From NCBI GenBank assembly GCA_910574455.1, contig CAJSYZ010000001.1, forward strand, positions 4,633,424-4,697,423: a stretch of 64,000 bases of DNA, in the 5' to 3' direction. The DNA is from Trichaptum fuscoviolaceum (lineage: Eukaryota; Basidiomycota; Agaricomycetes; Hymenochaetales; Trichaptaceae). Below the pieces are notes generated by a model, which had not been told where the DNA came from, made no database searches, and saw nothing but the letters and a program-made list of their open reading frames with translations. Of the stretch, positions 1-64,000 are shown piece by piece. Within the stretch, counting starts at the first letter, position 1; each line of letters begins with the position of its first letter. A program made the position numbers and the translations under genes.

Positions 1-3000
1 GGTCTACATTTGGAAAGTCTCCGTCTTCCTCTCTTAACCTCCAACCACGACCATCTCTCTTTCCTGGTGCCACCCGAAGTGTCGCTCTTCCCAACGCTTA
101 GATTCTGCTGCTGACCTACGGGTGGAATCACACAGACTAAGTCGACTACATCGCACGAAATTATACAGCGCCTGCAGCTCCGTCTCCTCTGATGCAAACC
201 ATTGAGAAGGACAAACATGTCGCAATCGGTCTTTCGGACCTTTATGTTTACCTTCTATCTTCTAACAATGTTATAAAAGGGTGTTGTAAGTTCTTTCTTC
301 ACGGAACACTCTGGACTGATACAAAATCAGAGAGAAGCTCAACTATCTGTAGGCTCTAATCCTCCAATCCTATCCGTTCAACTTATCCGCCTAGGATTCA
401 GACGTGTATGGAGCGCCTCAGATCTTTTCTGACGGTTCAGAGCCACAGCATCACAGTGAGAAAACTTCTGTTCCCAAAACGTCACTGCACTCTTAGTGCC
501 CGTGTCTATTGGTTAATGAGAAAATTTGCAGGACGCGGCTTGCCATCCCTAAAATCAGAAGTACAAGATCTCGGTGCTAACTTAAAGCCCCAACCCAGCA
601 TAGTCTGTCTATTCCTTATCATGGTCGCAGTTATCTTAGAAGTTCAGCCTGCGTTCTCTCTGGAGATACCAACATGGAGATAATCCAATCAAAATGTCGC
701 GGAGAATATGCCAATGCGACGTAAATGCAATCGCCTGATCGCGGGGAAACTCGGTGAGAATCCCTTCTATTCATTCACAATCACCCGATTCTGACTGACT
801 CTGGTAACTGTCTTGTGAAATAATACCTCAGCGTTTTCTGAATCGATATTCGAAACTTTGCGTCTCTCCACCCCGCACACGTCATGTGCTTGATAACGTC
901 GCAAGTCATCCGCAAGAGGAAAGGGCGGACTCATCAGCTGCTTCTCAATAATGGAGCTCCAAACTTTTCATCTTCGCGCGACGTAATGCGGAAGAAGGAG
1001 AAAGTTGATAGTATGGGTGAATTGTTCTGTGAGCGGACCACACTTCAGAGTCACTTGTCGCATGCGAGCTTTGGTTCGCTGCTTGGCTAATGGTGTGTTT
1101 GAAAGAGCGTCCCAGCGATCCACGAAACTTGAACTAATGGTAAAGCGTTGGGCTGGACAAATACCCAGAATGAAAATGATCGGCGGAGACAAAATCCTGT
1201 TCGCCCACACTTTAGCTATATGCACAATTGCGTGGCGCGAGTGCCTGGACCTTGCTTCATAAGTCGTCGATACTTGTATCAAAACCTCCTTTCGAACTTC
1301 ACAGGCTATCCTCCCATTGGTCCTCAGTTCTGGTGGCGCAACTCCGATTTCCTTCATTCTAGCGCTTGAACCTTGACGATGTCTGCCCTAATACCTTTTA
1401 GGAGGAATTCGAAGATATCGATCAGGCGGGCGACTACTACTCACAAGTCCCCTATTCCTTTCATGTGAACAACATATCACAGTCGATGCACACGATCACC
1501 GGGAGATTCCGTGATATTCTCAGGGCCTACCTGTGATGCTTGGATGCCATAGGTATGTCTTTGGCAATGTGTCCTCACTTCATTAGTGGGCAATCATGAA
1601 ATTAGTAACCAAAAATATGCTTGCTCTTATTCCGGTACGTACATCTCTCAAAGCTATCCTTGAATTCTAAAAGTTAAAGTAGTGATGCCTTGTTCGGTCT
1701 TTTGACAGCCGTGTCTATTCATTGGATCTTGACTTGCTCCTGAAGATTCCATGCTTGATTTCTTGAAGCGCCCATGGGTGGTTCGTGATTCTAAGTGAAA
1801 CTTCAATGCACCTTTGCCCTTCGGTGAGCCTGTTCCTTTTATCGCTGTTTCTAAATCAAATCATGAGTTATCTTAGCGCGCAAACGATGGTGAGGTTTCC
1901 ACGACGGATTTATGGGGCTTCGATCTATTCGCGAGACTGCAACATCGGTCTCTGAGTCTCTTTGTTCGTCGACGGACAGATGTCAACGCAGTGATCCGCC
2001 TGTTTTCCGTCCTATGGTATTGTCACAGAAATACATATGTCTGAAGTTTCAAGAGCCATGGAAAGCCTACTTTACATGAAGCCGCCCGATCACAACTGAG
2101 TCTGAATAGCCTAATCCCTCTACGGCGAGTGGTTGTCATCGATTTATACTGGCTTGGCGCGAGGGCAAAGTCTTTTGAACTGGCCGATAAACTCTGGTAG
2201 GTCGCATATGCAGATGTGGCGTTAACCTGGATAGTTCACCGGTCAATCCTGTTGACATTCCCCTGAGTATTGTGCTGTCATAATAGGGAATAAAGCACAC
2301 ATTTCTCTCCACTTCTGCAATGCAACTAATACGGGTTCTCAGTGTCTCAAAGCTCTTTCCCCTCTCACGAAGCTCGTGTATCTTTTTTCTCCTTCTGATC
2401 AGCGTACTGCGAGGATCAAATCGCCTCGCGCTTGTTGTCGGGAACATTCTTCAAGTCGGCCGACGGACACTGGCTATGAACTTGGTTCGTGCGTATCAAA
2501 TTACCAGCGCTTTAATAGCTCCTCATGCTATTGACTCGAATCCGTTCGGCCGTAGGTGTTATTCTATGCACTTATACTTATACTGATCCGTTCTCTTCGA
2601 TTTCATTGGGAACAAATTAGGATCCGCTCCGGATGGCCTTCAATGTACGCGGCGTTTCAACCGATGGGCTTTGGGTCACATACTCAACAAATGGATGCCT
2701 CCACCTTCTTCCCAATACATTACTTCTGACCTAACAGTCTGGGTTCCGTAAAACGGCAAAGCGTGTTCGTTCTGTGAGAGCGATTGCTATCATACCCTAT
2801 TAGAAAATGGCAAATCTTGGCAAAATTCTGAATTACTCAATCCCAGTGATGCTTGTTTCATAGCAAATGAAGAATGACTGATGGATGCTCGACGAGGAGT
2901 CGCCTGATTTATTCGGCTGCAATCCATTCTTGTGGGGTCTTGTTCATCCAAATTGCCCCCAAGATCCATTCACTTGATTCTCACTTGACGTGCTTCAGAT

Positions 3001-4700
3001 GGCCGCGTTACGTTTACCTTTCGTTATCACAACCAAGGAACAAATGCACAGAAAGAACTGGCTCCCATTGCATCACATCCTCCGAGATTGCTTGATGTTC
3101 ATTGGCACCTAGTGCAAAGGTTTCAAATAGAAGTGATTTACATTGATCCTATGGCAACAGTCTGTGCCCTGCCCTCCTTTTCGGTCAGATTTTAGACTCC
3201 GCAGCACAGCTCACCATATTTAGATAAAAGACCCGGGAGATCTTACGTAGCTTACTCATTAAATTAACTCAGGTATATAATTCGGGAGGGCCAGCATGGC
3301 TGGCAAGGCCCGATACACCTCCCGAATTTCCCACAACTCTTATCAAGACAAAAAAATTAAAATACTACATATAAGATTTGTAAATACAACTTGAAAAGCG
3401 AACAAACGACCCATCAGGAAAACTACTTTCTGCTGAAAGTGACTTAAGCGTCACTTAAAGGTCCTGGGAGACTGAAGTCTTAAATAAGGCAAGCTTCACT
3501 TATTCATGCATGTCCTCCATCATTGAAGAGCGGCTTACTGAATTAATATAGCGCAGTCGGAGCCAGCTTGTCCCCGCCACGAATGTCTGAGCAAATCATG
3601 CGGAATACATTTAATGTGGTGAGCAAGATGTCCGTACTTACTGTCAGCTTATGAGCTTTGCCAATAGTAGCTTCTGCGTCAAATTTGAGCATCTCTGCGT
3701 ATCCACTTCTTCAGTCTCCAATGGAGGATCAGCTATAGTACTTATGGTCACTGCATCGACAGTCAGCGGCCCTAGGTTTTAGTTGTTCATTGGTAGGTGA
3801 CGATGCAGGACGTATTGCCGCGGCCGCGTTCTTGAGTTCAGGGACAGAGCGAACCGGTACAGAGATCGGTCCACTCCATCGTCTTCGGTAAACAAAGGTC
3901 CTACTAGAAGTTGAAACAGCTGACAAAAGTGTCAAATGGCTATCTCCATCTTCAGGCAAAGGCATGTTGCAAGGGTCGACGCGTTAATTTATTTTCTCAG
4001 CACAGGCCGTCACATGCATAAATCTGGTTAGAGGCAAGATGGTCATCATGACTCGGGTATCGGCCACAGAGCCTACAGTTTAGTTCAAGGCTTTTGGATA
4101 GTTGGTTTCGGCGGCTCCTCTTCAAGGAACGTTGGCGACAAAACTTCAGTAAGAACAAATACTTCATCGGCAGAGACATCAGGTAAAGCAATAGCGAGGA
4201 ATCAACAGCGAGTGTCACATTCGCGGCCACTGGACAGTATAGAACATCGGCCAAGTTACTCCGAACGAGCGCAAACAGATAATCGTCGATAGGCATCAGG
4301 GTTAAGGCTTGTATGAGCCACTGAGCATGATAGCTTTGTGCGCGGTGTGAGTCGCAGAAGCGTACACAATGACAAAGAAGCTTACCTGGTCGCTGGGTAA
4401 CATCCCCTCCATGCCGTTCGTTTCAAACTGACGTGATGCTGTGTGTCCTATGTATATGAGAATGTCTCAAGTCCTATTGATGATGTTTGATATTTGAAGT
4501 CTTCTAGCCGTCTTGATTCTTGAAGCTGAAGTTGAGTCTATTGAGGGGCAGACCGAGGACGAGAATGATCGGTTCTTGTCCTTCAAGGTGAATAGTCACG
4601 GTCGAGAATACAATCCGAGAATCCAGAGTAAGATAACCGACGAAAGCGAAGCCAGGTCAGCGTTACATCACACTTGGGCCTCCTTGCCAGTGCACGCTCA
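1..4700. other. Region without a recognisable gene
   Basis: I read both strands and found only short open frames without family resemblance, consistent splice signals or coding bias. The best of them lie on the minus strand at 3,729-3,965 and 3,997-4,296. They could be decayed exons but match nothing I recognise. A perfect 10-bp inverted repeat (ATTCGGGAGG, 3,280-3,289, with its complement at 3,318-3,327) encloses a second small palindrome (GCCAGC/GCTGGC). It could be a MITE remnant or a hairpin, but no target duplication is evident. Confidence 0.5.
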
Positions 4701-4709
4701 CGTCAGATC

Positions 4710-5297
4710 TACCTCTTGAACCGGTGCGCAGGCACGAATTTGAACACCTGGTCCGCTGCAGGCGTGAACATCGCATGCGTCTTGCTCTTCGCGGCCTCCT
4801 CCATCCTTCCCACCCACAACTCACTGCCCGCCCCGTCCTCCGCTACCCAGGGAAGCGTTCCTATCGACGCATCTCCCGGATGTGCTCGGCAGGAACACCT
4901 GCCTGGTCTTCTTCTGAAACTTGCATTTCCGCTTGTCCTTATCCTTGTCTTTGCAATCCTTTCTCTTTGCGGGGATCGCCTCACCGTAGGCATTGTGAAT
5001 CAGCCGGCCCTCTGCATCAACCATAAGTATACGTCCGTCTGCTCCAATGACGGGCTTCCCATCTGCTCCCAACATCGGCATCAAGGGCACTTGCGAGCTG
5101 ACTCCGCCCAGACCCTCACCAGAAGGGTTACGGTGCAGCTCCTTGCGGTTGAGCTTCCCGGTCTGCGCCCACGTACCAATGTCAACCGGCTTTCGCGAGT
5201 CGAACTTCATCACGTCGTATCGCCACCCATGCCTGTCGCAGCCCATCAGATTGAACTTCTGGTTTGGCGCGCTGACAGCCGTGGACGTCGAGGCCAA
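4710..5297 (-). CDS. Hypothetical ORF, probably a gene fragment
   Basis: An open frame of about 158 codons reads leftward with G/C-biased third positions, which suggests real or formerly real coding sequence. It has a middle part with spaced Gly-Asp-Gly/Glu-Gly-Arg turns (LGADGKPVIGADGR and a related run) followed by a Lys/Asp-rich stretch (KDCKDKDKDKRKCK). I do not recognise the family. Upstream, at 5,300-5,480, the same strand keeps a plausible Ala/Thr/Glu-rich coding frame, but it is broken by a stop, so this may be the 3' part of a decayed gene. It lies just downstream of the glucan synthase remnant on the same strand and could have been carried along with it. No function is proposed. Confidence 0.3.
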
Positions 5298-5598
5298 AGA
5301 CGACCCGGATCTCTCGATCTTTATATCCGACTTCCGCTCTAGCCTTCACCAGCGGCTTCCCCGCGCTCTGTCTTCACTTTCGGCTTTAGTCGTGGCGGCG
5401 GTTGGGGTGGCTTCGAGACCTGCACCTGGATGGTTCGTTTCCGCAGAGGTGGCTTTGTGCGTCGAATGGCTCAAGCTCCAGGGATCGAGTTGTGTGGGCT
5501 GTCATATGTGCTTCGGGTGTCCCAGTTGGACTACATCAGTTCTTCCCGATGTCCAGGATTCCGCATCCATGACTGCTACGCGAGGCGCATGCTCAGCT

Positions 5599-7892
5599 TC
5601 ACCATCCAAAGGTCTTCATGTAAGAGAGTGATCTGTTGGCCAGTATTGATACTGCGCTTATGGACGTCTTCCATGCGCTGATGACATTCAACGTCGGGAA
5701 ACGCTGGACAGTCAAACGAGCACGCAAGATAGCACGCTCTTCTTCCATTGACTTAAGTGTCACTCTAAGTGTTTTCGTAAGCTGCAATAACATGTGTGTT
5801 GTTGAACTCGAATCAACAGGGAGTCACTGAGACTGGAGTCAGAATACAAAACACCACAAAGTGGATGCAAACTTACCCATCCAGGCATGAGACCAAGACC
5901 ACCAAGATGAGCACCCACACCAAGAGCACCTTTACGACCCAATTCGACAGTGACAAGACCGTGCAGGTAGCGCCTGACGGTCGCTGCGATAGCCTGGTTC
6001 CATGTCGAGTGAAAGAAGGCTAAGTGAGGTCGTCCAAGCGTGCAGAAAACGGGTCCGACTTTGTTTGTGCAGGGAAGACTGGTGAGTCGAGGATAACGTA
6101 CGTGATGTTGTCGAGTACGTGCGTCTTGACCTCAATGAGGTGAGGCTCGCCGAAGATAATAACTTCAATAGGTTCTGCAGGTTCACCAGCAGGGTACTCA
6201 ATATCCTTCACCTTCGGTACAACCCAGATCAGGTCGATGTCCGACATGGCCTTGCTCATCAACGAGCTCATCACACCAAGACCACCGATCTTAACCTTTA
6301 ACTTCCAATCAATGATTTCGTACTCCAAAGTCGCGATGAAAACCGTCCTCCGCTTATTCTTGTCTTCATGCCAGCCGATGATATCGCCTGTATAGGCGTG
6401 TCCATGGCTCGAGTGTTTCTCCGACATCGGCGCCGCATGCAGGTCTTGCGCAGACTTCGAGCCCATCGAGCCGATGATGGGGAAATAATGCGAATGACCC
6501 GGCTTCTTCTCCTTGAGACCCCACTGATTGTACTTGATCCCGTAAAAGCTCCACATGAAGATCACCACTGCCAGCGTACCGGTGACTACCGGGATCGACA
6601 GGAGTATTGCGTACATGATAGCGCCCACGGCGCTCTCCCCTCGCGGCTCGAGGCTCCACCGCAGCGTCGCGTCGTCTACGACCAGCGTCCACGCGAGATG
6701 CGGGTGCGGCGGGGCACTGATGTTCAAGGAGTTGGGAGCAGCCAAATTGGGCGGGAGGCGGTCCATGCCACCGTCGCCGTCGGTGTCGCCGTACAAATAG
6801 TCATCAAACCCAAACACGTTGAGCTGGCCATGTGCTCATGATCTCGAGCTCCCAGCGTCCGTCGACAGTATGATTGTCCATCAGGACGCTCACTCCTCTG
6901 TCGAAACCCCATGTATTGAACGTACCACGGGCGAGGAAGTGAAGGACACGGCGCTGGTGAGCATGAGCCTTGACCGCATGCACAATAGTATAGACTGATG
7001 CAGCAGTACCAGACCAGTCTAACACAAATCGAATCAGTAAGTATACCGTACATATAGGAGCAAAAACGCTTACATTGCACAATAATATGCTCGCCTGTCC
7101 ACCAATTTTCATCATTATCAATCAAGCTCTTATCTGAGCCCGTCACATCCCCATACGCAGCCCATGTCGTCCAGTTCTGTCCGTAATTCCACGAGTACCT
7201 GAACATATCCGCGCCCAGCGCCTGGTGCGTGAACGTGCACTACCCAGAGCCCGAGTCAAACCCGAACACATCGTTGTCGTAGTCCGCGGAAGGGAAGACC
7301 ATGGGATTGCGGGCGGAACGCTTGTGCAGAAGCAGATGGTCGCGTGCGCTCATTGACGAGGTGCCATCCTGCGAAGGCGGGTTGTTCAGGATGATGTCGA
7401 TAATGCCATCCGGCACGCCCGTCCGCGTCGCGTTCCACGCCCACGAGCTCGTCCCAGCGCCCGAAATCGTTGTAGGATCGGGGTTTGCAACCGCTCCGCA
7501 GTTCACGACGGTGATCGAGGGGCTTCCACCCTTGCCCGAGCTTGAGAAGTTGAACGAGATGCTCGCCGTCACCTGCTCACAGTCCATCGGGACGTTAAAT
7601 TCCAAGCTGATATTAACCGTCGTCGCATTCGCATCGACCGACTCCGCCTGTATTCGAGCATCGCTGAACCTCGTCAACTGCGGAGTGACCGCGGCCCACA
7701 CCGCCTCAGGCACAAGCAGCTGCTCGAAATCCGTTGCACAAGGTCGAATCCATCCTGAAGGACATTACAGACAGAGCGGAGATAGTTGAACTGCGTGTAC
7801 ACTGGCATGTGCCGCACCACTGCAGTGGCAGCCTGAGCGTGAGAAAGATATGCCAAAAAGTTAAATACTAAAGCGTGTAAGAACACGCGCAA
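5599..7892 (-). pseudogene. Cell-wall alpha-1,3-glucan synthase, decayed fragment
   Basis: The minus strand encodes pieces of fungal alpha-1,3-glucan synthase (Ags/Mok), a large plasma-membrane enzyme that builds wall alpha-glucan. In order: a segment ending VLQDGFDLVQ (about 7.8 kb), the extracellular stretch VWAAVTPQLTRFSDARIQ (7.7 kb), YSWNYGQNWTTW (7.2 kb), FDRGVSVLMDN (6.9 kb), GDTDGDGGMDRLPPN, a hydrophobic membrane segment (AIMYAILLSIPVVTGTLAVV, 6.6 kb), and the start of the GT5-like synthase domain (IATLEYEI...IKIGGLGVM...LDNITYVILDSPVF, 6.0-6.3 kb). A last piece at 5.6-5.8 kb (SMEEERAILRAR) belongs near the end of that domain. A 56-bp intron survives at about 7,022-7,077. Decay is clear: a premature stop at 7,240, frame changes near 7,745, 6,830, 6,030 and 5,690, and hundreds of synthase residues missing between 5.8 and 5.9 kb. 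The full enzyme is above 2,000 residues. Not functional. Confidence 0.9.
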
Positions 7893-8009
7893 AAAGTCAC
7901 GAGAAAAAGGTGATTACATACTCAAAAAAGCATGACTTACACGTGATTTGACGATTTTACTTGTACAATTCTGGGTGGAGAACCCTCAACCTAAACGGTA
8001 TCGGGAATA

Positions 8010-8083
8010 CAAGCAGTTAGTGGCTGCGAGTTCCTCACAGCAGAGCCCGCTACCCGTGGATGGGTGTGAGGTTATTGTTAGAG
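8010..8083 (+). repeat. Nested-hairpin boundary repeat, copy 1
   Basis: First of six copies of a ~70-bp repeat beginning CAAGCAGTTAG. It contains an inner hairpin (GCTGYGAG...CTCACAGC) and an outer arm CCCGCTACC that pairs with the GGTAGCGGG usually found just upstream. In this copy the upstream partner is degenerate. All six copies face the same way and lie a few hundred bases or less past the 3' end of minus-strand gene fragments. Confidence 0.75.
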
Positions 8084-8173
8084 AAAAAAAACATTTTTTT
8101 TACATCCGTACATACAATATTCTACTATGTTACAAGCAGACAAAATTCTATATTATGTTAAAATTACACACCT

Positions 8174-9780
8174 GATTTCGGAAGGAGTACAAAAAGCAAA
8201 TCACATCAACCTGGAGAATTGGATGCACGGAGTTCTAATCGGCCTGTAGATCCTCGTGCACATGTTGCGAGAAGAACTGCACAACATGCACCATTCGTGC
8301 TTGTAACACCTTGCTATAGATCCTCAAAATTATTCACTGTTCCTCCTGAATGATTTGCATCACTCACCTGAGCGGCTGCACCAACAATTGCCCCGCCATG
8401 AACAGGTACACACTCTCATCCTTCCTCTTCCAACTGTCCTCGTCTCCCTTCCTGTTGTAGTCCTCCGGTCCGTTCCCTATCAGCGTCAAGACGACTTCCG
8501 TCGTCTCAGTCTCGAAACCTGAGGCAACGAGTGCACGGAGGACATCGGCCGCAGTTTGTCGCCACGTGGGTCCCTCCGCAGTCAACCCGCTGGAGCTAGA
8601 AGACGCTGCGAAAGAAAGGTCGACTCGGACATACGCCAGAGGATCGTCCTCAAATTGCTCCACTTCGTGTTCTGCAGGTCAAGATAATATCAGTAAAAAG
8701 ATGAGCGCGATGAAAGAAGAAGTTTGCGCACCTCGTAATGTGACATTGGGGACAACTACGCCATTGATCACAACCTTAATCATCTCCCTTTCCGCTAGCG
8801 TCGCCTTGTAGTTTCCTGATCGAATGGCCGTGCTGAGGAAGCGTAGTCCCTGACTGACCAGCCCGTCACATGCTATCCCACATCTCTGACCTCCACCGAG
8901 ATGTCCCCACAGAGCTGTGGCCGGTACGGTATTCGAAGACGAGAGGGCCTCCGGGTATCGATGCGTATAAAGCTTGGCGAGCTCGAAAAGCGAAGTTTTG
9001 ATTTGGGTGGGGAAAGAGGGTGTCATATCGTCGGGATCACAGCGCATGTTCTCGAGGTCCCAAGCAAGGAACTTGGTGAGCACTCCCTGCTCAGCGCCAA
9101 AGAAAGCGGAGTGCGAGTCTTCAAAGGTGGGAGGCAGATCCTGACACGTCATGTTGTAGAAGATTGACAGAAGCACTAAAGAGCCTGCGCCATCGCTTCA
9201 GTTCCCGACCAATTCAGAAGATTGGTGGCGGTGTGCTCGAAGATTTGGAGGAAGGTGCCCGAGAAGCGGCTCAAAATGAAGTTGATTGTCGTAGAGCGAG
9301 TCTGAGCGTATTTCAGAATGCCAAGGCGCGAAGATCGAGTGGGCAGTTTCGAAAACAGAGACGTTTGTTGGATAATTTGCAGCGTCGGGCGAGATTGAAA
9401 AGACGAGCTGATTGATGAGATCTGGGCCACTGCTTGGAAATCGTACCTTGCGACAATGGACACGGCCTCCGTAACCTGCGCTCGTAATGTCTTGTCCGCT
9501 GGACTCGAAAGCGCGATCATTGCAGGGACCAGCTGACCCTTCAGCTGCGTCTTCTCTGCGTCCGCCAAAGGCGAGTCCTCATCCTCCCATCGCCGTTTGA
9601 TCGTGTTCTTGAGATAGACATTGGCTGCGAGCCGCACCGAACGGCCTTGGGAGACATTGAGTATGAGCTGAAGGAGGAGAGCAAAGAGCGGTGTGCGAGT
9701 CTTCAAAGGTGGGCGGCAGATCCTGGCAGGTCAAGTCGTAGAAGATTGACAAAAACACAAAATATTAGCAATTTAGGGAC
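8174..9780 (-). pseudogene. Cse1-like nuclear export receptor fragment, copy A
   Basis: Cse1 (CAS, exportin-2) returns importin-alpha to the cytoplasm. The fragment shows the N-terminal HEAT region (LLQLILNVSQGRSVRLAANV, KNTIKRRWEDEDSPL, QLVPAMIALSSPADK at 9.5-9.7 kb), then CQDLPPTFEDSHSAFF and FLAWDLENMRCDPDDMTPS (9.0-9.15 kb), DGLVSQGLRFLSTAIRSG (8.8-8.9 kb), EQFEDDPLAYVRVDL (8.6 kb) and FFSQHV...LQADR (8.2-8.3 kb). It covers roughly the N-terminal half of a ~960-residue protein and stops at the boundary repeat. The order is abnormal: the CQDLPP exon occurs once upstream of the N-terminal exon (9.71-9.78 kb) and again in its normal place. A frame break lies near 9.4 kb, where the WPDLI-type helix is lost. 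Same strand and architecture as copy B at 11.4-12.9 kb. Confidence 0.85.
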
Positions 9781-9963
9781 ATGTGTAGAATAGATGAAAG
9801 AGAAATCAGTATAACTCACGAGGACACGTCGCCATTAGGAGTGTCTGTCTATTCGTGAGCCCGAAGAAAGAGAAGAAAGAGAGGAAAGACAACACACGTC
9901 TACTCACCTTTGTCATCAGCATGTGATCGAAATTGACTTAAAAGTCGCTTACCCATAAAGGAA

Positions 9964-10035
9964 ACAAGCAGTTAGAGGCTGTGAGTTCCTCACAGCAGAG
10001 CCCGCTACCCGTCAATGGGCGTGAAGTTATTGTAA
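9964..10035 (+). repeat. Nested-hairpin boundary repeat, copy 2
   Basis: CAAGCAGTTAGAGG, the inner hairpin (GCTGTGAG...CTCACAGC) and the CCCGCTACCC arm are all present. Upstream is CTTACCCATAAAGGAAA, resembling part of the ATTACCCATAAAGGCAA block that precedes other copies. The CACGTGAC block itself is missing here. Confidence 0.75.
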
Positions 10036-10955
10036 GAGAAAGAATAGAAAATCATTTTTACATACAGAAGTCTGTTACTATTTATACCTTTAAATTTTTC
10101 ACGGGCTTCGACTGTCCAAGGCATGTAAAGTAGATGTCACCCTCAGCAGCTGACACAGGTCTACGACTGTCAGTCACGAGCAAGCCAAGATCATATCACT
10201 ACAGATGAGCTTGAAATTGGGAGGTAGATCCAAGTGGTTGCAGTCTCGAGTTCACCCGCTGCTGCGACAGTCACCACTTGTGCAACCTTTCCGGTTCTTC
10301 ACTATGAGCCCCTCCTTGTGGTTACGAGGCCACCTCCGAGAGGTAGTCCAACCACCGAGTCTCACTGTCAGTCTCAACCGCAACTTTCGAGATATGCCAC
10401 AACTGTTCCTGGGTACTTCAGCCTCCGGCTATGTCATGCTTATACGCCATCATGGTGGCGGCAATGCCGCCCTCTGCACTCAGGCTGTGGAATGCGTGGC
10501 GGAAGACGGCCGTCGGTCCCCTGCATAAGCAGGGTAGCTTACGCAAACGGGGGTCACCCCCGTTACTTCCAAGCCACGTCTGCATGTCCAGTTTCGTGGA
10601 AATTTAGAGGTGGGGAAGGCGGATGAATATTAGATAGGTCTTCGGGCAATTGTTGATATGGAGAGTATGGTGGCATCCTTGTATGCCCAGGCCGTGTTTG
10701 CATGTCCGGCTATGTGGTGAAGCATTGGCTGCCTTGTGCGACTAGATATGAGCGGCTATTCATTCGTGAAAATTTATGTTTACGTACCCTTTATACTGTT
10801 CTGGCTTTGGCTTTGAGAAAGCGGCTATGATTGGCCATTTGATCACATTAGCAAGAACATAACTAGTTGTTGAAGAGGTGTTTGCTGCGCAGCACCTTCG
10901 AATGCTTGATCATGGAGGCCAAAGATACGTTGGCAACGACGGAGAATGCAGTCAA
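10036..10955. other. Repeat unit interior without identified gene
   Basis: Between two boundary repeats, this unit has the same external layout as the units carrying Cse1 or Bsd2 pieces, but I recognise no gene. The plus-strand frames at 10,205-10,626 overlap one another and have no family signature. A short inverted repeat (ACGGGGGTCACCCCCGT) lies near 10,545-10,565. The unit ends with a GTGGAAACAACCTGCT motif (about 10,960), also seen near 14.97, 18.13 and 19.42 kb. Confidence 0.5.
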
Positions 10956-11215
10956 ATTTGCGTGGAAACAACCTGCTGTTGTAGGTAAACCATCACATGA
11001 CTGGAGCTCCTACCATAAAGGGTTAATTACCCATAAAAGCAATTTCACGTGACCGGATCAGTTTTCGCAGAGAATCCGGACAGTTGCGTTTTTCTAAGGT
11101 ACCCAAGCGACCTCTACAGGTCGCGGGAATTTCACGTGACTGGATGAGATTTGGCAGGCGCTGGACACAGTTGCATACGCCATAGGATACCCTGCTACCT
11201 TAAGGGTAGCGGGAA
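10956..11215 (+). repeat. Boundary block: unoccupied target plus two CACGTGAC cassettes
   Basis: The block reads GTGGAAACAACCTGCT, ATCACATGACTG, GGGTTAATTACCCATAAAAG, then two ~85-bp cassettes in tandem. Each starts TTTCACGTGACYGGAT and ends in a hairpin followed by CGGGAA. Cassette A has stem GCGACC/GGTCGC (11,107-11,124) and cassette B has stem GCTACC/GGTAGC (11,194-11,210). The TA at 11,034-11,035 is the site occupied by the 34.8-kb element in its own copy of this block, so this copy serves as an empty-site reference. CACGTG is also an E-box-type sequence, but the whole block repeats, so I treat it as part of a repeat and not as a promoter. Confidence 0.75.
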
Positions 11216-11290
11216 CAAGCAGTTAGTGGCTGCGAGTTCCTCACAGCAGAGCCCGCTACCCGTGGATGGGTGTGAGGTTATTGTTAGAGA
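11216..11290 (+). repeat. Nested-hairpin boundary repeat, copy 3
   Basis: Nearly identical to copy 1 (CAAGCAGTTAGTGG, the inner hairpin, and CCCGCTACCCGTGGATGGG), and directly preceded by GGGTAGCGGGAA. The 10-bp outer stem GGGTAGCGGG/CCCGCTACCC is perfect here. Confidence 0.8.
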
Positions 11291-11379
11291 ATTTTATTTT
11301 TTTTCTTCTTTACATCCGTACATACAAAATTCTACTATGTTACAAGCAGACAAAATTCTATTATGTTATAATTACGCAC

Positions 11380-12880
11380 CTGATTTCGGAAGGAGTACAA
11401 AAAGCGAATCACATCAACCTGGAGAATTGGATGCACGGAGTCTTCATCGGCCTGTAGGTCCTCATATACGTGCTGAGAGAAGAACTGGACGACATCCACA
11501 AGAACATTCGTGCCTGTGACACCTTGCTATTGATTGCCAATGTTATTCACAATTCCTTCTGAATGAACCGCTTCACTCACCTGAGCGGTTGCACCAACCG
11601 TTGCCACCGCCGTGAGCAGATACACACTTTCATCCTTCCTCTTCCAGATCTCTTCATCTCCCTTCTTCCTGTTGTATCCCTCCGTCTGTTACCGATCAAC
11701 GTCAAGACGACTTCGGTCGTCTCAGCCTCGAAACCTGAGGCAACGAGCGCACGGAGGACATCGGCTGCGGCTTGACGCCGCGTGGTGCCCTCTGCAGTCA
11801 GTCCGCCGATGGACGAAGAGGAGGCTGCGAAAGTGAGGTCGACTCGGACGTACTCCAGAGGAACGTACTCCAGAGGATCGTCCTCAAATTGCTCCACTTT
11901 GTGCTCTGCAGGTCAAGACAGTTTCACTAAAGATGAGCACGATGATGAAAGAAGAAGTTTGTGCACCTCGTAATGTGACATTGGGAACAACTACGCCTTT
12001 GATCACTAATCGTCTCCCTTCCGCAAACGTCACCTTGTAGTTTCCTGATTGGATGACCGTTGTAGTCCCTGACTGACCAGTCCGTCATATGCAATTCCAG
12101 ATCTCTGGCCTCCACCGAGAAGCCCCCACAGCACTGTGACAAATGTCGGCACAGTATTCGAAGACGAGAGGACCTCCTGGTATGGATGCGTATAAAGCTC
12201 GGCAAGCTCAAAGATAGAAAGTGGAGTGCGAGTTGTCAAAGGTGGGCGGTAGATCCTGGCACGTCAAGTCGTAGAAAATTGACAGAAGCACGACCTGAGC
12301 CTGCGCCATCGCTGCAGTTCCCGATCCATTCAGAAGACTGGTGGCGGTGTGTTTGAATATTTGGAGGAAGGTGCCCGAGAAGCGGCGAAGTTGATCGTCG
12401 TGTAGAGCGAGTCCGAGCGTATTTCAGAACGCCAAGGCGCGAAGATTGAGTGGGCAGTTTCGAGAACGGAGACATTTGTTGGATAATTTGCAGCGTCGGG
12501 CGAGAGTGAAGAGACGAGCTGATCGATGAGATCTGGCCACTGCTCGGGGAATTCGTACTTTGCGACAATGGACACGGCCTCCGCAACCTGCGCTTATAAT
12601 GTCTTGTCTGCTGAACTTGAAAGCGCGATCATTGCAGGGACCAGCTGACCCTTCAGCTGCGTCTTCCCTGCGTAGGCCAAAGGCGAGTCCTCATCCTCCC
12701 ATCGCCGTTTGATCGTGTTCTTGAGATAGACACTGGCTACGAGCCGCACCGAACGGTCTTGGGAGACATTGAGTATGAGCTGAAGGAGGAGAGCAAAGAA
12801 AGCGGAGTGCAAGTCTTCAAAGGCGGGCGGCAGATCCTGGCAGGTCAAGTCGTAGAAGATTGACAAAAACACAAAACATT
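11380..12880 (-). pseudogene. Cse1-like nuclear export receptor fragment, copy B
   Basis: Second copy of the rearranged Cse1 remnant, with the same exon order as copy A. SIFYDLTCQDLPPAFED is joined directly to ALLLQLILNVSQDRSVRL (12.78-12.87 kb). Next come QLVPAMIALSS, the helix YEFPEQWPDLIDQLVSSLS that copy A has lost (12.5 kb), the CQDLPP piece again (about 12.25 kb), and EQFEDDPLEYV with a short in-place duplication (PLEYVPLEYV, 11.87 kb). Decay is heavier than in copy A: the FLAWDLENMR segment is deleted, and there are frame breaks near 12.4, 12.06 and 11.69 kb. Because both copies share the abnormal junction, they descend from one rearranged ancestor and not from two captures of the normal gene. 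Confidence 0.85.
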
Positions 12881-13139
12881 AGCAATGTCATGAACATGTA
12901 GGATAGGTGAAAGAGGAATCAATAAGAAACTCACAAGGACGCGTCGCCATTAGGAGTGTTAATACGTGAGTCCGACGTACAAGAAAGCCAAGAAAGAGAT
13001 TAGGCCAGCGTTGGCGACGGCGAGGACTGCTGCGGTGTCTCGGAAACACCCGAGACATTACTTTACATAACCTGCACATCTTTGTCATTGTCATGTGAGC
13101 AAAAAAGACTTATATATCGAAATCTGCCCATATATATCC

Positions 13140-13345
13140 AAGGACCCCCCAAATAAGTCAATTTCACGTGACCATTTGACTTTTGGCAGGCGCTGGACAC
13201 GGTTGCATACCCTAAGAATACCCAGCTACCCAAGGGGTAGCGGGAATTTCCATATACAGGTATTTTTGTAAACAAGCAGTTAGAGGCTGTGAGTTAACTC
13301 ACAGCAGAGCCCGCTACCCAGAGATGGGTATGAAGAAAGTGTTAC
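13140..13345 (+). repeat. Boundary block and nested-hairpin repeat, copy 4
   Basis: TTTCACGTGACC (about 13,163), TGGCAGGCGCTGGACACGG, then a hairpin with stem GCTACCC/GGGGTAGC (13,225-13,241) and CGGGAA. A 30-bp interruption follows, then CAAGCAGTTAGAGG with a perfect 20-bp palindrome GCTGTGAGTTAACTCACAGC and CCCGCTACCC. Confidence 0.8.
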
Positions 13346-13399
13346 AGAAAGAAGAAAAAAAGAACATTTATCTTCATATACATACAAAAGTCTACCATC

Positions 13400-13617
13400 A
13401 TTAAGTTTGTTCTGTAGTCCGCGACAACCTCGGAATACTGTCTTCTTTGAGACGTGGGTCAGGTTACAGATGACATGGGACGTCCGAGGGACAAGTGCCT
13501 GACGACAAGCGATGAAAATGCAAGCCGCGATGACTGCGTCAAGGTCCTTCTCCCTCCGCAGCTCTTCTTCATCCGAACGCTTGTACAGCTGTTTTGCGAT
13601 GTCGCTGATCGTCTTTG
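13400..13617 (-). pseudogene. TFIIB cyclin-repeat fragment
   Basis: A stop-free reading of about 72 codons on the minus strand encodes part of the first cyclin-like repeat of the RNA polymerase II initiation factor TFIIB. It contains TISDIAKQLYKR, then DAVIAACIFIACRQALVPRT, then ICNLTHVSKKT. The AACIFIACRQ...VPRT core is characteristic of fungal TFIIB. The piece has no start codon, zinc ribbon or second cyclin repeat, and normal TFIIB is above 300 residues. The part after VSKKT looks degraded. It sits just past a boundary repeat on the minus strand, the same position that Cse1 and Bsd2 pieces take in neighbouring units. This supports serial capture of host exons. Confidence 0.85.
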
Positions 13618-14140
13618 GTAGGGAGAATTAAGTTCAACTAACGCACCAGCTCAAGATGCGCGGGGACGGGGTGATTGCGACTTGCGGACAGCTGCTGCAG
13701 CCTTCGTCGCGTTCAAGAGCTATAGTACGGTCGAGCGCCGGGCGCTAAGCGCAGGTGAGCAACTTTTGAGGGCACGCGCAAGCATGCGGCGCGTTGCGCT
13801 CTGCGTGCATAGGTAGAGCGTCATGTGCCCTGTAATTAGGGCTTCTTCTCGCAGAGTACCAGGCCGCTTATGCTGTGCAACGAGATATGAAAGGCCGTTT
13901 GTTCGTGCATACGGCACTTGTGTACCCTGTATATTGTAGAATACGTGAATATTCAATCAGAATATTGAACAGAATCGAAATGGTGAGACTTATTTACCAG
14001 GCTCACCCATCACTTCGTTGTTGTCAGAGCGAGGTGCGCTTTGGTGGCGGACCTCGCCGTGTTCGCTGCGCATGCTCTTGGGGCGCGGTCTTTTATGCTA
14101 TACATAAAGAATTTCAGTGAAGCATCAAGTAAAGTACCTG
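13618..14140. other. Unit interior, no gene seen
   Basis: No recognisable coding sequence in either direction. A small inverted sequence (GAGCGCCGGGCGCT, about 13,733-13,746) and short overlapping frames are all I see. The stretch separates the TFIIB fragment from the Bsd2-like fragment. Confidence 0.4.
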
Positions 14141-14149
14141 AGATCAATC

Positions 14150-14400
14150 ACCAGCTTGCAGTAAAGCACACACAATGCAATTCAGCTCGTCATTCAAGCC
14201 GCAGCGCCAAAGATGGGTATGCATTGCGCCGCTATTGCTGCACTCGGCCTTCACACCGCCAGGGGTGGCTGACTCTGCTTGAGCGGTCCGCCCCGTATTT
14301 CCAGCAGCTACAATGCTGCCTGCACCTAGCGCAGTCGCGCAAGTGGAATGCTGGGATGGTTTCACACCTCGCAACAGGTGCATGCGGAATCCACCATCAC
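14150..14400 (-). pseudogene. Possible Bsd2-like N-terminal fragment
   Basis: The minus strand encodes SIVAAGNTGRTAQAE, matching the SIVAAGNKGRTTQAQ segment found in the better-preserved Bsd2-like copy at 18.8-19.36 kb. The underlying DNA (CAGCAGCTACAATGCT, and similar around it) also resembles 17.98 and 19.24 kb. Nothing else of the gene survives here. It could instead be a shared repeat flank that merely happens to be open. Confidence 0.45.
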
Positions 14401-15097
14401 TGACACTCGATGCTCGATAACAACCACAGTGGCCCGCCATGTTGTGGCGTGTCTTCCCCTGGGCCTCTACTACAAATGGCTCGCAGTCCACAGTCCAAGA
14501 CGTCAATGACCCCTCATGCCCTCGCCACCCTTAGGGGTGGAATTGTGCCGCTGCGCCTTACTCTCTGAGACTCACGTCCTCGTATGGCTGGGATGCGGAT
14601 GTAATTGCAGTGGGAGCATCAGTAAGTCATCGTGGTCGGCAGGACAGTGAGTGTTGCCGCTTGGTGGGCCCTGCCTGTTCCGTCATACTCACATAACATC
14701 TTCGGCCCATGACAGTGCAGCTACGTGTTGCGCTTGCTCCGGTCATTCAAACGCTCCTCTGCGCCACGGCGGGGCGGTAAGGCCGACAAGTTGTACTGAG
14801 CTAACCGTCCATTACATACTTGGGTCCCAGCTGCTTTGAAAGGAGACGTGTGCCTCAAGATTATGACTGTGCACAGCAGCAGAATAGGAACATGATAGTG
14901 AGTTTAAGACAGTTTGTAGATGAATGTGAGGTATCGAAGTTCTGTGCGGACAAGAACGCGGCCAAAAACCGCGTGAGAACAACCTGCTTCGAAAGGTAGT
15001 TTCGGTACCGAAATTGCAGGTCACGAGACCGGATGAGATTTGGCAGGCGCCGGACACAGTTGCATACGCCATAGGATACCCAGCTACCTTAAGGGTA
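14401..15097. other. Unit interior and left half of a split boundary block
   Basis: No gene recognised in 14.4-14.95 kb. From 14,965 the boundary block resumes: GAGAACAACCTGCT, then GTCACGAGACCGGATGAG, TTGGCAGGCGCCGGACACAG, then GCTACCTTAAGGGTA, where the hairpin stem is cut by the insertion at 15,098. Its other half resumes at 17,021. Confidence 0.6.
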
Positions 15098-17020
15098 CAC
15101 AGCAAAGTCAAAATGGGTATGGAAGGCAGCCGGGTGACAGGCCTTGACCAGGCCCGGCTCACCAGCTGGGTTCCACCCGTCCACCGGGCCCTTTCCAGAA
15201 CGGAAATCAAATGGGCTCAGGCTGTTTCCAGGTCCAGTGTGGGCCCAGCTGGAAGAGCCTCATGGATTCCGGCCGTGTGTAATTTAGATAAATACACTGT
15301 AATTCGATTATTTAAATCCATAGAAAATCAAATATAATTATTCATTTTGCATTGGTTTTTTTGCATTTGGCACAATAGTAGAAATGTAGGCATAAAACAT
15401 CATATATTGCATACAGTATTCATCCTATGTACACATAAAGGTGATTTTAGAATGTAAAAACCTTTAAACAATGGCCTTCGCCGCAGGGAAGAGGTGGTAT
15501 GCGGAGACAAGCGCAGCACGAGCAGTATCATACATTAGCGTTGGTGAAGGTACAGCGTCCTCTGGGTTGCACCAGCCCACAAACTCTTTGCCATTTGCGC
15601 CCATGCCTTCGTCATCCTTGTGTGTCCTCAACGCAAATCAGAATTGAACCAGCATCAAGCCAAGACCAGCACCAGCACCGAGTTTCGCCGCACATGTAGA
15701 ACGCAGGAGATAAGCAAGGAGAAAGCCCGCAAATTAGAAGGAAATAGAGACGAGCATGTTCAAAGCAAATGAGAAGACCGTGCCTGTTGCGAGACCATCG
15801 ATCGGGAGCTCGCCTAGAAGCATCATTCTCGGCCATAACGACGAAGGCGCATGGGCTGTCGTCTCCCAGTACGGCGGGACCGCATCTGCCTGAGCAGTGG
15901 CGAACGATGGTGTCGCATCCTTCTGTGTCTCCTCCGGCATAACATGGACGCCGTCTTCTATGGATTATTGAATGCAAAAGTAGCCGAAACGATCCCGTTA
16001 GACTACGAAGTAAAGAAGCAATCTGCTAATGAAGCAAAATAGGCGCACCTTCCACTATAGCGCTGGGGATGCTTGGTTTTGCAGTAACATTTGCAAAGAC
16101 ACCATCATTCCCAACCCCGCCGCCAATGACCTGCCTTCGGTCCTCACGCCTTCTCCCAATCAAGCGATCTGCAACACGGACAGGGAGGACGTGGCGTGCC
16201 TACTCGAAACTCAGTCCACGCACAGCCCGGCGGCGGAAAGTCATAGTTGTCCGCCTCGAAATCGTATGTGCCTGGCGCAGCAGGGCTCTGACGCCGCAAA
16301 TGTGCTGGCCTGGGCTGTCAGTGTGCAGGAGGGCCGCTAAGGGGATGTGAACCGGGATTGTTGGTGTTGATGTTGTGTGCGCGGTCGTCATCGTCGTGAC
16401 CAGCTGAGGGTGCGTTTAGCAAATTTAGGGGACATGACTCAGCGTTGATGTCGTCTTCGTCGTCGCTCACATCGAACGCTGCTTCCGTCTCATCCTCAAC
16501 GGTCATGCAGCAGGGCCAGTGTATTGCATCCACGCCTTGCACCATGGATGAATAGGAAGTATTTTTGTTAGCCTCTTATTGTCACAAGCAGAAAAGGGCT
16601 CACGTACGTCGATGATGCGGCACAGAGGATGGTGCACATTGAGTCTGTAGACAATCTCTGGGTTAGCCTTGAGACAAGAACTTGAAGAAAAATTTGCAAC
16701 GATCACGATGCACCCATTGAGGGCAGGTCAGGAAAGACTTAGAGAAGTTTCATTTTCTGGAGCTGAAGCAGTGGGCCGTGTTGAGGTGGAGGTTATGGCT
16801 GGATTCCAGATGAAACTGATCTGGAATCCAGCTCACTGACCTCCGGAGGGAAAGGCGCTGGGAGACGCCCGAGAAACGGCCGGTGCTCCGTATAGAAACC
16901 AGCACTTGAGTTCAAGCGTGGAAATGGACTGGGTTTTGGCTGGGGAACAGCCGGACTTCCACCCCATTTCTACACTGGAGACATCCGACTGGGGGCTATA
17001 CTTTACATGACTTTGCTGTG
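15098..17020. mobile_element. 1.9-kb DNA transposon with 13-bp TIRs and TA duplication
   Basis: The ends are perfect 13-bp inverted repeats (CACAGCAAAGTCA at 15,098; complement ending at 17,020). Outside them lies a duplicated TA (15,096-15,097 and 17,021-17,022). The uninterrupted sequence AAGGGTAGCGGGAACAAGC exists at 11,202-11,220, which proves the insertion point. Subterminal regions contain short inverted words (CCAGCTGG; CTGGAATCCAG with its mate near 16,800). There is no transposase inside, so the element is non-autonomous. Its interior is largely a Bsd2-like gene copy. The family is uncertain: TA duplication alone does not separate Tc1/mariner from other TA-targeting groups. Confidence 0.85.
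15520..16545 (-). pseudogene. Bsd2-like membrane adaptor fragment, copy 1
   Basis: Resembles fungal Bsd2 (DUF2370), an endosomal/Golgi membrane protein that recruits the Rsp5 ubiquitin ligase to transporters. The acidic N-terminal part is visible (EAAFDVSDDEDDINAESCPL, 16.4 kb). Then come TAQADAVPPYWETTAHAPSS, a proline/tyrosine stretch typical of the family, IDGLATGTVFSFALNMLVSI (first membrane segment, 15.76 kb) and a damaged second segment at 15.65-15.72 kb. The exon junction at EDGVHVMPEE has a GTGCGCC-type donor on its upstream side, as in copies 2 and 3. Frame breaks occur after the first membrane segment. It lies inside the TA-flanked element at 15,098-17,020. Confidence 0.75.
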
Positions 17021-17100
17021 TAGCGGGAACAAGCAGTTAAAGGCTGTGAGTGAACTCACAGCAGAGCCCGCGACCCGGAAATGCGGTTAAAGCAAGAATG
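17021..17100 (+). repeat. Nested-hairpin boundary repeat, copy 5
   Basis: Right half of the boundary block split by the 1.9-kb element: TAGCGGGAA, CAAGCAGTTAAAGG, hairpin arms GCTGTGAG and CTCACAGC, then CCCGCGACCC. The outer arm has mutated from CTACCC to CGACCC. Confidence 0.8.
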
Positions 17101-17269
17101 AGAGGAAGGAAAACATTATATTTTTAAGCCCACATACAGTACAGAAGTATTATACACCATACTCTTGCTTCTGCAGAAGCATCTGCCACAGGAACAGTTC
17201 CATTGTGAGTAGCTGCCCAACTTTCAGCAGTTACAGCTGAATATAACGTTGGTGACGATTTCCTCTGCC

Positions 17270-18110
17270 GCCCCACATGCTCTCTTCACCATTTGTGCCC
17301 GTCATCCTTGCCCGTTCTCGACGCAAACCCATATTGAACCAGCGTCAAGCCAGGACCAGCATGAGCACCAAGCTTCGCCGCATGTGTAGCATGCAGGAGG
17401 CAAGTAAGCAGAAAGCACATAAATTGGAAGGAAACAGAAACAAGCATGTTCCAAGCAAATGAGAAGAGTGAGCCCGTTGCAAGACCATCAATTGGGAGCT
17501 TGCCTGGGAGCATCATTCCCAGCAATAAGGACGAAGGCGCATGGGCTGTCGTCTCCATGTACGGCGGGACAGCATCCGCCTGAGCAGTGGAGTACAATGG
17601 TGGTGCATCCTCCTGTGTCTCCTCCGACATGACATGGACGCCGTCTTCTATTGAATATGGAATGCAAAAGTAGCCTAAACAATCCCGTTAGACTACAAAG
17701 TAAAGAAGCAGTTTGTTAATGCTGAGAAATAGGCGCACCTTCCACTACGGGCCTGGGGAGGCTCGGTTTTGCAGTGACATTTGCAAAGACACCATCATTC
17801 TCAGTTCCGCCGCCAACGACGTGCCTTCGTACCTAGCTCCGACTTCCAATTAAGCGATCTGCAATATGACCAGGGAGGACGCGGCGTGCCCAGTTGAAGC
17901 CCGGGCCACGCACCCATGCGCCGCAATTCAACCTTGGACGTACAGCAGGACCAGCTGTGCTTGAGTAGTTTGCCCCGTGTTTCCGGCAGCTACAATGCTC
18001 ACTGCACCCTACACATTTGCGCTTGGTGTCCGCTCGTTGCCAGTGTTGGATGTCCTTACAGACAAAGTCGGCTTTGCACTGTAGACACGGAGACGCTGCT
18101 GTTGTTGCTG
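17270..18110 (-). pseudogene. Bsd2-like membrane adaptor fragment, copy 2
   Basis: Contains MSEETQEDAPPLYSTAQADA, VPPYMETTAHAPSS, IDGLATGSLFSFAWNMLVSV, SFQFMCFLLTCLLHATHAAK and LGAHAGPGLTLVQYGFASRT in one open frame (17,286-17,630). This covers the PY-type motif and two membrane helices, the best-kept membrane part of the copies. An upstream exon at 17.7-18.0 kb carries FNWARRVLPGHIADRLIGSRS. The part between (the IGGGAGND...FANLTAKPS segment of copy 3) is frameshifted near 17.8 kb. No acidic N-terminus is present, so the gene cannot be complete. Bounded by boundary repeats on both sides. Confidence 0.8.
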
Positions 18111-18124
18111 ACTCGGATGAGTCA

Positions 18125-18365
18125 AGAACGAGTGGAAACAACCTGCTATGAAAGGTAGTCATCACATGACTGTATCTCCTGCCTAAAAGGGTTAATTACC
18201 CATAAAGGCAATTCACGTGACCGGATCAGTTTTCGCAGAGAATCGACACAGTTGCGTTTTCCTAAGGTACCCAAGCGACCTCTACAGGTCGCGGGAACAA
18301 GCAGTTAGAGGCTGTGAGCTAACTCACAGCAAAGCCCGCTACCCGGGAATGCGGTTAGAGCAAGA
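18125..18365 (+). repeat. Boundary block and nested-hairpin repeat, copy 6
   Basis: AGTGGAAACAACCTGCT, ATCACATGACTG, GGGTTAATTACCCATAAAGG, TTCACGTGACCGGATCAG, hairpin GCGACC/GGTCGC (18,275-18,292), CGGGAA, then CAAGCAGTTAGAGG with GCTGTGAGCTAACTCACAGC and CCCGCTACCC. This is the cleanest full-length copy of the boundary. It supplies a second empty-site reference (TA at 18,203-18,204) for the 34.8-kb element. Confidence 0.85.
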
Positions 18366-18499
18366 CTCGGAGTGAGAGGAAGAAGTTACATTTTTAAGCA
18401 CACATACAGAACAGAAGTATTATACACTATACTCTGGCTGCCGCAGAAGCATCTGCCACAGGAGCAGTCCCATTGTGAATAGCTGCCCAACTTTCAGTA

Positions 18500-19400
18500 G
18501 CCGCAGCTGTATCAAACGTCAGCGTCGGTGGAGGTACAGTGTCTTCAGGATTTCCCCAGCCGCCCGGCACATGCTCTCTTCACCATTCATGCCTATGCCT
18601 TCGTCATCCTTGCCCGTCCTCAATGCAAACCCGTATTGAACTAGCGTCAAGCCGAGACCAGCACGAGCACCGAGCTTCGCCGCATGTGTAGAATGCAGGA
18701 GGTATGGAGAAAGCCCACAAATTGGAAGGAAATAGAAATGAGCATGCTCCAAGCAAATGAGAAGAGCGTGTCCGCTGCGAGACCATCAATCAAGAGCTCG
18801 CCTGGAAGCATCATTCCCGGAGATAAGGACGATGGCACATGTCCAGTCCGGCGGGGCAGCATCCGCCTGAGCAGTGGAGTACGATGGTGGTGCATCCTTC
18901 TGTGTCTCCTCTGACATGACATGGACGCTGTCTTCCATTGAATATGGAATGCAAAAGTAACCTAAGCAATCCCGTTAGACTACAAATTAAAGAAGCAATT
19001 TGTTTATGCAGAGAAAAAGGCGCACCTTCCACTACGGGCCTGGGGAGGCTCGGTTTCGCAGTGAGATTTGCAAAGGCACCATCATTCCCAGCCCCGCCGC
19101 CAATGACCCGCCTTCGTTCCTCGCACTGAGTTCCAATTAAGCGATCTGCAATATGGCCGGGGAGGACGCGGCGTGCCCACTCAAAGCCCGGGCTACTGGC
19201 ACGTACTTGGACGTGCAGCTGTGCTTGAGTAGTTCGCCCCTTGTTTCCGGCAGCTACAATGCTCACTGCACGTGATACAATTGCGCTTGGTGTCCGCTCG
19301 CCGCCAGTGTTGGATGTCCTCACAGACAAAGTCGGCTTTGCACCGCCGCAGGGTGTAGACACGGAGACACTGGGCTGTTGTTGCTGACTCGGATGGCGGG
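18500..19400 (-). pseudogene. Bsd2-like membrane adaptor fragment, copy 3
   Basis: The upstream exon (18.96-19.36 kb) is open and reads SIVAAGNKGRTTQAQ, FEWARRVLPGHIADRLIGTQ and VIGGGAGNDGAFANLTAKPS, ending at a donor after PVVEG. The downstream exon has SEETQKDAPP (18.9 kb) and LIDGLAADTLFSFAWSMLISI (18.77 kb), then FQFVGFLHT and the LGARAGLGLTLVQYGFALRT segment (18.6 kb). An indel near 18,840 removes the WETT motif, and another near 18,700 shifts the second membrane helix. The right boundary block of this unit is the one interrupted by the 34.8-kb element. Confidence 0.8.
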
Positions 19401-19492
19401 CGGTGGAGTCAAAAAACGCGTGGAAACAACATGCTATGAAAGGTAGCTATCACATGACTGTATCTCCTTCCACAAAGGGTTAATTACCCATA

Positions 19493-19522
19493 CATCAGGG
19501 AATCTTCTTTTTTGCTTACGGC
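19493..19522 (+). repeat. Left terminal inverted repeat of the 34.8-kb element
   Basis: Thirty bases starting CATCAGGGAA and ending TTGCTTACGGC. The inverted mate is at 54,275-54,303. Beyond it, inward, the ends diverge: AT-richer DNA on the left, a CAGGCAG/GGCGCGCC-rich stretch on the right. Confidence 0.85.
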
Positions 19523-19922
19523 TACTTAACCGGCCTTAAGTCCTCTGAAGCCCTGGGAAGTAAAATTCTACTGATTTACTGATTTCAGGCATGTGGTTTC
19601 ATTATTCAGGAAGGGGCTTACTGAATTCAGTGCCGTCAACTGAAATCAGTGCTCTCAGTGCCTCAGTCTCCAGCATTCAAGCATATCAGAAGAATTTATT
19701 CTGGCAGTTTAATTGCAGTGCTCAAGAGTAAAAGTGTGTAAGACGTTCAAGTAGTTCATTCCATAAGTAATTCAGCATTTAATCATATAAGTAGACTTTT
19801 TCGTCTGTAGGTTTGCAGTACCCAAGCGTGTAAGTGCGTACTAAGAGGTTCCAGTATTGGTTCATTCCACAAGTAATTTAAGACAGATAAGTAGAAATCA
19901 GTGCCTCAGTGTCCCTCAGTAA
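19523..19922. other. Subterminal region of the 34.8-kb element
   Basis: Non-coding. It contains loosely repeated short words such as TTCAGTGC, TCAGTGCCTCAGT (near 19,652 and 19,900) and AAGTA/AAGTAATT (19,745-19,880). Such subterminal repeats are usual for CMC-type elements, where transposase binds them. The function here is inferred only. Confidence 0.5.
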
Positions 19923-20126
19923 CTACACCACGGCATCCTGATCCAGATCGTATTTCGCCACTTCTGCCTGTTCCTCGGCATACTCAGAGAACGAAGGCCA
20001 CTGCAAGTTGATGATAGTAAGTGTTTGAATACAGTGGCGGGATGGTTAAAGCCAAAGCTCACCAGTGATCAACCTGCTCTTAAAAGTCTGCGCCGTCCGT
20101 AGCCGAATCCCATAATGAACCCTCGT

Positions 20127-20944
20127 TGTTACGACCGTCGGGAATTGTAGCGGGAAACAGTTTCGGGAAACTGGAATTCGCGACAAGAACCCGCGTTCGG
20201 GAATCTGGATTCGCGACTGGGAACGAGCGTGGGAATTCAGGCGGGAAACGCGCGGGATTCTATCCAGGCGCGTCGCGGGATTCTCAAGGCCAGCTAGGAC
20301 TCTTCACTGCTTTGAACGTCAAGTAAGCAGATCCCTAAGGAAGCACTCCACAAGTAAGTATTGCGCAACTAACTACACAGGAGAAAAGAGAGAGATCGCA
20401 CCTAAGGAAGCACTCCACAAGAGGTCAAAAGTGGGGTGCTCCTTACGATGCCTACAGCTATTTATCTACTTCGTAAAGACTGTATAGTTAATCTACGCTA
20501 AGTGTCCTTGCGCAATGCGCACCTATCTACTACAAACGATACATGCTACGACCGCACTGCTAGGCATGTCTATCCCGTCTCTCCAGATGGCTACGGCCTG
20601 TCCGTGGACGTCAGCGTCCGGTCCGGGGCCGCGACTAGCCAGACTAGGTATGCCAGACTGTTGCAGGTCGTCACCTTGAGGTACTAACGGATTAATGAGC
20701 GTATGTTGATAAGTGAATGTACGTGTGCCGTGGCGGGTCGTCGTAAATGAGTGTGTGTATGCGTGCATGGTTGCCGGGACGGTGGTGCGGGATAAGTCAC
20801 GTGAGCATGGGATCGTGCGATTCGGGAATGAGGTTTCGCGCGGGGAATCCAATGGCGGGATTCTCCCCGCGGGTTTGTCTGCTCATGTCGGGATCCTTGG
20901 CGGGAAAGTGCGGGAAATGAGAAAAGGAGCCCGGGATCTCGACA
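20127..20944 (-). repeat. 3' LTR of the Gypsy element
   Basis: Starts TGTTACGACC and ends ATCTCGACA on the plus strand. The pol frame reads through the purine tract into this LTR and stops at 20,797-20,799, so about 49 terminal codons of pol are LTR sequence. Small open frames within it, on either strand, occur identically in the other LTR and are not genes. Confidence 0.95.
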
Positions 20945-23900
20945 TTACCCCCCTCCAAAGGCGCAACTCCGGGGCGCCAAGCTTGAATCTTGCTCAGGTC
21001 ACAGAGCTCGATAGCGTTGACTTCTCGAGGGGCGTCCGGGTGTTTTCGATAGAAACTGCGAATTTTAGCCTTTGCATTACCCATATCCTTTGCGGGAATC
21101 CATGTATCTTCCGCGCTCGAATATCCCTTCCATCGTACCAAATATTCAAACCTCCGTCTAAACCGTCTAGCATCCAGAACCTCTTCCACCTCGTATTCCA
21201 GATCTCCTTCTACTTCGACTGGGGGCGGCGGGGGTTGCGTTCGACCGGGAATGTCGTCTTCGTGGTATGGCGAGAGCAGCGATACGTGAAATACGGGATG
21301 AATCTTCAGCGACGCGGGGAGTTCGAGTTCGTAGGTGAGGTCACTTAGCTTTGCCTTCACTTTATACGGCCCTAGTCGTTTCGGTAATAATTTGCGCGCT
21401 CCTGGTCGCCGAACGTTCGTCGCCTCGAGCCATACTTTATCCCCGACTGCGTACTGCGGGGCCTCGTTCCTGGCCTGATCGTAGTGCTGCTTCATGCGCT
21501 CTGCCGCAACCTCCAAAGCCGCTCTTGCCTCTTCCTGTGCCTGCTGAAGCTCCTGTAGTCGTGCGTCCGCGGCGGGGACCGTGGACAGGCCGTCGCTTGG
21601 GGCAATCGTGAATTCGGGATTGTAGCCGTAGACAAGCGCGAACGGGGATTGTCGTGTTGCCGCGTGCGCTTTCGTGTTGTGCGCGAACTCTGCCATCGGG
21701 AGTAATCCGGCCCAGTTTTCTTGTCGTGTATCTATGAAAGCCCGTAAATATTGTTCCAGCTCTTGGTTTACCCTTTCGGTTTGCCCATCCGTCTGCGGGT
21801 GATACGCAGTCGACGTGGTACCCTTGATACCGAGTCGGGAAAAAAGGGCTTTCATGAACTGCGCGACAAACTGTGGCCCTCGGTCGGATATAATCTGGCG
21901 GGGGGTTCCGTGCAGCTTCCAGACGTGTTGCAGGAAGAGTTCTGCAGTTTCCGGTGCATCGACATCAGACGTGGTCGGGATAAAATGCGCTTGCTTGGTG
22001 AGACGGTCGACCACCACGAAAATTGCGTCGTAATCCTCAGATCGGGGGAGCTGGGTGATGAAATCGCACGAAATCGCCTGCCAGGGGCCCTGCGGGATTT
22101 CGTTTGGTTGCAGGAGTCCTACCGGGCGTTGGGATCGGTTCTTCGTGCGTGCGCAGGTATCGCATCCCGAAACGTATCGTTCTACGAAGTTAGACATCCC
22201 GGGCCACCAGTAGTTGCGGCTTACCATCTCAAACGTTTTCCAACGTCCAGGATGTCCGGCGGGGAGACTGTCGTGGTAAGTCTTCACCACATCCCGGCGA
22301 ATGGTCTCGTCTTTCGGGACGTAAACCTTACCCTGGTACAGGATGAGGCCTTCCTCGGTGCTCCAGTCCTCAAGTTCCTTGGTCAGGACTCGAGGCGCCT
22401 TGGACTTGACCAGCTCGATCGCGTCCACCAGTTCGTCTTCATATTGATCTGACTTACGAATGCGTCGTAGGAGGGCCTGATCCCCGTGTACCTGCGTCAT
22501 TCCCCGACGAATTGCCTTTAGTCGAAACATTTCGGGGGTCAAGAGGGTCCGTCCCGTGTTGTCTTCGCCTTCGGGTTGAAGATCGACGCGTCGTGACATG
22601 GCGTCGGGTTTGCCCCCGAGTCGCCCTGGGCGATGGCGAATCGTGAAATCGAAGCGGGTGAGGAATAGACTCCACCGGGCTTGGCGTCGCGTCAGCGTTC
22701 GGGATTCAGAGAAATATAGCAGATTCTTGTGGTCAGACACGATATCGAGTTTATGACTCGCACCTTCGAGATAATGTCGCCACTCGTCAAGAGCTCGAAT
22801 AATCGCGAGTAGCTCCTTGTCATAAATCTCGTAGTTGCGTTCCGCATCGTTGAGGGATTTCGAGAAAAAGGCGACCGGATGTATCAGCCCGTCGTCGCCT
22901 TCCTGGGACAAGACCGCGCCGGTCGCGAAATCAGAGGCGTCGCATTCCACGATGAACTGTCGCGACATGTCTGGCATCATCAGGACGGGGGCGGTCGTGA
23001 ACATGCGCTTGAGATAGTCGAAAGCGAACTGCTGGTTTTCTGTCCAGGCCCAGCGAACGTCCTTCTTCAGCAGCGTCGTGAGCGGTTTGACGATGTGCGA
23101 GAAATCCCGAATGAAGCGTCGATAGAAATTCGCGAACCCGAGGAAGGCTTGAATGTCTTTCACCTTTTTCGGGGTAGGCCAGTCGAGGACCGCCTGTACC
23201 TTGGCGGGATCCATCGCCACCTTTCCCTGCGAAATAATCATCCCGAGATACTCGACGGAAGTCTGTTTGAATTTGCACTTTTCGGGTTTACAGAACAAGT
23301 CGTTTTCGCGTAGTCGCTTAAGGACTTCCCGTACGTGTTCCTCGTGCTGCGATTCATCTTCGGAAAAGATTAGCAAGTCGTCAAGATAGATGATCACGTA
23401 TACTCCAATGAGATCTTTGAAGATATCGTTCATCATATGCTGGAAGGTCGCCGGGGCATTCGTGAGCCCGAATGTCATCACCGTTGGTTCGAAATGTCCT
23501 GCCTGAGTCCGAAATGCGGCCTTCCACTCGTCGCCTTGCTTCAGTCGCACATTGTGGTAGCCCCATCGTAAATCTAGAGTCGTGAAAACCTTCGCCTTTT
23601 GCAGCGCGTCTACGAGTTCCATCGTGAGGGGAAGCGGGTATCGATTCTTGACCGTGATGTCGTTCAGTCGTCGGTAATCGACTACCATGCGCAAGGTTCC
23701 ATCCTTTTTCTTGATAAAGAAGACGGGAGCAGCTGCAGGGGATTTCGAAGGTCGTATGTACCCCTTGCGCAGGTTTTCGTCAACGAATTCGCGAAGGGCA
23801 TCGCGTTCGGCTGGGGCCAAGGGATAGATTTTGCTGTACGGGGGAACCTTCCCGGGTTCTAAATCTATGGCGTGGTCATACGGCTTGCGCAGTGGAAGCC

Positions 23901-24984
23901 TTTCGGATTCAACTTTCGAGAAAACGTCGGCAAACTCACGGAATTCGGGGGGAACTAGTTCTTCGAAGGTTTTCTCGCCTTCCTTCACCGCAGACTTCTC
24001 AGCGATGGCCTGGGAGTGGGTGTACGAGGCGGCAATTTTGTACGCGAAATGGTCGTCCGTCGTGACGAAGTAGGATTCGGCGTCGTGGTACTGGTCCCAA
24101 TATTTGTCTGAGTACCGAAATCCCGGTGGGACAGCTTCCCATTCGGCCTGGGTCCTGTCGGGCCCCCAGGGGGTCTCGACTTCTTCTGCTATGGCGAGGC
24201 GGGGAAGCGGGACCAGGCGTTGCTGGTTGTCACACTGGGGCGGGCAGCGGTTGAGATCGACCACATCGTTGGTCCAGTCAATGGTTGGGTTATGGTGCCG
24301 CAACCAGTCGATCCCCATGATAATATCGTCGTCGCCAATATCCGCGACGGCCATGGTCAACTGTTCTAAGTGTCCCTTCATCTCGACGTTGAGGACTACT
24401 TCCTTGGTGATGCGTCCAATCGCGTTTGGGGAATTGTCCGCGTTGCGCAAAAGTATCGGGATTACCAAGTCCCGGGTCTGGAGTCCGTGTCGCGAAACGT
24501 AGCGGGAATTTATAAAAGTTCCCGACGCACCGCTGTCTAACATTACTGTGGCTAAGGCATCCGTTTTTCCGTCGCTAACCTGTACCGGGAACTTCAAATG
24601 TCGTCGAAGACGACGGTCTATTGTAGAGATGGTTAAATACAAGGGACCATTATTAAGAGAGTTCTTCGGCCACAAGGGCGGTTGGGTCGTATAGGGCGCG
24701 ACTGAGCAATACGACCCTACTGAAAATCCGCTGGGGGCGGGGCTTCGGGATTGTGAACGTTCTTGGCGGCGGGCGTTATGGCGGCGAATGCGTTCTGTAG
24801 CACGGACTGCTGCACATTCTGGACGTACTGTTCCGCCATACGTTTGAGCGTTTCTTCGAACGACTGGAGCGCGGGGGGCGAGGGGCTCGACGGGGACGTG
24901 GATTTCGTAGCTTTTAGGTTTCGGGTTGGCGGTCGCGTTGGGCAATCGCTCACTAAATGGTCTTTCTCTCCGCAGTAGTAGCAT
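20797..24984 (-). CDS. pol: Gypsy Pol polyprotein: protease, RT, RNase H, integrase, chromodomain
   Basis: A 1,395-codon frame, intact throughout. Retropepsin has LDSGASG with the catalytic Asp near residue 150. Reverse transcriptase spans roughly 400-560 with YLDD at 533-536. RNase H begins near 677 (VECDASDFATGAV). The integrase has an HHCC-type zinc finger (YHDSLPAGH...CDTCA, 903-945) and catalytic Asp 974, Asp 1034 and Glu 1070 with D-35-E spacing. A chromodomain follows at about 1,262-1,315 (YLVRWKGYSSAEDTWIP), which in related elements directs insertion to particular chromatin. The frame overlaps gag by 268 nt and is in the -1 phase relative to it, so expression probably needs a -1 frameshift within 24,717-24,984. 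The first residues of this open frame may therefore never be made. It appears fully functional. Confidence 0.95.
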   Translation of the reverse strand: MLLLRRERPFSERLPNATANPKPKSYEIHVPVEPLAPRAPVVRRNAQTYGGTVRPECAAVRATERIRRHNARRQERSQSRSPAPSGFSVGSYCSVAPYTTQPPLWPKNSLNNGPLYLTISTIDRRLRRHLKFPVQVSDGKTDALATVMLDSGASGTFINSRYVSRHGLQTRDLVIPILLRNADNSPNAIGRITKEVVLNVEMKGHLEQLTMAVADIGDDDIIMGIDWLRHHNPTIDWTNDVVDLNRCPPQCDNQQRLVPLPRLAIAEEVETPWGPDRTQAEWEAVPPGFRYSDKYWDQYHDAESYFVTTDDHFAYKIAASYTHSQAIAEKSAVKEGEKTFEELVPPEFREFADVFSKVESERLPLRKPYDHAIDLEPGKVPPYSKIYPLAPAERDALREFVDENLRKGYIRPSKSPAAAPVFFIKKKDGTLRMVVDYRRLNDITVKNRYPLPLTMELVDALQKAKVFTTLDLRWGYHNVRLKQGDEWKAAFRTQAGHFEPTVMTFGLTNAPATFQHMMNDIFKDLIGVYVIIYLDDLLIFSEDESQHEEHVREVLKRLRENDLFCKPEKCKFKQTSVEYLGMIISQGKVAMDPAKVQAVLDWPTPKKVKDIQAFLGFANFYRRFIRDFSHIVKPLTTLLKKDVRWAWTENQQFAFDYLKRMFTTAPVLMMPDMSRQFIVECDASDFATGAVLSQEGDDGLIHPVAFFSKSLNDAERNYEIYDKELLAIIRALDEWRHYLEGASHKLDIVSDHKNLLYFSESRTLTRRQARWSLFLTRFDFTIRHRPGRLGGKPDAMSRRVDLQPEGEDNTGRTLLTPEMFRLKAIRRGMTQVHGDQALLRRIRKSDQYEDELVDAIELVKSKAPRVLTKELEDWSTEEGLILYQGKVYVPKDETIRRDVVKTYHDSLPAGHPGRWKTFEMVSRNYWWPGMSNFVERYVSGCDTCARTKNRSQRPVGLLQPNEIPQGPWQAISCDFITQLPRSEDYDAIFVVVDRLTKQAHFIPTTSDVDAPETAELFLQHVWKLHGTPRQIISDRGPQFVAQFMKALFSRLGIKGTTSTAYHPQTDGQTERVNQELEQYLRAFIDTRQENWAGLLPMAEFAHNTKAHAATRQSPFALVYGYNPEFTIAPSDGLSTVPAADARLQELQQAQEEARAALEVAAERMKQHYDQARNEAPQYAVGDKVWLEATNVRRPGARKLLPKRLGPYKVKAKLSDLTYELELPASLKIHPVFHVSLLSPYHEDDIPGRTQPPPPPVEVEGDLEYEVEEVLDARRFRRRFEYLVRWKGYSSAEDTWIPAKDMGNAKAKIRSFYRKHPDAPREVNAIELCDLSKIQAWRPGVAPLEGGNVEIPGSFSHFPHFPAKDPDMSRQTRGENPAIGFPARNLIPESHDPMLT
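20945..20960 (-). promoter_or_regulatory. Polypurine tract
   Basis: On the minus strand CTTTGGAGGGGGGTAA directly precedes the 3' LTR. This is the usual RNase H-resistant primer for plus-strand DNA synthesis. It also encodes part of the pol reading frame (Leu-Glu-Gly-Gly). Confidence 0.8.
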
Positions 24985-25925
24985 AGTCCCTTACTCCTGC
25001 GCTCCCGGCGCACCCTGTCAATCTCCATTGCGTTGGGATCCTTCGTCGAGCTTGCGCCCGCAGTCGGGATCGTACGCGGAGCTGAACTAGTGGTGCCGGG
25101 ATTGCTTCGGGGCGTAGCCGCTGGCTTCGATACTGGTCCATAGGCGTGTGCGAGCCTTAGCTTCTCGTCCGTCTCGGAAACCCAGTTGACGTAGGCATCG
25201 AATTTCATATCCTTCGCCTCTGTGCTGGCGATGTGCTGGCGAACCTGGTCTTTGAGTCCCTTCCGGAACATGTCGAGGTAGATGACATCCGTCGTCGCGT
25301 CCTTGGGCCACCCGGTGAGGGCTTGGAGGGCACGGAATTGCGACGCAAACTCGGCGACCGTTCCTGTCTGGCGTAGGCGCATCAGCTTGTCGGCTGCGGC
25401 TTTGTCTGCATCGATTTCTCCGTACGAGGCGCGAAGGGCGGCGAACAGGGCCTCCAGGCTGGCGGCTGCTGGCGGTGTCGGGATGTCCTGGAGTCGATCT
25501 AGAATGGGTCGTGCCCAGTCTTGCGCCGGTCCCCGCAGGAGCATCAGGGCGAATGCGACCTTGCGGGTTTCGTCCAGCCCCGGGTGTTGTCCGAACAGGT
25601 AGAGCTTAATCTGGTGAATCCAGTTTTCCAGCTTGGCTCGTTCGCCTTCGAAGGTGTCGGGAAGCTTCATCTTGAGCCCTGCTCCACCCCCAGACGGGGA
25701 GGCGGGCTGGCTCGCGATTTGGGCTTCTAACGCCTGGTTGGCGTGCTTGAGCTGGGCGACCGTGTTCTGAACCTGATTGTGTTCGTTGACTAACTTGGAG
25801 TAGCGTTTTTCGAGGGTGTCGAGGCGATCAAGGATGGGCTGGAGTTTGTCGTCCTCCATCGAGGAGCTCGGGGACGGGAAAGCGAAGGTATCTGCGAGTC
25901 CTCCCCATTCCTGGTGGGATGACAT
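24717..25925 (-). CDS. gag: Gypsy Gag protein
   Basis: 402 codons from a true ATG at 25,925 to TAG at 24,717. An N-terminal coiled coil (LDTLEKRYSKLVNEHNQVQN) precedes the capsid-like core (LPDTFEGERAKLENWIHQIK, then VAFALMLLRGPAQDW and EFASQFRAL). A CCHC zinc knuckle, CYYCGEKDHLVSDC, sits at about residue 315-330 for RNA binding. The Pro/Ser-rich tail ends in the overlap with pol. No stops or frame breaks, so the protein should be functional. Confidence 0.95.
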   Translation of the reverse strand: MSSHQEWGGLADTFAFPSPSSSMEDDKLQPILDRLDTLEKRYSKLVNEHNQVQNTVAQLKHANQALEAQIASQPASPSGGGAGLKMKLPDTFEGERAKLENWIHQIKLYLFGQHPGLDETRKVAFALMLLRGPAQDWARPILDRLQDIPTPPAAASLEALFAALRASYGEIDADKAAADKLMRLRQTGTVAEFASQFRALQALTGWPKDATTDVIYLDMFRKGLKDQVRQHIASTEAKDMKFDAYVNWVSETDEKLRLAHAYGPVSKPAATPRSNPGTTSSAPRTIPTAGASSTKDPNAMEIDRVRRERRSKGLCYYCGEKDHLVSDCPTRPPTRNLKATKSTSPSSPSPPALQSFEETLKRMAEQYVQNVQQSVLQNAFAAITPAAKNVHNPEAPPPADFQ

Positions 25926-26014
25926 CGCTGGTCGGCGGTACGGGTGCGGGGGTAGAAGTAAAGAGCGTGAGGGTGTCGAGTCCGAGCGGCGGTGAGCCAG
26001 GACTTTTGACCTAA

Positions 26015-26832
26015 TGTTACGACCGTCGGGAATTGTAGCGGGAAACAGTTTCGGGAAACTGGAATTCGCGACAAGAACCCGCGTTCGGGAATCTGGATTC
26101 GCGACTGGGAACGAGCGTGGGAATTCAGGCGGGAAACGCGCGGGATTCTATCCAGGCGCGTCGCGGGATTCTCAAGGCCAGCTAGGACTCTTCACTGCTT
26201 TGAACGTCAAGTAAGCAGATCCCTAAGGAAGCACTCCACAAGTAAGTATTGCGCAACTAACTACACAGGAGAAAAGAGAGAGATCGCACCTAAGGAAGCA
26301 CTCCACAAGAGGTCAAAAGTGGGGTGCTCCTTACGATGCCTACAGCTATTTATCTACTTCGTAAAGACTGTATAGTTAATCTACGCTAAGTGTCCTTGCG
26401 CAATGCGCACCTATCTACTACAAACGATACATGCTACGACCGCACTGCTAGGCATGTCTATCCCGTCTCTCCAGATGGCTACGGCCTGTCCGTGGACGTC
26501 AGCGTCCGGTCCGGGGCCGCGACTAGCCAGACTAGGTATGCCAGACTGTTGCAGGTCGTCACCTTGAGGTACTAACGGATTAATGAGCGTATGTTGATAA
26601 GTGAATGTACGTGTGCCGTGGCGGGTCGTCGTAAATGAGTGTGTGTATGCGTGCATGGTTGCCGGGACGGTGGTGCGGGATAAGTCACGTGAGCATGGGA
26701 TCGTGCGATTCGGGAATGAGGTTTCGCGCGGGGAATCCAATGGCGGGATTCTCCCCGCGGGTTTGTCTGCTCATGTCGGGATCCTTGGCGGGAAAGTGCG
26801 GGAAATGAGAAAAGGAGCCCGGGATCTCGACA
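26015..26832 (-). repeat. 5' LTR of the Gypsy element
   Basis: Same 818-bp sequence as the left copy. Transcription would start in it and run leftward. The accessory-gene frame from 27,426 reads by chance through its edge, giving a false C-terminus that begins at the insertion point. Confidence 0.95.
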
Positions 26833-29800
26833 CTCGTCGTCCTCGCGATCGCCTTTGCCTTCCCCGCCCTTTCTGTCTGCGTCATTCGCCTCGCCCTCAG
26901 AGCCTCCACTGAATCCATCACCCACGCTAAGAACCTCGTCCGCATCCTTGTTCTTATCCCGATCCTGATCCTTGTCCTCTTCATCGTCATTGTCCTCATC
27001 CTGATCCTTGTCCTCGTCTCCCTCGCCAGACACACCCTCGTCCTCCATGTCGTCCTCCCTCTCCTTGAAATCCTCAACTTCTTCGCCGTCATTATCCTTG
27101 TCTTCGTTTCTCTCCTTGCACTTACCACTTCTATTAGCGCCCTCACCATGTGTATACTCGCCGCTCGCATCCGCGTCTCCAACGTCGATATATAGGGAGA
27201 AATCCCTGCCAGTGACACCCGATCCAACAAGTTCGGCGTTCCTTCCCGCATTGACATCTTCAACGGAGTTGTAAGCTTCTATGCGGGACCGAACCTTCTC
27301 CCAGTTTGATTCAGTGAAAAACGAGGAATTTGACAATAAGTTGACATAGTCGTCCGTATGAGGCTGCCACAGAGCACTAGTGAAGTACCACTCAGCACCA
27401 CCAAGCTCTTCTTTGATATTTTGCAACCGGGCTACCTGCTTATCGATTGCAACTTTGACCTGTCCATGAGAGATTCAGTGAATAAAGCCACTGCAAGTAC
27501 TGAAGTAGATAGATACCGCTGTTGCCGCAAGGGCGAGGGCACCTATAGGCTTTCCTATTGTGTTCTTGTCCAATACTTTATGCCGACCCAGGGCCAAGAC
27601 AATGTGCACGGACAACACTGAGACTACGAGGTCAGAGCAGAACAATCCTTGCTTCTGTGTACATTCATAGTCAATGCACGGACTCGAAGGGTGACATTGA
27701 GTGAAATCTCACACACCCTTTCCATACTATGCCAGCGTTCCCAGAGGAATGGTTCAGCTTTCTTCTTGTCGACCATCGTCTGCAACATCTTCACAATTTC
27801 TTCGGTCTCCACTGACTTAGAACGCTCGTTGCCGACGAAACTCGAAATTGACTGCTCGGCTTTCTCAAACAATTTCTTCCGCCAACTATCAGAGCATCTC
27901 TGGGCTGCCTACAGAATAGATCATACCTGATTCAGTATGGCCGATGTAAGACAAATAGGGATGACTCAACTAAAGAACAGATGTCGGCCAATTGTGTGTC
28001 GTAACTAAGTTCGACAGAATCAAATACTTTCCCCCACAGTGTTCCGATGGACTTATTGTCTGGGTTTTGCCATGGAGTTGTGGACTTTCCGACTGCACGA
28101 TACAGCGAAGGCAGAAGAATATGAGTCCAGCCAGCCTGAGTTCCGGGAGGAAGACACTGATTCGTTGCCCTTTTTTTGCCGAGAGCGCGGGATCCCTCCC
28201 TTCCTTTACTATTTCTATCCTTATCCTCAAGTCCTACAGATGTCTGCATGTAAGCAAGTTAGTGGATGCATGTCACAAACATGAATGGATCAACGCACAG
28301 AGCTAGTAGTCCGAGAGACTTTGCGATGACCAAGATGAGCCTTGGTTGCGAGCACTTCGGGTTTGGGACTGAAGGATACTGTCGTCATCGCAGGTGATTG
28401 TGCTTGTGGTGTTGGCGACGCCTCACGACCACTTGCCTGTCAGAAGAACCGAGAATAAGTACCGAATCAATTGCAGCAATTAGCTCACACTTGCAATATG
28501 ATGTGCATGAACCGCCAGTGACCTCTTCAGATTGCGAACAGAGGTAGTAGATTTCATCTGTAGCAATTAGAGGAGTTCTTACCAAGGGAAGCTCGAAGAG
28601 AATTAAATACCAGTATATCAGCCTGAGAATGACTGTCTTGCGGTTCACTCTCCTTAGCAGTATTTAAGTCCTTGTCGCTTGATCAGAAAACAATATGAAA
28701 TGGAAATTAGATGTGATTGACACTAACTGTTGAGGCAGCCTGGGATGGAGGCTTCTTCATATACACGTTCATGCTAGCCTGTTTTAGATAGTAAGGAAGT
28801 GCTTTTGAAATTGGGTGGAAGAGTACGAATTACCACATCGATATGTGAGTTTGAGTCAGGCGGCGACTTCCTCTTCTTATTATTCACAATCATGCTGTCC
28901 TACACATAAACAAGGTTTAGTGGACATCCAGATACTTGCCAAAGAAAGGGGCACCAAAAGTAATCCTAATGAGTGTCGATGCCTACACATACCTGTATCT
29001 GTAGATGCGACGCTGGAGACTGCCCCCTATGACCCTCAACAGAAATACCGTCCTGACGGGAAAATAGATGAGTATACGGGTGAGGATTAAAAGCAGAATA
29101 AACTTACCAATACATCGAGTTGGGAGTTGACGATGTTCGTCATGCTCGCGCCCTATTCAGAGTACAATTTGGTAAGTAATGAAGGAAGTATATTCGACGC
29201 CGGAGGCCACAACAAAGTATGGCACCAAGTCCATGCTTTGTTGTGTAGAACTCACCTGAATGCCCGATTGTCCCTTGATATTCTTCTTCTCCAGTGCATA
29301 AAGAAAGAAAAATAAGTAGCTTGAACGAAACAGGAGATTATGAAGCCGCTTACCAGTGTTATATGAGCCTGCAACTCGGAGAGAGTGTCGCGGGATAGCT
29401 TCCTTTTCTTCAATTTGCTGCTAGCTCCATCCTGTTACGATACAGAAATGATGTTAGATAGCCATCGTTGTGCATGAGACTCCACCGACGTATAGTTATT
29501 GTGAATCAAACGATTTCTTTGAAGTATAAGCGGCACTTACATTGGCTTGGGTCGGTATTGTCAGTCTACTCACGTCCTAATTAAACGCACAATCAAAATA
29601 TTAAGATTTCCTCTGCCAGTCTAATTAATGCTCCATCCAACTCACAATATCAGTGTCGGAGTCAACGAGATGTGCCGTCTGTCGTTCGCTAGCTGAGCTA
29701 TTCTTTACACCTTGGAAACTCGTGAGGGTTACTGTCACTCCTTCATCCTCCCAAGGACTAAAGTTCGCATCGTCTTGCGCCGAGACGGGGAGCCTAGTTT

Positions 29801-31144
29801 TTCCTTGTGTCAGCCAGGCTCACAACTTGTAATAAAGATAAGAATGTGAGCATTATAAGTGAAGAAGCTGCAACTTGCCAACCCGGGTGGCATCTCGGGG
29901 TCACAGTTAAGTGCCAACCTGAGTGTGGCACCGCCGCGCGCCGGTCAAGCCGGTCACTGGCACGGTGTCGCCAGGCGCACTCAGGCTCAAGTTAGTAGTA
30001 GTAATACTAATCTGTAGTACGATGTCGGATAAGCTTCAAGTAGCTGAGTCTAAATCAAGCTTCACACTTACTATCAACTTGAATTTGTTTGAAATTGATC
30101 TTTCGTACTATGATGCCAACGGTTGAGTAGTAGTACGACTTAAAACTCACAAGTTGATCTCCTCTGTCCCTGCGACCTCAGGGTTTCTGCCCTCTCCGCC
30201 GAAGAATGTGGATCCATCTGTGTTGCGAAGTGCCCTAACAGGTCGCTTTGTCCTATCGTTCTGCTTCGACGTATTGGGCGACTCTATCATGTCTGTATCC
30301 TCACCAGAAAGACTGCTGTTTTGTCCTGCAAGCGTACTATGATATCCGGTGCCACTTATGGCACTATTTGAACCCTTTGCACCCTGCACGCGAGTACGGA
30401 AAGGAAGTGCACCTCTGGTATCCTTTTTCCTAACTTTCTTTGCGCGCGCTCTGTTGGGCGCATCGGAGTTAGCTGCATCATAATGTGAGTTAAAGTGGTC
30501 ACCCTTGGAGTCTAAAGTCATAAAGGCAAACAACTTACGAATCTTTAAATGTTCGCCGTCTTCAGCTGCACAAGAGCTGTCTTTTTCATCGTTCGTTGAA
30601 CCTGTTATGCCCATATCTCATAACTCGACTGTCACTGACTTGAAGATAAGGACTCACTAGTTTCAGGGACGCCTTTCGACTTGTTTCGCCCTCGTTTGCC
30701 AGTGCCAGCCAGCTTAGGTGCAGTTGAGCCCATATGGGTGCGAATGTCAAGAGCCTTTGACAAATTGTTCTCAAGCTCCATCGTCTCCAGTATGGCTGTT
30801 TCCTGTTGCTCTGCTGCAGTTCTTTTCTTGCGTACCTTCTCAGATGCCTCTTGTTCTTTCGCTGCCCGTTTCTGTTCCGCGATGAGTTTTCTCTTCTCTC
30901 TCGCATACGCGGCTTGCTGTGCCGCAGCTTCGCGCAGAGCTGCCCGTTCTTCCTTCTGTTTTTCCTTCTCCTCCTTCTCCCTCAATGCCTCATCACGCTT
31001 TGATGCCTGTTCTTCTCTCCTTCTCTCCTTCCCTTCCTTCTCCCTCAATATCTCCTCTTTCGTTCGACGTGTTCGCAGCTTATTGACTACCGCTCCCGGA
31101 TGCTGATCGCTATTCTTAGCCCGCGTCTGTCTTTGAGTTAACAT

Positions 31145-31733
31145 TCCTGTGCAGTAGTAATAGGGGCACACTGGCAGGTGCTATGAATATCGATGGTGAG
31201 TCGACTCAGAGTCAAAGGTGCAAGTTAAAGTTCAAGTTGAAGATGAGGGCGCCTATTCAAGGAAAATTTACGCCCACTGCCAGCCTGCCACTGGCACTCA
31301 GGCTGGCAGTGACTCGGAGTGCCAGTGAGCGAGCCTGAGTCACGGCGGTACCTGGCACTGGCGCTGGCACTGGCACTCAGGCTCACTCAGACTGGCACTG
31401 GCAGGCTTCAACTTGAAGTTGCACTCCGACTCGGATTCCGGCGACCGAGACGGCAAGCCTGACACTGGAACTGGCAGTCAGTGAGTCAAGGCACTCAGCC
31501 GCAGCCTTCTACCGTACTACTAGCAAATCTGCCAGGTAGACTACTACTAGCTCCTACTACGCGAGTCCACCTTGGCGAACTCGATTCGCTGCCAGTGCTA
31601 CTTCAAGTTCAAGTTGACAGCTTCAGCCTGAGGCTGGGGATTCATGTTCTAACTTAGTAAGTCAAAAGTCGAAGTAAGTCAAAAGTCGACTTCAAGTTGC
31701 TAATAGGTACTACTATAGGTTGCATCCAAGTCG
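31145..31733. promoter_or_regulatory. Divergent intergenic region, motif-rich
   Basis: A 590-bp gap between two head-to-head genes, therefore presumably a shared promoter region. It is densely packed with CACTGGCA/TGCCAGTG, CAGGCTGAGTG-like, ACTTGAAGTTCAAGTTG and GACTCGGAGTG words, and ends with repeated AAGTCAAAAGTCGAAGTAAGTCAAAAGTCGACTT phrases (31,650-31,700). No TATA box stands out. Promoter function is inferred from gene orientation only. Confidence 0.45.
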
Positions 31734-34700
31734 ATGCCGGTAACACGGCGAAAGCCCAAACCCGTTCATTTTACTGATTTCTTCCCCCCATCCATTCGAT
31801 GTACCTTCTCCGACTGCGACAGAAGGTTTAAGAATCAATCCGCAAGAACAAGACATGAATACTCAGCTCATCCATCATCATTTGCATCAGGACCTGCTGC
31901 TTATGGTTATGATTCATCACCCATTCGACCCGCACAAGTTCCAGAACCTAAAAGTATCTCGAACTCCCCCGAACTCCGGGTCGAGGGTCAACTTGAAGAT
32001 AAAATGGGCTGCGGCTCTTCAAGTTACGATTACGACATCTCTATACTTACGCAGGATATCTCGATGCTTAGCATAGGCCGAGACGAGCTGCTTCAAGATT
32101 TAGACGGAGCTGATTCTCTGTCCCATCATTCTGTCACCGGAAGTGATGGCCGTAGCGCATCCTCTGAAGATTTGGACTCCGACATTGGAGATTATAAGGA
32201 GAGCGAGGATAACTTGAAGGTGTATCACAGATACTTGAATGGTGCGTGTCATGTTTATTGTCCCCGGTTTACTGCAGTACTCTGACACCTGACACCGTGC
32301 AGCCACGCCATGCGATGCGGCAGGAATTTCCTTAGAAAATGAAGAACCACCCGTTCCGCGAAACGAACCTGTGTCTAATGTCTGGTTTCCCTATTCGTGC
32401 AGAGCAGATTTCGAGCTCGCAGATTTTCTGTATCGGGAAGAGCAAATGTCTGCTGGGAACATAACAAAAATTCTCGGAATCATGAAGGCTTATCAGCTGA
32501 TTCAGGTGGCGGAGAATGTAAAATCTGGCGGATGTTCCGAATTGGATACGACAGAGCCTGACAATGACTCGGATCTAGGTATAACTAGTTCGCTACTTGA
32601 TGGAGACGCACAAAATTTGTACACCGTCATTGACGCTACGGAAGTCGGTGATGTGTCTTGGAAGTCCTTTAGTAACTTCTACACGGACGACAATGGCCAA
32701 AAGGCGACAAACGAGAACACCGAGTCATGGAAGAGGAAAGAATATGATGTATGGTATCGGGATCCTCTGGAAGTGATCCGGAATTTGGTGGACAATCCGG
32801 CGTTGGAAGGCGAAATTCGACTATGTCCCGTTTCGCGAGTATCAGCCGAAGGAGGACTCTGATGACAAAGAACGAGTATTCAGAAATTACATGTCCGGAA
32901 ATTTTGCTTGGGAACAGGCTGTAGGTCATGAATCATAAACTCGCAGGAAACATGCTGATTATCCTTGACCTAGAACAAGATCTACGCCGAAGATAAAGCA
33001 GTCCATGGATCTATGTTTGTTCCGGTGATCTTAGGGAGCGATAAGACAACAGTCTCTGTCGGAACTGGAAATAACGAATACTATCCGTTGTATCTCTCCA
33101 TCGGGAATGTATCTAACAAGGCCCGGCGGTCACAGAAATTGAATACAGTCCAGCTTGTAGCATTTCTAGCAATACCAAAGAGTGTGTATCATACCGTAAT
33201 ATTTGATTAGCTCTGACACATTTTGCAGCTGAGCGGCAATACGAAAAGTCAGATGAATTCCGCCGCTTTCGACATCAAATTTTTCATTCGTCTATATCAA
33301 AAATCTTGAGTTCACTGAAGACCGCCATGTCCATAAACACTGAGTTAACCATTCTCCGGTGTCCTGATGGTCACTTGCGTAGGTCGGTTCTCGGACTCGG
33401 CTCGTATATAGCCGATTATCCGGAACAGGTGAGTCTATGCGCAATATGCACTGGATGGTGCTGCAAGTAAGTACCGTCCTTTCCCAAAATCATATCCGAG
33501 TCTGAGGCAATGACTTACTGTGGCGGCATAGATGCACAGCACCTCACAAGGACCTAGATAATTTGGAATTTGTTTCAAATCCTCGAACAAAAGAGCTGCA
33601 CGAACAATTGATAGATCAAGTAGATGGCAACAACATTAATAGAGCAACAATCCGGAAAGAGTACGGGTTCCACCAGGATATTGTGGTACGTACTTCAACT
33701 TCTTCACTGGATGCGTATTCTGCAACTTGTATGTTGTTCTGTAGCCTTTCACCAATGACTTTCCGCGCGCAGATATATGCGATCTCATATCTCCGGACCT
33801 GCTGCACCAAATCATCAAAGGCGTGTTCAAGGACCATCTTGTTGAGTGGATTTGCCAGTGCATGACCACGACAGAGCTGGATATTGTGGATAAAAGGCAC
33901 TATTACCTTACAAGTCGTTTAATGTGAATACCATTGCTAACTTTCACGTAGAATCAGAGTTGCTGCTCCTTTTCCTGGTCTTCGCAGATTTCCTGAAGGT
34001 CAAGGCTTCAAGCAATGGACAGGTAATGATTCAAAGGCGCTTATGAAAGTATGTGGTCTTTGCATCTCGCTCGAGGCGGTGGTTTGCTGATATCTGATGC
34101 AATCCACTTAGGTGTATCTTCCGGCTATTGTGGGCATTGTGCACGATGATATAATTCATGCATTGAGTGCATTTCTGGACTTCTGTTACCTTGTGCGTCG
34201 GTACACGATTACAGCCTCAAATCTTGATCAAATTAAAGCCTCTCTGGATCACTATCATCAATATCGGCAAATATTCATAGCAAAGGGCATCCGGGATAAT
34301 TTTTCACTGCCACGACAACATGCCATGGTCCATTATCCAACAATGATCCCTCTCTTTGCTGCTCCTAGCGGATTGTGTTCGTCTATAACAGAAAATAAAC
34401 ACATTCACGCGGTCAAGGAGACATGGCGGCGCTCGAACAGAAATGATCCTTTGGGACAGATGATCACAGCAAACCAACGACTCAGCAAACTTATTGCGTC
34501 GAGGGCAGACTTCAAAAGGCGTGGACTGCTGGACGATACGCTGGCTGAGGCTATGTGGAATGCCTTGCGAGACGTTTTGCGGAAAAATATGTCAGAGTCA
34601 AAGACGGATGACGCCGAGAAGGCCCCAACCCAGAGGGAGCAGATGCAACATCATGGCGTACAAACAACAGGGGCAGCCGATGATACAGAGGACTTCTTCG

Positions 34701-35703
34701 ATGACATTGTGGGCAACCAAGAGCAAATCGAAATTGCTGACCTGGAGGATTCCGGAAGTTCAGTGGATGAGCCCCAGTGTGGTGCGGTTCATAGCGTAGA
34801 ATGCCAGCTTCGCTTGGGCGGCAGAAATGACCCTTTGAGCTTGATGTTAATGGCTTCGAAACAACGTTAGTATTACTTAGTAACCCGTGCTTTTGGTGCT
34901 GCACATCTGACTTCTCTGTTGTTATACTTGCAGAGTCCAGTAAGGTGTACCCGAAACAGCTCAACGCGCTTGCGGCGATAAAAGGCCATCCAGAGCTTCG
35001 ACAGCTCCGACAGCTCATTAAAGAATACTTATTCAACAAGTACGAGAAGCGCAATTCCAACTTAAGGGGCTCCTCTGGCAGAGCCGAACCAACAGCTGAA
35101 TTGGACATGAACAATGACTTCTCAATTTTCCATTCAGCCACCGCTTTCTTTGCCTACCGTGGCGAATCGATCCCAATAGAACAAGCAATGAGGGAGGTGA
35201 TCAGGTCCAATCCCTCTTGGCGCGGAAAAGCAAGACATGACGCAGTCCTTGTTCGAGTTAGCCCCCGCAAAAAGGGGTTTTCAGGAATGAGAGTTGCCCG
35301 GGTTATGCTTCTTTTTTCCTTCACCGCTAAAGGGGAGCATCAGGACTGCGCTCTCGTCCAATTGTTCAAGCGTGTTGGAGACTCGCCTGACCCAAAAACA
35401 AGTATGTGGATTGTCGAGCCGGAATATGAGTTAGAGACCTCTACCGCCTGTGTTGAATGCTGTTCTGGTGTGAATGCCAGTGGCAGACGTCACTATCACC
35501 GTGACTGCAAGGCTCCGAAGCTATTGGTGATAGGTATAGGGGACATCTTTCGTTTGGCTCACCTCCTTGGGGTTCCAAAGGGTGATGAATGTCCGCCGAA
35601 GTCATTGACACCTGAGAAGTCCCTGGACTTTTATGATAGATTCTATGTTAACCGATTTGCTGACATGCACATGCACGAATCTTTGTACGAAAATAGACAG
35701 TGA
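31734..35703 (+). CDS. Plavaka-type (CMC superfamily) transposase, multi-exon, probably frameshifted
   Basis: The ATG at 31,734 leads into a C2H2-like finger (CTFSDCDRRFKNQSARTRHEYSAH). Family segments follow in order after removing short introns: LNATPCDAAG (32.3 kb), FELADFLYREEQMSAGNI, VGDVSWKSF, EYDVWYRDPLEVIRNLVDNP, then MFVPVILGSDKTTVSVGTGN and EYYPLYLSIGNV (33.0-33.1 kb). Next are FRRFRHQIFHSS, LRCPDGHLRRS...YIADYPEQ, PFTNDFPRADICDLISPDLL with HQIIKGVFKDH (33.75-33.83 kb), and FPGLRRFPEGQGFKQWTGND. Last are FSLPRQHAMVHYPTMIPLF, SSITENKHIHAVKETWRRSN and, at the end, ARHDAVLVRVSPRKKG, LFSFTAKGEHQDCALVQLF and WIVEPEYELE. The gene covers the length expected of the family. At about 32,812 the frame changes by one base between NPALEG and the following FDYVPFREYQ segment with no splice signals, so this copy is probably broken, unless it is a sequencing error. 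Confidence 0.85.
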
Positions 35704-36972
35704 TAAACATAAACTTTTCATTCAGCACATACGGAGTATATTGAAACTTATGAATTGAGGATACTACGGTACTGAAAAGAAAATGATGTGAAAACAGACC
35801 TTCTTCAGTGTTGTAGATGATGGTAGCCAAATATTGCAGTCAGTGCGATGGTCGGAAATCATTCCCCGGGCGGCCGCCGGCGTCGAGTAGTACAGTAGTA
35901 GTAGTACTAGTAGTACTAGTACTAGTACAGTACTATTGGTACAAATTTTTTTACATAACACCAATCCAACTTGAAAGCCTGAGTGCTTTCAAGTTGAACA
36001 CTGGCATTTGACTCGAACCAATGACTCGGACCTACTACTACTAGTACTAGTAGTAGTACTACCTCAGGCCGGAAGTTCTCAACTTGAATCCGGAAAGAGC
36101 CTGAGGCATGCTTCAAGTTTCCACTCACTGGTAGCTACTAGTACGTTGGCTCGAAGTTACAACTTGAAACAGTACGACAAATTCAGTGTTGAGATATAAT
36201 AAAATGACAGTACTAGTTATGACCTAGTAAAAAACAAACTCTCGAGAAGCTCACATTGCCATCAGCGGACTCAAGCTCGAACTGACTTGCCGAGTCGGAT
36301 CATGCCAGTGACCTACCTCAGGCCAGAAGTTCCCCATTGGCATCCGGAAAGAGGCATGCTTTCCTCTCCAAGTTAGCTATGTTTTGAACTTGAAGTTACA
36401 AATAGTACGATTAGCATAGTAGTAATACTGTATACTACATAGTACACATGAAGCGCTTCAGAGGAAAGCGTAGATATGATGGAGGATGATTGAGTAGCCT
36501 CAGGCTGATAGTGGTGTATCACTGCAGTTCCCGACTTGCATAGTATGAAATATCAAAAAAAAAACTTGAATATGAGTACTTTAAACTTCAAAATGTACCA
36601 CTACTAGGCTGAGTAGTAGTACTGTAGTACTACGACTTCAAGTTCATGTTGAGCACCTGTCATAAAGATAAGTATATGAATATTATTAAATATTATTTTG
36701 TCATATTCAAGAAGATTTATTGGCGGTAGTGGTTTCTAACTTGAATACTAGTACTTATAGTACAGAGCTGACTTGTAAAGAGTAGAGTCTGAAGAGAGAA
36801 GAGTAAGTGGATCACCATAGAGTAAACCATTAAATAGTAAGAGTACAAATCCTTAAACATAATATTTGTCCATGAACGAAAAAAAACTTGTCCTTGGGCC
36901 TCAGCCAAAATGGTGTGCCGGTGACCAATGGATCGATTTGTAACCGTCAGCTAGTACACTGCCGTACTTATA
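35704..36972. repeat. Intergenic region with AGTACTAGTACT and ACTTGAA motif arrays
   Basis: From 35,885 there is a run of GTAGTACTAGTAGTACTAGT-like trinucleotide palindromes (again at 36,035-36,060), interleaved with ACTTGAA/TTCAAGT words and CCTGAGGCAT/CCTCAGGCCGGAAG phrases that recur at 36,062 and 36,310. No credible gene. Confidence 0.6.
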
Positions 36973-38837
36973 TCAGTACTGGTGTGGGATAGGGTCCAAT
37001 TTGTCGAGAAGAGCAAATAGGATTCCATAATCCGTTAAATAGAATGGACCATACTCATGAAGTAGATCGTTGACTGTTTTCAAGACGAGAGAGTCAATAT
37101 TCTCTTCTGTCGGAACAAGGGCTTCAAGATGCTCCATGTGCTCGATATCCTTGAGGAACAAGTGGGTGGACCTGTCCAGATTTTCCTCGTCTGTATCTTT
37201 GTAATCGGCTTGTCAAATCGTCCAATGCCCTGACTCGCTTCGATAATCCCTATTTGAGAGGCATCCATCTTCATCGTAAACCGACGCATTGCACCATCAT
37301 TTTTGAGGAGCATATCCAAGAGCAAGTCGTCAGAGAGGATAATTAAGCATTTCCTGATCCAATTGAACCTGCTCAGGATGGCCGAACGGTCTCCATATTT
37401 GCGCAGGAGTTGTCGATTTATCTTCAACGAGGATGCTACGCCGTCAGCCGAGTCGGCGCCAAGAATATCCATTGACTTCTGAATGAGTTGTTGAATGTCG
37501 GACAGAGCACCCTCTCCACCGGCACGTTCAAGTTCACGTTTCCATTGACGCCGTGCATCACGTGCTGTTCCGGCTTGAAAGACAGCCTTCGTCTGAGTGG
37601 CAGAACAATTGACTTCTGTTTCCGAGAGTCGAATGTTGGTCGACTCTGACTGTTGTCCCGAACTGCATTCGTCTAAGGCGGCTACCCAATCCTTGCATTC
37701 GTTATAGGACCAAATAAGAAGGGGCAGGAAGAACTTAAGCGCAAGCCTGGGATTTCGGGGTTTGCGTTCAGATCTTTCGAGATTCATAGCCATGACTGTC
37801 GTAAAGTGCTTCAATTGAGTAGCGAGTTCATGACGAATATTTCTCCCGAGCTCTGTGTCTTTGATGTCAATCCTTATCGCAGAGAAGACAGATTTCGTCT
37901 GTATCCAACGATTGCCGAGCTCCTTACTATCCTCAAGTCGAATTTGCCAGCGCAGGATCGTATGGTGTGAATGATAATGGGTTACTAAGCAAGTCAAAAA
38001 GTAGTCCCAGATGACGCCCCCAGTAAAAATATTGGAGAGTTTTCTTGACGGAAATGCGCCGGGAAGAACAGATATGAAGGCTGTGGCGACAGCAAGTCTG
38101 AATTCATCCACACGTTTGTTGATAAGCAGATGAAGCGGCTCAGACTGTATATCACCGAGAAGAATAGGACGAGAAGTTAGAAATGATTAAGTCAGAGTTT
38201 ATTTCAAGTCCAAGATGCAGCCTGGGCTTACCATGTGATGCTTGAAGATCGCTAGCTCTTCAGTGAGTTTGAAGAGCATGTCCGTGTACTGAAATGTATT
38301 GGACTCAAGCTGATCTATCGCCCTCTCCATCTTTCTCCGCAGAGCTTGAATCTCCCTATCCCTCTTAAGGATCCTCATATTTGCTGAATCAAAGCACATC
38401 CCTAGGCGCTCAGCCAGGTGAAGCGTTTCCTGAAAGTCCTCCGACGAGAATCCGACGCGGTCTGCACGCTTTATCTTGGACGACAAACTTTTGACGATTG
38501 ATTGGACCACGGTGCTATCGATAAATAGTTTTGACTGAAAGCCTCGGGGTAAGTCCTCTGTCAATTCACCAAAGATAAGCCAAGCTGCGTAGTAAGTAAG
38601 CAATATGATCCCTACCGAAATCGAAAGTTCGAGAAATGCATCCTGTTCCCAGTCGGTGCCAGACTCGGAGTCGGACCCATCGACAATCGAGCGCTTTGAG
38701 CTACTACTGTCGCGAGTACCAGGTATGGTGAATTCTGAAACGCTCTGCTCATCATCTGTATCCGGGCTAGAGACTGACTCGTCATCTGTATCCGAGCGAG
38801 AGCCTGAAGTTTCGTCCCCGCGTTCGGAACTTGACAT
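36973..38837 (-). CDS. Unrecognised cargo protein with acidic N-terminus, apparent frameshift near the 3' end
   Basis: The ATG at 38,837 starts a Ser/Asp/Glu-rich tract (RSDTDDESVSSPDTDDEQ) of about 65 residues, then a hydrophobic stretch (LELSISVGIILLTYYAAWLI), possibly one membrane helix, then a coiled-coil-like part (ILKRDREIQALRRKMERAID). An intron GTAAGC...ACAG (about 38,232-38,141) joins to a second exon of about 310 codons (KLSNIFTGGVIWDYFLT, PRLALKFFLPLLIWSYNE, KYGDRSAILSRFNWI). Near 37,207 the frame must shift for the final segment (FLKDIEHMEHLEALVPTEE...) that ends at TGA 36,973. No splice signals explain this, so it is a frameshift or sequencing error. I do not know the family. Its place between the transposase and the protease genes makes it cargo. 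Confidence 0.6.
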
Positions 38838-40193
38838 GCTGGGAGTTTGACAGTAACCTAACTTCGAGCCTCAATGGTAAGAAATACCAGTAATGGCGTG
38901 CCACTACCAGCGGCGGAGAGTAGTAATTGAAAGAAAAGCAAGGCTTGTTGACGAAGGATGGTTCAAGTTTAAGCGCCGTGTGAACGGCGTGGATCTATAG
39001 GGGCATCATCGGTCATCATCCTCAGGCTGAGCCTGCCAGTGAGTACCAGTGCCAGTCACATTGGTGTGAGTGAATGATGACAGGCGGTAGTTACTAACTT
39101 ACTAGTACTAACTTTAGTGAACTCTCACTCAGCGGAAACTCAGCAGACTGCCGATTTGTGGGACCCTCGATAAAGGCCTCTGGCGACTTGGTCCTTCAGT
39201 TATATCGGGACAATTTGAGCCACGTTCAAGTTTGTGCCACTGCCACTGCCACTGGCAGGACCCGGCCCGGGATCAGGTCAGCCTGCCAGCCCAGTGAGTG
39301 AGGCTGCCGGTGTTGGCCTAGTACTACTAGTAGTAGTAGTACTATAGTAGTAGTAGTAGTAGTAGGCCCTTCCGGCGCTCTCTTGCTATCCGAACTCAGG
39401 TGTGTCAGGCCTTGAATCCCCTCTACTTCTGGATGTCGGTTCAGCTCTCAAGAACCCGGATTCTGCCCCATCTGTCGCAACTACTTACGAAGCCCATATC
39501 ATTGTGCTTGTCACCGGCCCTCCTCAACTGAAGCTCAGCCAGGCCTTGAAGATCGTCTGCCAGTGCCAGTGGCCGGAACTTGTTCAGAGCCGAATCGGAT
39601 GTTCCGCACATGTATGTATTTTAGTACTACAACTAGAGCTCTAATACTACTAATACTACTACTAGTAGTATTACTAACAGTGGTAGACTCGGAGATTGTC
39701 ACTCACTGGCACTCACTGGCAGGCTGGCAGGCACTGGCAGGCTGGCAGGCACTGGCAGTGACAGGGGACTTCCTGTCCGGAGTTCGAAACGGGCCGTTGC
39801 CAGCAGCAACTTGAACTTCAAAGTCATGCTGAGTCACCGGCGCCGTGCACTACTAGTACTAGTAGTACTACTACTAGTAGTAGTATAGTAGTAGTAGTAG
39901 TAGCTGCCACTGGCAGCCAGATTCAAGTTGAACTTGAACCGCTGACTCGTCACCGCCGCGTGCGTCACGGTGACTCCGACTCGCAGTCACCAGTGCCAGT
40001 GGCAACTCCGAGTCCTTGAACTTCAGCCTGCTACTACTAGTAGTGAGCGTCCGGACTAGGCTTTAGCAGTAACCCAATACCCATCCAGAGTCAAATTGAA
40101 CCTGAAACTTGAACTAAACTGCGCTGGCTGTCTCTGTGCCCCAGCCCGCCGCAACTTTTATCAATACATAGCAGAAAAAACATCAACTTGAAC
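38838..40193. repeat. Motif-dense intergenic region
   Basis: The densest stretch of the element-specific words: CTGGCAGGCTGGCAGGCACTGGCAGG (39,715-39,760), TAGTAGTAGTACTATAGTAGTAG (39,320-39,365; again 39,855-39,903), GACTCCGACTCGCAGTCACC (39,975), TTCAAGTTGAACTTGAA (39,922-39,940). Frames across it are accidental. Confidence 0.65.
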
Positions 40194-42472
40194 ATGGCAT
40201 CAGATACTTTCAACGTATTTATGTCCGGCACAGGAAACGCTGATAGTAGGGCTCACCATATTGTTAATGGTCCGTATATCGTCATGGTATACTGACAGTT
40301 GTCTGAAATATTCACTACTAATTTCCATTCCTTTACTAAAAACAGCGGCTAGTATAGGATTGGGTTCACACCCCGTTGCGAAGGAGGATATTTACTTGGC
40401 AAACGTCCTTGACCGTATAAAATTCATCTTGCAAGCATGGGTGGAGAAACCCGGAACAAAAAAGACAGACCTAGCAGCACGCGCAGCTGTAATAATCGCA
40501 AACGGACTTCCGGACAAACCGTGAGTGACGGTCTCAGCCTGATTACTATGCGCCTGATTCTGACTCTTAAATTTGGCCCACTGGCAGTGGCGAAGTCTTG
40601 GAATCACATACCGCTCAGGCTGCTAGTGACTGTGAGGCTAGTACCAGTAAGGTGCCAGTGCTGGAAGCTGACGCCGAATCCGAGTCGTGAGTAACGGTAT
40701 CAGCCTGAGTGCGCGTCCGAGTCTGACCATTCTTGAATTTGGAATGCACGCATCAAGTGGCGAAGTCACGGAATTACATGCCAGTGAGGCCGGAAACTTG
40801 AACTTGAAGGTGTCGGAACATGAAGCTGACGTATCTGAGTCGTGAGTTACGGCGCCAGCCTGAGTACGCATCCGATTCTGATCATCTGACAGTGGCAGCA
40901 ACATCCACAAACACATCGGCCGTTCCCCCTACGACGATATCATGAAGGCCTTAGCCTCTATGAAAGAGCTAGAGCAACTTCGGATCGACACTGAGGAGAA
41001 AGAAAGAAGGCTTCGAGATGAAAAGGAAGATTTCGAACGGAGGCATAGGGAACTCCTGATAAATAAGCGGGACAGTGATCAGGAGCAATTAAAGCTTTTG
41101 CAGAATGAGTTGATGAAAACCAAAAAACTTATCTCAAATGTCGAATCAAACCTCTCAGAAGCCAACTTCAGCCGGGCGACTGACTCACTCCAGCTTCACA
41201 AGGAGAAGGATATACATGAGGAGCAATTGAAAAAGCATGAGGACGCTATTGAAGCTCTAAAGAAACAGCTCGCTCAAGATTACACCCTAATCGCGAGAGC
41301 TTCAGCTCAGGAGAGTCTCTTCGCCGTGACTTCGCGCAGGCTCACTAACCTGGAAAATTATCGAAAGCAGTCACTAGAAAAGGAACAGCGGATTGTAGGA
41401 CATATACGGGCTATTGACGACGCATTCGTTGATGTGACTGAGGAATTGGACTCGAAGGCGGACAAAGTGACACCTCGAGGAGATGGCTGGGACTTACAAG
41501 TGTTTGCAGGAGACAGTGAAGGGTCTTGTATACACAGTACACGACTTACAGATTAGTGCGGCAGCCGCCAAAGGGGTAAGCCAATTTTGAGCTGCTATCG
41601 TAAAACAAATGAAGCTCACAGGATCTCACCCAGAACGAAGCCGCCAAAGCCAGCAGTAAAATACGCACCCTCTGCGAGGACAATAGGGTAGTCGTCATGA
41701 AAAGCTTCATAATTGCGTTCCCATTAGAGAAAGGATTCTTCTCTCCAAAACAGGTCATCCCTTATGACGTTACTGGCGAAAGTGGTTTTATGATTCGAAA
41801 TTTTTTGAACAAGGTTGAACAACTCTACATGAAGTTCGCGACCCTATCACCTGGGCCGGGCAAGAAGCTAAAGGAAGGACGACGTACAGGCGAAGTCGGC
41901 ATGAGTGGCATAGCTCAGGGCCCAGCGACAATCCTGTCTAATGACATTGCTATCATTCCAAGGCATATCTATTCGACGACCTGATTGTCGACATCACCAA
42001 GTCCTTGGCAGAGTTAGAGCTGACAGAGGCGTATGCGAAGGGAAATGATGAAGGAAAGGGGAAGGGAAAGGGAAAGGGAAAGGGAAAGGGAAAGGGAAAG
42101 GGAAAGGGAAAGGGAAAGGGAAAGGGAAAGGGAAAGGGAAAGGGAAAGGGAAAGGGAAAGGGAAAGGGAAAGGGAAAGGGAAAGGGAAAGGGAAAGGGAA
42201 AGGGAAAGGGAAAGGGAAAGGGAAAGGGAAAGGGAAAGGGAAAGGGAAAGGGAAAGGGAAAGGGAAAGGGAAAGGGAAAGGGAAAGGGAAAGGGAAAGGG
42301 AAAGGGAAAGGGAAAGGGAAAGGGAAAGGGAAAGGGAAAGGGAAAGGGAAAGGAAGGGAAAGGGAAAGGGAAAGGGAAAGGGAAAGGAAAGGATGAGTTC
42401 GAGGCTGTGGATGTGTCGGAGGATGCATCGAAGGAAAAGACGGCGACGCCATACTCCCTGGCAGCCACCACT
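40194..42472 (+). CDS. Unrecognised coiled-coil cargo protein with Gly-Lys repeat tail
   Basis: Predicted exons: 40,194-40,269, 40,346-40,520, 40,588-40,686, 40,758-40,841, 40,893-41,499, 41,552-41,575, then from 41,622. All junctions are GT/AG and keep one frame. The protein begins MASDTFNVFMSGTGN, has DIYLANVLDRIKFILQAW and a low-complexity linker coded by exons 3-4. A coiled coil of about 180 residues follows (MKELEQLRIDTEEKERRLRD to LENYRKQSLEKEQRIVG), then VVVMKSFIIAFPLEKGFFSP. One more junction between about 41,885 and 41,965 is needed to enter the last frame (LFDDLIVDITKSLAELELTE) and is not resolved. The tail is about 55 Gly-Lys dipeptides coded by the GGGAAA array, ending SKEKTATPYSLAATT. 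Exons 3 and 4 plus their introns are duplicates of each other. Function unknown; the coiled coil suggests a structural or scaffold role. Confidence 0.6.
42055..42388 (+). repeat. (GGGAAA)n microsatellite, about 55 units
   Basis: Nearly perfect hexanucleotide array with one 2-base slip at about 42,352-42,356. It is free of stops in the plus-strand frames that cross it (Gly-Lys or Arg-Glu repeats) and also on the minus strand (Pro-Phe, Ser-Leu). Long frames crossing it are therefore not evidence of coding by themselves. In the coiled-coil gene's frame it reads Gly-Lys. Confidence 0.95.
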
Positions 42473-42593
42473 TAACGCATCAATCGTCGACCAGTTCAAA
42501 TTTTTCCTGGTCCGATTTTTTATAGTCTTCGAATTTCACCGAAGACTATTCTTCCTCCTCGATCGCCGGCTAAGCCAGCTGGAAAGGAACCCG

Positions 42594-43487
42594 ATGGATC
42601 CTCAGACTATTGATTTGCTGGATGCCGACGCGGCCTGGAACACAAACGCGAAAGTAATACTGGATAAGGATTTTACCGGCTATCTCTTTGACGACCAAAT
42701 GTATGAACATCGGTTCAAAGGCTTGATGGTAAAGTTCCACTTCGAGGACCACTTTGCCAGGATGGCTGAGCTGGACGGGCAAGAGTACGTGGGCCCGGAG
42801 GATATACCGTGCATGGCTGTAGGCGGGACTCTCGAAGTGCCGCAGGTCAATGTCGCGTTGAAGGAGATGCAAGAATACTTCGACCGTTTATGCCTGAAAA
42901 TGGAGGCCACCGTGCCAATGGCATCCGCCGACCTGAAAGCGGGTCAGACGAACGAACCCATCCCCAAAGCCCGTGAAGACACGAGCGTGTCTCCCGATGA
43001 TTTGAGACTACGGCGGCTATTGAATCGACGTAATGAGCATAGGGAGAAGGCTTTAACCCTCGACACTGCGATGAGAATTATCTTGGTAGACGAACTCGTC
43101 CCTGACATTTTCAACGACACACGATTCCGAATGTTTTTAAACAAGGTTGCCCATGACCGCTCTGAAATCAGTGACCCCGCTGGCCTTCGCACATTTGTTG
43201 AGAATGCTGAGGACATTTTGAAAGTGCAAAAGGATGTTTTCCCCGAACCTGTAAAAACCCGACTGCTCACATTATGCGAGATAGCGGATCAAAACAAGCC
43301 TTACGGCCGGAATTTCAATGAGTCGCATATCAGTGGGCGTTTTTGGGGCCAGAAGTTGCGGTCCATCTTACTAGGCGCCAACTCGCAGGCTGAGGATGAA
43401 CTACCCATTGATTCTTTGGTACTTCGGATTTTAGGCGCAGGCGTGCAGCAGCTCACAGATGTGTCAACTCAGACGATCACACAGTGA
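42594..43487 (+). CDS. Unrecognised cargo ORF downstream of the GK repeat
   Basis: ATG at 42,594 and TGA at 43,485-43,487 give 297 codons. Segments include FTGYLFDDQMYEHRFKGLM, EDHFARMAELDGQEYVGPED, EMQEYFDRLCLKMEATVPMA, LDTAMRIILVDELVPDIFND and HDRSEISDPAGLRTFVENAE. The frame is open upstream as far as the hexanucleotide array (Arg-Glu phase), so it could be a 3' exon of the preceding gene. A perfect 10-bp hairpin (ATAGTCTTCG/CGAAGACTAT, 42,521-42,548) lies between the two, which fits a separate gene or a transcript end. No family is recognised. Confidence 0.5.
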   Translation: MDPQTIDLLDADAAWNTNAKVILDKDFTGYLFDDQMYEHRFKGLMVKFHFEDHFARMAELDGQEYVGPEDIPCMAVGGTLEVPQVNVALKEMQEYFDRLCLKMEATVPMASADLKAGQTNEPIPKAREDTSVSPDDLRLRRLLNRRNEHREKALTLDTAMRIILVDELVPDIFNDTRFRMFLNKVAHDRSEISDPAGLRTFVENAEDILKVQKDVFPEPVKTRLLTLCEIADQNKPYGRNFNESHISGRFWGQKLRSILLGANSQAEDELPIDSLVLRILGAGVQQLTDVSTQTITQ

Positions 43488-44098
43488 AGCCACTGGCAAT
43501 GGCGGATTTGGAGGTATCCGTGTACGAGTACCGTGACAGGACAACTTGAAGGGTTTGGATGCAACGAGCTGCTTGATCTTTATCTTCCTGGTCAACTACT
43601 ACTAGTATGATGTTTGTCATTTTCTTGAATGGCGTGTTGCGTTCAAAGTTTGCTTCAACTTCAAGTTGAAGTTACTAGTAGTAGTAGTAGCCTCATGATT
43701 TGTACTCCACATTATCATTGAATTTGAATTCAAGTTACTTCTCAGCCACCTCAGGTTAAGGCTCCTTCAGTGGCAGCCTCAGCCTCAGGTGCCAGTGAGT
43801 GCATGGTGCCACCTGAGTGCCAGTGCCACTGGCAGTCACGGTGGCACCACTGGCACTGGCAGTGACTCCGAGCCTGTCCGACTCGGAGTCGGACTCGGAG
43901 TCACGGTGGCGCCGCACCGGCGTGTGAATGATGAGTTGAAGTTGTATAAAAGACTGGCACTCACTGGCCTCGGAACTTGAACCCTCAGGCTCTGCTGGCA
44001 GTGACGTACTACCAGTACTACTATTTATTTAGTAGTAGTCTCTTGTTTTCACTTCTACTACTTACTAGTAACCAGCAACTACTACCAGTACTACCACT
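43488..44098. repeat. Motif-rich region upstream of protease gene copy 1
   Basis: Contains TCAACTTCAAGTTGAAGTTACTAGTAGTAGTAGTAG (about 43,653-43,690), GCCAGTGCCACTGGCAGTCACGG (43,820-43,845) and GACTCGGAGTCGGACTCGGAGTCACGG (43,879-43,905). The last is two tandem near-palindromes. No gene seen. Confidence 0.6.
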
Positions 44099-46825
44099 AT
44101 GACATCCACCGCCCCCCAACCTCCAGGCTTGCCAGGGCCACATCCAAGGAATACTACTAGTAGAGCAAACAATGACCGACGCGGATGTGAGTTCTGCGTT
44201 CTCCATCTCTGTCACAGGCAATACTGATTGCTGACTACCCCAATAGTACAAGACGAAGATGTACTGGGAGATACAACGCCACCTTTCAGTGCGCAATGTG
44301 CGTCCTATGCCTTCCTTCACTGACACTGGCAATACTGATTACTGCATCACCCATCTCTAGTTTTGCAGGCCCTAGGGGTTAACGTTGAAGAAGCTGCAGG
44401 AGGACATTCTTCATCAATGCCGACTGAAAGTGAGTCCTTCCTTCCCTTCACTGACACTGGCGAAACTGATTGGTACTTAACCCGTTACCAGTTTCACAGG
44501 CCCCAGAAACTGCGATTACTGATGACGAACCTGTGCAAGGACAAGGTTCGGGGGAACGATTTATCATTGCCGGTGGCCCTGCCCGTGGGTCATTCACCGT
44601 CACGAGTTCCTTAGACTCGGAGGGGGGAAGCCTCCTACTATCAATTCCTCTCGCATCCCTTCAACCAGACTTGAAGTCACAGCAAACCAAGTCCGTCCTG
44701 TCTTCAGCGGTTGTGAATACGATTCTCGCGCAAAATCCTAACGCTTATCTCCCACGACGAACACATGTGTCAGAAGAGGAGCAGAAAGGTTACTACCTTG
44801 GCTTCCCTGGCAAACCGCGCCTGCTCGGGCGAACCGGTCCCAATTGGACGGCGACCAAAAAACGTAAATATGTGGGCATTGTTGGAAATCACCGGATTGC
44901 CAATGTATGGCCGCAACTGCTCAAGAAGATCATGAAGTATCTCGATTCCGAGAATTTGCGGTGGAACAGTCTGGAAGCCAACCGTGTTGCCTACGGAGAT
45001 AGTCGGGTGTGCCCTGTTTTTGTTTTGATCGGAGTCAACGACCCGTCACTTCGCACTGAAGATGCGTGCCGCATCGCGGAACGCGTTAAAGAGTTCCTCT
45101 TTGAAATGCGCATCTTCGACGTTGAGGTCGAGCTCAGGGAGCGAAAAATCATTAGCGCCTCAGGCCAGGGCAAAGCTTCTGTCAGTGTTCCACCTGTTGT
45201 GCGCACTGGCACCGGCGACTCAAATACTCTGGCTAGCGGTCATGCTGAGACTGGCGTTGGGCAATACCGCTCCCGTTCACACTGGCTTCAGTTTTCATCC
45301 GGAACTCACCAACCTTCCCAGACGTTCCGATCGTCGCACTGCTCCGACGAACAATGGAGGTGCGGGGGATGTCACTGAGCATAATGACGGTAACAGCACC
45401 AGGCCCCTTGTCGCTAGCGCTCACGGGGCAGAACCCTACGCCTACCCAACAGAGATACTGTTCACCGCACCTGCGGGAGCCGATAATTATTTCCGCCTGT
45501 GGGATCGCATGATGGATTTCCCAAGCAGGCCAGTGGCAGCTGCCAACAAGCCAATCAGTCGTATGACACCGTCTTTCTCCATGGTCACAGGAACTTGCCT
45601 TGGCAATCTGGAGGGTGGCTTCTCAACGGGGTCGCTCTTTATCCTACAAAAGCTCGATAACACGACGTTCAAGGTGTTCATCCTCGGTACTCGCCATGGC
45701 AACGTTCCTTCGAAATTCGGAGACTACGATCCATACGCAGATACAACAAATAAGCCGCGCGACCCAAACGACAATTGCCCAATTTATCTCTTCTCTCGCG
45801 AGGCTCTAGCCGCCCATGTGCCAATGATTGGCGCGCTTCACGATGAGTTAGAAGCGGCAGCGTTTACTCACTGGCAGTCACTGGCACCTGATCTTCCGCC
45901 GTCTGCTGAACAACAAGCTTTCGCGGATATCGTAAACAAGTGTCAATTCATTGAGCAATCTTGGCTTGATAAGACGTCATCGCCACATTTGTGGATTAAT
46001 AATCGTATTGGGAAAGTGGCCAATGCTCCCCCTCGAAGAATGGGTAACTTGACTATCTCCGAGACACCCTACCTTACGGATTGGTGCTTGATCGAGGTGG
46101 ACGACCAATGCCTCCCCAACGAATTTGAATTTTCCTCTACTGATGGTGAAGGTCTCAGTTGGAACAATTTCTATAACGTCATCGACATTAATAGGCTTCC
46201 TCCATCGTCGGCAGCTCAGTCTGTACCACGAGAAGCACTCTTGTCTAGGCTTGGCTGGAAAGGGAGGGACTTCTTTAGTCCAATCCGAATTGCGGGATAT
46301 GTTCCGGAAGAAAATATATTCCCCCGGGTCCAGGAGCACCAATTGGACGCAGATTATGATTATGGATGGACTTTCATCGACAATCTCGTCGCTGTGGGGT
46401 TTAAGCGAACTGTGTACAAATGGGGCTGGAAAACTGGCCATACGTTAGGCGAGGTCAACAACGTTGCTGCCGTTCTCAGATCTATGCAGGTTTCCCCTGG
46501 GCACGTTGATCAGACTACGCATATTGCTTTACAGATCCCACCGGGTTCGGTTGGTTTAGGGAATATCGGGCATAGGAACAATGCTATGTTCGCAGAACCG
46601 GGGGATTCGGGTGCCATAATCATTGATCAGCACAGACGTGCAGTTGGTACCATTTTAGCTTGCGGACTCATCGAAGCGAGGGATAGGGATAATCAGAGTG
46701 TACTCGACGGTTATACTTATGGTGTCGCTCTATGGCAAACGGTGAAAGAGCTTGAGACCTCTTTTTCTCTAGCTGAAAGTGAATTCAAGCTAGGCATGAA
46801 TGCACTTCCGGACAATGAAGTATAA
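44099..46825 (+). CDS. N-domain plus trypsin-like serine protease, copy 1 (one-base frameshift)
   Basis: Exons 44,099-44,186, 44,247-44,297, 44,361-44,429 and from 44,492, with GT/AG introns of about 60 bp. The N-terminal domain (LGFPGKPRLLGRTGPNW, YVGIVGNHRIANVWPQLL, VCPVFVLIGVNDPSLRTEDA, FDVEVELRERKI) resembles the first half of a family of uncharacterised basidiomycete proteins that join such a domain to a chymotrypsin-fold protease. In the C-terminal half I see the likely catalytic triad: His in GTRHGN (45,694-45,696), Asp in DWCLIEVD (46,079-46,081) and Ser in EPGDSGAII (46,607-46,609), followed by VGTILAC. A linker coded by CTGGCACCGG-type motif DNA joins the halves. At 45,259-45,261 this copy has GGG where copy 2 has GG, which shifts the frame between the two domains. 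Substrate unknown; no signal peptide, so probably intracellular. Confidence 0.8.
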
Positions 46826-47290
46826 CGATGCTCCTCTCAACTCCTATAGTAGTAATTAGTGGAGCTCTTTTCTTATTCTCATGCGATGGTGTTGCGTATT
46901 CGTACGTTTGTTTCCTGCTCTGTGTTTGATGGCCTTTGGCGTGCGCTTTATGTAGTAGTACATGTATGACTTGAGGAAATGGGAATGATATTGCAAGTGT
47001 GGTTTCCATCCGTGAACTTGAAGTATACTGCTAGCTAGTAGCCAGTGATAACTTGTACTTGTACTTGTTCTAGTGACATGATTCGCGACTTGGACTCGGA
47101 CAGTTGGAGGATCGTCTTCCCTCGGCGGATGGGCCCTGATTTGAAGTTTATGGGGAATTATTGCTTATTACTTCAAGATGAAGCCACTTGAACTTCAGGC
47201 TGTATAATCATGGTCTTGAATCATTGTATGCGTAACAACGTTGGAAGTTAAACTTGAAGGGGACACGGAAAGTTCAACTTGAAGTTGCGG
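44162..47290 (+). repeat. Direct duplication containing the protease gene, unit 1
   Basis: Begins within exon 1 (AGAGCAAACAATGACC) and runs about 0.45 kb past the stop codon to GACACGGAAAGTTCAA. Unit 2 is at about 48,516-51,640. Differences seen are a handful of substitutions and single-base indels, so the duplication is young. The sequence before AGAGCAAAC differs completely, giving each copy its own promoter region and first-exon codons. Confidence 0.85.
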
Positions 47291-48464
47291 AGTCATACGA
47301 CTCGGATGCATTGCCAGTAGCTTGAAAGAGATTGAATGTGACTCGATTATTATCCTCAAACAGTCAACCTGAGGTCAGACGCACATTGACCCAGTCGACC
47401 GCTGACCTGACCCGTAGGTCAAGGGCTTGCTACTGCTACTACTAGTATGCACTCAGGCTGGCGGCATTCAAGTTGCAGTGCCAGCACCCCGGCCGGCGGC
47501 CCGCCGCCGCCGCCACTGGCACTCACTGGCAGGCTGGCAGTGCCAGCCTGAGTGACAACTTCAACTTCAACTTCTTGAACTTGAAGTCACTGGCACGGTG
47601 TCGCGTCTCCGAGTCTTAACTTCTTGAATCATCTTCGAACTTAAAGTGGTTGCGCCCGCTTATAATCCGCTGCTACTTGAGATTTCCTGCTGCCAATTGC
47701 TTGCTTGCGTCGGACAAGAATGTTACCCGAATTATTGCGAAGCCAATGCCGTGCCACCGGAAAAGAGGTCGCGCCCGCTATGAAAAATCTGTGTAACGTG
47801 CAGCGGAGGCCCTCCTCGTCAGAGGCTGCGCCTTCCTCAGTGGTGTCACCCCCTTGGTAGCCCAATTCACTCTGGAGCAAGGACCTTTTCGGCGAGCTGT
47901 CAGACTTAGGGTTTTTGGTCAGAACAGAGTCGGCCCAGGTCGACCTGTAACCCGACCTATGTTGACCTTGACCTATGGGTCAGAGTGGGTCAAGGCTGAA
48001 GTCAGGTATCTTAGGCAGATCTCCGACCGGGTCACTGGCAGGTCGGGATCGAACCAAAATAGTCTCGTAACCAGCTGAAGATTGCGATACTATGCGATAC
48101 TACGCAAACCGGCGCTCTCTGCGGAAAGGACATAAAAAAACGCTAGTACTAACCTCAGGCTGCCACTGGCAGTGCTCATGAGGCTAGAACCAAAATTAGC
48201 CTTGACTTCAGGTCAGGTCAGGCCAGCCCATTACGGACACCGTGCATTCCGTCTCCTCGGAGATCACTGGCAGATACGACTTCAACCTCAGGCAGTGCAG
48301 CCTGAGTGACTCGGGCCAGTGCCAGTGCCAGTGGCGTGTGAATGATGGAAACTGGAGAAGCCTGAGGGTACTTATAACTTGAAGAGACAGCCCCGTGCCC
48401 TCTATCTCTTTTGACCACTGCCAAGATCATCTACCCTCTACCTTCCACACACATTATCTCTACT
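46826..48464. repeat. Spacer between protease copies: shared 3' flank then motif DNA
   Basis: 46,826-47,290 belongs to the duplication. 47,300-47,640 is packed with CACTCAGGCTGG, TGGCACTCACTGGCAGGCTGG and TTCAACTTCAACTTCTTGAACTTGAAG. 47,930-48,060 holds a repeated GGTCGACCTG/GACCTATG/GGGTCA theme, and 48,290-48,340 has GCCAGTGCCAGTGCCAGTGG. A minus-strand frame at 47,641-47,880 has no family resemblance. Confidence 0.55.
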
Positions 48465-51178
48465 ATGGCACTTGCCTTACGTTCTCCGGGCTTGCCACGT
48501 CAATACTATGGCAATAGAGCAAACAATGACCGACGCGGATGTGAGTTCTGCGTTCTCCATCTCTGTCACAGGCAATACTGATTGCTGACTACCCCAATAG
48601 TACAAGACGAAGATGTACTGGGAGATACAACGCCACCTTTCAGTGCGCAATGTGCGTCCTATGCCTTCCTTCACTGACACTGGCAATACTGATTACTGCA
48701 TCACCCATCTCTAGTTTTGCAGGCCCTAGGGGTTAACGTTGAAGAAGCTGCAGGAGGACATTCTTCATCAATGCCGACTGAAAGTGAGTCCTTCCTTCCC
48801 TTCACTGACACTGGCGAAACTGATTGGTACTTAACCCGTTACCAGTTTCACAGGCCCCAGAAACTGCGATTACTGATGACGAACCTGTGCAAGGACAAGG
48901 TTCGGGGGAACGATTTATCATTGCCGGTGGCCCTGCCCGTGGGTCATTCACCGTCACGAGTTCCTTAGACTCGGAGGGGGGAAGCCTCCTACTATCAATT
49001 CCTCTCGCATCCCTTCAACCAGACTTGAAGTCACAGCAAACCAAGTCCGTCCTGTCTTCAGCGGTTGTGAATACGATTCTCGCGCAAAATCCTAACGCTT
49101 ATCTCCCACGACGAACACATGTGTCAGAAGAGGAGCAGAAAGGTTACTACCTTGGCTTCCCTGGCAAACCGCGCCTGCTCGGGCGAACCGGTCCCAATTG
49201 GACGGCGACCAAAAAACGTAAATATGTGGGCATTGTTGGAAATCACCGGATTGCCAATGTATGGCCGCAACTGCTCAAGAAGATCATGAAGTATCTCGAT
49301 TCCGAGAATTTGCGGTGGAACAGTCTGGAAGCCAACCGTGTTGCCTACGGAGATAGTCGGGTGTGCCCTGTTTTTGTTTTGATCGGAGTCAACGACCCGT
49401 CACTTCGCACTGAAGATGCGTGCCGCATCGCGGAACGCGTTAAAGAGTTCCTCTTTGAAATGCGCATCTTCGACGTTGAGGTCGAGCTCAGGGAGCGAAA
49501 AATCATTAGCGCCTCAGGCCAGGGCAAAGCTTCTGTCAGTGTTCCACCTGTTGTGCGCACTGGCACCGGCGACTCAAATACTCTGGCTAGCGGTCATGCT
49601 GAGACTGGCGTTGGCAATACCGCTCCCGTTCACACTGGCTTCAGTTTTCATCCGGAACTCACCAACCTTCCCAGACGTTCCGATCGTCGCACTGCTCCGA
49701 CGAACAATGGAGGTGCGGGGGATGTCACTGAGCATAATGACGGTAACAGCACCAGGCCCCTTGTCGCTAGCGCTCACGGGGCAGAACCCTACGCCTACCC
49801 AACAGAGATACTGTTCACCGCACCTGCGGGAGCCGATAATTATTTCCGCCTGTGGGATCGCATGATGGATTTCCCAAGCAGGCCAGTGGCAGCTGCCAAC
49901 AAGCCAATCAGTCGTATGACACCGTCTTTCTCCATGGTCACAGGAACTTGCCTTGGCAATCTGGAGGGTGGCTTCTCAACGGGATCGCTCTTTATCCTAC
50001 AAAAGCTCGATAACACGACGTTCAAGGTGTTCATCCTCGGTACTCGCCATGGCAACGTTCCTTCGAAATTCGGAGACTACGATCCATACGCAGATACAAC
50101 AAATAAGCCGCGCGACCCAAACGACAATTGCCCAATTTATCTCTTCTCTCGCGAGGCTCTAGCCGCCCATGTGCCAATGATTGGCGCGCTTCACGATGAG
50201 TTAGAAGCGGCAGCGTTTACTCACTGGCAGTCACTGGCACCTGATCTTCCGCCGTCTGCTGAACAACAAGCTTTCGCGGATATCGTAAACAAGTGTCAAT
50301 TCATTGAGCAATCTTGGCTTGATAAGACGTCATCGCCACATTTGTGGATTAATAATCGTATTGGGAAAGTGGCCAATGCTCCCCCTCGAAGAATGGGTAA
50401 CTTGACTATCTCCGAGACACCCTACCTTACGGATTGGTGCTTGATCGAGGTGGACGACCAATGCCTCCCCAACGAATTTGAATTTTCCTCTACTGATGGT
50501 GAAGGTCTCAGTTGGAACAATTTCTATAACGTCATCGACATTAATAGGCTTCCTCCATCGTCGGCAGCTCAGTCTGTACCACGAGAAGCACTCTTGTCTA
50601 GGCTTGGCTGGAAAGGGAGGGACTTCTTTAGTCCAATCCGAATTGCGGGATATGTTCCGGAAGAAAATATATTCCCCCGGGTCCAGGAGCACCAATTGGA
50701 CGCAGATTATGATTATGGATGGACTTTCATCGACAATCTCGTCGCTGTGGGGTTTAAGCGAACTGTGTACAAATGGGGCTGGAAAACTGGCCATACGTTA
50801 GGCGAGGTCAACAACGTTGCTGCCGTTCTCAGATCTATGCAGGTTTCCCCTGGGCACATTGAGCAGACTACGCATATTGCTTTACAGACCCACCGGGTTC
50901 GGTTGGTTTAGGGAATATCGGGCATAGGAACAATGCTATGTTCGCAGAACCGGGGGATTCGGGTGCCATAATCATTGATCAGCACAAGACGTGCAGTTGG
51001 TACCATTTCAGCTTGCGGACTCATCGAAGCGAGGGATAGGGATAATCAGAGTGTACTCGACGGTTATACTTATGGTGTCGCTCTATGGCAAACGGTGAAA
51101 GATCTTGAGACCTCTTTTTCTCTAGCTGAAAGTGAATTCAAGCTAGGCATGAATGCACTTCCGGACAATGAAGTATAA
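48465..51178 (+). CDS. N-domain plus trypsin-like serine protease, copy 2 (frameshifted at the catalytic Ser)
   Basis: Exons 48,465-48,540, 48,601-48,651, 48,715-48,783 and from 48,846. Here the N-domain, linker and protease His (50,047-50,049) and Asp (50,432-50,434) stay in one frame. A missing T at about 50,888 then shifts the frame and reaches a stop at 50,909-50,911, just before the GDSG motif (Ser codon 50,959-50,961). An extra A at about 50,985 would restore the original frame, so a single region of roughly 100 bp is out of phase. As read, the product lacks the catalytic serine. The first exon (MALALRSPGLP...) differs from copy 1 (MTSTAPQPPGLP...) yet keeps PGLP and then becomes identical at RANNDRRG. 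Confidence 0.8.
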
Positions 51179-51640
51179 CGATGCTCCTCTCAACTCCTAT
51201 AGTAGTAATTAGTGGAGCTCTTTTCTTATTCTCATGCGATGGTGTTGCGTATTCGTACGTTTGTTTCCTGCTCTGTGTTTGATGGCCTTTGGCGTGCGCT
51301 TTATGTGGTAGTACATGTATGACTTGAGGAAATGGGAATGATATTGCAAGTGTGGTTTCCATCCGTGAACTTGAAGTATACTGCTAGCTAGTAGCCAGTG
51401 ATAACTTGAACTTGTACTTGTTCTAGTGACATGATTCGCGACTTGGACTCGGACAGTTGGAGGATCGTCTTCCCTCGGCGGATGGGCCCTGATTTGAAGT
51501 TTATGGGGAATTATTGCTTATTACTTCAAGATGAAGCCACTTGAACTTCAGGCTGTATAATCATGGTCTTGAATCATTGTATGCGTAACAACGTTGGAAG
51601 TTAAACTTGAAGGGGACACGGAAAGTTCAAGTTGCGGAGT
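48516..51640 (+). repeat. Direct duplication containing the protease gene, unit 2
   Basis: Second unit of the 3.1-kb duplication, offset by about 4,354 bases from unit 1. Its right edge loses similarity within TTCAAGTTGCGG, a motif word, which suggests that recombination used the motif DNA. Confidence 0.85.
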
Positions 51641-52840
51641 CATACGACTCAGCCTCCAAGTCGGATCATGATGCATTGCCATCGTTCAAGTTGAAGCTCA
51701 GGCTGCCACTGCCAGTGGCAGTGGACTCTGACCCTCCTCAGGCTCCGGTACCGAACTACCACCATGTTCGAGTAATACTGCTATAGTAGTGGGTTTATCA
51801 TAAGATACATTTCTGCAAATACTGTGAGATATATATATTGTAGACGATGCACGAAGAGGCAGCATGAGATGGTTTACGGCATAAAGGAAATAGGGATAGA
51901 TATGTACGAGGTCTGTACAACTTGAAGGATGGGGAACGGCGAAGAAAGAACTTGAAGGACCTCCTGAAGACTCGGAGAAACATGAAATAGAGTGGATAGA
52001 AAAGGTGAGTAAATATGAATGCAATCCAAGGAACCACAACTCATATGTACCATCATGATGATAGGCTTCGTACTACATAAGTACTATTTCAGTGCACGCG
52101 ACATCATCTCTGCTGGTCCTGGCACTGACAAACGTCAGCCTGAGCAGCTTCGTTTTCGAACTTGTTGAAGCTACAGCCTGCCAGTGACTACTTAATTTGT
52201 CACACGTTACCCCTCATGAAGGACAGAAGGGTGTTAAAGCACTTTACCATCACATTTGAGGTCTCAAGAACTGCATAGTGATAGAAGTATGGATATCATA
52301 TAAGTTTTTGAGATAATATCGAGAAAATGAGGCAGGAAAAAGTGAACAAGAGCATAGTAGATTTTAGCTCAGCCTGCTGCCACTGCACTGGCAGTGGCAG
52401 CCTTGGTGCCACTGGCAGTGCCAGTGAGCGCACAGCCAAAATCATAGGAAGGTATCCTGTGACTGCCAGTGTCACTTCAAGTTGAGTCACCGCTTTTTAC
52501 ACCCACCTCAGGCTGTATTGTTGAACTTGTACTTCCTCCACCGTTTTCCTCGAGGAAGCCCAAGAAACCTACGGCGACGTGGGCGAACTACACAACCTCG
52601 CTATCGCTCGGAATTACAGGCCCAGACGAGGAACGAAATTACCTGAGCTCGAACGTTGAAAGACTCAGTGTTTAGTAGGCGATTGGAAAGTTGTCGCACC
52701 ACCCCCCTCCGCGGTTCCCCGGTCACTCAAAAGAAGGCGTGCTTTAAGGCGGACAGCCGCAGACTCGGACCCAAGAGGCGAAGATAGAAAGTGTGGTGGA
52801 CGAGGAGGAGTGCTAGCCTGAGTGGGCTTGAAACAGTTTG
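51641..52840. repeat. Motif-rich region, no confident gene
   Basis: CTGCCACTGCCAGTGGCAGTGG (51,703-51,724) and CACTGCACTGGCAGTGGCAG...CCACTGGCAGTGCCAGTGAGCG (52,381-52,430) are typical of the element. A plus-strand frame ending at 52,675 (PPPFSSRKPKKPTATWANYT) might be a short exon, but I cannot place a start or splice sites. Confidence 0.45.
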
Positions 52841-52844
52841 AATG

Positions 52845-53205
52845 TGTCTCGATCTCTTGAAATTTCGTGAGTTCCTTCTTTCCGTTACCGATTCCGAGTC
52901 CTTGGAAATCAGGTATCACGAAGTTTTTAAATGTTTCTTCAGAGAAATGAAGACAGCTTCAAAATGACTGTGACTCGATCTCTTAAAATTTCGTGAGTTC
53001 CTTTTTTCCGTCTCCTCGGAAATCAAATATCACAAAGTCTTCACAATGCTTCTTCAGAGAAATGAAGACAGCTTCAAGATGACTGTGACTCGATCTCTTA
53101 AAATTTTGTGAGTTCTTTTTTCCGGATCAACTTCGGAAATCAGATATAACAAAGTCTCCCAATGCTTCTTCAGAGTAATGAAATCAAGAAGACGACTTCA
53201 AGATG
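52845..53205 (+). repeat. Tandem repeat, three units of about 115-125 bp
   Basis: Each unit contains TCGATCTCTTRAAATTT, GTGAGTTCYTTYTTTCCG, GGAAATCAGGTATCACGAAG-like text and GCTTCTTCAGAGAAATGAAG. Units begin near 52,848, 52,974 and 53,091. The repeated GTGAGT suggests duplication of a former splice donor region, as at 40.5-40.9 kb. Confidence 0.75.
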
Positions 53206-53327
53206 AACTTTACTTGATTTCGTACTAAAGCGGATTTATTCTCTTCCATCAGAATCAGAGCGCTGCGCAGTGTGACTCGGACTCGCAGGCGGTGTGCGGT
53301 GAGCGCTCTTTCGAATAATCCAGAAGA

Positions 53328-53612
53328 ATGGTTCAAACAGCTTCAAGTTATAAAAGGAGGACAAAATATCTCTTTGCTAAATATCCTATGCTCGCGCGAT
53401 CATTAACTGTCATGCTACTCAACATTATAACCTTTATCCTGCGCTTCATAGCAGCATTTATGTCTAATTGCGGAGTCCGAGTCGGAGGAAGGCGCGAGTT
53501 GGACGAAGAGGACGCGATTGACAAAGGTGATTCAAGCCGTTTACTATCTCAGTACAGATTGAGAGCTGACCCTTTGTTTCCTACAGTATACGATAGACTC
53601 GGAGAATTCTGA
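53328..53612 (+). CDS. Small hypothetical protein with one hydrophobic segment
   Basis: ATG at 53,328 opens a 94-codon frame. A basic start (YKRRTKYLFAKYPM) is followed by SLTVMLLNIITFILRFIAAF, which is long enough for a membrane helix, then RRELDEEDAIDKG. A possible intron (GTGATT...CTACAG, 53,527-53,586) would alter the C-terminus. No family known. It is the last candidate gene before the right end of the 34.8-kb element. Confidence 0.35.
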   Translation: MVQTASSYKRRTKYLFAKYPMLARSLTVMLLNIITFILRFIAAFMSNCGVRVGGRRELDEEDAIDKGDSSRLLSQYRLRADPLFPTVYDRLGEF

Positions 53613-54274
53613 CGCTACTAGTGGCAGCGTCGGTTGTTATGAGAGGTGTGAGGTTCGTTCAAAAAATGCTAGGGTATGTATAACTTCCTGCCTCAGCACT
53701 GTTTATTCACTTACAAGTAGTCTACCATCTTCCAGTCTCTCTCTATGATTCAGGGCTTGACTTTTCAAAATTTCCACAACAACTTAAATCGACACAGGCA
53801 TGACTCAGGCTAGTACTACTCTAGTACTAGTAGTAGTAGTAGCGGTGCTCCTTCAAGTGCAAATTGTTTTCTCGCTTCCACCAGAACAAACATTTTACTT
53901 TACTATGAAAGATTAGAAATATCATATTGCTGGCATGTGTTTATCAGATATAATATGTATTCAAGTTGGTAAGTGCAATGATACACAGCATCAAAGTTGA
54001 GTGATGACATCCAATTTGGAGAACTTCCGTTTCGAAACTGATGCACTTATGTTGCACTTACCATTGCACTTGAACTGCCCACTGGCATGCCGGTGCTTAA
54101 ACCTCACTTAATCCTGGCTTGCCGCCTGATGTACAATTCCCCTCCTTTTGCACTGATTTTATCCTGAAACGCCGTGTTTTAAGGCCATCAGGCAGCCAGA
54201 CAACCCTTCAGGCAGGCGTGGCAGCGCTTCGACCCATTTAAGAAAGCTTCAGGGCGCGCCAGGACGCGCCAGTC
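53613..54274. other. Right subterminal region of the 34.8-kb element
   Basis: Non-coding. The last TACTACTCTAGTACTAGTAGTAG motif is at about 53,812-53,840. Closer to the end there are CAGGCAGCCAG/CAGGCAGGCG words and GGGCGCGCCAGGACGCGCCAG (54,253-54,273), perhaps transposase-binding subterminal repeats. Confidence 0.45.
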
Positions 54275-54303
54275 GCCGTAAGCAAAAGGAAGTTTCCCTG
54301 ATG
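54275..54303 (-). repeat. Right terminal inverted repeat of the 34.8-kb element
   Basis: GCCGTAAGCAAAAGG...TTCCCTGATG, the inverted mate of the left end. It is followed by the duplicated TA and the resumed target repeat. Confidence 0.85.
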
Positions 54304-54405
54304 TAAAGGCAATTTCACGTGACTGGATCAGTTTTCGCAGAGAATCCGGACAGTTGCGTTTTTCTAAGGTACCCAAGCGAACCCTACGGGGTCGCGGGAA
54401 TAGGT
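54304..54405 (+). repeat. Right half of the occupied target repeat
   Basis: TAAAGGCAATTTCACGTGACTGGATCAG, then the AGAATCCGGACAGTTGCG text, then hairpin GCGA..CCC/GGGG.TCGC (54,377-54,395) and CGGGAA. This is the cassette A text of 11,040-11,130 and 18,205-18,297, but it is not followed by CAAGCAGTTAG, so this repeat unit ends differently. Confidence 0.85.
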
Positions 54406-56730
54406 GTAAATATACTGCCCTGGTCATAACTCCGGTGACCGTTGATACTAGAGGCTAACCTACCGACGCATATCAACCATACTTCAAATTCTCATTAGCA
54501 GAATGTCCATATTGCACAACAGTATCTGCTTGTAAATCTGCTGCACCAGCCCCCGGGACATACAGTATCCAGGCCAGATTGAAGCTTACACGGTAGAACA
54601 TTCTTTCGTTCAGCAAGTTAGGTCGATGAGGTATACCTCGCATTCACCAGTCTCGAGACGCAGATAGTTGTCGGGTGCGCTATGTCAACTGGAGAGCCGG
54701 AATTCTCCTACAGCGCACCTGACTACGACTAAACCAAAGGTGAATCCCACACCAATGGGATAGTAAGTAACTTTGCAAAAAACAACACCATTGGAGGTCT
54801 CACTTTGTCCGATGAGAAGTCATCCGAAGGACAATCCCATATGCCAGTGATATTACCAGCTACCGAGTCCAGTGCTAGTACTTTCCATGGTTTGGGATGC
54901 CAGCGATCGGGTGATCTGGCATGGTATGTGCTATTCTTTTCCTTTTTCCCCTTTGCTCACGTCTCATTACTTCCAAGTAACTTCGAAAAGAATGCTTGTC
55001 AGCTATAACAGCTCTCCAACCACTCCAGACTCCGCATATACTTCTCCCATCGCTTTGCTGTGACTCAGGTTCTCTGCTTCGTCACTATCTGCAGATCCTG
55101 CACCATTTCACTGGAGTGGTGTCTGCTCGACACTATCTTCCATTCGACCTTTGAACCTCAATAGAAAGTACTCTTGTTACTCTTGTTCTTGCTGTCCGTG
55201 CCACCCGATCAGTGGCCCAGTCATCGCTACCCAAGTACCCCAACCCCCAAAACGTCCGCCACGTTCTTGAGCTACACGTTGACTGATTCGCATCCTTCGA
55301 CTATCCTGTGCACAGGGTGCTGCTTCCAATGCAAACCGGACAGTCATCCATCAAATTTGTTCATCATCGATCTACACCTTTGCCTCCACCGCGCCAGCAT
55401 ATCCTCCGTCACGATTCTTGAAGGCACTACTCGCGGAGCATTTGAGCTGGCATTGCCTACTCAACACGGCCAGTATAGCAGAGGCTTTTCATTAAATTGT
55501 AAGCAGCACTTTTCTCAGACCCTCGATTGCATACTGAATCTCATGCAGTGGTTAGTGTACGCCTCGGGTCCATTAGTTTGGACAACAGTCCCCCTGCTAA
55601 AAGCGTAAGCATATTCTTCTCCTTCTGTTCATGAATACCATGCTCACCTTCAGACGCAGTGTAGGAGGTTGCCACCCAGACATCCATAACTCTGGGTCAA
55701 ATTTGTTAAGTAGCAGACCACTTCTAAAAACGTGAGCATTTACACTCTTATTTGCTTGCTATATTTCTCCTCCTCAGTCTAGGAAGATTGCCATCTAGTC
55801 TCCAACAACCATCCTGGTGCAGTTACCGAAGCGCCCGAGTATGTATCCATTGAGCAACCTCGTTAGTCATACGGTCTGCTTCCGTCACGACAGTTCCTCG
55901 AGTCTCTGACATTCGCCTGTCAGCGACCTTCGATACATGCAACCTGTCGGACTAGTGCCAATCATCCCCTTGCTCACCAGTTACCTTCCACAAGGATACT
56001 GACGGTTTCACTAGACAGACTGCGCCTAGGTCAGGCTCAGTCTCGTCGGCATCAAGGTTGCCCACTGCGCGCACACATTGGACATGCTGTTCTTTGCTAC
56101 TCTTGCCTATCTCTGTAGGAAACTCTACTTGCTCTGCTTCTGTGGTCCTTTCCGCCTCACCTAGGGACCTTGGGTTAGCTCTAGCTCTGAAAAGCAGCCT
56201 GGATTGAGTTCTGCTCTGAGTCAATCCGTTGTTTCTTCTTATGTATACCCGGACTAGTCTCTTTTCAATCTCCTGCTGGACGATGTTCGATACTCAAGTG
56301 AACTACCAACACACAACTACGGAGGAATGGCTGGCAACACTGCTTCGACCTATTAGAAGAAATACACTAATAGTTGTGACAAAATCTTCGCCACCGGGCT
56401 TAACATTTGACCATGCCCATTCGGATTTCCTGGTGGTCTTCAGGACCGATCAACATCAAGACCGTCTTCCACTTGGCATTGATTCGTCTCTCTGCCACTC
56501 TCATTGGATTGGTCTACTGGCAAACTTCCCTTTTCCTTAATTTTGTTTCCTCTCCTTCCTTCTCGTTTCTTAATCTTCTGCTGGACGATACTCGACACTC
56601 AAGGAGTCTAGTGTACCATACGCAATTTCTGAACACAGGCTGGTTATCACCGCTTCGGCCTATTAGAACATTTATACTATTGGTTGTAACAGAATCCGGT
56701 CATCTCAGGTGACTTGATTGATCACGCCAA
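54406..56730. other. Repeat-derived region, no gene recognised
   Basis: No consistent coding signal. Two related stretches (56,270-56,400 and 56,575-56,710) share CTGCTGGACGATRYTCGAYACTCAAG, CTGCTTCGRCCTATTAGAA and a TTGTRACARAATC ending. A third relative lies at about 58,495-58,590. The text around 56,420-56,470 (TCCTGGTGGTCTTCAGGACC) recurs at 58,345-58,395. These look like copies of one unidentified repeat. Confidence 0.5.
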
Positions 56731-56734
56731 ACTA

Positions 56735-56935
56735 GAGCATGACACGGGTGCAGGTCATCCGTGGGTACCTGCAGGTACCTGCGCTCAAATACCTGCGGTT
56801 CCAGGTGCACCTGTGCGCAGGTACCTGGTTCCCACGCTTACCTGCGGATCCAGGTTTGGATTTTTTTTGCCCAGGTACCTGGCCGGGTACCTGCAAGTAC
56901 CCGGTAAATCACGTGCACTCATCTTGAGTGCGACG
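56735..56935. repeat. GGTACCTGCAGGTACC-rich repeat, copy 1
   Basis: ATGACACGGGTGCAGGT opens a region built from the word GGTACCTG and its complement CAGGTACC, with (G/C)GATCCAGGT and an 8-9-base T run (56,863-56,871). The same components occur in inverse orientation at 58,160-58,330. Confidence 0.7.
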
Positions 56936-57039
56936 AACGCAACGATGTACCATTACTTTCACCTACATTCTACTCGACATGGCCACTCCTGAGCTCTCTC
57001 GAAGCTCCCTATGGAAGTTATACTTAATCCTTTGGCCCC

Positions 57040-57528
57040 GCTGACTACAACGACAACCTCGAGCCCGATGACCGCCTCCGCGCCAACTGCGCTCTGCGCT
57101 CGGACAGCGCCTGCAAGTCCTCTTCGCCATCTTCGAAGCCGCCTACTACGACGACAACGTGCGCCATGACCGCCTCCTCACCAACTGCGCGCTTCTCAGC
57201 GTCCTCCCGCCCGCCGCGCTCTCTTCGCGAGACCGCGAGACCACAGCCGCTTGTCGCCCTCGACATGCTGCTGCTCGTCCGGCAACCGCAACACCCACCG
57301 TCGTCTGGACTCATGAAGCCGTGCCACAAGCGGTACGCGTCGTCAGCCAACTTCCACCGTCGTAACCCCCTATTATACTTGGTCCCCTAGGCCCTGCCAA
57401 CTGCGATAACGACCTCGAGCCCGATGACCGCCTCCTCGCCAAGTTTGCGACGCGTCTGCGCGCAGAAACCGCCTGCAAGTCTTTCGCCCGCGCAGTGGAC
57501 CGCGCACCTTCGCACACGTCTTCACGCC
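57040..57528. other. GC-rich coding-like remnants
   Basis: The phrase CTCGAGCCCGATGACCGCCTCC occurs at about 57,057 and 57,415, and G/C-rich third positions suggest former coding sequence. One plus-strand reading gives LFAIFEAAYYDDNV followed by RLLTNCALLSVLPPAA (about 57,115-57,210). I cannot name a family. It may be an upstream part of the F-box-like remnant that follows. Confidence 0.35.
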
Positions 57529-58062
57529 ATGCACCGCGCTCTACAGCTACCAGACATCTTGACTATAGTACTGGAGAACTAATTGACGAAAAGCATAGCA
57601 AGAGCAGCTTGCGTATGTCGTTCGTGGGAGAAGGGTGCAAACAACAAGTTATGGAGGAACATATCGAATGTCTTGACTCTACTGCAATTGCTAGGGCCTT
57701 TGGAGGACGGCGAGCGGGACACGGTGCGTTTCCTTCTTCTCTCGGCAATGCGTCCTCGACTCACACTGCTTCCGAACCTCGATCGTCTTGTTAAGGTTGT
57801 GGTTGATGATGTGCATTCGCCTTTGCAAGGCTGTTCATGCATAGCCATCTCAAGAAGCTACAGCTCATCGTCCTCCAGACATGGCGACCAGCGGATTGCG
57901 CGATTTCATAGAAGGGCTACAAGCTGTGTCCCGAGTTCACCAATCAGACCTCAGCGCGAATGTTGGCATCTCCGTCCTCGAGCCCGTGCTCAGCAACGCG
58001 CTCTCGTCCCTTCCGCAGCTTGAAGAAATCAACTTCCCTGCCTTCGGGGTCACCTTGCCTTA
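57529..58062 (+). pseudogene. F-box-like protein remnant
   Basis: Starts MHRALQLPDILTIVLEN, stops in frame at 57,580, then continues in another frame as TKSIARAACVCRSWEKGANNK, LWRNISNVLTLLQLLGPLED. This is the standard basidiomycete F-box layout (LPDIL...AARVCRSW...LW) that links substrates to SCF ubiquitin ligases. Farther along are RPRLTLLPNLDRL and, in a third frame, LRDFIEGLQAVSRVHQ and LSSLPQLEEINFPAFG, leucine-rich-repeat-like. An internal stop and at least two frame changes show it is dead. Confidence 0.7.
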
Positions 58063-58159
58063 GTGGATGACGCGGCCCAGACCACACAGGACTCCTCAGA
58101 AACACAGATGGTATGTTGTATTGTTTATTTTATCTTGTTATTACATTACTTACTATTAT

Positions 58160-58335
58160 TACCTGCAGGTCCTATCAGGTACCTGCAATACCTGCAGGTA
58201 ACGGGTCCAGGTAGACCCGGATCCGTTTCCCACGGTTCCGGGTCGGATCCAGGTATCAGTTTTTTTGCGCAGGTACCTGCGCTTCACGGATCCGGGTACA
58301 CCTGCAGGTGCACCCGTGTCATGCTCTACGCCAAA
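58160..58335. repeat. GGTACCTGCAGGTACC-rich repeat, copy 2
   Basis: Inverse relative of 56,735-56,935. CCTGCAGGT, CAGGTACCTGC, GGATCC and a T-run recur, and it ends GTGTCATGCTCTACGCC, the complement of the left edge of copy 1 (GAGCATGACAC). The two copies flank the F-box remnant. Confidence 0.7.
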
Positions 58336-58903
58336 CAATCGGAATTCCTGGTGGTCTTCAGGACCGTACGACATCAAGACCATTTTCCATCCGACACTCA
58401 TTTGCTTCTTTTTCGCGCTCTTTGGATAGGTCTACTAGCTATAAACCACAATGTCTATCAAAACTACACTCTCTCAGTCTCCTCTTATTTATTCCGGACC
58501 CCTTTTTCCGTCGATGCTCCATTCGCAAGGAGTCTCGCAAGCTTCCACTAGTAATTACTGGACTGGCAATCACTGTTTCGGCCTACTAGAAGGTGTCAAT
58601 CGCCACTCTTGTAGGGGCATTTGTTCCTCTTCTATGGTCGTCTTGAAACAACCTTCGCTTTCGGGCTTAGCACCTACCACGCCAAATATCCGGAATTCTC
58701 TAAGTTCTGCAAGACCCAACATCTCTGGCAGAAAACTTACATGTTATATTGTACTATATATGGTATCTTACTCTCAGATACTACTACTGTACTTAGTATA
58801 TTTAACTTCAAGGTAGGCGGTCCACGGGGTACCTATTAATGCCGTTCGGCAGTACTGCCACACAGCCCAAAAAGGGGGCAGGTCACAGACTGTTGCCATA
58901 GAT
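58336..58903. other. Repeat-derived region
   Basis: Contains the TCCTGGTGGTCTTCAGGACC text and the third relative of the CTGCTTCGRCCTATTAGAA repeat (58,495-58,590). No gene recognised. Confidence 0.4.
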
Positions 58904-58912
58904 CCTATTGCC

Positions 58913-59502
58913 TAGCCTCGTGACCAGGCCAGGCTACTTTCTGAGAGAGCTTGCGCAGCAAGCACGGCGTAGCCGGCCTGGAAAAACCCGCGTTTTTGCA
59001 CAGCCTTTCGTAGGGAGTTTGAAATTAAACTTGAAAAGGAAGCAATCTATAGGTCCTAAAAAACTATTAATAGACAATTGCATTATTTATCATTTCATCC
59101 GGATTCCGGTAATCAGCTTGCGCTGTGCCACAACGTCGCTCATATTGCTCTCCCTATACAACAGCATTTCGCTTCGTATTTACACTTAAATATAGTGTAT
59201 AGTTTCTCTACTTCCACAATACCATAGTCGGACTTCAACGACAAAGCAGTTTGTGAAATCCGGAATCTACACGAGTCAACCGGCTGGAGATACTTATATG
59301 CGACATTTGCATTACATTACGGTAGTCTTAACTTTAATTTGAACTATTACATCATAGGTACCTAGGTACCTCTACTACATTTGTATTAATTTCAAACTCC
59401 CTACGAAAGGCTGTGCAAAAACGCGGGTTTTTCCAGACCGGCTACGCCGTGCTTGCTCCGCAAGCCTTCACCGAAAAGTAGCCTGGTCTGGTTACGGGAC
59501 TA
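58913..59502. mobile_element. 590-bp MITE with ~115-bp TIRs and 9-bp duplication (MULE-like)
   Basis: Ends TAGCCTCGTGACCAG and CTGGTTACGGGACTA are the tips of ~115-bp imperfect inverted repeats (58,913-59,029 and about 59,386-59,502), sharing GAAAAACCCGCGTTTTTGCA and CCTTTCGTAGGGAGTTTGAA. The flanking CCTATTGCC is duplicated exactly (58,904-58,912 and 59,503-59,511). No coding capacity. Long TIRs and a 9-bp duplication are typical of Mutator-like elements. Confidence 0.9.
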
Positions 59503-59572
59503 CCTATTGCCAAGTTGGTTCAGAAAGAGATTACGTGCAATCTTCTATATGTGGGCCTCACGTATGAATACC

Positions 59573-59672
59573 TAGTCTCGTAACCAGACCAGGCTACTTA
59601 TATGGGTCGCTTTGCTCGGAAGGTGTAACCAAGCCGTATAAAGAAAGTAGCTTGGCCTGGTTACGAGGCTAA
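59573..59672. mobile_element. 100-bp MITE of the same family with 9-bp duplication
   Basis: Ends TAGTCTCGTAACCAGACCAG and its imperfect inverse (AGCTTGGCCTGGTTACGAGGCTA) match the tips of the 590-bp element 70 bp away. The duplication ATGAATACC lies at 59,564-59,572 and 59,673-59,681. At about 100 bp it is little more than two TIRs. Confidence 0.9.
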
Positions 59673-59681
59673 TGAATACCA

Positions 59682-60572
59682 AGGTAAATTGTCTGTATCC
59701 GTCATAGGTCTAATCTGACATCCGTGCCCAGTATGACAGTGAACAGAGTGGTGAGCGCACCCGAGAGAACGAGCTTTATTACGTTTTGCGGTCGCTATTC
59801 TTGGACAGCAAAGCACATACACCACTAGTAGCAGCATCTGGAGATGGGTGAGACGCACCGATATTGATGCATTTCGCACCATAATCACCTTTGTTTTGAC
59901 TTCATCGTTGGGACTCGGTTTATTCAAGTTGGTGTTTACGGTCGCCAATGGATTTGATGGTGGCGTAACTTCCAAGATTGATCGGCGCACAAGTGTCAAG
60001 CTGGGGGAATATCAAGCCCTTTGGTTGTGACATCACGGGCAACCGGAGGCGAGCAGGCTTTGGGATGGTTTGTAGAACGGCCGGCGAACTTCTGCTGCGT
60101 CATGGATATGCGGCACCTACTTTATATCCTAAGTCATCCCAACACATCGGGAAAAGGGCTCCCAAATGGTAGCCAATTTCGGACGATTCCGGCGTATATA
60201 ATCGGCTGTCATACCGATTTAGCAATATCAGGGAGCTACCATGCAGACGGCAGCATATCATCTGATATCATCATGCTGCCATCCGACAAGGCCTCCATCG
60301 TACTGCCAGCACTCTGGTAATTAGATTATAGGTATGCTATCCGTCTGATGTAGCTATTAGATACAGCTAGAATCAAATATAAGAGTCTTAAAATCTACTG
60401 TATTCATGTACCAGTCAGATAGTTGTTTGTATGAAGGTTATATAGACTGTAACATTCACACAATTAACAGCAGAACAAGTTCTATTTTCCTATATTCTAC
60501 TGTACAATAGCTTGACCATCTATATCCGCGGAAATATTTGCGCTGTACGCACTTAACACGTAAATTTTCACT
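59682..60572. other. Region without recognised gene
   Basis: Short frames on both strands (for example minus 59,661-59,999 and plus 60,021-60,320) overlap each other and show no family signature. The right edge is where the PPR gene fragment begins abruptly. Confidence 0.45.
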
Positions 60573-60768
60573 ATGAAGAGTTCTTCTGCGAAGTCATCTC
60601 CTCGAACAAGATCTCCGCCGACTGCGCATCACCCACACGACAGCACGCGGCAATGACGGCCCCGCAGTCCTGCCAGTTAGTTCATTGAATGAAATACAGT
60701 GTTTGCTGAATGTACTGGAGACACTCATTGAATGAGCTTACAGCAATTGCTGCATGATATAGAGCATA

Positions 60769-62076
60769 TGATTGAATGAAGTACAGCGTTGCTGTAAACC
60801 ATCCACTACATCAACACTCAGCAAATGCTGGCTGAAGCAGTGTAGGGTGAATCAGCCTTGCTGTACATTGATTCAGGGGATGCAAACCTAGGGAATACTA
60901 GGCATACAATACCAATTGGGATTATAGCACTGGATAATAGAATAATGCATTGCATACCCACCGCTTTTTTAGGTTAATTATAGCATTCAGGCACTGTTGA
61001 TTGATAGCATGCTGTAATAAATCAGAATTTCATAATTTCCATCTATTTTGAGATATGAGGCACACCAGGGTCCAGGACCCTGAGGTCTGGCAGGTTCCAG
61101 GTCACTTGGTGCCGCTTTAGAGGAGGTCGTGGGAATAAACTCAAATTAACCTTTGCAGGTGCTACAGGCCTTCTAAAATAGCACGAAAATAACCAAAAAA
61201 TCAGGAAATATTCCTGGACACTGCCGCTTCGCCCTAGCGTGGGAACTACGCTTCTGAGCGACCATATTAGGGTAACAGTGTGTTCTGGGCCCCTCTGGGC
61301 CCTTCCTAAAGCGGTAAAAATCATCATAAAATAGATAATTATATTCATTTGCACCTGCATATATGCAGGCTTGCCCTGGGCTTACCAGCAGTAGATAAAA
61401 TACACTAAAATCATAAGATATTAGTAGAAGCATATCAAACATGATCTGGATGGCTAAATATGGTAATACCAGCTGGGAACATGTGTAGAACATCAAAACA
61501 TGTTCTATTTTTACTGCTGAACATATGGGGCCCATTAAACCACATTGGGGTACCTCCGGAATGCAAATTTTGATGTGAATCCAATGCGACGTGCTAAACG
61601 AGCTGAAACGGGCTTTGACGGCGCCAAAATACGCATTTTTCATATTGTTACAGAATATTCTTTTATTTAAATGATATTTTTGTTACAGCACTTCTACTGC
61701 ACGTAAAGGCATGTATAAATAGTCAAAATGGTACAGAACGACGAGGAGAACAATAATATGAGCTTAGAATAGCTATGCGGGGGCTATATATAGCTCTACC
61801 ACACTAACTATTTTCGGAGTGCATGCAAATATTGTTAGTCTCTCATACTCATGTATATACACTGTGTCTATGTTCTGAAAGCTTTAAATAGCTCTCTATA
61901 CGTATTTCTCATGCTGTACGAGGCTTTGCGGCAATCGGAGCTCATTTGAAATTGATATAAGGCATACAAATTTCGGCAAGATGGGTCAATTTTAATTTAT
62001 TGAGAGGGTTATGGGTCAGGCACATAGCGCCAAACATTCACTATAAGTATTCTAAACATAATGCAAATGCATGTTT
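60769..62076 (+). repeat. Left arm of the foldback
   Basis: Pairs base for base with 62,197-63,504 (coordinates sum to 124,273 at every point I checked), so no indel separates the arms. A transcript through both would form a ~1.3-kb double-stranded RNA. Confidence 0.9.
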
Positions 62077-62196
62077 AAGATGTCATTGGGATGTGGAAGT
62101 CATATCCAACATTGTAGGACAACATGCTATGTGTGATATCAGAATGTACATGTTATGTCAGAAACACATATAACTTACAGATTCCATCTGTACCCC

Positions 62197-63504
62197 AAAC
62201 ATGCATTTGCATTATGTTTAGAATACTTATAGTGAATGTTTGGCGCTATGTGCCTGACCCATAACCCTCTCAATAAATTAAAATTGACCCATCTTGCCGA
62301 AATTTGTATGCCTTATATCAATTTCAAATGAGCTCCGATTGCCGCAAAGCCTCGTACAGCATGAGAAATACGTATAGAGAGCTATTTAAAGCTTTCAGAA
62401 CATAGACACAGTGTATATACATGAGTATGAGAGACTAACAATATTTGCATGCACTCCGAAAATAGTTAGTGTGGTAGAGCTATATATAGCCCCCGCATAG
62501 CTATTCTAAGCTCATATTATTGTTCTCCTCGTCGTTCTGTACCATTTTGACTATTTATACATGCCTTTACGTGCAGTAGAAGTGCTGTAACAAAAATATC
62601 ATTTAAATAAAAGAATATTCTGTAACAATATGAAAAATGCGTATTTTGGCGCCGTCAAAGCCCGTTTCAGCTCGTTTAGCACGTCGCATTGGATTCACAT
62701 CAAAATTTGCATTCCGGAGGTACCCCAATGTGGTTTAATGGGCCCCATATGTTCAGCAGTAAAAATAGAACATGTTTTGATGTTCTACACATGTTCCCAG
62801 CTGGTATTACCATATTTAGCCATCCAGATCATGTTTGATATGCTTCTACTAATATCTTATGATTTTAGTGTATTTTATCTACTGCTGGTAAGCCCAGGGC
62901 AAGCCTGCATATATGCAGGTGCAAATGAATATAATTATCTATTTTATGATGATTTTTACCGCTTTAGGAAGGGCCCAGAGGGGCCCAGAACACACTGTTA
63001 CCCTAATATGGTCGCTCAGAAGCGTAGTTCCCACGCTAGGGCGAAGCGGCAGTGTCCAGGAATATTTCCTGATTTTTTGGTTATTTTCGTGCTATTTTAG
63101 AAGGCCTGTAGCACCTGCAAAGGTTAATTTGAGTTTATTCCCACGACCTCCTCTAAAGCGGCACCAAGTGACCTGGAACCTGCCAGACCTCAGGGTCCTG
63201 GACCCTGGTGTGCCTCATATCTCAAAATAGATGGAAATTATGAAATTCTGATTTATTACAGCATGCTATCAATCAACAGTGCCTGAATGCTATAATTAAC
63301 CTAAAAAAGCGGTGGGTATGCAATGCATTATTCTATTATCCAGTGCTATAATCCCAATTGGTATTGTATGCCTAGTATTCCCTAGGTTTGCATCCCCTGA
63401 ATCAATGTACAGCAAGGCTGATTCACCCTACACTGCTTCAGCCAGCATTTGCTGAGTGTTGATGTAGTGGATGGTTTACAGCAACGCTGTACTTCATTCA
63501 ATCA
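62197..63504 (-). repeat. Right arm of the foldback
   Basis: Inverse copy of the left arm. The spacer 62,077-62,196 contains TGTAGGACAACATGCTATGTG and no reading frame of note. Confidence 0.9.
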
Positions 63505-64000
63505 GCTACCTGGCAGCAGTGGGCCCCGTAGGTCACCGACAACGGACGGATGAGGTTCGCCTTCATATACTGGAAGAGTTCCACCACATTGTCCACCTTG
63601 CGCGCCTTCGACAGCTTGGAAATGATCGTGTTGTAAAGGAACAGATTCGTTGTGACCCCCCGGAACTGCGCTTCTTCCCATAGCGCGAGTGCGTTCGAGC
63701 TGTCGTCGGTGGAATCCTTGATGTACTGGATGAGCGCGCCGTACGCGTCAGCCGAGGGCGTGCCTCCCAGGTCGATGATCCGCTGGCGGTGCACGTGTGC
63801 ATTGTCGATCTGGTCACAGAGCGCGAGCGAGATCATCATGGCGTCCTCGATCGAGTACCAGCCCATGGACTGCTTCTCTTTGTTGCTCTCGAGCGCCTTC
63901 AGCACGCGCTGTCCGTCCCAGTACAGCCTGCTCTCCTTCTCCGTGTCGTTCAGGCGCCCGAAGGTAGCTATCAGTCGGCCAATCGCGTCAGGCATGGCAA

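Follow-up and report, generated by a model that had tools for sequence, protein, structure and literature searches.

The stretch of DNA analyzed here, 64,000 nucleotides of a Trichaptum fuscoviolaceum contig (the window), contains a long unit with inverted ends that encloses a transposase gene and several further genes. It raises the question of whether these further genes are passengers or belong to the machinery of a transposon. A sequence-only reading of the window had described a 34.8-kb transposon with a cargo of proteases and coiled-coil proteins. Our analysis indicates that the element is very probably a giant PlavakaB-type DNA transposon that moves by cut-and-paste, probably autonomously, and that much of what resembled cargo probably belongs to the element.

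Boundaries and target site of the element

The window copy spans positions 19493..54303 on the + strand, a length of 34,811 bp. It begins with a terminal inverted repeat of 30 bp (19493..19522, + strand; CATCAGGGAATCTTCTTTTTTGCTTACGGC) and ends with one of 29 bp (54275..54303, − strand; CATCAGGGAAACTTCCTTTTGCTTACGGC when read inward from 54303 to 54275); comparison of the two ends, at 19493 and 54303, gave two mismatches and one gap, as first described. The earlier report of a TA duplicated outside both ends was likewise borne out, at 19491..19492 and 54304..54305, as was that of an empty target site within the window. An uninterrupted repeat at approximately 18124-18297 aligns with the sequence on either side of the element, up to 19492 on the left and from 54304 on the right, with homology that covers about 97 bp on the right and is longer on the left, and a more diverged match to the outer flanks lies at 10955-11129. 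Direct repeats with a spacing of approximately 1.27-1.69 kb occur at 15584-19492, and the element is inserted in one such unit.

Three palindromes of the form CTGAWWTCAG lie within 150 bp of the left end, compared with one in 17,360 bp of the element interior, and none was found in the last 634 bp at the right end; they are candidate binding sites at the left end only. No repeated 7-mer near the ends reached six occurrences when both strands were counted, and comparison of the window with Rfam gave no match. Outside the element, the window holds a near-perfect inverted repeat at 60769-63504 (two 1,337-bp arms with 99% complementarity, separated by 62 bp) and several inverted repeats at 58913-59599 (among them 91 bp at 93% and 33 bp at 91%) that are perhaps small non-autonomous elements.

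Copies and insertion signature across the genome

We searched the window's own assembly, which comprises 59.09 Mb in 12 chromosome-scale contigs (C1-C12). Among the best 40 candidates for each end, the left ends included at least 36 full-length matches at 99-100% identity, one partial match, and three at 88-89%, and the right ends at least 39 at 99-100% and one at 90%. Whether any second copy carries both ends, the point on which the sequence-only reading depended, is answered by end pairs at at least 36 places. These pairs were formed with the nearest correctly oriented end and are 15.2-81.0 kb apart (median 30.6 kb), the longest (up to 81 kb) resting on the nearest end only, and none of the 36 overlap. 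The paired elements sum to at least 1.256 Mb, which corresponds to 2.1% of the genome. Ends without a partner were one on the left (C10:56313) and three on the right (C4:1609999, C1:5148558, and C10:472820). The 36 pairs are unevenly distributed, with seven on C2, six on C8, and six on C1. C6 and C12 contain none of them, yet relatives of genes B and D from other families are present there.

A matching 2-bp duplication was found in all 12 pairs for which both flanks were read, comprising TA (two), CG (two), CA (four), TG (one), TC (one), and TT (two), and a third base matched in none of them. Insertion specific to TA was ruled out by the other dinucleotides at 10 of the 12 sites. The varying duplications therefore indicate independent insertions, and the flank sequences, which differ from one another at the 12 sites, point to transposition rather than segmental duplication at these sites. 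The end pattern CATCAGGGAAN{2,16}GCTTACGGC had 260 exact matches in the genome compared to 0 for a reversed control; together with the 36 pairs and the 12 duplications, this places the pattern of the element beyond chance.

The usual unit and its rearrangement in the window

To establish the structure of the unit, we set the window copy against seven others. Six of them measure 23.5-24.4 kb and are colinear with the window copy from end to end apart from inserts, their long pieces being 98.6-99.8% identical to it; the copy at C1:4529191 holds an additional insert of approximately 0.7 kb. The seventh (C9:2470860) is 15.2 kb long, is without most of the interior, and contains retroelement sequence. 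The usual unit is approximately 23.5 kb; the extra length of the window copy comes from a nested Ty3/gypsy element and a duplication. Thus, the coordinates first given for the 34.8-kb element hold, but its size is inflated relative to the usual unit.

The nested Ty3/gypsy LTR retrotransposon (20127..26832, − strand) is not part of the canonical element and is missing at the corresponding place in all seven other copies. It matched reverse transcriptase, integrase, chromo, and gag domains and is flanked by a 5-bp duplication, CTCGT. Its two LTRs (20127-20944 and 26015-26832, 818 bp each) are identical, with 0/818 mismatches, and the retrotransposon is therefore young. The duplication (44161..51650, + strand) consists of units at 44161-47303 and 48515-51650 that are 99.5% alike, and the approximately 1.2 kb between them is missing from copies with a single gene G.

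Between window positions 28501 and 41900, 164 of the 81,463 bases compared with other copies differ (0.2%), 123 of them by transitions. In the segments tested, none of the six full copies was free of frame-shifting gaps, at least one gene being affected in each; these gaps may reflect decay, assembly error, or an artefact of the window frame. Small gaps relative to the six other full copies also occur in exon 1 of gene D and in gene E of the window. An array of 57 GGAAAG-type 6-bp units at 42053-42392 is open in several frames on both strands, and its length differs between element copies.

Gene content and the Plavaka transposase

A simple home-made spliced-gene predictor yielded gene models A-G, in keeping with the earlier statement that several genes besides a Plavaka transposase lie inside the element. 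Gene A (26954..27924, − strand), a predicted acidic protein, is a weak model from the predictor only, and the one piece of it that was scanned had no Pfam match. The model of gene B (28774..31144, − strand) specifies a charged, K/E/R-rich protein with relatives of 75-86% identity in other families. Gene C (31719..35703, + strand) contains several exons and encodes the transposase, and gene D (36973..38837, − strand) is convergent with it. Gene E (40194..41984, + strand) is predicted to encode a coiled-coil-looking protein, and gene F (42033..43487, + strand) starts inside the 6-bp array. Gene G, modeled as a protein with a PGDSGA motif, is present twice on the + strand, at 44172..46825 and 48508..51178; the last part of the second copy is out of frame in the long open frame.

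The earlier recognition of a Plavaka-like transposase was confirmed by a match of C to the Plavaka domain PF18759 (E 5.4e-15; 55.9 bits against a cut-off of 26.3). The protein has 895 homologues, of which 120 were listed at 37-47% identity, the named ones being from mushroom-forming fungi. Its conserved blocks surround a first D residue and the E residue; a pattern that joined C(2)C to the second D had no match in the window transposase or in any of the 120 homologues. The reading frames of C are open in the window copy in the exons checked, and the exon near 33229-33466 is longer than in the home-made model. Across the 18 gene sequences scanned against Pfam, nothing except Plavaka matched above the cut-off, and the eight sequences scanned against NCBIfam gave no match. 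No domain is known for the predicted products of B, D, and F. Structure prediction for D gave no usable model (mean pLDDT 38.0). In a search of 5.8 billion proteins, run for D and G, D had one relative (66% identity) among the approximately 8,000 candidates sharing most words, a set that may miss distant relatives.

Conservation of B, D, and F between families

All three companions of the transposase have relatives outside the window family. D has a second set of matches in the genome, mostly at approximately 69% identity, B has sets at approximately 85% and 77%, and F has sets at approximately 35% and weaker. At C3:2204459, which represents the second family, a transposase adjoins D and is convergent with it, as in the window; compared with C, its raw pieces are 56-81% identical and three exons 77-99%. 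We took 63 D positions outside the window family (42-72% identity) and recorded the genes beside them. B lies on the expected side and strand at 47 of these positions, 35 times at a distance of 6.07-6.50 kb, and F does so at 58, 46 times at 5.05-5.87 kb; the corresponding distances from D in the window are 6.4 kb for B and 5.5 kb for F. Both genes are present at 43 of the 63 positions, and four wrong-orientation controls for B or F beside D gave counts of 0, 0, 0, and 1. The order, orientation, and spacing of C with its companions B, D, and F are thus found again in another family within this genome. On this ground we rejected host cargo as an account of B, D, and F, whose conservation is known from families of one genome.

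Comparisons between families gave dN/dS ratios of 0.39 (0.21-0.73) and 0.18 (0.10-0.28) for B, with bootstrap intervals in brackets, 0.41 (0.29-0.59) for D, and 0.32 (0.15-0.57) for F, the last at a dS of approximately 2 that is near saturation. For three exons of C compared with the second family, the ratios were 0.01, 0.19, and 0.24, with all intervals below 1. The retention of order, orientation, and spacing, combined with purifying selection, makes B, D, and F look like core transposon genes.

Compared with a third family (L064), one exon of C has no amino-acid change at a dS of 0.54, another has a dN/dS of 1.98 (0.60-5.23) at a dS of 0.04, and the third is not comparable. Neighboring transposase exons at window positions 32974-33466 hence differ in age relative to L064 (dS 0.54, then 0.04), which suggests exchange between families. 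The transposase exon at 34112-34867 is 96.0-96.4% identical to the window in two of the six full copies and 99.7-100% identical in the other four, another sign of mosaic copies. Overall, selection appears to maintain B, C, D, and F as a core, and there are signs that the families have exchanged sequence.

Family-specific genes E and G

All 36 long matches of E lie inside paired elements, in 33 of the 36, with all 84 candidates scored. For G, where the best 64 of 178 candidates were scored, 62 of the 67 matches lie inside paired elements and five near three orphan right ends. On the same 64 candidates, approximately two G genes are present in 10 of the 36 elements, approximately one in 22, and none was found in four, these zeros being uncertain at that number of candidates. 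The occurrence of two G genes in about 10 elements suggests that the two-G form itself spread or arose more than once. Neither gene had a match in the genome outside the window family (all 84 candidates for E, the best 64 of 178 for G), and there was no sign of a host copy of either in the window's genome. Compared with one diverged, stop-bearing copy (C10:465264), G has a dN/dS of 0.70 (0.58-0.86) and is therefore under weak constraint. The protein search found two relatives of G, at 98% and 80%, among its approximately 8,000 candidates sharing most words.

The G protein contains the motifs TRHG and PGDSGA, which we take to be protease motifs. Searches of Pfam, NCBIfam, and PDB sequences each returned 0 matches for G, and its structure model was unusable (mean pLDDT 27.5). 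The earlier mention of proteases thus drew support, in the case of G, from the motifs and from none of these other approaches, and the identity of G as a trypsin-like serine protease is not established. The wider proposal of a protease and coiled-coil cargo was not supported in that form: B, D, and F, with their synteny and purifying selection, look like core genes, and the matches of E and G, among the candidates scored, were confined to elements of the window family or to the vicinity of its orphan ends, with no sign of a host copy.

Related large elements in the genome

A further clade includes at least 10 Plavaka loci on C1-C4 that have B 1.9-2.4 kb upstream on the opposite strand, among the B matches listed. 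Weak F-like matches lie approximately 9 kb downstream of Plavaka at C1:5052766, C9:2004204, and C11:338695. At 36 of 40 Plavaka positions on C1-C4 (39 loci), a correctly oriented end is present 7-37 kb downstream, 23 times at 9.9-16.2 kb, compared to one for a same-strand control. Judged from this distance between Plavaka and end, the sister families appear to be large too, and the end motif with its 260 matches is common to them. A tentative reading, to which we give a little under an even chance, is that a clan of giant Plavaka transposons in this one genome moves with a conserved multi-protein machine of C plus B, D, and F, to which individual families add genes such as E and G. If so, the movement of more than 20 kb by a CACTA-type enzyme may depend on the companions B, D, and F.

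Proposed mechanism and alternative explanations

A unit of approximately 23.5 kb, with CATCAGGG...CCCTGATG as its inverted ends and 2-bp duplications of varying sequence beside them, occurs at about 36 or more places in this genome. In the transposon that we propose, C would cut and join at the element ends, and B, D, and F would assist it, whether through DNA binding close to the ends, by bringing far-apart ends together, or by counteracting silencing. This helper role is drawn by analogy with En/Spm, which is a two-protein system. E and G may be additions of the window family that work for the element and not for the host. We infer autonomy and helper roles from the sequence. Weighing against the proposal are the frame-shifting gaps in the six full copies, the dN/dS of 1.98 for one exon of C at a very low dS, the lack of a strongly repeated 7-mer near the ends, the absence of the left-end palindrome from the right end, and the single relative of D in the protein search.

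The repeated unit might have spread by segmental duplication, or might consist of two different elements whose outer halves survive. The uneven spread of the copies, with none on C6 or C12, would suit such an origin, as would the reliance of the longest pairs on the nearest end. We nevertheless consider it extremely improbable: it is contradicted at the 12 sites read, of 36, where differing flanks each have their own duplicated dinucleotide, and six copies of 23.5-24.4 kb are colinear along their whole length. It is unlikely that the element is a large non-autonomous one that shares its ends with a sister family and is mobilized in trans by that family's transposase. Such an account would accommodate the shared end motif and the frame-shifting gaps in individual copies, but the window transposase has open frames in the exons checked, and purifying selection acts on the transposase that belongs to the window family. 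Trans-mobilization of some copies, e.g., the short C9:2470860, is likely.

It is also quite unlikely that a small Plavaka element swallowed B, D, E, F, and G from the host as true cargo, in the manner of Starships. That account could draw on the weak constraint on G, its duplication in about 10 of the 36 elements, and the lack of detected relatives of E and G in sister families. However, B, D, and F keep their arrangement with the transposase in another family and are under selection, and neither E (84 of 84 candidates) nor G (64 of 178) matched the genome beyond the window family. A giant, probably autonomous PlavakaB-type transposon therefore remains our preferred reading.

Comparison with known systems

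Plavaka was reportedly named in a paper of 2014. Its elements are common in mushrooms and have been little studied beyond the transposase. The window family adds a recently amplified, giant form in which four core genes are conserved and further genes are specific to the family. With it, one can test how an enzyme of the CACTA type transports more than 20 kb, what roles its companions play, and whether the extra genes are cargo or machinery. The titles and abstract openings, mostly non-subscription, that we consulted on Plavaka, large CACTA elements, giant cargo transposons of Basidiomycota, and large transposons with captured genes did not describe this gene set.

In the mushroom Marasmius oreades, KDZ or Plavaka elements make up approximately half of the DNA elements, and autonomous Plavaka are defined by the same Pfam domain as here; the sections of that report drawn on here describe no giant multi-gene unit (PMC8290104). 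Starships, at least as outlined in part of a study of Tremella fuciformis (PMC13066641), are likewise giant fungal mobile elements with further genes. They differ in combining a tyrosine-recombinase captain with variable cargo, in contrast to the Plavaka transposase and largely fixed gene set of the window element, and no Pfam match to such a captain was found in the element gene pieces scanned. Large size by itself has been reported before: enlarged En/Spm (CACTA) families of 16-20 kb with 4-5 ORFs occur in the red alga Chondrus crispus, according to the relevant portion of a review (PMC6431247), with a transposase of a related class in another lineage.

The closest likeness is to PlavakaB, characterized in the excerpted description by CATCA..TGATG termini, 2- or 3-bp duplications, and a Plavaka transposase, with an extra gene for a TET/JBP dioxygenase in some members (Kojima, 2025; PMC12730594). 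Our element has PF18759, CATCA..TGATG termini, and 2-bp duplications in 12/12 pairs, so that transposase, termini, and duplication length fit an assignment to PlavakaB; the gene pieces scanned had no match to a TET/JBP domain. At approximately 23.5 kb, it differs from that description in having at least six genes, among them three unnamed companions conserved between families.
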